A program made the translations under genes and the position numbers. A stretch of 59,111 nt of DNA from Perkinsus marinus ATCC 50983 (Eukaryota; Perkinsozoa; Perkinsida; Perkinsidae): contig NW_003204833.1 of assembly GCF_000006405.1 (NCBI RefSeq), positions 67,221-126,331 of the forward strand, written 5' to 3'. Below the pieces are notes generated by a model. It had not been told where the DNA came from. It searched no databases and saw only the letters and a program-made list of their open reading frames with translations. Of the stretch, positions 1-59,111 are shown piece by piece. Every line of letters begins with the position of its first letter. Position 1 is the first letter of the stretch.

Positions 1-28
1 ATCCACTTTGACTTTTTGCCGCTGACTA

Positions 29-1813
29 ATGACTGACGTCGCTGCAGTGCCGATCTCAGAGCTCCTACACGATGCTGAGAAAGGAGGCTGTCACGCTGGC
101 ATCACATATTTGCAGCAGATGAGACTTAGGAAAATGGTAGTGCCACTTGGCAACGACTGCGTGAACAGTCTCGTAGCCTACCTAGCTTTGCACAAGTGGG
201 AATACGACACAGAAGTATATAAATCTTGTCAGGAAGAAACTCAATATTGACTTTGAGTTTCGCACGAGATCTCGTCTACTCGGTAATTGCGAATTTTCAA
301 TGAAACTCGTCAATTTCCGATTCCCTCCGACACAGTCGTGAACTCAATGGTGTTACATTTGAATGCGAATAAACCGTGAGCTCTGGAGATGACCAGAAAC
401 TCGCCATCACTTGTTCTCATGCTGAAGCAAAGGAGTTGTTGCTGTAGGCCGGCTGGCTCACTGAATTTCACCTATAACGCCCTTTAGTCTCGTCGGTCGG
501 CAAGCAAGAGAGTTTTACAAACTCTTTTTTTGTGACAATCTTTCACATTTTTCGTCATGGCTTGCAAAATGAATTTCTTTTTCCATATCCGAACAGTTGA
601 AAATGCCTCGCCCTGTTGACATCCAATCTTGAAACACTTTCTGCTCTCAGGTGGACCCCCATAGCGTTTTGTGTATAGGCTCGCAGCTGTTGACGAAATA
701 CTCTTCCAAACTTGGTGATGAAAAATGGCCTGTAATTTCTTCGATAACGATTTTGGTCACACTCTTGTCAATGCCAGGTGCTCGAACAAGTACTGCTAGC
801 CTCCTTACAAGCTGGTGCTGACGACTGGAGTGCTTACTGTTTGAAAGCCCTCAAGAAAAGGTTCCCGAAATCCCACAGAGTTCAGCGTTTGGTAGGGCAG
901 GCTGGCGAGTATCGCTGAATGAGATGCTCGTTGGGGTCAGGTCGGCCAGTGCAGCGAGGCACGCGGAGATTATGACGCTGCTCTAACGGAATATGAGACT
1001 ATCATGGAGAATGCTAGCGATGATATGGCTACTGAGAAACGCAAGTTGGCGGCTAAGTTGGGAGAAATCGGGGTAGTGTGCGGTCATACCACACCTTGCT
1101 CTCATCCTGAATGTCTATTCATCAGTCTAACACAGCGGCTGGTGTCGAGGCTCTGTCGAACGATGTGTCCAACTTCCAGACTGATCCTGAGTTCTGGCAA
1201 CAGATGGCGATGGCGTACGCTGGGCAGGGCCAGGCCCGGCAAGCTGCCTATTGCTTTGAGGAGGTGCTCTTGGCCATGCCTCACAGCATCTACAACATTC
1301 TCACTTATGCAGAGCTTCTGGCTAGCGCGGGACAGTAATATCGTCGGTAGTGTTGTGTATGTTGAAGTAATCGATCAGAATCGATGATGCTCGGAAGTAC
1401 TACTGCTTGGCCCTGGAGCACGATGAGAAGCATGTGAGGTAGTGACTGATGTAGCAGCTGGTCGATTGATGATTTCCCGGAGTTACGGTATTAAAAATCT
1501 CTCGGTGGCTTTCGGCTGAAGCCAACAGATGATAGCAAATTGATTACTTGTAAGGTAGTTGGTTTTAGGGCACCAGCACTTGCCCGATTTTTTTCCATTT
1601 TTTTAGTTGAAATTTTCTCCTAATTGAAGTGGAATAGGAATTAGTTGCTGTGTGTTCAGAGCGTTGTGGGGTTTGCTGTCTACCATACCACCTAAGGTCG
1701 ACAACAAGACTGAGGCCAAGCTCCGTAACCTCACTGTGGGCCGTCTGAGAGCTATTTACAAGGAGCAACCGGCGAACTCTACCAGAACTGCTATGCTAGA
1801 GCTCCTGGCGTAG
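29..1813 (+). CDS. EMC2: ER membrane protein complex subunit 2 (EMC2), six exons
   Basis: TPR subunit of the ER membrane protein complex, which inserts transmembrane and tail-anchored proteins and sits on the cytosolic face of the ER. Exons that keep frame are 29-160, 778-908, 955-1072, 1126-1334, 1379-1438 and 1660-1813, giving 267 aa against about 297 in human. The match runs in order along the family: LGNDC joined to VLEQVLLASL, then DWSAYCLKALKKRFPKSHRV, GDYDAALTEYETIM, FWQQMAMAYAGQGQARQAAY, FEEVLLAMPHSIYN, DARKYYCLALEHDEKHVRAL and a basic C-terminus. These are the stacked TPR helices of EMC2. Three introns are only 44-53 bases. The first exon (44 codons) is the weakest part, because it is joined across a 617-base intron by similarity around LGNDC only. 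A small further 5' exon cannot be excluded, since the window begins 28 bases upstream. Confidence 0.82.
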
Positions 1814-2447
1814 CTGTTTGTCACTGTTGAGTCGTACAGTTTCTAATTACACTTGCTGTTGGGTTTAACATTGCAATGGCATTCACGTCGTTTTATCCGG
1901 GGATGACGGAAAGCCCATTAGTAGCAGCTGAAAGTTAATCGTGCGGCAATTTGTAGAATATGAGGTCGGCAGAGAACCTAGCAAATTGTCATATATGGGG
2001 AAAGCATATTAGTGCGAGTAGTCTTGTATATTGGAGTTTGACGGGCGAGAACAGCTGCTGTTCGGTTGAATATGGCTCGGACGTGGGCTTGGCTGAGCAC
2101 AAGGATGTCGTTCAGTTTCTTGTATGGAGTTTACCTCTTACATGCATGCTCGGTCTAAGGGATCTCTAGTTATCGTTCAGAACTCTCCGCGGGCTCCAAT
2201 GGTTGAGCATCTAGTTTACTAGACTTACTCTGCTGAAGTCTGCTTATGTTCATAGTCAGTGCTGATGGAAGAGCGGCTGTTGTACTCTTTGTGTGAATCG
2301 AAATGAGTTTGGAAATTCTATTCATATGCTATGAAATGCGTTTTCAAAGGAGTGCAACTACAGCAGCTGTGCAGTGCATCGCTTTATCTGCTATACAAGG
2401 CGTTGTCTGTATAGTTACTGGGTAGTCTTTGGTAAGGTTCCCCTCAT

Positions 2448-5400
2448 ATGGATACTACCTCCTCTGGCTCGACTAGCAGTCTTTCCTCGTCTGGGGTGCC
2501 TGAGAGGTCAGGAGAACTACCAAGGTGAGCATAGGAAAGAAGCTGTTATACGTTTATCCTCTCTCAGTCTTATTATTAATAAATTAGCGCGTATCACTAT
2601 GTACAGCAATTGACAAGTTTTCATATCAGAATTAGAATATTAATTTTAATTTTCATAATTATAAAATCGTCATACTACTCGCCACATAGTGGGGTAGAGC
2701 CAACATCTAAGGTTCTCTTTATCAGACCACAATCGGCCCTAGTATCTCGTCTGCACTCTCTATTCGTGAGTTTCCAACACCGTGCGGCAGCAGTAACCGC
2801 GATGGCAGAGGATGGTCATGAACTGGAGGTCTCTGACAGGGAACTGGAGGGGTACGCCCTGGGCCTGAAGGCTGCACTGGAAGCGGCTCGTCGAGAGGTA
2901 GAGGTCATCATCATTACTCCAATACTAGTGATAGAACTCAACCAGGTCGAGGATGCATTGGAGGAGTCAGCGTTGTTGGACTGGCCACAAATAGACGCTG
3001 ATTATGAGGCTTTGTGTCGGGCCTTGGCATGTGTGGATATTATTGGCATTTGTTTTGTAAGGAGGGACGTCTATTCGACTGGTAGACTTCGGGCATAGTG
3101 TATGGTAGACTTCGGGCATAGTGTATGGTAGCGAGGTTGTTGCTAGAAATTGTAAACTGAACGCCTTCGAAAGTATGATGCCTTCTTTCGCAAGCCTGAG
3201 TGAGTAACCTGTCATTATTGCAATAGTAAAATTACAGTGCAAAACTGTAGCGTATCTTTGATTATCATAAGCTTCACACATACGCCTCGTAAGCGTAACA
3301 TTTTACGCTGGCACACCTTCGTATGTGTAGATTACGAGTCGCCTCTCGTCTCGACGCATCTCGACTACTGACTGTATGTGCTCATCACGACATGACAGAG
3401 ATACTGAGTAGTATGCGCTAGGATGACTGATCTATATCGCTATTTTGGGGCATAGTGTGAGCATTCTTGTTTATGGGGAAATGTATTCTTTTATGGAACT
3501 CAGAGCTTGTGTGGAGAAATACGCACATGGTCAACTACATGTGTTGGTTGTGAGAAAATTTTGGGGAATTTTGATTGATTTTTGTATGTACATTTCTACG
3601 CGAATTGGTATGATTAGTAAATCCAACTGAGGAAAGGGAACGTATATTTCCTCCAACACTACTTAGTGTTGGGTCCCAGGCATAGACGTGGTTGTAGATA
3701 TCCTCTAGAGCTCACGACTTGCTCATGGGAGAGGACACGGATGAGTCGGAAGAGGAGTTTTGGAAGTGCGTGCAGTTCCTGGCTTGTATGGATATGTCAA
3801 AGCACGTGGCTCTGCTATTAACACAATGGCTGCAAGTGAAGAGTGAAGACTATGAGGCTGATAAAGGGTAGGGAGGAGGAATTATTCAGAGGAGTCAATT
3901 TTACGGTATTTTTTTTATTTTACTAATTTTGCGACCAATATCGGGAAAATAAAATCCTCCAGTTAAGCGTGTTTGGGGAGACTAGTGGAGCTTCGTCGTT
4001 GAAGTTGTGGTACTTGGTAGTGGTCGTCTTGCGCCTTGGGATAGTTTACAGTACGCGAATTTTAAAATGCTAAGTTCTAGTCATTATGCTAATGCACTCA
4101 CCAAATGTTCTTTTCGCAGTTTACAGTGAAACCAGTGTCCCTGCTCTTAACCCTATCTTCAGTCTTGTGAACTGCGCGTACTGTATCGTCTTTTGAATGG
4201 TCGTTTGATCAGACTGTATGAGGACGTGAGGCTTCTGGCCACCTTCTATGCTGATATACCCTCTATGAACGATATCACCACGCACAGCCGGACCGCTGCA
4301 GAGTTTGAGAAGAGGGTAGATAATAGAATGTAAGGAGGCTTGGACAGAAGCGCGGAATCAGTGGTATGGGTAGGAATCTGGCTTACTCTGGTTGGAGTAA
4401 GATATGCAGTATGGGTGAACAGCATGAACAAACGGCGTTTATATGGAGGCTCAACGCTGGCAGTGAGGAGGTGAGCGAAGCGGTGGTAATCGGAAACGCA
4501 TTATTCGGTTTTGGGTACTGCTTGGCTTACAGTGACGTAGTGCAGGGCATGAAAACTTATAATTGCCGAATTGCGGATGAAAAAATAAAAATTATTTTTT
4601 ATCGTTTACACTGATCAAGATGAGTGTCAAACGTTTTATATATATAGGGGAACTTTTCTATCGCCCACCATTCAATTTGAACTTCTCGCGTTTCAGGATG
4701 TGGAGTTCCTCACCAAGAGTATGTGCGAGCTAACCTCGCCCGAGGCAGGGCCAGTGGAGTCGGAAACTGCATGGTAGCATTCTAGTGAGGTATTCGGTCG
4801 TTGAGGGTCGTCGTATAGGTACTTGAAAGTGATACTAGAGTACTTCTGGTTCTACCCAAATCTTAATGTCACCGGAGGCGGCGTGAGCACGATCGTTGAA
4901 TCTGCAGCAAAATTGTTGTCAAATGAGAAGAATGCTGCGGTGAATGTTTTTCTCTATGAAGTTTGTGGTGAATGATTCTCGCTAGGTTACGCCGATGGAC
5001 GTGGTTGTGCATGCGTGCTTAACGGGAGATGTCAACGAGTTGTTGAGCACGCTGTCAGCGGATTGCAAGGAGTAATAGAAGTCTTAGGTGTTGGGATAAG
5101 GCATTATGTTGGTTGCAGATTTGGTGACTCTATGGTGGTGTGCCACATCGTGGATTTACTCTATTATTCGAGTAGTCTGTCGGAGGCTCTTCCAGCAGAG
5201 AGTGATGTAGAACGATACCGAGACGGGTAGTCTGCTCGAGACTTTGCTTCCCTCTTGATCGCGATGGTGGTCTAGTGTTATCGTTCCTTGCTGTTGGTAG
5301 GCACCTGAGTGACTATGTGGCGTTCCTTACTTCCCCCGCCCTACCAAAGGCGCTGGGGTATCGTCTGGCTGAAGACTATACGGCGGCTTTACATGATGAG

Positions 5401-6072
5401 AAACTTTCACGGAGGAAGTTGTCGAAGATACTACTTGAAACTGCAAGTGAGAAATCTTCGCTGTGCGCAGACTGGTGACTTGTTCTTTTTTCAGAGGAGA
5501 TGTGTCCGACTGAGAACGACCTTATGGCGGCTATCAAGAGGAGTTTGGACTATCGTCTTCCCAGTGTGGCACTTGAAATGTGCATGGAACGGTTTGAAGC
5601 TCTGAGTGATACGGACGTGTTGTCGGCTATACGGTGGCTGGAGAGGTCACAAGATGTCTCTGCATCTGGGAAGCCGCTTATTTCTGACTATCTTGATGGT
5701 ATGTCTATGGAGGAAGGTGGAGTTGGGCGCCTGGTAGAAGTATTCAGAGCAGCTAATAGGCTCAACGGTGGAGAGGCAGTGCTGGGTAGGGGGAGGCTGG
5801 GCTTCTATTCAAAGCTGGCTGCGGTGAGGGAACGACCGGAGGGACGGAGGATAGCTGAGCTGATAGTGAGCGATGACTGTCCTCCAGAGGCAGTGTCGGT
5901 GTTGCTGAAGGAATTGGTGAAGTTGGAAAGGTGTGGTATGAATAGTGAAGAAGCTTTGGGGGTGTTGGAGAGGGTTGAGGATAGTGAGCTAGAGGAGGAG
6001 GAAGCTGATCTGGTGGAGTCGATGCTTGTCGAAGTAGTATATGCGACGGGTGGGCGATTCACCTGGAGTTAA
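2448..6072 (+). CDS. NUP85: Nucleoporin NUP85 (Y-complex scaffold), eleven exons
   Basis: Alpha-helical scaffold nucleoporin of the Y (Nup107-160) complex of the nuclear pore. In-frame exons: 2448-2524, 2726-2897, 2946-3056, 3698-3835, 4163-4315, 4697-4773, 4819-4939, 4986-5071, 5119-5226, 5301-5446, 5495-6072, giving 588 aa (human about 656). The whole length follows the family: the N-terminal SRLHSLF segment, EEEFWKCVQFLACMDM, WYLKVILEYFWFYPN, VVVHACLTGDVNELL, MVVCHIVDLLYYSSSL, then LSAIRWLERSQD and RLVEVFRAANRL. The C-terminus (LLKELVKLERCGMNSEEALG) lies where human NUP85 has its crown helices. The start at 2448 gives a short Ser-rich leader before the first helix. The donor at 3836 (GTGAAG) was chosen because it alone keeps phase with exon 5; an extra exon between 3836 and 4162 is possible. 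The intron 3057-3697 carries a copy of the 180-bp TIR element. Confidence 0.85.
3451..3660 (-). mobile_element. TIR element family 1, copy 1 (in NUP85 intron)
   Basis: Reverse copy of the dispersed ~180-bp element (forward is defined by AATATATGTTCGCTTTCC near the left end). It begins near CATAGTGTGAGC and ends GTATATTTCCTCCAACACT. The internal block that reads in forward copies as flank-AATTCGGGTAGAAATGTACA is recognisable as TGTATGTACATTTCTACGCG. It lies wholly within the NUP85 intron 3057-3697. Confidence 0.7.
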
Positions 6073-6200
6073 TTGCTTTCGCTCCGCTAAGCTGAGTTGG
6101 AGAGTTTCGTTGCAGATTATGAAAGTTCAGTCACGAATTCGGGTAGAAGTGTATGAAAACAAATAAGAAATTCCGAAATCTAGTCGGAATTTTCATAGTG
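6068..6200 (+). mobile_element. TIR element family 1, degenerate copy 2
   Basis: Degenerate forward copy overlapping the NUP85 stop codon region. It retains TAAGCTGAG, ACGAATTCGGGTAGAAGTGT and AATTCCGAAAT followed by TTTTCATAGTG. Its termini are eroded, so the ends are approximate. Confidence 0.45.
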
Positions 6201-6608
6201 TAGTTTGCCATGTGCACTGATGATTTTCAGTCCTTCCTCAACTCCACTGCAGTCAGCTCTCCCCATCCAGCCTCCGTTGTTGGCGAGCACACCGATCAGT
6301 GGGTCTTCGTGTGAAGAGATGACGATGACCGTTTCATTATGCTACGTATTAGAGCAGACCGTGTGGTGTTGCGACGTTACTGAATTGGGAGGTTATTGCT
6401 CTAGAAAGCTGCTCCTCAAAGGACTTCGAAATGTAAACCAAAGAAAAGTGTGGGATTATCACAGATAGAAAGAAGATTGTCCGCGCTAATTTCGAGGTCG
6501 GAAATCATCGGGAATTTGTGAAAATAGTAGTTTCGATAGGCATATATGTCCTATCTAGCTCTGAGGTCTTCTTCTTTTCTCTATAGTATAATTAGTGCCT
6601 TCTAATAC
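6201..6608. other. Intergenic, no supported gene
   Basis: Lies between the NUP85 stop and the first helical-repeat gene. One open frame from about 6205 begins after an acceptor-like TTTTCAG and is Ser/Pro-rich for about 35 codons. It has no partner exon or recognisable motif, so it is not called as a gene. Confidence 0.4.
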
Positions 6609-9559
6609 ATGTCTACTACCACTGCTGTGAGACAGAGTCTAAGAGCAATTCCAACCCAGTTGCGGTACACTCGACCGTTTCAAGGCTCGGGTGGCTGCCT
6701 CTACCATATCACTGACGTCCAGGCTTTGGTGGGCGCGGTGCATACGGACTTTTACGACAAAGCTCGGGAGCGTATGTTTGCTAGAGCTCCTGAGCTGATA
6801 CACTTCATGCCAGCGATGCGACCGGGGGAGTTGGGATTGGTCTCTCATCACTTTGCCAAGATGGGCTACAGACAGGAAAGTTTCTGGTAGGATTCTCACG
6901 GCTAGTATTCGTGGCCTCGGCGAGAACTTACTACATGCATTGATTGATGTATATCCTTCCCTGCGCACAGTATTTCCTATACACTGGGGAGGTTAGGAGG
7001 TTCTCTTTCATCACTGTTCTTAGGAAAGAAGTCTCTCGTGTGGTTTTGGAGTATGGCATGGTAGACCCTGTGGCGTGGGATGTTGCTTGTGTTGTAAACG
7101 CCTTCGCGACTATCGACTACTATGATGAGAAAGTGAGCTTTCTGGGAGATAACAGTGTTTATGTGGTATCATTCAGTGCATACTATTCCTAGCAGATCAG
7201 CTGCTCACTGTGGTTGGCACTATAGACCATATCACAATATCAGTGCTGTTGCATGGCTTGGGCAGGCTCAACGAGCCCAGGAAAGGTAATCGTCTTATAG
7301 CCCAGCGTTCTTCGTCCTCTGCACTTGAGTAGATCGAGAGAACTGGTTCTCGTTTAGTGGGCGTATCGCACTCCTACGGAGGGAGCTTGTATACAGTATT
7401 CCTGCTATATCAATTTCTTTGGGGTGGAAGAAATAGTTGAAAATTATTTCATTGATTGACGAAAAAATATTTTCGTTGGTTGGATGAGTCTATATGCATT
7501 GTCCGGAGTGGGAGGTTACCAACGGTCACTTTTCTCGATTGAGGGGTGTCAGTTGGAGAGCACCGAGGGAGAGCATCAACCCGGCTGCCCAAGAAGGCGC
7601 TTGACGCCTTCCTCGATACGTGTGGAGATTGGATATTGGCTAACCGTCGCGAGCTGAGGGTGTGTGCTATGGGACAGTCCATGCAGGGCTTTGCAAAGTT
7701 GAAGTATTATAGAGAAGACCTTTTTACGGTAAGTTCAGAAACTGCTAGGACTATGGGATTCGCTGGCAGGCGCTAGTCGCGGGAGTTCGCGAGATGGCGA
7801 GCGACTTCAACTTGTCTCAGCTGTCTATGGTCATCAATGCTATGGCAAGGAGTCTTACGCATGACTGGGACGCTGTAGGAGGAGGAGAGGGGAAGGGGGG
7901 CAGGGAAGCATCCAGAGACCTATAATGAAGTTTCACTTGTTTCACTACTCCGTGAAGAATGTGGTAGTCGTGAAATATGTTTCTCACTAGTGTTTTTCAT
8001 ATCACTAGGGTGAAACTCCAATGTTCCTGGGGGGAACTCATCTTCGAATTTTCCACATCGTTACGAATACATTCTTAAATCAGTTTCCCATGTAAATGTC
8101 ATCATCGCATTAGGAGCCTTTTTCCCATTGTTTTCAAACTCTGGAGAGCTTTGTTTCTCAAAGTTGGAGGGGTCTGTGTGGGGCGTCGAATTTGAGGTAT
8201 GGCATCATCGTCTCAGGAGGAAGCGATATGTCTAAGGCTTGAGACTATCTTGTCTGAGATGAACGAGTCCGAGTTGCCCGAAGTATCCAATTTTATTGCG
8301 GGAATTCTCACTGCGTTCCTGAGATTGGAAGCGGACTGTAATTTTGTGGCGCGTGACGGATTTGTCACTGCTGTTGGTTAGGCCACCAGACGTTGGAGGA
8401 GAGCATATTGCGGCATCTACCTCGCTTTATGCCTCTGTTGAGCATGACTGATATCGTGCTCACAGTGCCGTCTCTGGCACGGCTGGTTCAAGTGGTCCCC
8501 CATAAGGAGTTCCTAGAGGCAATATTCAATGGCAGATGCAGAGAGTATATCGCTAGCTATGAGAAGGAAGGATTGGGTGGGATAATGCTCACGGCGTGAG
8601 TAGGGATATTTGTGGTGGACTTGAGAGTGCTTGGCTCACGGTCTAGTGAGCTTGATCGTTGAGGTCCCAGGCTTTTCGACTCTCATCCTGGAGATTGAAA
8701 TGCAGTGTGGGGGGAGTATGCACATGGTCTCACCGTGTGTTGGTGACAGTATGACGATTCTGAGGAAATTTTGGAAAATTCTCGTTGGTTTTCGTTACAC
8801 TTCTACGCGTCCTGAGTCGTGCGTATATTTCCGTGATGTAGTGAGGAAGTCTGGGAGTCAGCGGAAGAGAACGAATATATTTCCCAATACATGACGAGTG
8901 TCTTCAGACAGCGGCTTGGGTTTACATATGATGTTGGGTGGTGGGAAGAAGCAGTTGAGCAAGCAATTGCGAAGATAAATGGGGTCCAGTGGAAGGGTCT
9001 AACGACTGCATCTGTGGTCTATGCTGTCGCTAGGTAAGATGATGGAGACTCTCTTGCTTGCCAATGATTTGGTCAGACTGGGAGTGACATCTGAGAACTC
9101 TAACGTTTCCACTGAAGTCCTCACACAATTCAAGAGCATGAGGAAGAGGCTTTTCGAGGGCGTCAGTTCAGCGCTGCCCAGGCAAATCGTTGATTGGTGC
9201 GGCTTCTTATCGTTGTGTGCTGCTGTTGAGGGTATTTGTCGGGGTTGTCTCTCAGGCATCCTAGGGCAGTGACGACGCTATTAACGGCATGTGTGAAGAC
9301 AGATCATTGCGATCCTGAGCTCGCACGAGCACTGTTTGATCGGGCCCATGCAACACTGCACCAGTACAACGCTAAAGATATATCCCAGTTGATTTCGGCG
9401 ATGGGAGTATTCGAAGTGGCTCACGCAAATCTCATCCGCGCCATAGAAGAGCGCTTTGAGACGAGAGCCTTGGTGATGGACCCGGGCCTCGCAGCTGTGT
9501 TCCAGACGGCCTACTCGAGACTAGGTAGAGAGTGGGTGTTTCTGCATCGAAGGAGGTGA
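6609..9559 (+). CDS. Helical-repeat (OPR/HPR/FAST-like) protein, tandem copy 1
   Basis: Multi-exon gene, first member of a tandem pair. Exon 1 (6609 to about 6889) starts with an Arg-rich, acid-free leader suggestive of a mitochondrial presequence. It runs into FARAPELIHFMPAMRPGELG and HHFAKMGYRQESFW and ends at a TG|GTAGGA donor. Later exons carry MQGFAKLKYYREDLF (near 7700), LSQLSMVINAMARSLTHDWD (near 7830), SELPEVSNFIAGILTAFLRL (8260), FEVAHANLIRAIEERF (9400) and NAKDISQLISAMGVF. These are degenerate two-helix repeats of the 'LxxLLxAxAxL' type found in OPR, heptatricopeptide and FASTK-family organelle RNA-binding proteins. The assignment is by pattern only. Every block has a counterpart in the next gene in the same order and, where checked, with the same intron positions. 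Internal exon ends are not all fixed, and the 3' end (stop at 9557-9559) may be extended by a further exon. RNA binding is inference. Confidence 0.6.
7924..8022. mobile_element. TIR element family 2, copy 1 (intronic)
   Basis: A 99-bp element bounded by AATGAAGTTTCAC and GTGAAACTCCAAT, an imperfect 13-bp terminal inverted repeat. A second copy with the same ends is at 51985-52102. It lies in an intron of helical-repeat gene 1, at the position where gene 2 has a tRNA gene. Confidence 0.6.
8339..8359 (+). repeat. Dispersed 20-mer TAATTTYGTGGSGCGYG, copy 1
   Basis: The string TAATTTTGTGGCGCGTGACG lies in the helical-repeat gene 1 exon, where it reads CNFVARD. Close matches occur at three other sites (18701, 18811 and 36335, all on the minus strand). 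Confidence 0.5.
8703..8890 (-). mobile_element. TIR element family 1, copy 3 (intronic)
   Basis: Reverse copy starting CAGTGTGGGGGGAGTATGCACATG and ending near GAATATATTTCCCAATAC. It sits between coding blocks of helical-repeat gene 1, so it is intronic. The left end is the best-preserved 'right' TIR of the family. Confidence 0.65.
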
Positions 9560-9722
9560 CATGAGTTTCTGATGGTTAATGTGCTGTTGTTTATCAATTT
9601 TCGAGGGTTTGACGAGTGGGCCTTTCGGTTAGCTGATTCGGTTCATTTGGCCGGAGAGTTATGGCTGTGCCAGCAGGTTGAAAATGGTAGATCCTATGGT
9701 GAAGAGTTGTGTGGAAAACAAA

Positions 9723-9794
9723 GCCTTCTGCCGGAGTTGAACCGACGACCTCCCGCTTACTAAGCGGGTGCTCTACCAACTAAGCTAAGAAGGC
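9723..9794 (-). tRNA. trnT-AGU: tRNA-Thr (anticodon AGU)
   Basis: A 72-base cloverleaf on the minus strand. The 7-bp acceptor stem GCCTTCT/AGAAGGC is perfect, the D arm is GCTTAGTTGGTAGAGC, and the anticodon arm is CCCGC-TTAGTAA-GCGGG with loop bases 34-36 AGT. The T arm is GTCGG-TTCAACT-CCGGC. Both internal promoter boxes are intact (B box GGTTCAACTCC). A T-rich stretch (TTTGTTTT) follows directly, a plausible Pol III terminator. It is antisense to, and 149 bases upstream of, helical-repeat gene 2. An identical copy is at 11155-11226. Confidence 0.95.
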
Positions 9795-9942
9795 TGTGTT
9801 TTGTTGTCGGAATATTCCTGTTCGTACACGCGAAGCAGATTTTCGTCTTCGCCTCAACGTCTAGGCTACTTATATCTGCTGAATATATCGCAAATCGGGG
9901 CGATTATTATGGATGAGTTACATTGTAGTTTGAATCTCTCTC

Positions 9943-12504
9943 ATGGCCGTCTCGATCAGCCGGGCAGGTGCACTCAAGGCTGTGCATATTCCAATCGACC
10001 GAATTGCGTCATTGAGCAGTTGGGTGAAAGAGTGCCACGAGTTGTATCTCGAGAAGGACGCTCAGGGCGTAAGTGATCATCCATCAGTCAGGAGTGTAAA
10101 CTATGCAACTTGTGTTGCCTTCTTCCAGTTGATTCGCCGGGCTCCGGAGTTCCTCGAGCTAGCTCCCTTTCTTCGCTGCTATGAGGTGTCGATGCTCACT
10201 AACCATTTTGCCATGGTCAAGCTGCAAAGAGAAGATTTTTGGTGAGTGGAACTATCAGAGCTCTTTGATGACCTGCGCAGTAAAGGCCTCTTGAATGGTC
10301 GCTTTCCCCTGCAGGCACACTCTGACAGAGAAACTGATCGAAAACGGATTGCCAGACCCCACACCAGACGATGTTGCACTCATATCTGATGCATATTGCA
10401 AGGCTCATTGCTTCAACCCGGAGGTTCTTGACTTATAATACGAATACGCGATCAATCGCTCAGGTCGTGAGTCTGCTGGCTCGCCAGTTCCCTGTGATCG
10501 AGAGACGGCTGGAGGCCTACCCGCTCAGCGTCTTGATGACGTCATTGGCGAACATGATTGAGTATCGCGAGGACAGTACGCAGTTGACCGCTTCTGCATT
10601 CTAACTGCCGATCGTGTATTCTAACTTCACATTTCATCTTTCGGAATGCGAACGCTGAGTGTTGCTGGATTGTTTCATGCCGTTGGGGTTTTTTCGGAGT
10701 TCCCGAGTCGAACGCAGATTTTTTTCCTAGATACGCTCGCGCCGCGACCTCGCGAGGGATTCCGCGCATCACCACGGATAGATGCAGATGATATGCTTGA
10801 ACTGTTGGAACCAGTTGCAGCATGGGTGGTCAGGAATGATCACAAACTCTCAGCATTAGCACTAACTTCGATCCTCCAGGGCTTCACAAAGTTGCGGTAT
10901 TCGAATTCAGATTTATATAGGGTAAAGAGGAAAATATTGCCATTTGCAGTGGATTCATCTCAGTGTCTGGCTGCGGCCACTCGCGTCCTGGCAGTCGAGA
11001 TGTCGTTCGAGCAAGTATGTGCGAACTTGGCATCCTTCAATAGATTGGAGCGGCACGATCGGCGGGCTGTGAGTTCGTCGTACGCGTTAGCCACACTTTT
11101 GCTATCATTCGACTCGAGCAACTCTAAAATCTGTGTATAATATTTGATTGATAAGCCTTCTGCCGGAGTTGAACCGACGACCTCCCGCTTACTAAGCGGG
11201 TGCTCTACCAACTAAGCTAAGAAGGCTCGTTGGGCGTTTTACGTATCCTGTTGTTCCAGATATCAGCCCTACTTTCCCGGTTGAGCGAGCTACCGGAAGA
11301 TGAGATAACACACAGTGCCTTCTTACCATCGTTGGTTCATGTGGTTGGGAAGTTGGGGTTGAAAAGTAGGACTATAAATGGTCAACGACGATGTGATATA
11401 CTCACAACAATGCGTAGCGTAGGCATTACTCCTCAAGAGCTTCGTACCGCACTGTGCGAGTGTGGATGATTACCTTGAATCGTTCGCGACTCCTCATGAG
11501 ACGAGAAAAGACTTGAGATGATTCACCGTGTTCGGGCCTCAGGTAAAGCCGTTGAGATGGCAATATCGAGGGGGATGCCGGCTTGCATGAGAGGCTTGAG
11601 GATCGGAGAGCTCATCCGTGTGCTCAGCATGTTGCCCACGGTGGTCCATCGACCATCCACAGCTTTCCTCCGAGAGCTGTTCGGCCCAGGGACGAGATGT
11701 GAACGTGAGCTTATGGATAGCCACGACCAAATCATCATCAGCGTCATTGTCGAGGCAGCGTAAGCAATGCCTCGCTTGTCTCTCCCAGTGGCGTTCCTCT
11801 TCAGTAACCGCATGGCCTACTCCCAGCTTGAATTTTGGGAGCTAGTTTTGGCGACTATTCCCCGGGAAGTGGCAGTCAGCCAATGGGGCGCAGAGCCTTT
11901 GGTCAAATGCTTCGTGGCTGTGGCCAAACTCGAGGCTGAGGTCTACCCAGTGTCTCTCCCTAGTTTCTTTCAAGTTATGGAACCGATCGTCGTGAGGAAA
12001 ATCCCGGCATGGTGAGTTCTCCATTGACGTAGCCTGGTCTTGCTGAGATGACATTAGGCAACTGATATATGACTCCTATAGTGCCATTAGATTTCATGGA
12101 TAGCTTAATTCCGACATGCTCGATATCGGTACTGTAACTCTATGTTACGTAATGATCGTGTCCGTCTGTGACATCACTGGTGTCTCAGGAACCCTACCAT
12201 AGTCACCGCTCTGACGTGGGGCCTCTTATGGCGGAGGCTAGCGTTGCGTGCTACCGTCACTGCAGTACTCCAATTCGCTCAAGATAATATGGCTACTTAC
12301 GGCAAGGCTGAGGTGTACCGACTTGTACGGCTGATGGCGTCCCTCGACGGCGATACTGTCCGGGAGTGGTCACCTCTTATTAAGATGATTAATCGACGAG
12401 TTGACCAGGAGCACTATGCGTATTCAGAACACCAGTGCAAACTGGTGGAAGCATTCTGCAACAGATTTGGTGTGCATGTTCGTATGGATGTCACTCAAAA
12501 ATAG
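9943..12504 (+). CDS. Helical-repeat (OPR/HPR/FAST-like) protein, tandem copy 2
   Basis: Paralogue of the preceding gene. Starts at ATG 9943; exon 1 ends at a GTAAGT donor after AQG. Readable blocks: LIRRAPEFLELAPFLRCYEV with NHFAMVKLQREDFW (10130-10242), then TLTEKLIENGLPDPTPDDVA. These are followed by RLEAYPLSVLMTSLANMIEY, ALTSILQGFTKLRYSNSDLY (about 10860-10917) and MSFEQVCANLASFNRLERHD. Three more are LRIGELIRVLSMLPTVVHRP, LVKCFVAVAKLEAEVYP and TAVLQFAQDNMATYGKAEVY. Stop codon at 12502-12504. ILQGFTKLRYSNSDLY matches MQGFAKLKYYREDLF of gene 1, and GELIRVLSMLPTVV matches TDIVLTVPSLARLV. The two-helix pattern suggests an organelle RNA-binding role, which is inference. An intron starting near 11069 (GTGAGT) contains an antisense tRNA-Thr gene. 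A few internal splice sites remain uncertain. Confidence 0.65.
11155..11226 (-). tRNA. trnT-AGU: tRNA-Thr (anticodon AGU), inside an intron of the opposite strand
   Basis: Identical over all 72 bases to the tRNA at 9723-9794, so the stems, loops and A and B boxes are intact. It lies antisense in an intron of helical-repeat gene 2. Unlike the first copy, the sequence directly 3' of the discriminator (TTATCAATCAAATATT) contains no run of four or more Ts, so efficient Pol III termination is not obvious. Confidence 0.93.
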
Positions 12505-13247
12505 TTTCTGCTGAAGATTTGGCCATAGTTTACTGAAGGATTCCCGGCTTACGGAGATTGTTCCTGCATTGGAATGAGTATGCGTTTAATACTAGTCTAT
12601 TGCTCACTGTGCCCTGTGCGATGGCGATGCAGTCGTCTTGTTGGGTGTATCTGGTCCTGAAGGCACGGCGGTTACGTACACTATTCGGCTAGTGAGAGTG
12701 TCCTATGCGCGGGTATTGGACCGAATCTGGAAATGGGGACTTCTTCACACTGAGCAGCAACAACTATTTCCTCACTATGTTGTCGACTTCTTTCTCGTCT
12801 CCGTTGTTGTCAACTCGTGTGTGCTAAGCGTGATGAGGAACTTATTGGTTGAGAGAGTAGATCCCTTCCATCACGATTTTAGATCATATGGTGGCTGGCA
12901 TTTTTATGAGCGGTTCCGTTGATGGTAGCGACTCGGCGAGCAGAAGCTATGACGTGCTCTGGAAAGGATCCAGCAGATTTGACATGTCCATGAGTGAGAT
13001 CCCTGGAGGATGTATAATCGTATCAGTTTTCCTAATAACGTGTTCCTCGTTTTGACCCGTTTAGTGATCCAACTCGCTAGTGTTGAGTTCCTACAGTGTC
13101 GTCTGAGTCTCTGCACTGAGCAGCACTAGCCAACGCGATGCACATCCCTAGTCACGAGTGAATGCAGACCCGACTGTGCACCTCTCATATGCCCTTACAC
13201 GTCGGACACATATATCCATACAGACACATGGGAAGGATCATCTTACC
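12505..13247. other. Region after helical-repeat gene 2, no supported gene
   Basis: Ends at the assembly gap. A 94-codon frame (12638-12922) lacks an ATG start, any recognisable domain or a splice partner, so it is not called. No repeat or RNA gene was recognised. Confidence 0.4.
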
Positions 13248-13347
13248 NNNNNNNNNNNNNNNNNNNNNNNNNNNNNNNNNNNNNNNNNNNNNNNNNNNNN
13301 NNNNNNNNNNNNNNNNNNNNNNNNNNNNNNNNNNNNNNNNNNNNNNN
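13248..13347. other. Assembly gap (100 Ns)
   Basis: Exactly 100 N bases, the usual placeholder for a scaffold join of unknown size. Features on the two sides should not be assumed to be at their true distance. Confidence 0.98.
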
Positions 13348-13665
13348 CTTGATGTATCCAGAGGCATCACTATAATCTTCTCAGAGACGGAGCACCAGGA
13401 GAGGATCTTCCAATGTGTGTGGCACACCAAGTTGGCAAGGAGCTACCAGTTCTAAGAGTCTACCGAGTGGATTGGGATAATCGGACGATATCCGACTGGG
13501 CCCAGTAGGTGTGTGCATGCTTAATGTCCAACACCGACAACAAGGGTTAGTTAGACTAGCATGAATGCACAGGGCATCAGCTTAGCCTGCACATCACGCC
13601 AGCGAATGTTGGCTATGGAGTGGTATCATCCCACATCAATATACTTGTGAAAGTTATCGAGGGAT

Positions 13666-13895
13666 GTGATGCTACTCAGAAAGTTATCATCTCGATGCTT
13701 CAGGATTCCTAGGGGTGCCGTTTTCGACGCCCCGGCATCGGAGCTTGCCAAGCTCTTACGCCGGTTCGAAGATTTAGCCGATGCACGAGAGGAACTCCAT
13801 TACACTGACCGTGAGTGCTTTGGGCATCTAATGCGTTTGCCGCGCTTTCTCGGGGAAGTGTCTACCATTGAACCGCGTTATATTGCCAGTAACAG
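13666..13895 (+). pseudogene. Possible third helical-repeat paralogue, 5' part only
   Basis: An open frame from ATG 13666 begins with an Arg-rich leader. It then reads FGHLMRLPRFLGEVSTIEP, which resembles FFQLIRRAPEFLELAPFLR at the start of helical-repeat gene 2. It ends at a plausible donor (CCA|GTAACAG). No later blocks of the family were found before the minus-strand carboxypeptidase starts at 14297. It could be a truncated copy, or the visible part of a gene broken by misassembly near the gap. Similarity is limited to about 25 residues. Confidence 0.35.
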
Positions 13896-14296
13896 ACCGA
13901 CCAGGATGCATCTGAGTAGTATTATACCATCATGTCCTTTATAGATCACCACCATCACCACTACGTTCCATGCCGTCCCATACGAGTACACTTCGAGAGG
14001 CTTGCCATTGGGGACTCTCTCGACACTCTCGCTTCGTGCCTCACACTTCATAAACGTCATGCATTGAGAAATGTTAGCAGTGCTTGGTTCTAATATTCAA
14101 TATTTTTCGAGTTCGTGCCCGGGGAAAGGTTTGAATAGTCCTCAGGAAAATACCGAAAGTATACTTCGGGAGAAGTATTATCTTCCTTTTCGATCACAAC
14201 GCCGATTATTCAAAGGCCCTATGGGAACTCGATGGAACTCAACAATCGTATTAATCGTCCTTCAGATCATCATGCACAGCATGGTAGAACAGTCGG

Positions 14297-15811
14297 TTAG
14301 CCGACTCGAACATGATCATTCTTGTGTGGTGATATCCCACGAAGGATGGGCGGTGTGCCGGTCTCCTCTGAAGCCAACTGCATCATCTCTAGGATGTTAG
14401 TTGACCATGTTTGCAGCACTTCATTGTATCTAGGACACTCTTCAATACCACAAGACATTCCCGTCGATTTCGAGAGCGGCTCACTCGTTCTCCGCAATGG
14501 GGTTGAAATACTCCAAACACTTCTCCCCATCGATCGGCCCAAAGTCACCCGACGAGATACTCGTCAGGTACGTGACAGGAGAGGCCCCATCCTTTTTCCG
14601 TTCCTTATACCTACACACGACGATCAGACAACGGCATACACCAAATGAGCCCTACTCCTCATGGAAGGCCCCCCGACGACTCGGGTCTGAATAAACTTCG
14701 ACCGCATAAGCGAACCTAGCCCCAGCACCATCCTTGAAGGCATAGTCCAAACTGGAGCCGGGCGCGCCATGGCCAATCTCGATGGAAGCTTGCCCTGACA
14801 ACAGCACATACGATGATGTAGAGCATAAATCACTCTACCAGAAGGGCACTGGCAGCCTTCATCAGCGACCCTATCGAGGACCCTTTCAAGAGCCCCTGCA
14901 GTGGATGGGTGGGCCGAGGGGCTGTAGGCGTATGGATAGAAGAGGCCGAGCATGCCCGAGTGGACCGAGAGGAAAAACTCTGGAGATGTCTTGTCGATCA
15001 GCGAGCGGAGTATCTGATAAGAGAATACTTCAAAGCCTCTCAAAGTATACTCACCTTGGTCTCGGGCTCGCTGAATTGGGATGGGCCTGAATTTTCCTCA
15101 GCGGAGCGGAGTTTCGAGGACCAGTGGGCAGACCCGCCGAAATTCCTATTCAAATCGACGCCATTCTCATTCCCTGATACAAAACAGTAGACCAAACCAG
15201 AGTAGTAGAGGCGGCACCTCGCCAACACCACTGGCCCTTGCCCATCACCAATGATCGGCCAGCCTCGTTCACCACAGGTACGATCGTAATTGCCCGGAGT
15301 GCAGCCTGTGGGAAGAACAGTTGAAGTGCCGCAGCTACACTCATTCCTACTTTGGCGTGAGGGTCTCCACTGGGAGCCCCTGTAGAGCGAATATCGCATA
15401 TACGCTGAATCAGCTGCAGAGCAATTTCGGAAGAAATCAATTCCCTGTTTCAAAGAGCATCCACAAAATGCAGTCCGCCGTAGTGAGAGGTACCGGGCGT
15501 GCTCGCCGAAAACAAGGAGAGCTTCTCCTGGCGCTTTCCCAACATTATCCCCGACAGCTCCTAGGCGCACAATCGTCATAGCAATGCCTGAAATCATCTG
15601 TACTCTTTCCATAGAAGAGCTCTCGGTGCCCACCGTGCTGTTGTTCGCGGTCAATAGCCATGCCTGGGCACTTCCCTTGCAAGGCCTTCAGCCTAGCCAT
15701 TATGTCGGCTGTTGTGTGGTAGAAGGCCGGCAGAGCTGATGATCTCTCGAGACCAGCAGTAGCGCTGGAGAACAGTGCCCGAGTTAGCATTAACGATACC
15801 CATAAGAGCAT
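14297..15811 (-). CDS. M14 zinc metallocarboxypeptidase, secreted
   Basis: Multi-exon gene on the minus strand. ATG at 15811 opens a hydrophobic signal-peptide-like leader (MLLWVSLMLTRALFSSATA), followed by YHTTADIMARLKALQ. The catalytic domain then reads GEHAR joined to ELISSEIALQLIQRICD across a short GTACCT...AACAG intron; this supplies the zinc ligands H and E of HxxE. Next come ITIVPVVNEAGRS, NENGVDLNRNFGG, FSEPETK and FFLSVHSGMLGLFYPYAY, with the third zinc ligand His in SVHSG. GSSLDYAFKDGAGARF is followed by AYAVEVYSD, which holds the catalytic Glu. The C-terminal exons give GEKCLEYFNP and YNEVLQTWSTNILEMM, with the stop at 14297-14299. All catalytic residues of family M14 are therefore present. 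A and B subfamily specificity cannot be told. The N-terminal splice sites between 15550 and 15650 are not resolved. A role in extracellular digestion or host-protein processing is inference. Confidence 0.8.
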
Positions 15812-16440
15812 ATTTATGGCTGAAGACTCATCAGTGTCATTGACCAACACGATTCGGGAAAAGATAGGGAAATACACGGCAGAGGTTATAGCAGTAGTAG
15901 GGTAGATACTGTACTACGTAAAGCAGCGAAACACGATAGAAGTAGACCCTAATAGGGCCTGCGCGACGTTGACCGAGAGAGATGATGAGGAGCTACTCAT
16001 CGTCATAGATGATAATAATGATAGTAGTATGCACATTTATGGACATCTTTACTAGAAGTCGTTATGAGGTAAAGGACCGTCTCAATGGTATACCAATACT
16101 ACAATGAGGAAAAGAACAGGCACGATTTTTTCTTTTAGATATCGTACAGTGAACCACGCCGCTGACCATATCTCAGAATGCTGCTGATAACAACAACAAT
16201 AGTAGTAGTAGATGTTTCCAGCTATTTCTGATTCACTCATCACAGCACTGGTCAGCAGGCATAAGAACAACCTTCAGAAGAGATAAAGGAACCTGCACTA
16301 CCCACGATAGCTACCACAACCCAGCAATAACGACCTACACGTGAAGTGAATTATTATTAAGTCGTCCATCCAATCCTTGTTAATCATCCCACAGTACTCA
16401 CACTACTAGGCCCCGTCGCCTCGGTCTTCCTAGCGGTGTC
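15812..16440. other. Intergenic, no supported gene
   Basis: Between the carboxypeptidase start and the poly(A) polymerase 3' end, both on the minus strand. Contains short A/T-rich trinucleotide runs (GTAGTAG, ATAATAATG) but no exon, RNA gene or repeat that I can support. Confidence 0.4.
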
Positions 16441-16654
16441 CTCTACAACAACACCAGCGTAAAGCACCTTTGATGATGTAGTGTATCACCTGTGTGAATG
16501 GAAGTAGCGCTCGCCCTAGGCTCATTCACACCACTCAAGGTCGGCGAGGGGAACCCTGCCCGACGTGCTGCCACCCATACAGGAGGAGTCGCCAAACCAT
16601 ATCTGCACATTGCCATATACACTACGCGCGCGCCCGATTGATCGATTTGAGTTA

Positions 16655-19440
16655 TTACTTCTGTCCCCACCAACCGCCACATTCAAAGCTGCGGCGAGCA
16701 CAGCGGAATGCTGCTGCCACCGCCGGCCATCGCCACACTGACTGGCCCAGATTGACGTAGTCACCTAAAGTCGATTCATGACCGGGTCGCCAACAACAGG
16801 GATGCTCTCGGAGGGTCGAACAGTTTACTACCACATAGAGTATCACATTTACCACTGAGATAGTCCCCCCTCTTGTTAAAGCTCATTAGAACCGCTAAGA
16901 CCTTTTCGTATGCTTCACTACTGAGTCGATATTATTATTACCATTCAAGGCAAGAGGGTCGAGGATGACCATCATATCCGTAGCGAACCGCGAGGCCAGG
17001 ATAGGGTCCTCCGACCGTTCACAGAAGTGCGAGTGAGTCTCCGCCGCGACCGGCCTTATTGCCAATCGACTCGCCGAGAACGACCGCATGCAGGTGCCTA
17101 TGGCAATCACATCTCCATGGGGGGAACGACGACCGGCCACCCACCGTCAGAGAGTATGAGATTGACTTTATCCAGGAATTGTCGGCCACCCTCAAGATGG
17201 GCCTCCTCCACACAAGGATCCTCTTCGCCACCATACCAGTAGAGCATACCCAACAAGAGCTGACCCAATGATACGTTCTGGTGAGAAGCGTTATTGCCAT
17301 AAAATTGATTTAGGAAAGATACCACCATGAGGACCTATTCTGAATCTTACCACACCACAACCTAAGATACTCACCAGCGTGTAGCTACTCATCCCACCAT
17401 CGTACGGCGTCACCAGCCCGTCACAGACCAAGACGTGTTTTATCACCAACACCAGAGGCCGGAGGCAATCATAATGCTGGCAGAGCATAGCTACGTATGC
17501 CGAAGTCTCGATACCTTCCAAAGAGAACGCGGTCACCGTATAGGATCCCCCCAGAGCTACTACCACTGTGTGCGGGTCCTGTGACAGATATCTGCACTTT
17601 TACCGATGAATGTAGAGGACAGCACTCTCCAAAGCCGCCCTCGCAAGTCGAGCACCTATTCCGCATTAAGTTCATACCACACCTTCATCACATCCTACCA
17701 TTTCTTCTCAGCTGCTGACTGGGCCGGCCCCTTGCACTGTAGAGTTAACAATGGAATTCGCGATGATGCAATGACCACAGGGGTGTTCACCAAAACACCT
17801 AAAAAAACCTAATGAGCTCGAGGGCATTTCCAACAGGTCATCCAGCATCTATGAAAACAGACAGACAAGTACCGCATTTTATATGATTTCAACTTCGCCC
17901 GATTCGACCACTACTGGAAGATTTCCCCTCGCAGGCTACCCACCAGCACTGGGAGCATGGGGAAGGATTGAAGTGAACTGCACCACCACAACAACGCCGA
18001 GCTGGTTGTCATGACTTACGGTATTCGAATACCCTATAGATGCTATTGAATTCACGCACATCTACCCCTGAGGTGCCGAAGACTGCCACTAGGAGAGAAA
18101 TTCAGTTCATTTGATAAAACGTACGATGTAACCACCCTCTTCCCGATAGTACCCTGACCTAGCCTCCTCTCCAAGTGCTGAGCTACTAGGTACAACAGCT
18201 TTAGTCGCTCCTCGGGCGTACATGTAATCTCGGGATTGTGGTTCCCGCCACACATACTTGAGCTCACCTGAAGGGACCGTAACAGTCTAGGGAGGATACC
18301 ACAGCTACCCACCGAGCTTGGTGACGATCCACCATCACCACTGTTCCGACGACGGTTCGATCTAGTCGGTATCAACACGAAATCCAAATCACTAGCCCAA
18401 GGCAGATGCAAATTGTAGGCGTACCTGGAGAGCACCAGTAACCGCCCCAGCCCGTCGCTCTCGACCACTCACGAGCCGAAGACGATAGTCTTGATGCGGC
18501 AGTGAGCAAGGTGGTACGGATGGAAGCTGGCCAAGGCGTGCTCGATCTACATACAGAGAGGATTGTAGAGAAAGCCCCCGTAAGAGTCCAACCTCATTAG
18601 AAAGGGTGATACGTTTGAGATTGTCACCACTGACACTGTATGAGTCGACGAAATGCATAAATAGTCCAACGTCAACGGTAACCTGAGGCACCATAGCCTT
18701 GACCGCGCCCCACGAAATTATACTACCCTGTCCGCAACACTGTCAGTCTCAGCCCTGGCGGTACCGTGAAGGAGTGGATCGGCCTTAGGAGTGCCCTGAA
18801 CAAATTCCATGACCGCGCGCCACAAAATTACCCCACCTCCTCTAGACCGGAGCCAGTATCGTCTTCCTGCCCCGAGCCACCCCTCTCTACAGTAGAGGGA
18901 ACATCCTCACTCTCCCCAATATCGACTGAGGACTCCTCCTCAGTCCCAGCAAGGGAGACTCTGCCGTCCTCAACCCTTTCTCTGGAGGATTCCTGTCTGC
19001 GACCACGGCCCTTAGGTGGCTCCATACTGTTCTGACGACTGGATCTAACACGAGAGGCTACTGCCAACCACCCTAGGAGTGAGATGAGGTCACCTCAGGC
19101 TGTCCTCTCGACCGCTAGAGTCGTCCTTGCCGCGGCTCGACTGGTCGTCGGACTCAGTGGCCACCGGTGCCGCGGCAGTGGTGCTTTCCGGTGATGGAGA
19201 ACGAGACGGTGATTTACCGTTCAACGTAGAGGAGGAGGAGGAAGAGGAGATAGAAGAATCTTCCTTTTCTTCACAGTGCGCAGGGGTCGGGAGCATACCC
19301 AAGCGTACCTCACCTCACACAACTCACAAATCCACATGAGGCGTCTCCTCACCTTGATAGTGTTCTCGACCTCTGCCCGGTCCTCCTTGGTCAACTCCCT
19401 TGGCTCAAAGGGCGGTGTATGAGGCCCTACAGGTCAACTA
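16655..19440 (-). CDS. Non-canonical poly(A) polymerase (TRF4/PAPD/Cid1-like)
   Basis: Minus-strand multi-exon gene. N-terminal exons (about 19440 to 18770) are acidic and Ser-rich and look disordered. The core begins near 18694 (VTVDVGLFMHFVDSYSV). IEHALASFHPYHLAH and IKTIVFGS are joined by a phase-2 intron to YAYNLHLPWASDLDFVLIP, the nucleotidyltransferase signature with the two-Asp DLD motif. Downstream are EERLKLLYLVAQHLERRLG, LRPLVLVIKHVLVCDGLV and GGMSSYTL, then VVSFLNQFYGNN and QNVSLGQLLLGMLYWYGGEE. ILDPLALNGNNN is the nucleotide-recognition motif, and VWRWPAVAAAFRCARRSFEC follows it. This is the order of the catalytic and PAP-associated domains of TRF4-type enzymes, which add A or U tails in RNA surveillance or mRNA control. 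The third catalytic carboxylate was not located (see findings). The 3' end (near 16655 or beyond, towards 16440) and the 5' start are approximate. Confidence 0.75.
18701..18720 (-). repeat. Dispersed 20-mer, copy 2
   Basis: Reverse complement reads TAATTTCGTGGGGCGCGGTC. With copy 3 it forms a pair 110 bases apart; both read NFV(G/A)RG in one minus-strand frame. Confidence 0.5.
18811..18830 (-). repeat. Dispersed 20-mer, copy 3
   Basis: Reverse complement reads TAATTTTGTGGCGCGCGGTC, differing from copy 2 at two positions. Confidence 0.5.
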
Positions 19441-19962
19441 CTGCAATAAACACCTTCGTCTCCTACGGTGATAACGGTGATTCCGATGATGATGGTGATA
19501 CAGATGCGACCGCCCTCCTCCTCCTCCTTTTCGGGGTCGGTCGTTCGAGCTGAGTTCAGGAGTTGACGAACCTGCCAGTAACTTCCTCTTCATACCACTC
19601 CAAGCTCAATAGAACTCAGATTGAAACCCTGGCTATGGTCATGAGCAAGGCCCCTCCCTACCGCTCCGGTCGTCGCCAGGATGATGGCTACTGCGGGGAC
19701 GGTTGTTGGTCGTCGTGGTGGTAGGTGCCTCGGCGGCTGAGGAAGGCCCTCGATGGCTGTGGTATGTTCGCTGTCGAGGAAGAGGAATAATGAAAGTTGG
19801 ATGAGATGAAATGCACTGGTGGGGCCGACCAGACGGGTAGCACTTAAAATTTCCAATCGAGGAAAAATGATATTCGTGCAAACAAATTCGAGCGGAGCGA
19901 AGCTTGTTCCTGCAATCGAATCTTGACGTCACGATCAAACCCGAACTCGGCCGCTCATATCA
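19441..19962. other. Divergent intergenic region
   Basis: Lies between the 5' exons of the minus-strand poly(A) polymerase and the plus-strand ELG1-like gene, so it probably holds both promoters. Open, basic or Ser-rich minus-strand frames around 19490-19560 could be a further 5' exon of the polymerase, but no start codon and donor pair is convincing. No TATA box was recognised. Confidence 0.4.
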
Positions 19963-22900
19963 ATGACGGACAACACCGTGGGTTCTTCTACAGCTGATAA
20001 CGATACAAAGACAGGTCTCTTCAGGCGGGTACGGTAGAGGCTTCCGAGTCGACCACAGTGGAGGAATTATCTTCGGATGACGACGACAAGGAGGGACTAC
20101 CGGCTGTGGCAGAGACGAAACCGACTGAGGCAACGAAGAAGCCCCTTTTGGTATGGTTCAGCTGTGGGGGAGGGTGTTCGATCGCCGTGGCTATGGTCAG
20201 CCCCTTGCTCCGATGTTCCTACCCCCACAAGAACGCCTGGCTGCATTAAAGAGGAGGGAGGCGGAGCTGGAGGCGGCTAAGGTCACTGAGACCAGTGAGA
20301 GACCACGGAAGGAGAGGAAGGCTCGGAAGGTAACTGCTATGGAAGGTGGAAAGTAGGAGGTCGTCATTACAGCCGTCTGAGAAGGGGAAGGGTAAAGCCA
20401 AAGAGACAGCCAACACGACGGAGGACGCGGAAGAGGAGGAGAGGAAGCTGGTGACACAGGAGAGGGAGGCGGAGGTGTCACCGGAGGCGACTGAGGAAAC
20501 GGTGATAGAGGAGGAAGGGGGACTCTTAGGGGAAACGATGGGGAAGAGTCCGCCTCCGGAGAAGAAGACTGTCGTAGGGTGGCCTCCGAGTGCCTTCGAC
20601 GATATGATAGTCGCATTCAGCCACTGGCCCCGATATTCGCGCCCAAGAGCGAACGCTTGCGGATGGCAGCTGAGAAGAAGCTTGCAGAGGAGAAGGGCGC
20701 TGTAGAGGAGACCAGGGGTGGTCGGAAGAGGCGTGTCTCGCGGGTCGGCCTGCAACAGGGCAGCCATCGTTTGAGCAACGACCCTGTTGGCCAGGTGAAG
20801 TACGTCATTGAGGACGCCTCAGAAGATGATGACGAACCCCCTCCTCCTCCACGACGGCGGAAACAGGCAGGGGGCGATGGCCAGTCGGCAGCGATAGTAG
20901 AGACCCTCTTCAGGTGGCCCGAGCTAAGCCAAAGGCTCGGAATAAGCCTCGACGATCACCCGAGTCGGAATCGGAGTATTCTACCTCTGAGGCCGAGTCG
21001 GTGTTGCCTCCTCCTCCTCCGCCCAAGGTGGTCTTGACTGAGTACAGTGCGGCTCCATTGAAGGTCGCGGGCTCATCGAAGTCTACAGGACCTGTATTCG
21101 GCATCTTTTCTGGACGCAGCAGTGGTAGGCGCGATGCTCAGAATCTTGTCTAATTAGCGGACTACTGAAATTCCCCGAATCATGTCAGCGTCCTCCCAGC
21201 CCAACTGCCGGTCGGAGGTCCCAGTAGAGCTCAAGGGGGTCTCCCCATCTCCCTTCTGTGGATCCATCAATTACATTGGTCACGAAGAAGTCGACCCTCC
21301 CATGACCCCTCTCTGGTCGAGCCGCCCCAGCCGCGTCCCTGAGGAAGCCCCCGAGATGCTCTCCCGGTCCTCGGCCGAAGTACGTCATCCTAGGGGGACC
21401 CCGACCGTCATCAGCTGAGCTTTCAGGTGCCATCTACGGTCGCCAGCAGCCAGGTAGTGGGCAAGAGCATAGGCCCTCTCCCTTCCTGGGACGAGGTCCG
21501 ACGTGATGATATCGAAGAGGCCGTAGGGGCGATGATGGTCCCTCGAGACGCCCGTGCCTGGTCGGCCCCGCTCGAGCCCCAAGATACGCATCAATGGCTG
21601 GCAGCCCGGATATCCTCAGGCATTATTAATCATCGTCCTGTACTGGCCTCGACATGGGGTGCTCTTCAGACCGGATGAATGCTCACGAGGACTGCAGACA
21701 ATATCACAAGAATTGGAATCGGCACCATCTCCTGCCCCCTTCCGCACGCCACAAGCACGCCTTAGCCAAGTGGCTCAAGCTGTGGGTAAAGCGAGCGGAT
21801 ACTGCTCGGGATCGTCGTCGCATGGAGGCAGCCACCACTGCGGTAGCTACAGCGGCAGCATCGAAGCGCCTACGGAAGGCTGGGGTAATGATGGAGATGT
21901 CGGCCCTGGGATTCGAACCTGCGACCTCTGCTGTGCCTATTCTCAGAAAGCCGCCGCGACGAGTTCAAAAGTCCAAGGAGCGCCCGAGTATGCTTGGGTC
22001 ATTTTGATATCGTATCACGTATCACTTCAGGGCCGATGAGGACGGCTGGATACAGAAGAAAGGCAGCAAGGGACGGACCAATGGCAGTCGGGGTCTCAGG
22101 CGTCGTAGGCCACCTTGGCACTAAGCCGGTTGCCTCTCTCTGTCCTCAGAAATGTGTTATGGATGCGACGGCTCGGTTTTGGTCTTCGAGCCTCCGAGTA
22201 AGAGTCGAGGCAAGCGGGGCCGGCGACAGTCAGATACCTCTGATGCCGAGGGGGTCGTCAGCGGCCCGACTTACACCCCTTTTGGATGCAGTGTTGTTAT
22301 CACTGGCGGCACCGGCTGTGGCAAGACTAGCTTAGTCTACGCTGCAGCTCGAGAGGTAATGTGCTCACACTAGCACTCGAAAGGTCGTGAGTTCAATTCT
22401 GGGGGCTAACATCCATCTCCGGCGTCCTCCGGTTCACATCGTTGACTCCTTCCTCGACATCCAGAACGGGGTGCTCGGGTTGTCAAAATTTTCCGCTCCC
22501 CTCAGGCTGGCGTAGCAGTGGTAGAGCTATCCGTCGACTCCTGTCCACCGGGTCACACCGTTCAAGTCGGCCTTATGATTGAGGAAGCCATCAAGAGCAG
22601 GTGTTGGCTTATCCACTCCTACCTACTTGTTAGTGTGTCCACCACCTGGTCAGCTCCGTCGATCTCCGAGGGAGTCAGCCTAGTGTCGCTTCGAGCTCCG
22701 ACGGCAAGTGTTCGCCTAGTCCTGAGGGAGATGCTCCGTTGAACACCGGCCTCCTACAGCTACTCTTAGTTGATGACGTTGACGCTATTGTCGCCAATGA
22801 TCGCAGGTGGGAAGCCTCTTGGTCCCCTTACATTTCGCCAACAAGGGTTTCATACCCATGCTTCATGTCAGTTACGGCTCTCTGTTCGGTCAGCTTATAG

Positions 22901-23993
22901 CGGCTTCCCGCCGCCCAGTGGTCTTCACGGCTCGATCGGTAGAGGACCTTCCGAGGCAACTCCGGCCTCAGCCGATACGTCGACGGGAGATTATAGAGTT
23001 CTGGGACGACCTGGACTCTTCCCCGTAGAACCTTCTTTCCGTATTCTGTCAGCGAATACCACTCCACAGACTACTCGTACAGTCGAGTCCGCAGCAGCTG
23101 CCTATCCCTCGGCCGTCTCCTAGGATGGTCATGGCCGTAGCTCTACAGCTTGCCGAGGCCCTCTATGGCGCGGACGTTGAGGTGTGTCGGCTCAGTGTGG
23201 GGAAATTTTTTGTGACTATCATCGCTCGACTTGGGCTGGCAACTTGCCTCCCGAATCGTGATTGAAAATTATCGATCACCATGGGATGGTTCACTGTCAT
23301 CATTGGCCGCTTTCAGAGCTCCGACTTGCCGCCACCGTCGTCTTGTACTGATTTCCGTCGAGCCACTCTAGAAGTAGAAGCATCCAGACGAGTCGAGGCG
23401 GCCGCCGTCCCCACTGAGGGCGGCGAGCCTAGTACATTACTGTTTAGTTCACAACAGGATCAGCTCACGTTAGAGGAGCTTAGCTCGGTCTCCCGCTTGC
23501 AGAGTGCAGTGGCGGCAGCGGCCTGGACGGAACCTCAGCAGCCAAAAGAGTCCGAGGTCGTTGAAGCGCTACGGTGTCTGGAGGGGAATCTTAGAGTGTC
23601 GAATAAGGAATGTCAAACCACTGTTATTCCTCTGGCTATGCATACGCTGGCCGAGCGAGATCTTGCTGGGACCGCTACCACGCGTCGAACTACTCGGGAG
23701 AACGCCACTGAGCTTTTCAAAATGTGACATCTTCACTGCTCCGCTCCGCCGAAGTGAGATCGAATTTCAGGTGGACGGAGAGGCAGCGTGTCCGGATGGG
23801 ACCGGCGGCGACTTTGAAGAGATGCCTAGCACAGGAAGCTGTCGGAGTCTTATTAGAACTCTACGATCGATACCCGGGCGTGACTACGATAGAATGCAGC
23901 CGTGCTGAGCCGAGCGAGGGCTCCCTTCCCGACACAGATATGGAGACCACCAACTCTCAGGCTGGGGTCGATTATCCTCCTCCTGGCGACTAG
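19963..23993 (+). CDS. ELG1/ATAD5-like AAA+ ATPase (RFC-like clamp unloader)
   Basis: Probable large subunit of the alternative clamp loader that unloads PCNA from replicated DNA. ATG 19963 gives MTDNT, then an intron to an acidic Ser/Asp-rich exon. Two copies of a motif QPLAP(M/I)F...ERL lie at about 20198 and 20618 in a charged, disordered N-terminal half. The AAA+ module follows. SVVITGGTGCGKTSLVYAAA is the Walker A (GTGCGKTS) at about 22290-22345. It is joined across intron 22356-22506 to AGVAVVELSVDSCPPGHTV. LLQLLLVDDVDAIVANDR is the Walker B near 22770. GFIPMLHVSYGSLFGQLIAA and RRPVVFTARSVEDLP lie where ATAD5 has its sensor-1 region. The C-terminal exons (LDLELSS-like helices near 23480, then YDRYPGVTTIE) end at 23993. 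The Walker B has D-D rather than D-E, as other large clamp-loader subunits vary here. Several exon ends between 20700 and 22150 are unresolved. The family call is good; RAD24 or CTF18 relatives are less likely by sequence around Walker B. Confidence 0.65.
21909..21919 (-). other. Intronic tRNA B-box/T-arm-like sequence 1
   Basis: Reverse complement GGTTCGAATCC is a perfect Pol III B box. It sits in an ELG1-like gene intron running from GTAATGATGG to TTCTCAG at about 21949. The extended match AGGTCGCAGGTTCGAATCCC resembles a tRNA T arm, but no cloverleaf can be folded around it. Confidence 0.6.
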
Positions 23994-24093
23994 ATTTGCT
24001 GATGAATTTATGCACGTTTTCACCATGATCATTGTTCTCTTCGAGTTCGGATGAGGCTCACTATTGCGGTTAGCTCTCTTGCCACCCTTCGTA

Positions 24094-24372
24094 ATGGCTT
24101 CCAAAGCTCCAGAGGATCCACGGGTGAACACCCCTCAGCGTCCGCCGATACCACCGCCAAGAGTGCTTGGTACCAAGAGCCCAGCCTTACACGATATAGA
24201 CGATGAACAGATATACCTGCAGCGACGAGGGCAGCGTTTTGCATTTCTCACGCAAGCCGATGGAAGTGGATCGCGTGGACGATCTCGGTGTATCGCCTTC
24301 TGGGCAGCCCTCATCACAGCCCTGCTTGTGATCGTGGGTATCACAGTCATTGTACAATTATATGCTCGATGA
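24094..24372 (+). CDS. Small tail-anchored membrane protein
   Basis: Single-exon ORF of 92 aa from ATG 24094. The N-terminal part is Pro-rich (TPQRPPIPPPRV), the middle is polar, and the C-terminus is one hydrophobic helix (CIAFWAALITALLVIVGITV) followed by only a few residues ending in Arg. This is the layout of a tail-anchored protein with a cytosolic N-terminus. No SNARE motif or other family signature is visible. ATG 24094 is preferred over upstream in-frame non-ATG codons. It lies about 100 bases after the ELG1-like stop on the same strand. Function unknown. Confidence 0.55.
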   Translation: MASKAPEDPRVNTPQRPPIPPPRVLGTKSPALHDIDDEQIYLQRRGQRFAFLTQADGSGSRGRSRCIAFWAALITALLVIVGITVIVQLYAR

Positions 24373-24718
24373 CTCGATTAGTAGACTACTGGTGTCTCTG
24401 ATCATTTTCGCTGTCGTCGCCTTTCGTATCAAGGAGGCTTCCTATTGCGCGTCGAAATTAGCTCTTTGAGGCCTGTTATCGCTCGATCCTATCTTAAAGA
24501 TGGGAGATAATGTTTATTTGACTTTCATTAATATTATTTCATCTCGAGTTCTTGTTCATTAAGTTGCGGCGGCCGGATATATAAACAGAGCACTGAAACC
24601 GCTTGCTACAATTGATTGAACAATCGCTTCGTCGTATCAACTGGATAGCACTAGAGTGCTCAACTGATGACGCGACACAATGCAGGGTTAGAGAGGATCT
24701 CACCATGACAATAACATA
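24373..24718. other. Convergent intergenic region
   Basis: Between the tail-anchored ORF (plus) and the stop of the START-domain gene (minus), so it should hold 3' ends. A TATA-like ATATATAAA occurs at 24577-24585 but no start lies downstream of it on the plus strand. Nothing else recognised. Confidence 0.4.
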
Positions 24719-27700
24719 TCATAGGCTCGTTGTCTCCACATGTCGAGAGATCGAGGGCACATGCTGAGCTAAGTAGATCTCCATTAAGCGGGCATAGTCA
24801 GTGTGTTGTGAACGGTACTTCCGGCATGCCTCCTCGAGACTCTCGACCCTGAGACACAATCAGCGCACTAGGACATTGACTCAGTTCTTGAACGAAATCG
24901 AATAGGAGCATCTAGATCCGTCGAGTGAAGGGGTACGCGAGCACCATTTAACCAACAATGGATCCAGTCAAGATGATAGCACACGACAACGGCAGAGAAT
25001 TACATACGTAGCAGCATAACAGACGCATTGCTGCTACACTTGTACGTCATGAGAAACTTGATGTGTCAAGTTGACACTGTCAACACTCTGCCCTGATATC
25101 GGAGGTGCTTACCATTGGACAGGAACACGGCCGGCAGCAGTATTGACGATCCACTTTGGTATCAGGCCTTTGATGTCCGTCTGAGACAGTATGAAAAGTG
25201 ACGTGTCATTGCAACCTGCGGCCTGCTCGATTATGTAGCCCGAAATAACAGTCTCGGCTCTGATGTACTGAGCGACCTGGTCAAGGCTTTACCGCGTTCG
25301 GCCGAGGTATTTTCTGTACTTCTGGCAGCTCTGCGCGAGATGCACTGCGCATGAGAATCAAGAAACGCTTGCCGTCTAGGTTGGTTTTGGAGGGATCGAC
25401 GATCATGCGACGATACTGTAAGAAGTCCCTTGGCTGCACACCGAATGGGGCCTGAAAGGGACTCTAACAGAGGGGTGCAAGGAATGAGGACGAACCCGCA
25501 GGACGCAATAGACAGTGTCGGAGAATTCATCGCTTCTGGATGGTTTCAACAATCTCATCTCACTGAAAGTTTTGTCCCACTCGACGCGCCTCCTGGGAAG
25601 ACTCTCAGAACGGAAGAGCGTGCTGTTACTGTCACTTGAAGTCATGAATATGGTAGAGTACGAGCTCAGCTGGAGTGTTCGTCACGGTAGCCCAGGCTCG
25701 AACGAGCACTGATGGCGATCCGTCAGACTTAAGCTTGACCACCTGAGTGAGGCCAACTTTTCCAGAGCACTGCAGCAACACCTGCCTTGATTTTCGCCTT
25801 ATCGATGCAGACATCCCAGCCGCCACAAGACTCTCTCTCCTTTTCTTCAAGGAATCGAAACTCTCCCTGCATTGAACGGTGAGACTAGCTGACACGACCA
25901 GTGTCACCAAGCCTATGGGTAGCTTATGCTTGAGCTCAATGTCGAAGTTGAGGAAATCGTCAAAGCACTCGAAAAAGACTTCCCGATTCGCCTGATATGA
26001 ATGTGGTGAAGTAGCGAGCGGCAGAGGTCCCGAGAGTAAATCGAGCAGGCGCTGCTACTGTGTACTGCGGAAAGGCAAATCCTTTCTGGTGCATTGTCTC
26101 CCTCATTGGTTGCTCCTGTCGACAGGACCTACATGACGAGTACGATATGTGGCCTGAGCGTCGTACAGGCAGATTCGCTCCCCGAACAGTCCCGTGGATG
26201 TCATCGAGATTTCGACCTCTGAAACGCATAGGAAAGGCCCCAGGGGTTGACTGCAGGACCGACCTAGAGCTGGAGGCCGGCGACACGTAGGGTGTATCGA
26301 CTTCACCGTTTTCGACTGAGAATGAGAGTATATTTGACCCACGGTAGCTCGATAGGGAACCTCCAATTGAGAGAGCATCCGACGCCCTTCTCCACGGTCT
26401 GCTCATCTGTGATGTTGCCTTGCGTAACTGAAGGTAGTCATGATCGGTGGCTCCCTTAGCTTTCTCTACCGCCTCATGGAGACTGCCCCGCTCTGGCTCT
26501 CGTCTTTCTCGTTCCAGAGCATCCTTATATCTGTAGTACGCCAACAATGCATGTATGACTGGAGTGACCTACACGAGGCTCTCGATGACTTTCTGTGTCG
26601 CAGGTGGTGGGTGCCACTGAGAGTGCTCGTATATGGGCTGAGGTGGTACAAATATGATGAACTGGCCTAGTTTAACTGAGTATCTCAGCAAAAAAATCGT
26701 CACCTTAATATTGGGATGCTCAATGAAAGCCTTCATTCGTTTCACCACTTCGAAATGCGGCTTTGACGACAATGCCTCGTCCATCGCCACCAGAGTTCCC
26801 AGTATGTCCACGCAGATGTGTAGGAAGTCAATGCTTGATAAGGTTCGCCAGTTCTATCATGATTCTCAAGCGGCCCATGCACATGTTATCACTTGCAAGA
26901 AGTCCTCCACATATATCCATAGACATCGATGGACATCATCACGACAGAGGAAGCAGCAAAGGAGTGTCTAAATGGGGGGGAGGGAGCACCTCCGTATGTA
27001 TGAACATACTAAGAGCTAATAGGCCTCTAAATGATGTAAATCCTAGCTCCTAGTAAGATCAATTCATTCGACCGGGGGCGGCTATGCCACTAGTGCACTA
27101 AAATATGCCTCAGTACAGTCAATTTCGTCAGCCGGGGCGGCTATGCCACCAGTACTCGAAGATATGCCTCAGTACAGTCAATTTCGTCAGCCGGGGCGGC
27201 TATGCCACCAGTACTCGAAGATATGCCTCAGTACAGTCAATTTCGTCAGCCGGGGCGGCCATGCCACCGGTATTCAAAGATATGCCTCAGTACAGTCAAT
27301 TTCGTCAGCCGGGGCGGCTATGCCACCAGTACTCAAAGATATGCCTCAGTACAGTCAATTTCGTCCGCCGGGGCGGCTATGCCACCAGTACTCAAAGATA
27401 TGCCTCAGTACAGCCAATTTTGTCGGCCGGGGCGGCTATGCCACCGCTATTCAAAGATATGCCACAGTACAGTCAATTTCGTCAGCCGGGGCGGCTATGC
27501 CACCGGTACTCAAAGATATGCCTCAGTACAATCGCTTTCGTCGGTACAGGTCCATTCGGGAGTATCGATTCCGCTGCGAATAAGACGGGCCTTGTTTGGG
27601 GTCAAGTGTGCCATCGTTAATTTCCAGGGGCAAACTGCCACTGAATACTCACTAGAGTCTCTTCTAGGTGGAGTCGCAGTCCTGCAATGCCATATCTTAG

Positions 27701-28300
27701 ATCAACTGGTTAGATCTTAGCATCAACAAGTTGGAGTACCACAATTCGTTGAAATTAGAGTTCATTAAATCAGACCGACAATAACTCCTCTTCTCGTACT
27801 ACTGCGCAACTGATTGTGCTAAGGCATATCTTGGGAACTGCTGGCTGTGATTGCACCCACAAGGTTCTAGCGTGTCACAAAGAGTCTCACCAGTTCCTTC
27901 TTGGCTGCGTTAGATATTGTTCCGATCTCTGCGACGGGCTTGAACTCAGTGATAACCTGAATGTTGGGATACCCCTTCTCCAACGTAGCCTCGATAATCT
28001 TACACTCTCGAGAAAACCTGCTGGATCTTCGCTGTGTGAGAACCGGTCTGAAGCGTATCGTATAAGGTACTTGAGTCGGCGATGTTCCCGAGATGCTAAC
28101 AGACGGCCGGTCCTTTGCTGAGATGGAATTGAGATTGATATGCAGGGCCAGACAGGAAAATTATGATCATCACTTCTCGTTTGTCCAATACTAGACCGAT
28201 TAAGGTACCAATGCCGGCACCCAGAGCACCGAGGACAACCATCCCTATAGGGCCGAATGGTAGTGCCAGAAGACCAAGGAAGGCTCCTGAGAGTATCATA
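24719..28300 (-). CDS. START-domain lipid-binding protein with N-terminal hydrophobic segment
   Basis: Minus-strand multi-exon gene. From the N-terminus: a Gly-rich hydrophobic stretch (FLGLLALPFGPIGMVVLGAL then GAGIGTLIGLVLDKRE, 28290-28170), and a coding block YLIRYASDRFSHSED. KIIEATLEKGYPNIQVITEF (near 27990-27930) follows, then a long intron with a minisatellite, then DEALSSKPHFEVVKRMKAFI and a charged Arg/Ser-rich exon (26547-25960). The START domain is VLVRAWATVTNTPAELVLYH, then RRRVEWDKTFSEMRLL, DPSKTNLDGKRFLILMRSAS, AETVISGYIIEQAAG and SLFILSQTDIKGLIPKWIVN. The 'WD' and 'QTDIKGxIPxW' motifs are diagnostic. The last exon (24848-24719) encodes VESLEEACRKYRSQHTDYAR and ends at TGA 24719-24721. 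START domains bind and move lipids between membranes. The Gly-rich segment may be a membrane anchor (inference). The 5' end could extend beyond 28300 towards 28870, where coding character continues. Confidence 0.72.
27064..27541. repeat. 59-bp tandem repeat (minisatellite), about 8 units
   Basis: Units begin CAGTACAGTCAATTTCGTC at 27111, 27170, 27229, 27288, 27347, 27406 (CAGTACAGCC variant), 27465 and 27524, a constant 59-base period with few substitutions; the first and last units are degenerate. It lies in an intron of the minus-strand START gene. Because 59 is not a multiple of three and the unit has no plus-strand stop in any phase, all three plus frames stay open. Confidence 0.92.
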
Positions 28301-29168
28301 TTGGTCTTGTGTGTAGATGTACGAAGGCTAACCTCCGACCCATGCGCCAGTCTCTTTCTTTCTAGTATACGGTCTATGCTGCAGGCGCGAAGTCCAATGT
28401 TGGTCGAACAATGTCATGTCCACATCCTCTCGGGAAGTCATAGGGACCTGCTCAAGACGGTTGGAACGGAGGGTATTATTAATGAGCGCTTGGGGATGAT
28501 TATTCGCCTTGTCGTGTCAGAGGTCGTCTGCTTCTGCTTCTGCGATTATCCATCGCTCACACAGTGTGCCCTTTTTGTATTTTCGAGTGACTCAGGCTGA
28601 GCTTTCAGAACTGATGATATTTCACCTCCATTGTAGATCTCCCCCGCGAGGGAGATCGTCGAGAACGTGTCGGGCTCCTCGGAAGAGTTCCCTCGGAACC
28701 CGCCTTGGTGTTGGCTGTTACCAGGTCGGGGCCCGAACCGATATTCATGTTAAAGCAGCAGTCGAGCTTGCTAAGTATACACTGAACTGGCGACTTCAGG
28801 GCAAGGGCGGCGTTGTGGATACACTCGATCGATTTTTCCGATTGGACCCACTCCGACCCGAATCGACTCAAACCATCATGTTTTGGAGACCGACGAGATC
28901 CATCATGTGATCTTCCAAGTCCTAAGGCGATTCATCTGCTAAAAGCTCACAAAGTCGACTAGCAGATGAGGAGTATTAGACACCGATATACCTCAGCAGG
29001 ATGAGTCTTCCGGTTGACAAACAGATCTTCCCCTACTTCAACAAAACAGGAGTTCAAGTTCCGTGGTCTCCGAAAAAAAACCAATCTGTACAATGATGAG
29101 CCGACGGTAAGATTTAAGACTAAGTGAAAATCGAGTGCGCAAAGACCGATGGAATGTTACTGTCAATG
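28301..29168. other. Upstream of START gene; possible 5' exon, otherwise no gene
   Basis: Minus-strand open stretches (28871-28605, Ser/Arg-rich SPTRSRRSPSRGRS) may belong to the 5' end of the START gene, but no splice pair ties them in. The region 28900-29168 shows nothing. Confidence 0.35.
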
Positions 29169-30527
29169 TTAAGGAAGGAGTCGCAGCCAACTCGACCTGT
29201 TACGTAAAGTCCCAGGGTTTGAGGAAAAATCTTTGAACTCAGTTTGAGTAAGCCTCAGACTAGTAACTGCCACAACTAAAGCGAAATCCTTGATAACAGC
29301 CATTTCCATATATGGCGTGAGGTTGTAGCTATCGTACGCCCCATTCTCATGTTCAAACTTGGAAAAGCGATCGTTTGAGTGCCAGCAGTGAACATGTTTG
29401 ACCATAGGATCCGACACTAGGTCGGAACTAGCCGCCCCGACATCCAGATTGCCGTGCCCATCTCCTGATTTGGCGAAAGACGCTATATGATTGAGCGCTA
29501 GATGTCCACTGTACATAGTGACAACGCCCCAATGCCAATGAGGCCATCCAAGAATGCCTGCACAGCACTTCTCGTATTCCGAGTATTCCTCCGCAATAAG
29601 CCATCGTGCGGCAGCCACACTCAAACGGGCGGCGGCTCGAGCCAGCGTGAGCCTAGCAAACCAGGTACTGCCCACATTGCGGTGATTGAATTCATTTCGC
29701 AATCCGAGTGTCTTGGATACATATAATAAGTGGGCATCATTATTCTCTACACTATATCCGCCTAGACCCACAACGATGTTGACGTCACTCGGTAGTGTCC
29801 AGTTGTAGAAACCCGGCATCACGAAAACGTCAGTATCAGTGCGAAGAACTAGATCGTAGGCATAACCATCGTATTCAGCGAAGCTGAGAATGCTATTCAT
29901 GTAGCCAGAATACCGAACAAGAGGGTCCTCTGGTTGGGAAGGTGACCGAGTCCGATCTTCGAGACGCGTGTAAGGGGCGATAACACACCGCGATGGCGTT
30001 GAGAAGTCATGTCGGACATCTCTCACGCAGCCGAGGCCGGCGGCGAGATCAGCCGCCCGTTCGTCGGTGAAAATGACAAGATCTGTGCGCAAGTGAGGAG
30101 GTTCTTCGGACAAAGCCAGAAGCCAGGAGAGGTAGAGGGCTCTCAGTTCGCGATTCCGTTTATCGCCACCATCGCGAGGTAAACAGATCATTACAGCTCG
30201 CACAGTGTTCGGGCTCGCTGTCACAGTGTTCAACGCCTCCATGACGGAGTCAACGTCAGCAGCAGCTCTCTTGATCTCGTCCTTGAGGTGAGCCTGACCT
30301 TGAGGAGTCTTCCAGTATGCTTCACTGCCAATGGTATCCCAAAGTGGGGTAGTTCCATTCTCGCTTGTGGATTCCACCAACGGTCGATTAACCTTTGAAT
30401 GCTCTCCAAATCGGAGGAACGACTGCAGAGAGCCTCGACGTTGGGTAGATGGCGCAAGCCACATGCCAACTTGCACCCCCAAGGCGAGCAACAGAATCCC
30501 AGCCATTGCAGTGATGAGGACCGACAT
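29169..30527 (-). CDS. Type II membrane glycosyltransferase-like protein (DxD motif)
   Basis: Intronless ORF of 452 aa. An N-terminal hydrophobic anchor (VLITAMAGILLLALGVQVGM) is followed by a stem and a large luminal domain. Features of a nucleotide-sugar transferase: RTDLVIFTDERA, then DGYAYDLVLRTDTDVFVMPG with the DTD motif at about residues 229-231 preceded by a hydrophobic strand. NIVVGLGGYSV, HRNVGSTWFARLT and GWPHWHWGVVTMYSGHLALN follow, then VKHVHCWHSNDRFSKFE. The ...H.H...W.GVV... block near the C-terminus resembles the acceptor-side region of lineage-specific DxD proteins of protists (the DUF7164-like group, named from memory). Golgi localisation and sugar transfer are inferred; donor and acceptor are unknown. 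It has no introns, unlike most neighbours. Confidence 0.7.
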   Translation of the reverse strand: MSVLITAMAGILLLALGVQVGMWLAPSTQRRGSLQSFLRFGEHSKVNRPLVESTSENGTTPLWDTIGSEAYWKTPQGQAHLKDEIKRAAADVDSVMEALNTVTASPNTVRAVMICLPRDGGDKRNRELRALYLSWLLALSEEPPHLRTDLVIFTDERAADLAAGLGCVRDVRHDFSTPSRCVIAPYTRLEDRTRSPSQPEDPLVRYSGYMNSILSFAEYDGYAYDLVLRTDTDVFVMPGFYNWTLPSDVNIVVGLGGYSVENNDAHLLYVSKTLGLRNEFNHRNVGSTWFARLTLARAAARLSVAAARWLIAEEYSEYEKCCAGILGWPHWHWGVVTMYSGHLALNHIASFAKSGDGHGNLDVGAASSDLVSDPMVKHVHCWHSNDRFSKFEHENGAYDSYNLTPYMEMAVIKDFALVVAVTSLRLTQTEFKDFSSNPGTLRNRSSWLRLLP

Positions 30528-31214
30528 GGGGTCGCTGAGGATTAACTAAATGAGTCAGCGCTAAATCCGAGCTCAGCGTTAGTTAGGTCATATGGGGTTG
30601 CGTAGCCATTGAGAGAACCCCGCCACACACCGCCTTGTAGCGAGGCCAACACAGGATCTCGACCCCCCTCCCCCTCCATCTAGGAGCGACATGTACCATT
30701 CGGATTTTGGGTTTTACTCCGCCCGTCTCATCACAACGAGACGGCGAATCTCGAGAAGCATTGTACTGATTTGAGAACAATCAAGAATATGACAGAATTG
30801 CTCAATAGTTATACAAAGAGTTTCCATGTCAACCTACGACGAGTTACTTATTTATGCCTGGCTGGCAAAGTTCATATATCGATTAGCATGGCGAGCGCTG
30901 TTGCAAGAACAATTGAGTACTTCCATGTCTCCTGCTCTTGTTTACTAGTGGAACCCCGTCGCTACGCCTACTGATGACGAAAGTGACCATTACCACGATG
31001 AAGCCATAGGACAAAATCTTGATGATGCTAGCTATGCTACGTCTCCTCGACGTAAGAAGCATCGGTCCTCATGATTCATGTTCATTCCCATAGTGTGCGA
31101 CCTAACACTTTTTGTGTTGTCAATGCTGTAATGTTGTTTCTGACGTCAACAATTTGTTTACAACTACGGTAGCAGGGAACAATTCGTTGCTATAAGTTTG
31201 TGTAATGTGGTACT
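30528..31214. other. Divergent promoter region with one weak plus-strand ORF
   Basis: Separates the minus-strand glycosyltransferase-like gene from the plus-strand secreted protein gene. A frame from ATG 30826 (STYDELLIYAWLAKFIYRLA) and one ending at 31071 (DDESDHYHDEAIGQNLDDAS...KKHRSS) are in the same frame but separated by TAG. They could be two exons, but no intron fits both phase and GT-AG rules, so no gene is called. Confidence 0.3.
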
Positions 31215-32219
31215 ATGCGGTTCACATCACAGTTCTATTCACCCTCGAGAATGTCTCGTCTTCTCCTTACCATCACGCTCGTTCTACATACTGTTGTTTT
31301 GACCAGTGCCACCTGTGATACTCTTGACGACTGCACCGTGTACTTGATGGACTCCTCCCCGAATAGATGTGCTGTCGAGTCCATAAGGTTCTGGTCTGAT
31401 GGTACAAAACCTGATGCCGAAGATGTCTACCGCCTTGGCACAGCTACTCTTACCGGTAATTTCGGGAGTGAAACGGTACCTTACAAGTTCGCTAAGGGAG
31501 ACAGTGGAATACTGGGAGTCTCCCTCACCTATCTTGATTCGAGCAAGAACGCCTTCAAGAGGATCAGAAAAATGCCAGGTTGCTTCCCCTTGATGACGAA
31601 CGGGGTATTAGTGAAGGAGGGGTTACCTTTCGTTGACTATCACCCCTACGTGATGGACAAGAAAGGTAGAGCTAGTCTCAAGGTTCTCGTAACGAACTCA
31701 GATCGTACGGCCTACGAGACGTCCCTGGTGTACAACTCCACGAAGTACGACTCCACGAAGTACGGCTCCACGAAGTACGGCTCCACGAAGTACGACTCCA
31801 CACGCAAGCTAATGAAGTTTGAAGACCGAATTCCAGACGTTCCCGCGAAAGCACGCTGCGCCGGCTTCAATGGAAAGGGTATGGTTGATTGCATTTTTGG
31901 CGGGGAGAACTTTAATTTATGGCAAATCGAGATGAACTTTGACGGTGAAGCAACTTTGTACACCAGATTTGGACCGATGTACCTTACATACAGTCTCTTC
32001 GGCCCGCGACCTCAGGGTGGCACGTTTATTACATTCAAAGGATGGAACCAAGAGGAGACCGAACATATAAGGGAAAAAATCGGTGGTCATATCTTCTTCG
32101 TTGCAAAACATTATGTGATTAAAGACGATTTTGATGATAAACCGATTTTGTTCATTTACGCGGATGTACCACATGTCACAAAGAATTTTGTGATGTACAA
32201 ATATATACCACGCAGATAG
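31215..32219 (+). CDS. Secreted lineage-specific protein with YxSTK repeats
   Basis: Intronless ORF of 334 aa. Two in-frame starts: ATG 31215 and ATG 31251. The second places a clean signal peptide (MSRLLLTITLVLHTVVLTSA) at the very N-terminus and is preferred. The mature part starts CDTLDDCTVYLMDSSPNRC and has a few Cys residues, suggesting an extracellular fold with disulfides. A run of 15-base repeats at about 31727-31803 encodes a Tyr-(Asp/Gly)-Ser-Thr-Lys ladder that would vary in copy number easily. The C-terminal third (YTRFGPMYLTYSLFGPRPQG) is rich in aromatic residues. I do not recognise the family. A surface or secreted role is inference. Confidence 0.7.
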   Translation: MRFTSQFYSPSRMSRLLLTITLVLHTVVLTSATCDTLDDCTVYLMDSSPNRCAVESIRFWSDGTKPDAEDVYRLGTATLTGNFGSETVPYKFAKGDSGILGVSLTYLDSSKNAFKRIRKMPGCFPLMTNGVLVKEGLPFVDYHPYVMDKKGRASLKVLVTNSDRTAYETSLVYNSTKYDSTKYGSTKYGSTKYDSTRKLMKFEDRIPDVPAKARCAGFNGKGMVDCIFGGENFNLWQIEMNFDGEATLYTRFGPMYLTYSLFGPRPQGGTFITFKGWNQEETEHIREKIGGHIFFVAKHYVIKDDFDDKPILFIYADVPHVTKNFVMYKYIPRR

Positions 32220-34324
32220 ATGCATCATGCTCGCAAAGGGAAGGTAGGCTAAATGAAGACGATCCTTAAACAAAAGCGAGGAAGTTTTTGACCTTGAAAC
32301 TTGTATACGTAGGTACGATCATCACTCATGAAGGAGCCTTTCAATTTTATCATCCACTTCATTTTCATATGTCTATCTAAACGAGCAAAGCCCACGAGGC
32401 CAGAGAGACGTTGGCGGAGCTCATTTATGTTTTTGTAGCAGAAATCAATTTACGGCTGAATTGAATTCGCATTTTCAGGTGGATTTCATCCAGTCGAGAG
32501 AAGCGTGTTGTTCATTTATATATCACTGTGTGTTCGAAGCAAGTGCGAATGTTAGATGTCATTTGAGGCTGTTGATACCACAGTGTTGTTTTTGAGTATA
32601 GTTCGCATACATCCTCCTCCCTTCTTATGTACTGCACCTTTTGCCGTGCAATTTTCACAAATGAGCAAGCAAGAATGACAGTGTTACAAGCGAGTTTCAC
32701 TTTGAAAATTCAAGTATGTCACAATTCGATTCTGTTACAATCAAGTTTGACCCTGACCCTGACCAGAAGGTGTAGATTCCTTCCTTGGTAGCCTACCAAA
32801 GCTATCAGTTGTAGCTCCGCTGATATAGTAGAATCGTACTTGACTCTTACAACTACATATTGTTGGAATTTGTGCTCTCCCGACTGCAGAACTCGATGCC
32901 ATGATGGTCTCAATGAAGTAGAAAAACTCTGACTCTCACCATTTATCCTACTTGCAGCTATTTGCCGCTACGAAATCAACTAGCTGTCATGATGTACGCA
33001 TAAACAAGTGAAAGAAAAAGCAACGCGTCACGGATTATGTGCGCGCGTGCGGACTATGGATCATCCTCAATCTCTCACACATATCATTTCCGATTTTCCT
33101 GATAGCCACATGAGCTCTACGAGGCATAGCCTTGGAATAAAACTAAAAGAACTAAATTTCGGCCCATTGCGTTATTGAGTAGTACAACATGTTCACACCT
33201 GTCTTGAGAGAGCTCTCGTGTACGTCAATTCGGAAGAGAAGGAGGAGTTCCTATTATGCTGCTTCTAGAGTCCTGTTAGCTATTCCAAGTAATTCTTCTA
33301 CTCACACGATAAGAACGCTAGAATAACGGTCTGCGCCTCCTTCCATGACTACTGTGTAACTCAGGATATTCATGATGAGAAAAAATATCACGAAAGTCAT
33401 GCTAGGGTGGTCTCACCCCCCCAACCACTTCCCATAGATATGCACATCATACGAGCCATTTCGGTTCCGTAGCTGCTAGTAACTCAGCAACCCGCGAAGG
33501 CGTCTCTCAAATCCTCAACCCTACAGTGCATACTATTCTGCCTCACTTTACGGGTATCTCACTGCCCCTCATATACTATCGCGCCTGTCACCGACGGAAC
33601 CATTTCAAGTTAACCGTCAAAAATCACTCGAGCTCTCCTAGTGAGTCGGAGCCGCTCTTACAAATGCCATATCGACTATATAAGCCCGCTGCCACTACTT
33701 GCACATCACTACGTACCTAAACTGGCTCAGACTGAACAGTTACAAGCTTCTCAAGGAGCCTGGTCCGAATACAAGGTTGTCTCGTGACGGCGATGAGAGA
33801 AAAGACGCGCCATCGAGCATTCACATACCCTGTGTTTGGAGCGATGATCACATCTAGGCTGAAATCCGAAAAGCTTCTAAAGCCAGAGTGGCCAGCGAAG
33901 AGATCAAACTCCAACTTCCCAGACTGGAATTTCTAGTTTTGATAGTCCAATCGCTCTAGTCAGTACTACATTGTCTCTTATCAGCTCCTCATGAGCCTCT
34001 ACACTCGACCACATCTACAACCGATATACCCCTAGGGTGAGGCTGTTATTCGACTGAAACTGGCCATGTTGATAAGAACTGAGGGGACGCAGCGAGGCCG
34101 CCGACAACACAAGCACTTCCTATGGCGGATCAATGGTAAAGAGTTACTTCGAAAGTTACACCTGCCTGTTCTACAAGGAATAGGAAACTGAAGCCGTTAT
34201 AGCGTAATGCTTCGACGTGAAACCAACGAAGGTCATTGAGAGAAAAATGACCAAAAACCCGCCCAAGGCGGCAACGAACAATCTAATTCCTACCATGACA
34301 AAATGCAGAGCACCCCCAGTAGTG
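32220..34324. other. Long region with little coding signal
   Basis: No complete gene. Minus-strand coding-like pieces occur at about 34015-33920 (EAHEELIRDNVVLTRAIGLS) and 33914-33717 (EFDLFAGHSGFRSFSDFSLD, then a GTATGTG donor-like site). They overlap in different frames and could be exons of an unrecognised gene or a decayed one. A (CCCTGA)n-like patch lies at 32750. No RNA gene found. Confidence 0.35.
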
Positions 34325-35047
34325 TTACACCGGCAGACACGTGAGCTCTTCCTCTTCTACACGGTTCGGATACTTCTCCTTCACTCCTTGCCCTACTGCA
34401 TGGCTAGCCTCCCTCAGGAGGATAATACATAACAGAATAACCGGACATAGAGACACGTAGGTGAGGGCGGCGAGGTCGTATATGCCGTGACACATAGCTG
34501 CTACTGGCAATGACCACCTGCGGAAATCTGAGTCCGGGTCGATAGCAATACTAGTGCAGAATAAATGCACTAAAGGTGGGATAGTCAGCGCACCAAAGGC
34601 AACCCAGGAGGAGTTCGTGAGGAGAGTGTCGACTCGAGTGAGGTTTTCCCAAGCTGCGAAGGCGAGGGACGACCAGACGCCCAGTCTACGTACTGACGGC
34701 GGAGTACTCCTCGGTACACTGACCACTGCGAGGTACTTAACACACTCCTCTGCTGATCCCGCTCTGATGAAGGAGAATACAAGGAGGCCGAGCCGAGCTG
34801 TGTCGAAGAGTGCAGCAACTCTCTGGAGGAGGAAGGCCAGCCCGACGGTCATAGCAGCTACCCGCAGTTCCTGCACTGTGACGGGGGGTGATAAACAGAA
34901 GAGGAGTGCTAAGGGAAAGCCAGGGCGGATCACAGTAGAAGGTATAAGCTCCTGATGAGTACCCAGAAGACCTAGTAGAAGAGCCCAGAGGAGCGTCCGC
35001 ACTGCGAAGTTGTGTAGTAGAAATCGAGGCGAAGCATAGACTGACAT
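34325..35047 (-). CDS. PrsW-like intramembrane protease family protein
   Basis: Intronless ORF of 240 aa with about seven hydrophobic segments. It carries the spaced motifs that define the PrsW branch of the ABC1/CPBP-type membrane proteins. SAEECVK has E100-E101-x-x-K104, AFAAWEN has E134-N135, H161 lies in PPLVHLFCTS, and AAMCHGIYD has H187-x-x-x-D191. In bacteria PrsW cleaves an anti-sigma factor; the eukaryotic relatives are uncharacterised. The motif residues fall in or beside predicted membrane helices as in the family. The C-terminus is cytosolic-looking and charged (VKEKYPNRVEEEE). The protein is close to the family length. Proteolytic activity is inferred, not shown. Confidence 0.7.
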   Translation of the reverse strand: MSVYASPRFLLHNFAVRTLLWALLLGLLGTHQELIPSTVIRPGFPLALLFCLSPPVTVQELRVAAMTVGLAFLLQRVAALFDTARLGLLVFSFIRAGSAEECVKYLAVVSVPRSTPPSVRRLGVWSSLAFAAWENLTRVDTLLTNSSWVAFGALTIPPLVHLFCTSIAIDPDSDFRRWSLPVAAMCHGIYDLAALTYVSLCPVILLCIILLREASHAVGQGVKEKYPNRVEEEELTCLPV

Positions 35048-35554
35048 TACAAGAGGCTAACTGGTGGGGTCAATCTCGAGGAGCGATCGTGCCAAACACA
35101 ACAGGGAGAGAATTAATGGAGTAAAGGGAGAACTGCGTTCCCCCCAGCATTGTTGTAATGTATCGGGCAATTATGATGTTAGCAGGATGGTCATCTGCTT
35201 CTTAGAAATGTTACACACTACATCATCGCCTTTAGAAGTAGTAGTAGATAGTAGCCTCATGATCATAATCATCTTCATCAACTTCACTTTAGGATTTATC
35301 CATATAGTAGTAGTACTCGACTTGAATAGTGACAGGGGTAGTAGGAGAAGGAAGATGGAGAGGAACAAGAGTAGCAATAACAAGTAGTACAGGAGGAATA
35401 AACTACTACGACCACCACAGTGGAGAACAGCGAACGACGGTACGTTGTAAGGGTGGTCTTATTCATGCCTCTAGTTACTGCTAATAGTACCGTGAAGGGT
35501 CGTGATTAATAGTCGAAGGCCCCCTTCCCAATAGAAAGATCATACAATAGGAGC
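35048..35554. other. Intergenic, no supported gene
   Basis: Contains AGTAGTAGT-type trinucleotide runs (35235-35260 and 35300-35345) and short open frames on both strands without domains. Nothing further. Confidence 0.4.
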
Positions 35555-35636
35555 TCATGTAGAGAGGTCAGCAGAGGAGGAACTGCTAGCCTCAGTACTC
35601 CTTTCCCAGTCGCTACTACTACCACCTCTGGTGCTC

Positions 35637-35668
<32 letters not shown>

Positions 35669-36214
35669 CGACCCTGTGCCTCCACGTCTCCTGCCCGCCT
35701 TTTGAGGCATCGGAGGTTCCTCCATAGTGTCGAGCTCAAGGCAGGCCAGCACTCCGAAGGGTATTATTGATATCTCATCCCTTCCAGCTGGGCTGTTACT
35801 CCCAGGCCCCCCGCCCCCAGGGATTCTACTCCGGTGGTTGTTGAGGTCCTCTGGGATCCTCCGCATCACTTTATAGCAGCCGCCTCGTCTTGGGAAAGGA
35901 TCATACGGAGGGGCACACTCCCGGAAGTAACATCCCTCCGTCCCCCTACTTATTCCTTTCGTGGAGACGGGGCCTTCTGCCTGCCTCCAAAGGGCTCGAT
36001 CGTGAGCATCCAAATTTAGTAGAATTTGGTTACGGAGCCTCTCGGTCATCTTCACTCGATGGGAGAAGTCGCGACTGCTTGCCAGCATGGAAACGCTCGG
36101 CTGTTGTTGTTGTTGATGATGGTCGCAAAGGGGAGTCGCTGGTATGCAACCTCTAGAGGAGGAAGAGGCCAGGCAGTAGGGGGGAGGGGGAGGCGGTATG
36201 GGCACTCGATGCAT
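35555..36214 (-). CDS. Hypothetical low-complexity protein (poly-Gln, poly-Ser)
   Basis: Open frame of 219 aa on the minus strand. The N-terminus is Pro-rich with a short poly-Gln run. A more ordinary middle follows (MTERLRNQILLNLDAHDRAL, CYFRECAPPYDPFPRRGGCY, IIPFGVLACLELDTMEEPPM), then a poly-Ser tail encoded by a pure trinucleotide array at 35638-35668 and a second Ser cluster. The real start may be an internal Met near 36090. The middle segment with its Cys pairs looks like genuine coding sequence. No family recognised. Confidence 0.5.
35638..35668. repeat. (GAT)n trinucleotide microsatellite
   Basis: Ten consecutive GAT units on the plus strand, read as poly-Ser (TCA) on the minus strand in the overlapping ORF. 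Confidence 0.9.
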
Positions 36215-37181
36215 GATAATGGTACGAATAAGGAAAACAAGTAGAAGCCAACTGAGAAGGAGAAGAGCACTACATCACATTCAAAAGGAGTCGGCGAGGG
36301 CATCATGTTGTCACAGAAGTTGAAGGAGAACTTTTGCGTCACGCGCCACGAAATTATCGTGACGCTCCGAGACACGAAGAACAGCATCATCGTCCCTCTA
36401 CACTACTACTGCAGTCATGAAAGGTTAAAGAAATAAGCACCAGCGTTGTAGCTAGTTGCATTCAACCCATGCATCTCCCGTTGCGGTCAGAAAATGGGTA
36501 TTGCTGTTTCCTGGGTTCCTCCGAAATTTGTGTGAAACTCTCGAAAATTGCATTTACTACTGTGACAGTGTATCGACGTGAAATTTGATACCATAAATTT
36601 GCAAAATGTGACGAAAATACTCTCCTGGAGTTATTAATATTGGCCGCGCACACTCCCCCCCTCACAGAACTCTCGCCTCCGAGAGAAGCTCTGGTGAGCT
36701 GGGCAGTTCTATCTAACTAGTACTCCTACAGAAAGTGATTTGGGACTCTTGCGTTACTACTTGCGAGTAATGGTAGCAAGATATTCTCACTCCAGTGACT
36801 TTGGCTAGCCTCCTCGGCCCATGCAGGGAGTCCTCGATGAACTTGAAATGCTCCCGGAAGGAACGAATTCTGGACTTTCAAAATGGCTAGGAACATATTT
36901 TCGGCCAGTTGTCGAGATTTTCCCCATTATAATCGCTCATTCGGAACATTTTTCCTAGTCTCGGCAGGATTGCGGGACGTTCATTGGGAACGTTATTTCT
37001 GAGAGCCGGATGATTCCCTGAGTCCATGTTGGACATTTCATGATTACCCATGACCGTCATGAGGCTCTCGAAGGCCACAGGCGTTTTCGTTTTGTCTTTT
37101 GATGTAAGAGAGCTGCAAACTCAGCAGATGATGCACGACGTATCTTGAGGTCGACTCTGCTAAGATACGTTTTAGGTCCGG
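36215..37181. other. Intergenic; holds one dispersed 20-mer
   Basis: No supported gene. Short open frames (for example 36462-36665, 36887-37078) have no splice partner or motif. Contains the fourth copy of the dispersed 20-mer at 36335-36355. Confidence 0.4.
36335..36355 (-). repeat. Dispersed 20-mer, copy 4
   Basis: Reverse complement reads TAATTTCGTGGCGCGTGACG, identical to the copy at 8339 except for one base (C for T). Confidence 0.5.
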
Positions 37182-38823
37182 ATGCGGCGCTTTCAGGTTT
37201 CGAGGCTCCTCCCGAACGAGCAATACATTCGAGCTCATCCGGCGTTGCCGCATTTGATAGGCATATTAATTAAGCACGTCTTAGAGCGTCGTCCCCAGGA
37301 CCCGCGGTACAGGAATTTTTCAACTCGATTTCAGGCTCGGTCGTTCTTCCTTAGAGAAGACCTGTATGGTGTAGTGAAAGCTGGCAGAGTGGTTACCTTT
37401 TTCAAAAAATTCGCGGCAAGTATTTTTTCGAAAGGTCTTTTTTCGAGATTGTGATTAGCTTCGTTACATGGCGGCTTGACGATTATCGTGTTGATAGTAG
37501 ACTTCAATTTTCGGGGGAGCTCCGACGGGTATTTTTCCCACTCTTATGTTTGCTGCCCGAAAAGTGTCTCGGAGTCATCGGCGGAAGAGGCCTACAGAGG
37601 ACGAGGTTGATGTGGAGGATTCTTCCACTGGGGAAAGCCTCTCCTTAGACGACCTCAAGTGAGCCTGCTGGAGTTACTATAAAAAGGATTTTCCATCAGG
37701 GAAATGCAGCGAGAGAGGTCCCGCACGAAAGGAGTTGCCGCGGATCGTCACGCTGAGGCAGAAGTGGAAGAGGTAGAATCGCAACCAGAAGAGAAGGACG
37801 AGGAGGAATGGGGGCTACTGAAACGTGACTTACTAGAGGAGAATGAGGATCGCTAGTGTATTGCTGCTTATTAGGAACGTTCCAGGACACTGGAGCTAGG
37901 CTTGGGACGGAGCAGGAGGTGGACAAGCATATGCAGCAGTGGGTGAACCAGAAGCTCGTCGCGATGGGGCACCATGTTGTGGTGGAGGGGGGAGACGGGG
38001 AGGCCAAGGGACCCCATGAGGGTAGTGGGGTGACACTTGCTCGATTATTCATCTCATCGTCATCGTGTTAGATGCGGCCGGGCCGGTGTCGCGAGTGGCG
38101 AAGGTATTTGGCACCATACCCGATCGGTTACAGCACGAATCGACTACTGAGAAGCGACTGATGGAGGAGGCCGACTCGAACTGGTCTTTGGGGTTGGTGG
38201 AAGTGGAGACTGACCGTTTGTAATGGGAGGGAAATGTTACTGTATAGCAGAGCACAATATAATCGTCGGTAGAAGAAGTGCGTTAAAACGTCCGAAAGGC
38301 AAACTTCTATGCATTCGCATTCTTACTACATCACATTCCGATAGAAGGGGTTTTTTGTAGGGAGGAGCTGCGGGCCATCGAGCGGGCAGAAGATGCTAAG
38401 ATGCGTTTTCTTGAGGAAGCGTCAAGAAAGGGCAGTGCAGTGGGGGGACAGGTTCGTCTGAAGTGAAGAAGGAGTGGTACTCAATGTTGTATGTGTTAGA
38501 GCGTTGGAGTAGCTGTCAGAGGCAAGGACCGAGCGAAGGCAGCTGCTGATGTTGCGATGTCGGAAATAATAAAGCGACAGCGAACCCAGTGACTCGTGTG
38601 AAGGTGTTGCGTTGATCAAGTACTACTAGGGGAAGGGTGGTATGGTTTGGAGGGCTCCACGAGTAGCAATGCTATTCGCATAGTACCGGATGCTACTACA
38701 TAGTCCTTTATTTCAGAAGGTATTATTCCGGCTCGATTGAGGATGATAGCTGAGAATGAGAAAAGTGGGGGAGAGGTTGACATCAAGGTTGTCTACTGTA
38801 GTGATGTGGTTTCCTGTTCATAA
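37182..38823 (+). CDS. Protein with RIIa/DPY30-like N-terminal domain
   Basis: Multi-exon gene. ATG 37182 opens a segment EQYIRAHPALPHLIGILIKH followed by VLERRPQDP. This fits the RIIa/DPY30 dimerisation helix pair ('hPxLxxLixxLxxxVLxxRPxDP'), used for docking to anchoring proteins in cilia or chromatin complexes. Later exons are charged and probably coiled or disordered. They read RKRPTEDEVDVEDSSTGESL (about 37580-37650), KDEEEWGLLKRDLLEENEDR (37800-37855), EQEVDKHMQQWVNQKLVAMG, AIERAEDAKMRFLEEASRKG and IPARLRMIAENEKSGGEVDI. They may end at TAA 38821-38823. The exon chain after the first domain is a hypothesis built on donor/acceptor sites and acidic composition. It could be more than one gene. 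Confidence 0.45.
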
Positions 38824-38987
38824 AGAAGGAGAGCATTGAAGGTGGCAGATCCCATGTACTACTACAACGATGTTTCTCTAGTTTTTGTTGTGTTTACCTC
38901 GAGTAGAGTGCCGGGATGGAATGTAACGGGATTCACTTGTGCAATTGATGTCGTATGGGTGTTCCTTCCAAAAACAGTTAATGTGTT

Positions 38988-40237
38988 ATGGCAATCCAGA
39001 CGCTTGGTCCCTACAATGCTGAGGATATAGCTCACTCGCCGGCCCTTATCTTCACTATTATATTCTTCACCCTCGCATTCGTGGGCTTCTCTCTTATGGC
39101 ACTGCTTGCCCCAGCTGGCAGTCAATGGCGTAGCATTATCCTACCACAGTTGGCTTCGGGTGTGCTATATGTTCTTATGTGGTTTATATTCAACGGCTCC
39201 AACGTGTTTTCGGTGCTTCTACTCACTATACCGGCGGCTGGGCCTATCATAGCAGCGATCTACCTATCTGTCCTAGAGTGTGTCCATGCGAGGAAGAGAG
39301 CGAGAGAGCGGGCCTTGACACGATCGCGGATAGGATCAGAAGTGGTGAGTTGGGCTAGTGGGTAGTATGTATCGCTATCATGTGTGAGGTTGTTGGTTCG
39401 ATTTTCGATTGCGTCATTTTTAGGTTGATGAAGAGGAGGCTAATCCTGAAACAGATGAGGCCACTCACAAGCCCCCTAAACTGCGGGTATGTTCCCGAGG
39501 GTTCTGCATGTCTATAAGCTTCGTCGCATCCGGTCGTAGCCATAGTACTTGTACATAGGGAGTACTTGTGCGTACTCGTAGTACTTATGTGTACTGTGGA
39601 GTACCTGACACTTGTGAGTACTTGTACATAGGGTCATAGAATAGTCCTGAGGTCCCTTGTAGGGGTATTATAAACTTCGAATAGGATTCATCGTACAAGT
39701 CTGGAATTTCGCACCTTATGTTTGAGTATCTTGCTGGAGGGAATGGATGTTATTGTTGTTATCTTCTCAGCTGAGATCAATGTCCACCGTTGGCAATTTC
39801 GGAGAGTCCTCGGTGCCTTTGAGCAATTTACCGAGAGGCACGACTCAGCGATTCTACTCTGTGTATGCGGACTCGCCTGAGGGTGAAGTAAGAAGGGCGG
39901 CCCAGTCGAATCCGATGAGAGCCGCTACTTCTGTAGGGAAGTGGAGGTCCTGTATTAAATATATGCCCGGTTCAAGATTGCACTGTCACTGTCTTGGAAG
40001 CTGTTGATACGTCTGAGGATGATGATGAGGTTGATGCTGAGCCGGCTCATGGAAAAGTGAGCTATTCGCACATGTGGTTGGGTATTAGGAGACTCTCAGG
40101 CGGTTGTGACCCCGATCGACGACTCTCACAGTTTGAAGGTTGAAGTGTGTGAAACTGCGGATAAGTCCTTGGCCTTCACGGTGCAGTTACACAGGAGGAA
40201 CTGTCCACAGAAAAACGCCAAAATCGATATTATATAG
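38988..40237 (+). CDS. Multi-pass membrane protein with acidic cytosolic tail
   Basis: Multi-exon gene. The first exon from ATG 38988 encodes three hydrophobic helices (ALIFTIIFFTLAFVGFSLMA, ILPQLASGVLYVLMWFIF, VFSVLLLTIPAAGPIIAAIY) and then a basic stretch RKRARERALTRSR. Later exons, after GTGAG and TTTTAG sites near 39350 and 39423, are VDEEEANPETDEATHKPPKL, a block STVGNFGESSVPLSNLPRGT, and TVTVLEAVDTSEDDDEVDAE. The last exon is VVTPIDDSHSLKVEVCETAD...RRNCPQ with stop at 40235-40237. The tail exons keep coding character and end at proper donors. No family recognised. The exon order between 39500 and 40000 is the least certain part. Confidence 0.5.
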
Positions 40238-41105
40238 CTTATGCGATTTTGGTTTTTCATTTTGATACTGTATATTACAACACGTAGAAGGTCCATGGAT
40301 GAGCCCATCCGGGCACTGTCCCTCATGACAGCTTGTCGGTTTCACACCGTAATCGATGTTGTGATGGTAGCCTAAGACTTCCATCATCAACAACAGTATT
40401 ACTGCTTGGTCGCAACCATCGGCTTTTCCTACAGTTCCTTGTGGGTCTCCGTGCGTACCCTATTATTGCCGCCTGTATCCCCCGGTGTACAGTTGAGCTT
40501 TCGAGTATCCCCAGTTTTGTGTTGATAATAACTACTCGAGGAGATCTCTCTTACAGGTCTGCATCGACCAATACTCGTTGTGTCAGCAGTACTCTCCTGT
40601 GGGGCTTTTCTGGGTGTGAAAAGGATCACGAACTGTATCGTCCAGTGTGCATGCGTGCAAGATTCGTGTTTCAAAATTATTGTACACCTCGTGAATATGG
40701 ACTTTCGTTCATCACATGAAGTTGTGAATCCCTATGGACTCTTACTATCAGGAATGGGAAATTATATACTCCTTTGGAATGATATTCTCAGCCTTATCGG
40801 TGCTGTGTCGTCACTCCTGATGTTGTTATGTTTCCGTTTCACCTCCTGCTCCTCCTTTGCGTTGAGGTAACTTCTTACATACGGACGGGTCGCCCATGCT
40901 CTCGGCTGGGGGGGAGGGGGAAACGTCTTCGAGAGTAGGGCAGTGAAGTCATCTTATCTGACCGTCAGATCATCGCAGTCTTCGCCCCCTGGTGAGAGCG
41001 AATACAGGACACTAGTAGTGTCTCGTATTCGCTCACCATGGGGGTTCGTCTCAACTGAACTACTACATGAGTGTTGTATATTCGAGTAGTGCTTTATATT
41101 CGGCG
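40238..41105. other. Intergenic, no supported gene; contains a long hairpin
   Basis: Open frames on both strands (40333-40870) lack motifs and consistent splice sites. The strongest feature is the inverted repeat at 40985-41044, 60 bases upstream of the next gene's start. Confidence 0.4.
40985..41044. repeat. Near-perfect inverted repeat (hairpin), arms of about 28 bases
   Basis: Left arm CCCTGGTGAGAGCGAATAC then AGGACACTA; right arm TAGTGTCTCGTATTCGCTCACC then ATGGGG, its reverse complement apart from a two-base bulge, an AGG/GAG swap and one extra base near the outer end. The arms meet with almost no loop. Could form a cruciform or RNA hairpin, or be a fold-back mobile element. Confidence 0.75.
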
Positions 41106-44100
41106 ATGGCACGTCGAGGGGCCAAGGGCGAACCGGGACAAGGCGGCCAGGATGAGATAAGCCTCACAGTGGAGTGTTTATTGGAAGAGGCGAAAATCCA
41201 GGGAGAAAAGGAGTTCACTATCAGCCCGTGAGAGGATGTCCGCTTTGCACCTCTGGAGGGCCGTCTCCCTATTGTTAGGAAGTTGCCAGCTAGTCGGCTC
41301 GTGGCGTATGCTCGGGCGCACTTTGGCCTTGCCTACGACCGGGGTTGTTCCCCAGGGTCGATGCCCCGACGGGACTGGCGGCTCGTTCATGTTGGTGGGG
41401 AGAGGGACCAACAGCACGTCCCGAAGAGACTTCCCTCGGTGAGCCCCGGCCCTACTCCTGTTCAGTGGAGTATGCTGTTGTAGGTAAAGGCTGCGGGGAT
41501 AGATGGTGGCGAGCGCTTGAGGCTTGTGTATGTTCAAGACGATGCTGATTCAACTCGCTCGCAGACACCTCAGACGAGCCCTTCTGTGGACAGCTTGGAC
41601 GTCGATGAGAGTCACCACCGGTCTCGGCATCATCGCGGTACTTGGTCTTGTTTGAGTTCACTGTAGTGGGACTGTGTTCAGGAAAGAAGCGACAGCATAA
41701 GCATCACGACTCGCCATCGGAGGCATCATGCCCGGCAGTGGCCGCCGAAATGGAAGATGCTGTTGATGGAGTGTTGGAGGATGGAGTCCCTAGCGGAGGT
41801 GAAGAGGCCAAGGAAAGCCAGAAGCCTGTTGATAACAGTGAGTACCACTCTCTGGCGAACTCATACAAATTGCGTGGGTATGGGAGTATGCAGCCTATAG
41901 CAGAATATTCAGGTGCCAGCGGCCATCCGAAGTCCCGTTCCAAGCGAGCTAAGGTATCCGCCGCTTTGGAGACACCGGTGAGGCGTTCGGCCAGGGTCCG
42001 CGGTATAGAGCCTAACGTACCTGCTGAGCCGGCTAGAGGGCTGCCTATTCGAAGCTCGGGAATGGAGGCTGTTGTTGGTACTGAGGAGAAGGAGGCGGTA
42101 GAGGGAGAAGGTAAGAAGATGTCGTCACCAGGGATCGAACCTGCGCCTGGCATGATGTGCTCTCAGTTACCTCACCGATGGCCGCACCTCAGAAGAGTAT
42201 CGCTAGCAGAGCGGAGGACGTAGGGGGGGATGAGGAGGGGAAGGCTGATGTTGGCAAAGACCCACCGTCGATGAGCTCATCTGTCGGTACGAACTGGAAG
42301 TTGGTTACGGTTTGGTATGTCGTCTCTTCATCGCAGAAGTATCTGAGACCGCAAGTGGTCATATGCCTGTGGAGCCGACATCCTCTGGAAGGGTCAGTGC
42401 TGCTCCGATCGATAGCTCGACAGCAGACGAGGAGGAGGAGAATGAGGAGGAGGTTGTTCATGAGAGCGGAGAACTGAGTCGGACTAGTAACCTGCAGGAC
42501 GCTGTGGAGGATGTTGAAGGTGAAGGGGCGATCGAGTGAATTTTCGGGAACCTGCTAGGGTTTTCCCGATGGTTCGATAGAGAAGTCATAAATGAATATA
42601 ATACCATCTGCGATTCCTGTGGCAACCTAGAAAACACGAGCTACATCTCCTAACGTCCGAATTTCATCTTTCTGTGATGTAAAGCTAACGAGGTGATCGG
42701 ACTATTAGTCCTTCCAGAGGTCTGTGTATGCTGATATTGATCGCACCCGGGTTCAATTCCCAGTGAGGGTATTCGTACATTTGTCACTCTACTACGTTCA
42801 GCTTCCTCCCCCCAGCCGGAAGGGTCATCGGCCAAAGCTCGCGAATCAATTGAGGATGAGGTCTTCACGGATAGCCTTTATGAAGACTTGCCGCCTGTGG
42901 AAGATTGGTTGCTTCAAAGTCCTCATGGTGAGTTGGATGGGGAATAGTGTCTTAACCAGGGATCGAACCCGGGTCCTTTCTCAGTGAAGTTGCGGTATAA
43001 GGCACAGAAGGAGATGCACAGTAATCAGTTCGCCAAGGCAGTCGAGACCTATCGCGAAAGCCTGGCAGCTGCGGATGATGGCACTGGGAGGATCCATTGG
43101 AAACTACTGTACGATTGTAGGTAGTGAACACTGGGGAGGTTAAATTCATGACGTGGCAATGTCAACCATGTGCTGGTGAAATTAGAAAAATTCTGAGAGA
43201 AAAATTCCGTACTATTCGACCGTATGTTTTATAAGTAGTGAGGAAACTCCTGAGCTAGGGTGAAGACAGCGAAGATATATTCCTACTCCAACACCAACGG
43301 CAGGTACCAGATGATCCTATGCTTGTTGGAACTGCAACGATATGATGATTGTGTGGAGGAGGCCAGGACCAACGTGGAGCTGTGTCTGGCCAACATTCAG
43401 GCAGAGGAGGGGGAGAATGCTGACCATCGGAGGCTGAGCGAGGTAGGGCGAGGGGTAGGAGTCGGGTTGTTGAGCATTGTGGCAGGCTCGATCGATGCTG
43501 GGGGACTTCCTACTACTTTCGGGAAGGGTGGAGGAAGCTCAGATGGTGTTGAAGTTGGTGGTCGGCGCTGGCACGTCGGGCGTGCTCCCCAAGTTGTCGT
43601 ATATCGTCAGCCTATGTGGCGGCTTGGAAAGTCCTCAGCCGATCGAGGTGAGTTGGTTCATCCAAGAGTGGATATTGGAGTGGTATCTGCTTCAGACGTG
43701 TCCTCTTGCATTGAGGGAAATGCAGGGGGTAGTGAGAGAACCCAACGAGAGATTGGACCGGGTCGTGAGCCAAGCTAAGACTGGAAATGTGGAGAAGTTC
43801 TCCTCGGCGCTGCGGGTGTTCCTGTTTGATCTCGGCGAGGATTTGCCACTACCGAGAGTGCAGGAGGCCTTATTCCGACTGCTCGGTTCCCAAGCAGGTG
43901 AGCGTGGCTGGGGAGCTGCGGCTAAGGTAAGTCTATATGGTTAACCTTTCGAACGACTGTTTGCCGAACTGTGTCACCTTTCAGTTGATCTGTCAAAGTC
44001 TCCTCTCCTACGAGGTGTATGGGCAACCAGTCTCCGAGCATTTTCGGCCTCAGCTGAAAGCCCTGCTCGGCCGACTCGACGGCTTGGGGCAGCCGCTCAG

Positions 44101-44565
44101 GAGCTTCCAAGAATTCAAAAGCATCGTCCAAGTAAGCCCATCTCAGAATTGAGGCTACGAAAATATAAAATTCATTTTGAATTTCCGCCGGGAAGTTTCC
44201 GGTGGTCGGACATTTGTTTTTTATCTGAAGAATTTGAAATTTCGTTTTTCCGAATTCACGAGGTGTTTACGGATTTGAACCTTCATTTCCGAGCGGCCAC
44301 GAAAATCGAACTTTCATTCTACCGAAAACAAATTCCATTTTCCGAATGTTTTTTCATCTGAACTGTGTAGTTTTGAATCATCTTTTTATGCTGGGCAACA
44401 GCAGCAGTGGGCGTCGTTGACTCTTCGGATGATGTGTTTCAGGAGATCCTAGATGGCCCTTGTGATCTGCAGCAGCATTATCCGGGAATATATGCTTTTT
44501 GTACCAAGTTGTGCAAGGGGGAGTTCGACAAGCTTTGCCGAGCCGTCGAAGTGTCGACCTTGTGA
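41106..44565 (+). CDS. TPR-like protein with N-terminal conserved domain, tandem copy X
   Basis: Multi-exon gene, first of a tandem paralogous pair. Exon 1 (ATG 41106) reads DEISLTVECLLEEAKIQGEK and ends at a phase-2 donor GTGAGAG (41227). An intron ending ATTGTTAG joins it to KLPASRLVAYARAHFGLAYD, with RDWRLVHVGG following. GERLRLVYVQDDADSTRSQT is next, then an acidic nuclear-looking middle with TPVRRSARVRG (about 41975). A TPR-like half follows: RYKAQKEMHSNQFAKAVETY, YQMILCLLELQRYDDCVEEA, RSMLGDFLLLSGRVEEAQMV, VEKFSSALRVFLFDLGEDLP and RGWGAAAK. The last exon is GVVDSSDDVFQEILDGPCDL ending at TGA 44563-44565. Each part has a counterpart in the next gene. Introns carry three B-box sequences and one TIR element. 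The family is not recognised; the TPR call rests on helix-pair pattern. Confidence 0.6.
42131..42141 (-). other. Intronic tRNA B-box/T-arm-like sequence 2
   Basis: Reverse complement GGTTCGATCCC, in an intron of gene X (GTAAGAAGAT to TGCTCTCAG, about 42110-42169). Flanked by CCAGG...CCTGG, a 5-bp stem. Confidence 0.6.
42750..42760 (+). other. Intronic tRNA B-box/T-arm-like sequence 3
   Basis: GGTTCAATTCC preceded by CACCC, on the plus strand, in the gene X intron that ends at the acceptor before PEGSSAKARESI (about 42814). Confidence 0.6.
42959..42969 (-). other. Intronic tRNA B-box/T-arm-like sequence 4
   Basis: Reverse complement GGTTCGATCCC with a full 5-bp T stem (CCGGG/CCTGG, one G-T pair). 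It lies in a 57-base gene X intron that runs from GTGAGTTGG to CTTTCTCAG. The T-arm makes up a third of the intron. Confidence 0.65.
43122..43299 (-). mobile_element. TIR element family 1, copy 4 (gene X intron)
   Basis: Reverse copy running to the 3' splice site: it ends GATATATTCCTACTCCAACACC, and ACGGCAG|GTACCAG follows at once. Internal match CAACCATGTGCTGGTG. The left end is diverged. Confidence 0.6.
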
Positions 44566-44701
44566 CGATTCTAATCCCTAGTGCTATGTGTTTCTTATCC
44601 GAATGAACGGACCTTTCTGCGTTGTAAGTTAATCGCATGGTGATGCCTTTCATCTCTGCCCGAGGGAGGTGACTTCTATTGTGAGGTTGATAGTTATCAA
44701 G

Positions 44702-46965
44702 ATGACTCGTCGAACGACCGCTGTTGACAGTAAGAGCCCGCTCAGGGTTCACATCCAATGCCGCGAGGGGCTGGCCCAACGAGCTGAGTCGGCGAAGGAG
44801 TTCATAGTAGATGCGTAGGGAGGGCTCATGTTGAGCTGGTGTGATGACAGTGTTGTGATCAGGAGGAGTCGGCCGTGCCAGCTTGTGAATGCCGCTCGGA
44901 GGTACTTCTGCCTCGCTGGGGTCAAGGGCCGCTTTCCAGCGGGGGACTGGAGACTCACGTGGTTGGAAGGAGCGATGGAGGGACAAGACGTGCCTAAGCG
45001 ACGGAGCTCGGTAGGCTACTGAGGCGCTGACCAGAACTGGTATGATGCCCAGGTCGGTGACTGTGGGGTGAAGGATGGAGACCAGCTTGCCCTACGCTTT
45101 GTCGTGAAGGAAATGTCTCCTACGCCCGAGGCCACTTTGGAGTCTGATCTGGGTGGAGGGGAAGAGCCAGTTATTAAGAAGGCGAGGTTGATTGAGGTTG
45201 AACAGAGTGAGGTCATGGCTGATGCGTTCGAGATGCCTGGGGTCTCGCAGGTCAGGCCTCTACGGAGGTGTCAGGGGACGAGGTGCAGCATGAGGGTATC
45301 AAGGGCGAGTTGAAGACTGAAGAAGAGGACATTGAGTGTGAGGAAAGGCAGGGGGGCGTCGACAGATGTGAGCTGAATTGATACCATCTCGGGCAGTGTA
45401 GGAGTATATGTTCGTTTTTTTCCGGCTGAGCTTGGGAGTGCTCTCACTGATTTACAAACGAATAGGGATAGAAATATACAGAAACCAATGAAAATTTCCC
45501 GAAATTTCCTCCCAGAATTTTCAGAGTGTCGTCAACATTTCTGGTTGACCATGTGTATGTTTTCCTGCACTGAGCTTGGGGTGGGCAAATTTGATTGCGG
45601 TGTAGGTCCCCCAGAAGGCCCTAGCGCCACTACTGTTGGCGAGCAATACAAAGCCAGGTAAGCTCAGATCGATTATGGTCGGAAATCTCGCCGATCAGGA
45701 AAACCCTGGCTACTATTCTGACCGAAGTCGGTTGGATGGACAGCGCAGAGGAGACGCATGTCGCCTCGGGTGGGCGTGCTGGGTCAGGAGCCGGGCTGCC
45801 GATCAAGTTGCCCTCTAATACTAGGGTAAACAGCGTGAGAAAATATGAGGTGTTGGGAAAATGGGAAAGTTCTTAGTGGTTGTTGTACACTTCTAACCCA
45901 ATTCGTATATAAGCTCAGCTGAGGAAAGCGAACATATATTCCTACTCCAACACTGATGGTAAACTAGTAGCGAGCTTATGTTGTCAGGATGAGTACAGAG
46001 TGCTCGGAGAAATGCAGCTACTCACCGGCGATGTCGATGGGGCTATTGAGACTTTTGATAAGCTCATTGACCTTGAGGGGCCCGATGGAGTCCGATCACG
46101 TCTGTGCTGTGTCGTGGCCCACTGTGGTGGATTGCTGGCTACTCGGTCTGTTCTGGTAAGCCATCTGTATGGTCTTCCCTCGGGGGGAGTTGGAGAAGGG
46201 AAAACTTATTTAGTTCTACGGAGTAACAGTTAGTATTACATTATAAGTATTCGAAATCGACGATGTCTTGGCGATACGAGGCGAACCGCTGTTGAGAGAA
46301 TGCGGAGTGCCTCTCACTATCGTTGTTCAGGCAAGTGATAGGGCGAAAGCTCTAATCGCGGAACTCGGTGCTCGACATGGCCGTCGGTTCGAAAATATCA
46401 TCGAAGCTGCGCAGAAGGCCGAATCAGAGATTTTCAAGGCGTTGATCGGCAGCCTGCTTGCATCCACTGGAGAGCCTCTGCTCTTACCAGTGGAGCTCGA
46501 GGCTCTCTATGTTGCCCTGGGCCGTCCGAGTCGGATGGGCTGGCGGGCAGCGGCTAAGGTGAGGAACGTGATAGTGATAGAGTGTGTTTATTTTTCGATA
46601 GAGGATATGCACGTTAATCGTGGATGCGACTGAGAATGGCGTGCCTATTGGAAGGCCCTACGAGGGGGTTCTGAAGTCGTTGCAGAAGGAGCTCGATGAG
46701 ACTCGGACTTTCAATGAGTTCAAGGAGAAAATGCAGGTGAGGTGCGACGTTATCGAACTGTAGGGAAATTACGCTGTTTCCGAACGCTATTGTTCATCAG
46801 GCCTGTGTGTAGTACAGACGCAGGCTTGGTCGCTGCTATCAGGTTCTCCTGTCCGCGCCACCCGGGTGCCCGTCGTCGTTCATGGAGTACTCAGTGGAAT
46901 GTAGCCGCCGTTGTCGAAGATTGTTTGATAGCTTTTGCGAGGTCTTGGAGCCTCTGTTGTATTGA
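44702..46965 (+). CDS. TPR-like protein with N-terminal conserved domain, tandem copy Y
   Basis: Paralogue of gene X. ATG 44702 gives MTRRTTAVDSKSPLRVHIQC, then REGLAQRAESAKEFIVDA. A phase-2 intron (GTAGGG...GATCAG) at the position matching gene X leads to SRPCQLVNAARRYFCLAGVK and GDWRLTWLEGAMEGQDVPKR. LALRFVVKEMSPTPEATLES and an acidic stretch follow. VLGEMQLLTGDVDGAIETFD matches the GDFLLLSGRVEEAQMV block of X. EIFKALIGSLLASTGEPLLL with GWRAAAK matches the RGWGAAAK block, and RPYEGVLKSLQKELDETRTF follows. The last exon VLLSAPPGCPSSFMEYSVEC to LEPLLY ends at TGA 46963-46965. Two introns hold TIR elements. The acidic middle is shorter than in X. Function unknown. Confidence 0.6.
45394..45572 (+). 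mobile_element. TIR element family 1, copy 5 (gene Y intron)
   Basis: Forward copy, 179 bases, from CAGTGTAGGAGTATATGTTC to ATGTGTATGTTTTCCTGCACTG. Both TIRs and the core AGAAATATACAGAAACCAAT are clear. Confidence 0.75.
45831..45955 (-). mobile_element. TIR element family 1, copy 6 (internally deleted, gene Y intron)
   Basis: Reverse copy of only 125 bases: CAGCGTGAGAAAATATGAGG to CATATATTCCTACTCCAACACTG. Both ends are kept, part of the middle is lost. Confidence 0.65.
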
Positions 46966-47832
46966 CTATCGAGGCGAGCTTTAATTCGATGCATTTAATC
47001 CGCATTTTGGTCGGTGTAGGAGTTAATCGTAGTGAGCTGTCACGTGTGGCCGCCGCCGCTGCGAAAACATGTTGCAGAGAGTTCCTCCACCGAAAGACTT
47101 CCGGTGAGTTGAGTTACTGAGTGAGTGGGTAGGTCAACTCTCGTGTTGGATGGGAAGTCTGGTGCCAATCTCGTTACGACTCGTGGGGTCCCTCGAAGAA
47201 GTGTCGACAGAACTGAACGTAAAGCTGTCGGAGAAGCTAAGTAATGGCCAAAGCCTCTCTAGTTAGTGATCGCCGTCCTCCTCCGAACGCGTGAGGTAGG
47301 AGGGTGTCCAAGTTACCGTTGTCGCCTCAGGTGCGATGATCACAGCCCAAAATGGTCATATGCCTAGGCGAGGAATTCCTGGCAAGCCTTGTCACTGCAG
47401 GGCTCGATTCTCACCATATAGGACTACGACATTGCCCTGAGCTTCGGGACCGATCGGCGAGATTTCCGCGGTTGTGAATTCTCCTATTAGCGTGAACACA
47501 GAAGGTCACAGCTAGGCTACTTCGGGAAATTGATACCTTGCAGAACAGCGAGTTCATCGAGATGTAGATGCTTACTTCAAGTCGGCTGTGACGGGGGGAA
47601 TCACCTAGTTGGAAAATTGACATTTTCTTTGGTTTATTTTATAGCCATAATGATTCAGATGTTGCCCAGTACGAGTTCCTATGCCTTGTTCGCTTTCATG
47701 ACCTCAGAAGGGGTTTTCGCACATTCAACTGACGCCTTATACATGCATAGAATTGATTCATATAATTCGTCGTGATCATGGTGTTGTTGTTTTCGGAGTT
47801 GGCGATTCCTCGTGGCGCGCGATAGATCTTGA
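46966..47832. other. Intergenic or 5' region of exonuclease gene
   Basis: A short frame ATG 47075 (LQRVPPPKDFR) followed by a GTGAGT donor could be a 5' exon of the exonuclease gene, but no matching acceptor in phase was fixed. Otherwise nothing recognised. Confidence 0.35.
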
Positions 47833-49194
47833 ATGGCTCTGCGACCACCCGCGGCAGGGACTCTACTGCCATCGCAGGCCTTCAGCGTTGAGATTGCTGG
47901 CCACAGCGTTTTACACTGGGCCCGGCTACTCTCGGCGAAGCTCAGCGATAAGCCTCTTGAAGTCGGTCATGCTAGGAGCTTCCCTCGGTTGCTGATGATG
48001 ATGAGAGCCCCTGAGGCTACGGGTGACTTATCGCACCTACCACGGGTGGCGATGGTTGACGACTTGGCGTATTGTCTGCACTCTATGGTGTGGGGGAAGT
48101 CACCAAGGCAGGCGAACGGCTACCTTCAAGGCCTCACTGGCTGGTCGAAGCATCCGTTACATCTGAATCTGATAAGGGAGTGTGCATTGGCTACTGGTGA
48201 CCTCGACAGTGTTATCAAAGTGGACGCTACGGTGAAGACCATCCGTGTTGATCACTCTAAAATAAGGAGACAGACTGTCGTGTGTGAGATGAAGTGCTGG
48301 GAGAAAATTCAGAATCTTCGTAATCAGCTCGCTCGAGGAGAATTCGATCAGCTTGTTGAGTGGGAAATCGACAAGTATTTGTCGAGACTATTACGGTCGG
48401 GTCAGGTGAGGACTTCGAGGGAGGTATTTAGACTGTGGTTACTACTGGAAGCGGCGGCCGCCACTCGGATGGCCATAAGAGTCCTCTCGAAACGACGTGA
48501 GTTCTTCCTTGAAAATGAGGAGAGGCGTCAACGGTGGCCGGCAAGGCAGCTGATAGTCTATGATTTGGAGACTGTTCATGACAGCGACACGGTATTTGGC
48601 GATAGAGAAGATCTCAAGTGGTTGGATCGAACCCGGGTCGTTCAGTTCGCTGCACGTAATTATACCACTGGCGAGGAAGTCTTCGTGGAGTGTCGATCGC
48701 CCTATGAGTGGTCGACGTTGTCCAGCAGCGCTCAGAAGTTCTGCAGGGCGTCAGGGTCGGGCAAGAGGCCTTTTAATGCCAGTCTGCCTCTATTCCCGAA
48801 GGCTTGGAGGGATACTGTGATACCCTTTCTGCAGAGACAGCGTTGCCGAGGTCCATTGGTAATGGCTGCATTCAATGGTAAGCAGTTCGACAACCGAGTG
48901 ATGAAGCACTATGGTCTACCCGGGTGGCGCCCATTGAGGAAGATCGACCCGTTGATAGCAGCACGACGAGTTGGTCACCCTCATAGTGGCTTTTCGTTGT
49001 CGTCACTGTACCGGTATAGAGTAGGAGGGTGGGCACCAGGGGTCCACACTGCCCAAGGGGACGTAGACATGCTTGTGGATCTAATCAGGGAATGGCCGGA
49101 GCTTAATGAGGCTGTGATGGAGGACTTCAATAGCGTCGACCGAAGGAGGAGAAGGTCTCGACAACACCTGCGGTACTCCTTTAATTCACAATAG
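47833..49194 (+). CDS. DEDDh 3'-5' exonuclease (DnaQ-like)
   Basis: Intronless ORF of 453 aa. The C-terminal half is a DnaQ-like RNase H-fold exonuclease domain. ExoI is LIVYDLETVHD with D244 and E246, and ExoII is MAAFNGKQFDNRVMKHYGLP with the catalytic Asp. ExoIII is GVHTAQGDVDMLVDLI, giving the HxxxxD arrangement of the DEDDh subgroup. All four acidic residues and the His are present. The N-terminal 240 residues are helical and Arg/Leu-rich (NLRNQLARGEFDQLVEWEID, REVFRLWLLLEAAAATRMAI) and match nothing I know. The C-terminus is a basic cluster RRRRRSRQHLR, suited to nucleic-acid binding or nuclear targeting. Substrate (RNA or DNA) cannot be told from sequence. ATG 47833 is the first in the frame. 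Confidence 0.8.
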   Translation: MALRPPAAGTLLPSQAFSVEIAGHSVLHWARLLSAKLSDKPLEVGHARSFPRLLMMMRAPEATGDLSHLPRVAMVDDLAYCLHSMVWGKSPRQANGYLQGLTGWSKHPLHLNLIRECALATGDLDSVIKVDATVKTIRVDHSKIRRQTVVCEMKCWEKIQNLRNQLARGEFDQLVEWEIDKYLSRLLRSGQVRTSREVFRLWLLLEAAAATRMAIRVLSKRREFFLENEERRQRWPARQLIVYDLETVHDSDTVFGDREDLKWLDRTRVVQFAARNYTTGEEVFVECRSPYEWSTLSSSAQKFCRASGSGKRPFNASLPLFPKAWRDTVIPFLQRQRCRGPLVMAAFNGKQFDNRVMKHYGLPGWRPLRKIDPLIAARRVGHPHSGFSLSSLYRYRVGGWAPGVHTAQGDVDMLVDLIREWPELNEAVMEDFNSVDRRRRRSRQHLRYSFNSQ

Positions 49195-49360
49195 GCATGA
49201 TGATGATGATGTTGATGACGGTGGTGGGAGTTGTTGCTTCGCTCCGCTGTTTTCATATCTCGCTCGCCTGTGAAATCGATCACGCTTGCGTTGGGGATGT
49301 GATTTCCCTCCTTTTGAAGCCCGGCCCAGTTGGTTGTACTTGTCACCGTTAATAAGCACT

Positions 49361-49885
49361 ATGGCGCCTGCTGTGAAGAGAATTGTGAAGAAGAAGACGA
49401 ATAAGTTCAGACGTCATCAGTCTGACAACTTCATGCGAGTGCCGGTAAGTCACCGAGGAGGGTTTCACTCGGTCGGGTCGACCTCTTTTTTAGGGTAGTG
49501 TTGATTTATCTCTTTTTCTCTGTAGGAGTCCTGGAGGAAGCCTAAGGGTATCGACTCCCGTATTCGTCGTCGTTTCCGTGGCACCACTTTGATGCCTAAC
49601 ATCGGTTACGGCTCGGATAAGCGCACCAAGTATCAGCTCTCTAACGGCAAGTACGCCTTCCAGATTAGGGTAGTGTATATGGAGGTGTTGAGTATATTAT
49701 GAGGTGGTTGTGCTCAGTCTCCTGCTGATATCGAGCTCTTGATGATGCACAATGAGAAGTATGCCGCTGTACTCGCTAGCAACCTCTCTGGTCGCACCCG
49801 CAAGGCTATTATCGAGCGCGCCGATCAGATCGGTGTCCAGGTGCTCAACAGGAACGCTAGGATGGCCACTGAGGAGACCAACTAA
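49361..49885 (+). CDS. RPL32: Large ribosomal subunit protein eL32 (RPL32)
   Basis: Structural protein of the 60S ribosomal subunit. Three exons, all phase 0: 49361-49444, 49526-49669, 49718-49885, giving 131 aa, close to the usual 130-135. The sequence follows the family throughout: [94 protein letters not shown]. The GAG TCC TGG start of exon 2 matches the conserved 'ESWRKP'. Introns are 81 and 48 bases. A sharp, well conserved marker for splice rules in this genome. Confidence 0.97.
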
Positions 49886-50026
49886 ATCACTATGCCAAGT
49901 GATTGTCGTTTCTGGAGGTGATGCTGGTCAACCAACCAACGAGTTACCCTGAAACAAATTATGCGTTGTGTTTTGTGAGTCTAATTTTGGGGGTTCTGTG
50001 ACGAGTAGTAAAACGCCGCCGCATTA

Positions 50027-51616
50027 ATGTCGGGTACTCCGGTCCTACCATCCTTTCCGGAGTCGGTGGAGAAGGTTGTGGAAGTGCCGCAGAACGCAGT
50101 AGGGAAGGCCATTGGTAAAGGAGGAGACTGTATTAAAAGAATAAGACTGGAGACGGGTGCACGTATTGAGGTGATTGGGAGGGCTTCTGGGGTTCAATCG
50201 TGGAACAGTTAGTGAAAGAATTTCTCGAGAAGTCGATCGAACGTTATTGATACTCTGTTTGTGTTTGTACTGAAGTTATCCTCAATGGGAGCGGTCTGTT
50301 TTAGAGTGTGTCAGCTTTGCATTGACCAGGACGCGCTATGGGAGGTTCTCTGTATCAGTGGTGGAGGAATATATGTTGGCTTTCCTCAGCTGAGCTTGAG
50401 AGTTTTTCTCGCGAATTATAGAAGTTTACATAGGAATTCGGGTAGAAATGTACAGAAACCAATGGGAATTTTCCCAAATTTTCTCAGAAATTTTCATATT
50501 GTCATCAACCATATGTATATTTTCCCACATTGCTGTGCGCATTAGGTTGACCAGAGTAGCAAAGATCAAGGTTTCAGTCGATTCATCGTCACCGGAGCTC
50601 GTGCAGAGCAAGTTGACGTGAGGGAAGCAATAACAATACATAGTAGAAACTATCGTTTATAGAACGCTGTCGAGCAGCTCAACGAGATAATACGCTCGTG
50701 CGAGTCATGTGACTTCCTCCGCCCTGGAGATATCGAGCGCCGTGTTTCTCTGCCGGAGGATAAAGTTGGTGATGTGATAGGGCCTCGCGCGTAAGCTGCG
50801 TAAGTGGTTAATAGAAGGCGTATATGTGTACGTTAAGGTGTGTACTCGATGAGCTCAAGAGGAGGAGTGGATGTCGAATGGATGTTGTGGTTAAAGTCCC
50901 ACCTGGCGAGATGAAGTATGCTCGAATTGTTGGACCACCTGAGGCGGTAAGACTCGTTAATTTTGGAGTTCCTGGGGGGGGGCAATTTTTTATACTCTGG
51001 CTGCGCGTGTGATGATGTTAGTTTGGGTATATGTGGTTACGGTTGTAATGGTAGTGGGAAAATGGAATTAAATCGATAGAATAATAGGATAAAGTGAAAG
51101 AATAAGTTTCGCCAGAATAGACTCTGGAGAAAGTGTGATTTTTTTTGTGAGATTAGTCGAATTTCTGGTTGAGAGAATTTTACGTTTTCCCCCTATCCTC
51201 AGTGCACCATCGGCGCTTTCCTGGTTAATGAAGTTATCCAAGGGAATTTCGATGTTGGTGGGGTCATTCGGCAATACTCGGAGAGAACCGGGCAAGTCCT
51301 GTTCGATCCGAACCATGATATGCGAAGAAAAGGCGGTGGCGGCTTTTCGGGAGGCAAAGGGAACAACTTCGGCACTCCTGAGAGATACGATGATATGAGC
51401 GGAGCGATGAATTTTAGAGGAAAGGGCTTTGGTGGCCGTTTTGATAGTCCTCCACAAGATCAATGGAGTAGACGTCGTGAAAATGAGGGCAGAAATTGGC
51501 AAAGTACACTTCCTCCTGCTCCTACTGCTCCACCAGCATCATACGGCTCTTATGGAGTGGAAAAAACAGCTGCTGCTGGTGGTGGTGCTGGTTATGGGTT
51601 GATGAATTCCAAGTAG
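50027..51616 (+). CDS. KH-domain RNA-binding protein with Gly/Arg-rich tail
   Basis: Multi-exon gene. The first KH domain starts soon after ATG 50027: VEKVVEVPQNAVGKAIGKGG with the GxxG loop at G30-G33, then DCIKRIRLETGARIEV. A second KH-like stretch follows introns: RFIVTGARAEQV, LNEIIRSCESCDFLRPGDIE, VSLPEDKVGDVIG, LDELKRRSGCRMDVVVKVPP. After an intron near 50950-51200 come TIGAFLVNEVIQGNFDVGGV and a Gly/Arg-rich tail (KGGGGFSGGKGNN, GFGGRFDS), stopping at TAG 51614-51616. KH proteins bind single-stranded RNA; the RG-rich tail is usual in such regulators. It may be continuous by alternative splicing with the next KH block, which has no clear start of its own. A TIR element lies in intron 1-2. 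Confidence 0.65.
50356..50535 (+). mobile_element. TIR element family 1, copy 7 (KH gene intron)
   Basis: Forward copy, 180 bases, CAGTGGTGGAGGAATATATG to CATATGTATATTTTCCCACATTGCTG. The most typical core: TTACATAGGAATTCGGGTAG, AAATGTACAGAAACCAATGG and TTTTCATATTGTCATCAACC. Confidence 0.8.
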
Positions 51617-51717
51617 GAAAAATTGGGAAAATCGAAATTTGAATTTCGCGCTGGCGGTCTTTTTGTTTGATACATAGGAAACGCCCAGTTGATCGATTTG
51701 TAGTATCTTTTTTTCAG

Positions 51718-53064
51718 TGCCATAGTGAAGTTCAAGATCCCTACCTTTGCGTATGATAAGGTTATGGGCGTGGATAACGATGTCTTACGTAGGATCAGCC
51801 GCGAGACAGCGACACAGATTGTAAGGCGCGCTATTCGTCGTGCATTTGTTTCTAGTATGTGTGCGAATTGGAAACCGACATTCCAAGTAGAAATAATTTT
51901 CTCACTATTTTTTACACATTTAGTTGATTTTTTACCATTTTTTCAACATTTTGTCCGTGGTTCTAATAAAATGCAATGAAGGTTAATGAAGTTTCACCCG
52001 TGATATGAAAAACATATTTCACAAACCACTGCATAGCACCCCGAATATCGGGTTTTTCACAGAGTATTTTGCCACTCTACGTAAAACGGGTGAAACTCCA
52101 ATATTATACTCGTTTTTTTTTCAAAAGTTTAGCAGTTTAACTCATCCTAGTATCTGCGCGTGGTCCTTGGCCATCGAATATATTCTCCTCTTTGTTTAGA
52201 ATGAGCTTTCTGGTAGAGACGAAATAGGACAGGCCATATTGCTTTTGGAAGCTCCTTCGCAGACAGCGGTCGACGTACTACTACTGTATGGCATCCACTT
52301 GGTGTTCATGCTCACGTATATAGGCCGCTATTAGAGAGCTAGAGGAAGTCATATTTACCTGTGAGAGGCCAATACCGGGCCCTGAGGAAACACAGGAGTT
52401 TCTTCCGATGAATGCGACAGATGCGGCTAAGGTGAGGAGGAGGAGAAGCTGTTGGGAGTGGGGAAAAGAAGAGATTGATTTTCAGATGGAGGGGTATAGG
52501 AGTTGTGTGATAGACGACTTGAAAAGAAGGAGTGGTTGTCGAATGGAAATCACATTGGCTCGTCCCGACGCTGATGTTGATGATAACATGCTCACAATAG
52601 TTGGCAATGCGGAGCAGGTATGAGGAGAAGGGATGGGCATTCCGAGGTTGAGTTGGTTTTGACGGAATTTTTGATAATTTTTCTCAATTTTTTGCCAACT
52701 GTTTTCAATGAATTACTCGGAGTTTTGATGAGTTTTTGGAAAATTTTGATTATTTTTTCCATAATTTCGAGGAAACAGCCGAAGTGATTCTCCACTCTTT
52801 TTTACGATACTGAGACTTCCCCCGGGCTCTGCGATTCTGTCCGGCAGGTTAAAGTAGGGATGATGTTGGCCGCTCAAGTGCTGTCGGGCCAAATCGACTG
52901 CAGTGCTATTGAGAGGAAGTTCAAGGAGGCTCACGCGGAGGGTGTAGCAAGAGAATCATCATCATCACCACAGGATGGAGTAAGGCTCCTTGTGGGTTGA
53001 TGATGAGTGATTCTATCTACCTCAGGTCCGCCGCTCGGTGTCGCATCGTGCATCGCCTTATTAA
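51718..53064 (+). CDS. Second KH block, repeat of the preceding KH gene
   Basis: Exons from an acceptor at 51717: VKFKIPTFAYDKVMGVDNDV with RRISRETATQI (GTAAGG donor near 51822). Then ELSGRDEIGQAILLLEAPSQ, RELEEVIFTCERPIPGPEET and CVIDDLKRRSGCRMEITLAR with LTIVGNAEQV. VGMMLAAQVLSGQIDCSAIE follows, and a last exon VRRSVSHRASPY ends at TAA 53062-53064. LKRRSGCRM is shared word for word with the KH block before it, and the helix AIRELEEVIFTCE matches AVEQLNEIIRSCE, so the two blocks arose by duplication. No own ATG exon was found. It is therefore probably the 3' half of one long gene with an alternative end at 51616, or a gene that uses an upstream exon. Confidence 0.55.
51985..52102. mobile_element. 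TIR element family 2, copy 2 (intronic)
   Basis: 118 bases from AATGAAGTTTCACCCGTGAT to ACGGGTGAAACTCCAAT. Here the inverted repeats extend to 18 bases with few mismatches. Lies in the KH-gene intron between about 51823 and 52200. Confidence 0.65.
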
Positions 53065-53178
53065 ACTGGTCGTCGCTCCTCGCAATGGTATGATGTACGT
53101 TTTCTGGTAACGACTAGAGCTTGTTGCGTTACAGAAGTCCGCGGAAATTCCCATTAGTTTTGTTTTTAAACATTTTCT

Positions 53179-55730
53179 ATGTTATCTGTTGCCTCGCCGA
53201 TCTTGAGGCTGTCGGCCTTGTCATCGGTCGGTACTTTATGGAGGCCTCTGGTCTCTCGGTGCTTGTCTACTGCTTCCTCTCGAACGAGTTATAGTGTTAC
53301 GACGGAGGGGCACACGCTGACCGAAAAGTACCGGGTCTTCCTGACTGACCCTGCAAAGGGTGTGGTGTCTCCATGGCACGATGTGACAAGTTTGCACGCA
53401 TGCACAAAGTTGTGTGGAGGATGTTGAGCAGGTGCCATTGTGGTCTCGGGCGAAGGAAGGCGGTTTGTACTGCAATTATGTCGCGGAAATACAACGTGGA
53501 ATGCGGGCTAAGTTTGAGGTAGTATCATCGGGGAGAAGGTTTGGTAGACTTTGGCCTCAACACGTTAGGAAGATGTATTAAAATGTATCGATTTTATGGT
53601 GGAATTATCTCGTCTTGAATGTTCCTATATGTGTATAGGAGTTATTAGGTAGCCACTAAAGAGGTTCATAACCCGATAAGGCAGGACAGAAGGAGTGATG
53701 GCAGGTTGCGGTATTACGGCAAGGAACCGAGCTTTAACTACGGGGCGCTACCACAGGTAGAAGGGACAGGTGGTTGATATGTTGAAGTGAAGAATGTGCG
53801 TTTTGTCTTCCGGGGTGAACAACTTGTCGCTATCATAGTCTCGAAAGCTTACTTTCATCACATCACATGTTCATATCACTTTTCATATCGATTCTTATTA
53901 ATCTCGGAAAATAATACATATTACCACACACTACTCGGCTGTTGGCATTAACGTTACAGTCTGACGTTCTCTTCACCTTTTCTCTGGTCGGTCGGATTAT
54001 CACCATAAACGATCTTAGTAAGGGAATTGGTAATATGATCACACCGCTGTCTCAGACGTGGGAGGATCCATCTGTACAAGATGAGGAGACGAAGCTGTAT
54101 GGAGATAGAGATCCTCTGGACCTTGTCGAACTTGGGGACAGGCCTATCCCGACAGGTACTGTTGCTGAAGTCAAGGTGATAGGGGTTGCTGATGGGCTTT
54201 CGGGGGGAGAATACACTACTGTCTCCTGATTCTTACTGTGTGTCGTGATGATCAATAGTTGTAGATTGGGTTATTAACGGAGGTTCGGGATATCATCAAA
54301 AGATCTAACAGGCGCAGGTTCAATACCGGGGGTCGGACACGTGCAAAAAAGTGCCATGAAAATTTTTCCGAAAATCGATTGACGACAGGTTCCATGCAAT
54401 ATAAGAGGGGCTTATATTCAAAATTTTAGCTTTGGAATCGCCCCGTAGGAAAAGTTACCTCTGCACATGTTTTTTCGGTCTCTAGATGGCACGTTGAAAA
54501 TCGTGGAAGGTTTCACGAAGTAGCGAGGGAGTTCCTGAGCTCAGCTGAGGAATCAAGCATTTTTTTAACACTGAACGGTGCTCAGGTGCTGGGTTGCTTC
54601 TGCCTACTTGATCAAGGCGAGGTGGATTGGAAGGTCTTGGCGATCAACACCGATGATGTAGTGTTCGAACGCCTCTCTTACGGTGTGGTTTCGGTCAAAT
54701 AAGATCCATAAAATCTCGTGTTTTGTTTTTAAAACTCATGTATATTCAACTTTTATATGTGGAGGTATGAGTGCTGCCAAAAAAATGTTCGCTTTCCTCA
54801 TGTGCGTTCAATATTTTCCTAACTTACCATAGGAGTTTATATACGAATTGGAAAAATTCACGAGGAGTGAACAGAAGCTAACAAGAATTTTCCCAGAGTC
54901 TTGATATTGCCACCAACACATGTGCATATTCTACCACACTGAGGGGTATGGGGGAGCGGTGAGTTTGCGTCCTGATGGGCGTCTCCTCTTGCTGGGTAGC
55001 GAGAAGGGGTTCGACATGGGCACATGTTTTAAATCATCCGCCTGAGGTGACGATTCTATGGCGTTTTTAGGCGATGAGTGAACGGATTAATTCACTCGAC
55101 GATTTGGCTCGATACATGCCAGGACGAGCGGAAGAGGTTATGCACTGGTTTCGGACCTATAAGGTATCTTTGATGAGAGAACCTAAGATATTCTTCTGAG
55201 TGAGGTTGATATTTAGATGCTGGAGGGCAAGCCTGAAAACGAAATAGGATATGGCGGGCGCCTGTTACCGTTGGAAAAAGCGGAAAAGGTTATTACCAGT
55301 GCACATGTAAGTTTCGCGGGCAGTATTGTTATGTATTATTGCAGTATTAAGTATCATAAGTAGTTGTAGTATAGTTAAGTATTGCAGTACTATTAGCAGT
55401 ATATACATGGCATTATATGTTCGCTTGCCTCCGCCGAGTTTGGAAGTTTCCTCATGAGTTTATATGCAAACTAGGGTAGGAGTGTACAAAAACCGATGAG
55501 AATTCACCGCAATTTTCTCAGATTTTTCATATTCTCACCAGCACATGTAGTTGACCACGTCACATAGTATGTGTGCATATTTTCCCCCCACACTGGTGTT
55601 TGGATAGAAATGTTATATTGGAATTGTCCCACGATTTTACATTTACCGTTAATATTCTCAGAAACAGTGGGAGAAGCTCATTGTGGAAGTCGGCGCGAAG
55701 GAGTATTGGGTGCCGCGTACAAAGAAGTGA
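53179..55730 (+). CDS. Inorganic pyrophosphatase, mitochondrial type, eight exons
   Basis: Hydrolyses pyrophosphate to two phosphates; family I soluble enzyme. Exons, all phase 0: 53179-53382, 53432-53518, 53649-53756, 54056-54184, 54586-54657, 55071-55163, 55217-55306, 55662-55730, giving 283 aa. The first 35 residues (LRLSALSSVGTLWRPLVSRC) are Arg/Ser-rich without acids, a typical mitochondrial presequence. The catalytic core reads KYRVFL, SPWHDVPLW, EVHNPIRQD, FNYGALPQTWEDP, GDRDPLDLVELG (metal-binding DxDPxD signature complete) and GVLGCFCLLDQGEVDWKVLA. The end is HWFRTYKMLEGKPENEIGYG and KQWEKLI. The acceptor at 53431 was chosen because it gives WHDVPLW, matching the yeast enzyme. Introns hold two TIR elements and one B-box sequence. 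Confidence 0.93.
54317..54327 (+). other. Intronic tRNA B-box/T-arm-like sequence 5
   Basis: GGTTCAATACC within GGCGCAGGTTCAATACCGGG, in pyrophosphatase intron 54185-54585. Confidence 0.6.
54770..54941 (+). mobile_element. TIR element family 1, copy 8 (pyrophosphatase intron)
   Basis: Forward copy in intron 54658-55070. Core ATGTTCGCTTTCCTCATG, right end CATGTGCATATTCTACCACACTG. The left TIR is diverged, so the start is approximate. Confidence 0.65.
55397..55595 (+). mobile_element. TIR element family 1, copy 9 (pyrophosphatase intron)
   Basis: Forward copy in intron 55307-55661. CAGTATATACATGGCATTAT leads into ATGTTCGCTTGCCTCC; right end TGTGCATATTTTCCCCCCACACTG. Contains an extra repeat of ACCACGTCACATAGTATGTG near the right end. 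Confidence 0.65.
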
Positions 55731-56540
55731 TTCAAAAATTCGGAGTTCCTATGTTTCTGCTGTCAATCCGATTCAGAGTTCATCACTTTCTTGACTGTCG
55801 GGTGTAGTTGTAGGGAGTGGAGACATGGTGACACAATTTGCCATTGTGTCACTAGCTCATTTATGCCAGAACACATAATAGGTTGCCAATAGGCTCGAAA
55901 CCTGTATGGGGCAGTTGTTCCACTACTCTCTGCTTAGGGTATGTGATCCTCTTACATTACGGACGATCAGCAGGGGACGAACTTGTTCAACGATTGCCAC
56001 GTTCATTTTTGCAGTGCATGGTGCTGCCTGATACCGTCGATCAGTGTGGTCAACGGTATGTGTTGGTGACGATATGGAAAATTTGAGGAAAATCTCAGAA
56101 GAGCCATGTCGATTCTGGAAATTTCTACCCGAATTCTTATCAGGAATCACATACCTAGTGAGAAAACTTGTAAGCTCAGTTGAGGAAAGGGAACATATAT
56201 TCCTCGAACACTGCGGCCTAGCCTGAATTCATATCGCAGGATGACTCACGTAGTAACCCTTCTGAGCTTACTATAGGCGCATGGATCCTCTATGTGTGGG
56301 ATCGTGCGGACGAATCCCTTGCTTTGATTGCAGTCAGACACATGGTTCGGTACCGCACTATGAAGAATTCTACTTACCTCGTAGAGGGCGACTTATAGAG
56401 AGTAAAAGTAGAGTGTCAGTAGAGTAAAAGCTCTCATCCTTACATAGTTCGGGGAATGATTTTTGCCATGATATTGCAGATGGCGGGTGCATTCACTCTA
56501 GTCGATTCATGACTGTTTTTTAACATGAGCTGCAACATCA
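55731..56540. other. Intergenic; holds one TIR element
   Basis: No supported gene. Apart from TIR copy 10 and a direct repeat AGAGTAAAAG at 56399-56430, nothing was recognised. Confidence 0.4.
56042..56213 (-). mobile_element. TIR element family 1, copy 10
   Basis: Reverse copy, 172 bases, with both ends intact: CAGTGTGGTCAACGGTATGT and ACATATATTCCTCGAACACTG. No target-site duplication is evident in the flanks (CGTCGAT / CGGCCTA). Confidence 0.75.
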
Positions 56541-57082
56541 ATGCTGTTGAAATTGGCCAGATCCCTTCTTGCGTCTGTTCACGCTTCGCGTTGGTCTCAA
56601 GCAACGCCGGAATTTCACCGCTGCGTTCTGTTGCCGGCCGATGCGCTGTTCGTTGCAGTGCGTGCCACCTCGCAGCTTGACAAGCGCAGTGACTTACATT
56701 CCTCCTAGTGAGTTGACCTCAGCCTGTAAGAAGAGTAGTTGTCTCCTCTCACACGTGTAATGTTGGCGACACTTGCGGCACGCTTGGCCGAGGATTTACA
56801 CTCGTACATCGACGAAAGAATACAGGAGCTTATCAAACTGGCAGAGCAACAGGACAGACTCATCGCGGATCTAGCTCGGAAAGCCAGGCAGGAAAAGATG
56901 GAGTCAGCGCAGGTCCGTCATCACTTGTGACAGTCCCTGGTCACTGTGGTGGTCCTCAGAAGACTCTACCGGTTGTGGAGTCGAGTCGATCACAGCAAGC
57001 GGCTACTGATGTACGGTTGCCTTCTTACAAGGAGTTCTTAGGTGCGGCGTTTGTGGTAGCGGCATCATTGATGTTCCCTTAG
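56541..57082 (+). CDS. Small protein with coiled coil and C-terminal hydrophobic segment
   Basis: ATG 56541 opens LLKLARSLLASVHASRWSQA, an Arg-containing amphipathic leader like a mitochondrial presequence, and HRCVLLPADALFVAVRATSQ. After an intron near 56708 comes a helical, probably coiled-coil segment LAARLAEDLHSYIDERIQEL, KLAEQQDRLIADLARKARQE. The last exon, after ...GTCCTCAG at about 56960, is TLPVVESSRSQQAATDVRLP and a hydrophobic end FLGAAFVVAASLMF with TAG 57080-57082. The donor before the last exon is GTCCGT, which is weak. No family recognised. Inner mitochondrial membrane is a guess. Confidence 0.45.
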
Positions 57083-57084
57083 CA

Positions 57085-57826
57085 ATGACTGGCAGCCCCA
57101 TAGGAGGCGGATCGCCAGCCTACGGTGTAGAGTTAACTCCTCTCCGTCCTTACTCCAAGCGGTGCCGCGACAGTGTTGGTCAAGGCGCAGTCGATGAGAA
57201 GTCCGCAGAACACAAGTAGGTCGAATGCAGTATACTGGACCAGTGTTTGGAAATATATGTTTGCTTTTCTGAGCTGAGCTTAAGAGTTGCTCCACTAAGC
57301 ATAAGAGTTTACATGTGAATTTGGGAAGGAATTTACAGCAGTCAATGAGAATTTCCCGAAATTCCCCTCAGTCTTTCCATATTGTCATCAACATTTTTGC
57401 ATATTCATGCTGCAATGGACTACCCCCTCTTGTGATAGAGAATCCCACGCCTCGACGTTGAGCCCACACACACCAACACGGCCGCTGATTTTCGATGTTG
57501 ATGCGGAAGTGGTTGAAGTCGACAGCTCTCCAAGAGACTCTGAGTGAGGATGCAAGGCAACTACTCTACAGTTTTTGGTCAGCATACAACGTCCACCGAA
57601 GCGACCCAAGATTCCCACCGAACGCCGAGGGACTCCTACTAGAGCTGTGAGCCGACGAGACTTATCCTCTGTGATGGTTTCGCTCAGCCTCTCAAACCAA
57701 TCGATGAGCCGAACGTCTCTCCCCCAGAGAGTGTGGTGAACACGCATCGTGCAACAGTGCCTGATCTTACCCGCCCTGAGGAAAGGCCTAATGAGCGTGC
57801 AGTGGTGAGAAGCACATCATCTATGG
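57085..57826 (+). CDS. Possible disordered protein
   Basis: ATG 57085 gives TGSPIGGGSPAYGVELTPLR, YSKRCRDSVGQGAVDEKSAE and a GTAGG donor. Past a TIR element, frames with coding-like composition resume: PKIPTERRGTPTRAVSRRD (about 57600) and AQPLKPIDEPNVSPPESVVN, then TRPEERPNERAV before a GTGAGA donor (57807). Pro/Arg-rich and probably disordered. Exon joins are not fixed. The start lies 3 bases after the previous stop, so the two could instead be one gene. Confidence 0.3.
57241..57415 (+). mobile_element. TIR element family 1, copy 11
   Basis: Forward copy, CAGTGTTTGGAAATATATGT to TTGCATATTCATGCTGCAAT. Both flanks read GGAC, a possible 4-bp target-site duplication. Confidence 0.7.
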
Positions 57827-57929
57827 CCGAGAACTGCACTTTTCTCTATATAGGTACGTGGTCGTGAGGCACGCCAACAGCTTGATGGCTTCGCATGCCC
57901 ACAGTGTACTGCTTTCTATTCAGCAGCCG

Positions 57930-57940
57930 GGTTCGATCCC
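57930..57940 (+). other. tRNA B-box/T-arm-like sequence 6
   Basis: GGTTCGATCCC within CAGCCGGGTTCGATCCCAAG. No matching acceptor or anticodon stem. Location probably intronic but the gene model there is not firm. Confidence 0.5.
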
Positions 57941-58274
57941 AAGGGTAGTCATTTTAACATCGTTTCCGTCATCGACTTGATCAGTAGGTAACCGCTGTAC
58001 CCATGGTTCGAGTGAAGTAGTGAATGCAGCTAGCCGTCATCGATACTACAAGCCTCCGACGAACACTCCGTCTGGATTCTGGGATATCTGGTCTTTTCCT
58101 CCCTCCCCTGAAGGTCGGCAATCCAGTATCGGCAACACTCCTGGGTCATGACTTTAAAACTAAATAGCATGGTTTCCTTTAACAACCAGAATGTTTTGTG
58201 TTCAAAGTAACTACTTCTGAACTCTCCTGTGGGAGCCCATTTTAATCGATAAGAACACCCAACTATATATGCTT

Positions 58275-58345
58275 TACGCACTGATCGGGGATCGAACCTT
58301 AGTCCACCGAGCTTGCTAATCGAAGTTGCTATCCATTACACCACT
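58275..58345 (-). pseudogene. tRNA-like sequence with A and B boxes
   Basis: On the minus strand AGTGGTGTAATGGATAGC resembles a D arm (A box) and AAGGTTCGATCCCCG a T arm (perfect B box, 58288-58298), correctly spaced. The intervening bases include TTAGCAA, like an anticodon loop, but neither the anticodon stem nor the acceptor stem pairs. Best read as a decayed tRNA or a tRNA-derived element lying just 3' of YKT6. Confidence 0.45.
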
Positions 58346-58431
58346 TCATAACGATACTTGCATGTATACTAATAACACAATCCTATTGAAACGATACCAG
58401 AAGGAGTGTAGTTATACAGAAAAACTGTGAC

Positions 58432-59111
58432 TTAGTAATATTTGCAGCACTGATTGTTCTTCTTCGCAGTACGGTAGAACTGGTATCTACAGACCAAACG
58501 CTTCACGTCGCCATGAAATTCTTGACATATTACGAGGTGTTGCTGAGGTCATTAGACTTCTGCATCAGACTGTCCAAAGTCTCTCCCCTTCGCAATACGT
58601 CGTCCATGCCTGCGAGGAAAAGCACATACGGTCTCAAACAGAACCAAACACGAATAGTCACCGAAACCTCCCAAGTAGTACTCTTGATGACGACGCCCTT
58701 AACATCGTCCAGCTCCTTCTGAATCTGGGCGATCTTATCAGCCTGGCTTGGATCCTGGAACTTCTCCATAAGTTCATCACCCTCAGGATAGTCAATTCTA
58801 AAATCACACGATGACACAAGCGGTGCTCCTTCGTAGAACTACTTGGTATCTTTCCTAACATTCGTCCACTCGACTACTGGATGCTTCGTCTCGAACCCTC
58901 GCATCAACTGAAATTAGAACTCCTTATACCAAATCACCATAATCAAGTAAAACGAGAACACCGTGATAAAGAGGAAGCAGAAGGTGGATGACATTTTATA
59001 CCATCACTAACAGTCAGATTGATAACTACCCCATCCTTATTGGACAGTTAACCCCCAAGTACCTCACTGATGAACGCGAAAGCAACGCGCATAGGATACT
59101 CCCCGTCTGTG
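58432..59111 (-). CDS. YKT6: v-SNARE YKT6 (longin domain R-SNARE), 5' end outside window
   Basis: R-SNARE acting in ER-Golgi, vacuolar and autophagic fusion. Exons on the minus strand keep phase: 59111(+)-59063, 58907-58843, 58797-58682, 58609-58534, 58486-58432. The longin domain end reads DGEYPMRVAFAFISE, then LMRGFETKHPVVEWTNVRKD. The SNARE motif is FQDPSQADKIAQIQKELDDV, then KSMDDVLRRGETLDSLMQKS with the central Arg of R-SNAREs (VLRRGE). The tail is YQFYRTAKKNNQCC followed by KYY and TAA 58432-58434. The match to the yeast and human proteins is close over the whole visible part. The double Cys that is palmitoylated and prenylated is present, but the last four residues (C-K-Y-Y) are not a usual CaaX box. 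The start codon lies beyond 59111. Confidence 0.92.

What the first reader, a model, noticed from the sequence alone, without database searches (positions are those of the whole stretch)
3451..57415. A ~180-bp inverted-repeat element occurs at least 11 times in 59 kb, mostly inside introns
Copies at 3451, 6068, 8703, 43122, 45394, 45831, 50356, 54770, 55397, 56042 and 57241 share a core (ATGTTCGCTTTCCTCAGCTGAG ... GGGTAGAAATGTACAGAAACC ... TTTTCATATTGTCATCAAC) and ends CAGTGT...ACACTG. They occur in both orientations. At least eight lie within introns whose boundaries are fixed by conserved protein sequence (NUP85, KH gene, pyrophosphatase twice, paralogues X and Y). Such a short, TIR-bounded, non-coding, numerous element is a MITE. 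The intron bias could mean purifying selection against exon hits, or that the element itself creates introns (an 'introner'). Introners are established in some algae and dinoflagellates; whether this family is one is inference. Against it, the splice sites seen here lie outside the TIRs. Copy 4 comes closest: its end lies 7 bases from the 3' splice site.
Basis: partly seen in the sequence, partly recalled or inferred. Interest (0 to 1): 0.78.

Follow-up and report, generated by a model that had tools for sequence, protein, structure and literature searches.

The report
Ordinary transposon family inside protist introns
The repeated 180-base element is a real family of small, non-coding jumping genes, thousands of copies strong, in the genome of a protist that looks like the oyster parasite Perkinsus; where it could be checked it mostly landed in introns that already existed rather than making new ones, so it is a new member of a well-known kind.

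Summary
In detail: all 11 copies are real, and a 12th partial copy lies at 54513-54565. The consensus is 188 bp with CAGTGT...ACACTG ends. The genome (54.5 Mb, Perkinsus-like by its spliced leader) holds roughly 5,000-9,000 copies by extrapolation. Copies are flanked by 8-bp target-site duplications (53% identity against 27.5% shuffled). With the CAG start and hAT transposase domains elsewhere in the genome, this suggests a hAT-type MITE; no autonomous partner was found.

The introner idea is not supported. In seven introns whose boundaries I could fix, six leave 29-232 bp of non-element intron, as random insertion into existing introns predicts. Six kinase paralogues carry the same intron at about 35-165 bp by coordinates; the one read (119 bp) keeps splice sites and phase and has no element. 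In tandem paralogues X and Y, each element-bearing intron has an element-free counterpart of 41-43 bp at matching position and phase (firm for one pair, weaker for the other).

One intron (X1, 43121-43303) is just the element plus 9 bp, so intron creation by a rare copy is not excluded. Some copies carry satellite-like tandem arrays of their 5' end.

The parts
3507..3661 (-). element copy, in a putative intron of the NUP85-like gene (splice sites by motif only)
   Evidence: nhmmer E 6.5e-21; sequence read; homology of the joined protein not confirmed
6058..6236 (+). element copy with eroded ends, in a putative ~200-bp intron (about 6050-6251, motif only)
   Evidence: nhmmer E 1.2e-21; sequence read
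8703..8892 (-). element copy, in a putative intron (about 8597-8907, motif only)
   Evidence: nhmmer E 2e-25; sequence read
43122..43295 (-). element copy in intron X1 of gene X; fills the intron
   Evidence: nhmmer E 4.9e-17; geometry
43121..43303 (+). intron X1 (183 bp, phase 2, GTAGTG...CAG)
   Evidence: joined reading frame; paralogous Y1 is 41 bp without the element
43443..43485 (+). intron X2 (43 bp, phase 0), no element; counterpart of Y2
45391..45572 (+). element copy upstream of the Y exons read; gene context not resolved
   Evidence: nhmmer E 9.4e-39; flanking 8-mers match 6/8
45658..45698 (+). intron Y1 (41 bp, phase 2), no trace of the element
45831..45955 (-). element copy in intron Y2; flanks AGGGTAAA / ATGGTAAA (6/8, read by eye)
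   Evidence: nhmmer E 1.4e-20; sequence
45826..45987 (+). intron Y2 (162 bp, phase 0)
   Evidence: joined frame and paralogue X2
50356..50532 (+). element copy, best-scoring in the window (it is also one row of the profile), in the KH-gene intron
   Evidence: nhmmer E 5.2e-50; identity to consensus 90%
50171..50554 (+). KH-gene intron (384 bp)
   Evidence: joined frame; same donor and a similar acceptor in the syntenic paralogue L050, 271 bp, no profile hit
54513..54565 (-). 12th, partial copy (model 13-66), inside pyrophosphatase intron 54176-54585
   Evidence: nhmmer E 1.1e-6; intron
54769..54941 (+). element copy; flanks GGAGGTAT / AGGGGTAT (6/8)
   Evidence: nhmmer E 1.4e-22
54658..55070 (+). 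pyrophosphatase intron e (413 bp) holding that copy
   Evidence: spliced protein aligns without gap across the junction to a solved pyrophosphatase, best E 7.9e-56
55397..55595 (+). element copy
   Evidence: nhmmer E 4.4e-37; ends
55307..55661 (+). pyrophosphatase intron g (355 bp) holding that copy
56042..56213 (-). element copy; gene context not resolved
   Evidence: nhmmer E 8e-30
57241..57415 (+). element copy (aligned part 57250-57409); gene context not resolved
   Evidence: nhmmer E 2.2e-34

Best explanation
A high-copy, non-autonomous hAT-type MITE family. A hAT transposase made elsewhere in the genome (inferred) recognises the CAGTG ends, moves the ~188-bp element and leaves 8-bp target-site duplications (duplications shown). 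Copies landed without strong target choice (inferred). Those in introns that already existed were tolerated and lengthened them; hits in exons were presumably lost to selection (inferred). The copies in hand are mostly old: median 85% identity to the consensus. A subset carries tandem arrays of the 5' 56-64 bp end.
For: Profile hits and consensus ends. 8-bp duplication: 53.1% identity against 27.5% shuffled, none of 2000 shuffles as high, 24 copies; the next best register is 6 bp with P 0.04. 12 of 24 match at 5 or more of 8 positions where about 1 is expected. 1,601 places genome-wide with a 26-nt segment at up to 2 mismatches, backwards control 0. hAT dimerisation domain at 19 places, open frames up to 850 aa; 0 of 14 control genomes, though those named are prokaryotes. 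Seven fixed element-bearing introns (five in the window, plus L023 and L026): size left over 1, 29, 41, 148, 199, 223, 232 bp (mean 125), against a length-weighted expectation of about 150 from 10 element-free introns (P of a mean at least this large 0.74, at most this large 0.26); positions within the intron compatible with uniform (P 0.55). Same-position introns without the element: six kinase paralogues, about 35-165 bp by coordinates, the method giving back 492-495 bp for the known one; one of the six read, 119 bp, same donor, acceptor and phase, no profile hit at E 10. X2 against Y2 and Y1 against X1.
Against: No autonomous element with the same ends was found: the one hAT locus read (L049) has no copy of the ends. 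Half of the 24 copies match at fewer than 5 of 8 target positions, so some ends are misplaced or old. X1 fits intron creation better than insertion plus deletion on its geometry alone. The C21 paralogue of the KH intron lacks the element but keeps TATCAGTGTGG at the matching place, so it may be a deleted rather than a never-occupied site. The sample is small (7 and 10 introns), and the introns were not a random draw: they are those whose genes I could read. Five of the six kinase paralogue introns were not read.
Confidence: 0.85

Rival explanations
1. Introner: the element inserts into exons and is spliced out as a new intron, using splice signals in its ends or in the 8-bp duplication.
For: Intron X1 is 183 bp = 1 + 174 + 8 bp around the element; its flanks ATTGTAGG / ACGGCAGG (5/8, read by eye) would supply AG|G on both sides. 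Intact CAGTG ends carry GT (CA|GTG). Published introners include TIR/TSD-bearing, MITE-like families with splice sites taken from the duplication (PMC9860276, passages). 15 of 49 copies have a GT/GC...AG pair at matching offsets against 13.8% of random positions, an excess (binomial P 0.002).
Against: Only 1 of 7 fixed introns has that geometry. The excess of 15 of 49 is to be expected, because the TIR always supplies GT; with an open joined reading frame it is 3 of 49 against 3.6% at random (binomial P 0.26), and one of the three (L023) lies on the strand opposite to the SNW gene there. That scan did not catch X1, whose ends are eroded. Introns at the same position exist without the element; Y1 shows no remnant (P 0.56).
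Confidence: 0.07
2. A MITE of another superfamily with 8-bp duplications (Merlin, P, Zisupton; sizes recalled).
For: A Merlin-type DDE domain is matched at 4 places, 3 over the cut-off. P-type Galileo elements are known for tandem repeats in their ends (PMC4168063, passages).
Against: The CAG start and the weak nYnnnnRn pattern of the duplications fit hAT (recalled consensus CAG / nTnnnnAn); hAT domains are the more numerous, 19 places. KDZ and P-type RNaseH gave 0 hits, but those searches rang in no control genome either, so absence is not shown.
Confidence: 0.12
3. Segmental duplication or chance similarity rather than mobility.
For: Some copies are shared by duplicated segments (C301/C237, L009/L019, L023/L024, L026/L030, L008/L011).
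Against: 24 copies with distinct flanks show a common 8-bp duplication signal; 835 forward and 766 reverse places, control 0.
Confidence: 0.01

Closest known systems
hAT-derived MITEs (e.g. Mar and BuT2 derivatives in Drosophila, BniHAT in Brassica)
   Same: Short, non-coding, short TIRs, 8-bp duplications, often high copy number and in or near genes (PMC3942097, passages; PMC3517528 and PMC7385995 seen only in a search listing).
   Different: Perkinsus-like host; tandem arrays of the 5' end; autonomous partner not identified. The sequences themselves were not compared.
TIR/TSD introners (Gozashti et al. 2022, PMC9860276, passages seen)
   Same: MITE-like ends, target duplications, many intronic copies; one intron (X1) with the right geometry.
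   Different: The intron exists in paralogues without the element; 11 of 14 splice sites in the seven fixed introns lie 22-185 bp away from the element ends.
Amoebophrya introner elements (PMC7789003, passages seen)
   Same: Related alveolate host; inverted repeats in introns.
   Different: Those have 3-5 nt direct repeats at the exon/intron boundaries and mostly non-canonical introns; here 8-bp duplications, and GT-AG in all seven element-bearing introns fixed.
Galileo (P superfamily) with tandem repeats in its TIRs (PMC4168063, passages seen)
   Same: Tandem expansion inside an element end.
   Different: Much longer element with ~140-bp units in one copy; here the unit is the outermost ~52 bp plus a few bases, repeated head to tail.

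Membership tests
MITE | short, non-coding, many copies | tested here: met
   188-bp consensus; 1,601 genome places with one 26-nt segment, array units included
MITE | terminal inverted repeats | tested here: met
   consensus begins CAGTGT and ends ACACTG; beyond six bases the repeat is imperfect
MITE | target-site duplication of fixed length | tested here: met
   8 bp stands out
MITE | autonomous relative sharing the ends | tested here: inconclusive
   one hAT locus read, no shared ends; 18 of 19 not read
hAT superfamily | 8-bp duplications | tested here: met
hAT superfamily | short TIR starting CAG (recalled) | tested here: met
   CAGTGT
hAT superfamily | hAT transposase acting on these ends | tested here: inconclusive
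   19 hAT-domain places in the genome; link to these ends not shown
Introner | splice sites lie in or next to the element so that the intron is the element | tested here: not met
   1 of 7 fixed introns
Introner | homologous genes without the element lack the intron | tested here: not met
   kinase paralogues and X2/Y2 keep the intron without the element

The most novel reading that the evidence does not exclude
Although most insertions are ordinary, a small minority of this hAT MITE's insertions make introns at once: landing after AGG, the element's first base gives AG|GC (later AG|GT), and the copied AG at the other side gives the acceptor. X1 would be one such intron, and its paralogue Y1 a shrunken remnant. 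That would be a non-specialised MITE acting as an occasional introner in a lineage at the base of the dinoflagellates.
Probability: 0.07. Interest if true: 0.6.

Novelty: new member of a known kind. Interest (0 to 1): 0.3.

Why it matters
It tests a tempting reading. A dense, partly intronic MITE family in a lineage next to introner-bearing dinoflagellates turns out, where it can be checked, to be mostly insertion into existing introns, shown by element-free introns in paralogues. It also accounts for part of the length of introns that are several times longer than the usual ~50 bp in this genome.

Tried and rejected
Coding-potential scoring (codon log-odds) to place exons next to copies: too weak at 90 bp. 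Pfam scans of 132 and 75 open frames near copies led to the SNW and kinase genes used here; the other families listed were not followed to an intron. NUP85-like joined protein: no relative in the Protein Data Bank at E 1, so the three putative introns at 3-9 kb were left out of the intron statistics; so was the pyrophosphatase intron with the partial copy (410 bp). hAT locus L049: no matching ends. Viral contigs: no exact match to a 24-nt segment. The 59-bp tandem array at 27016 looks unrelated to the element (no profile hit there). Duplicated segment C237 as an empty site: rejected, because its pyrophosphatase introns have nearly the same lengths (49, 128, 308, 406, 410, 53, 358 bp from the coordinates, computed, against 49, 130, 299, 410, 413, 53, 355), so the copies there are probably shared; the KH copy is shared too (L002). 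C21 KH intron: no element, but perhaps a deleted copy. Rows dropped: in the duplication count only copies over 60 bits with both ends recognisable were kept, 27 rows, of which 3 were dropped as duplicates; one kept row (L003) has an array, not host DNA, on its left. Duplicate loci (L001, L002, L010, L019, L024, L030) were left out of one count or another, as the scripts say.
Full report
Observation. A profile built from 30 genome loci (one of them the window's own 50356 copy, a few duplicates of each other) finds the 11 reported copies in the window (E 5.2e-50 to 4.9e-17) and one more partial copy at 54513-54565; the reversed sequence has no hit below E = 2.7. The consensus is 188 bp, CAGTGTTGGAGGAATATATG...GTGCATATTTTCCCACACTG. 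Copies are in both orientations, six and six.

Genome and host. The window is part of a 54.46-Mb, 347-contig genome. I therefore take the host to be Perkinsus-like; no species name was available.

Copy number. A 26-nt segment occurs at 1,601 places with up to 2 mismatches, control 0; this includes units of tandem arrays. The same pattern catches 3 of the 12 window copies and 4 places in the fetched sample. For the sample I asked for 20 stretches at fixed positions and got 17, three of them all N; 105,837 bases are readable. By my count of the table it holds 16 separate copies above 40 bits, array units left out; its reversed control gave 0. Both routes give roughly 5,000-9,000 copies. This is an extrapolation, and many of the sampled contigs are short. 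In the window the copies are clustered: the 34-kb gap from 8.9 to 43.1 kb has P = 0.0004 under uniform placement.

Mobility and class. In 24 copies with usable ends, the bases outside the ends match best in an 8-bp register (53.1% against 27.5% when partners are shuffled; none of 2000 shuffles as high). Of registers 2-12 only 6 bp is otherwise below 0.05 (31% against 25%, P 0.04). Twelve of 24 match at 5 or more of 8 (about 1 expected). With the CAG start this points to hAT (the hAT end and target consensus are recalled; 8-bp duplications and 10-25 bp TIRs are stated in PMC3942097, passages). hAT dimerisation domains occur at 19 places in this genome and in 0 of 14 control genomes, which seem to be prokaryotes. 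Merlin-type domains are matched at 4. KDZ and P-type domains gave none, but rang in no control either. One hAT locus of 19 was read and lacks these ends, so the autonomous partner is inferred. Fifty-two copies have a median 85% identity to the consensus (72-96%); apart from one pair of duplicated segments (L008/L011) the closest pair is 89%. I saw no sign of recent activity in these copies.

Introns. Splice models were fixed for pyrophosphatase (seven introns; the spliced protein aligns to solved pyrophosphatases, best E 7.9e-56, and in that alignment without gaps at the junctions of the two introns holding full copies), SNW/SKIP in L023 (E 5.7e-37, one residue gap next to the junction in question), RPL32, KH and kinase (L026) genes by open joined frames, and the tandem paralogues X and Y. 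Seven introns with a full copy are 162-495 bp long. Ten without one are 41-299 bp, median 53.5; published Perkinsus introns run from 39 to 1622 bp, most under 100 (PMC3101222, passages). Taking away the element and one duplication leaves 1, 29, 41, 148, 199, 223 and 232 bp (mean 125). Random insertion in proportion to intron length predicts a mean of about 150 (95% range 75-238), and the position inside the intron is compatible with uniform (P 0.55). These are small numbers and a convenience sample.

Introns without the element. The kinase intron holding a copy (495 bp, on C347 and its duplicate on C118) has counterparts at the same place in six further paralogues: 43, 43, 35-44, 54-60, 119 and 129-165 bp by coordinate arithmetic that returns 492-495 for the known case. 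I read one, the 119-bp one: AAT|GTAAGC...CTAG|GTA as in the occupied gene, and no profile hit at E 10. In the tandem pair, Y2 (162 bp, with element) corresponds to X2 (43 bp, without), both phase 0, next to a firmly homologous exon (alignment score 71, maximum of 2000 shuffles 55). X1 (183 bp, with element) corresponds to Y1 (41 bp, without), both phase 2. That match is weaker: local alignment of the flanking exons is not significant (P about 0.2); anchored at the intron it is 0.001. Y1 shows no trace of the element (P 0.56). The syntenic KH intron on C21 is 271 bp with the same donor, a similar acceptor and no profile hit, but TATCAGTGTGG at the matching place may be a remnant. The C237 duplicate shares the window's pyrophosphatase copies, judged by intron length.

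What is left of the introner idea. X1 is one base, the element and 8 bp, the geometry of some published introners (PMC9860276, passages). In 49 copies, 15 have matching GT/GC and AG offsets where 13.8% of random positions do, an excess (P 0.002), but the TIR always supplies GT; with an open joined frame it is 3 of 49 against 3.6% at random (P 0.26). So intron creation is at most rare.

Arrays. Several copies carry head-to-tail repeats of their first ~52 bp: 15.9 copies of 64 bp in L045, 6.9 of 56 bp in L048, which is part of the array in L003, about 59-bp spacing in L008, L011 and L014, 56 in L015. In the six loci read the array is followed by a long or full copy. The junction TTTCCTATACAGTG recurs at different loci (read by eye), so array-bearing copies probably move as well. 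In L011 the flanks of the whole array plus element match at 6 of 8 (read by eye).

Verdict. A new family of a known kind: a hAT-type MITE, mostly old in the copies seen, which in the cases that could be checked mostly sits in introns that exist without it.

Noticed in passing
G000: C39:787/7075, C70:333740/339414, C74:354960/360683, C137:228637/234585, C176:50419/56039, C233:257647/262723, C281:253118/259410, C132:169696/175510, C221:73497/79800: The spliced-leader exon sequence occurs in nine same-strand pairs 5.1-6.3 kb apart (of 34 places; two further pairs are 1.5 and 9.6 kb apart). Seven of the nine intervals hold a same-strand integrase-core match in an open frame of 476-1642 aa; two of the seven are over the family's cut-off, five below it (E 6.5e-8 to 2.1e-4). 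This looks like an LTR retrotransposon family with the host's spliced leader in each LTR. Coordinates only; one literature search (12 of 122 papers listed) showed no title on this.
   Followed up: partly
L045:4555-5571, L003 (with L048:113-497), L008, L011, L014, L015: Tandem arrays (period about 56, 59 or 64 bp) built from the 5' end of the element, in these six loci followed by a long or full copy: perhaps a satellite being born from a MITE end.
   Followed up: partly
window 42500-59111; C237:54652-80390; C21:396225-404934: Two duplicated, collinear segments: C237 (well-placed exons 83-98% identical) seems to share the copies tested; C21 (66-96% DNA identity in pieces) lacks the KH-intron copy.
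   Followed up: partly
window 27016-27601: 59-bp tandem array, open in three frames on +; it looks unrelated to the element.
   Followed up: no
window 9721-9795 and 11153-11227: Two identical tRNA-Thr (AGT) genes 1.4 kb apart.
   Followed up: no
window 8892-43122: 34 kb without any copy, although the rest of the window has 12; P = 0.0004 under uniform placement.
   Followed up: no
L023, reverse strand 1283-1336: A GC-AG intron (GCACGT...TAG, 54 bp) in the SNW gene, its splice supported by the aligned protein.
   Followed up: no
G000:C25:229346, C172:14153, C254:148911; C79/C157/C333: hAT-domain open frames of 725-850 aa, and three places with equal scores and frame lengths: possible partners of the MITE. 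Only the C25 one was read.
   Followed up: partly
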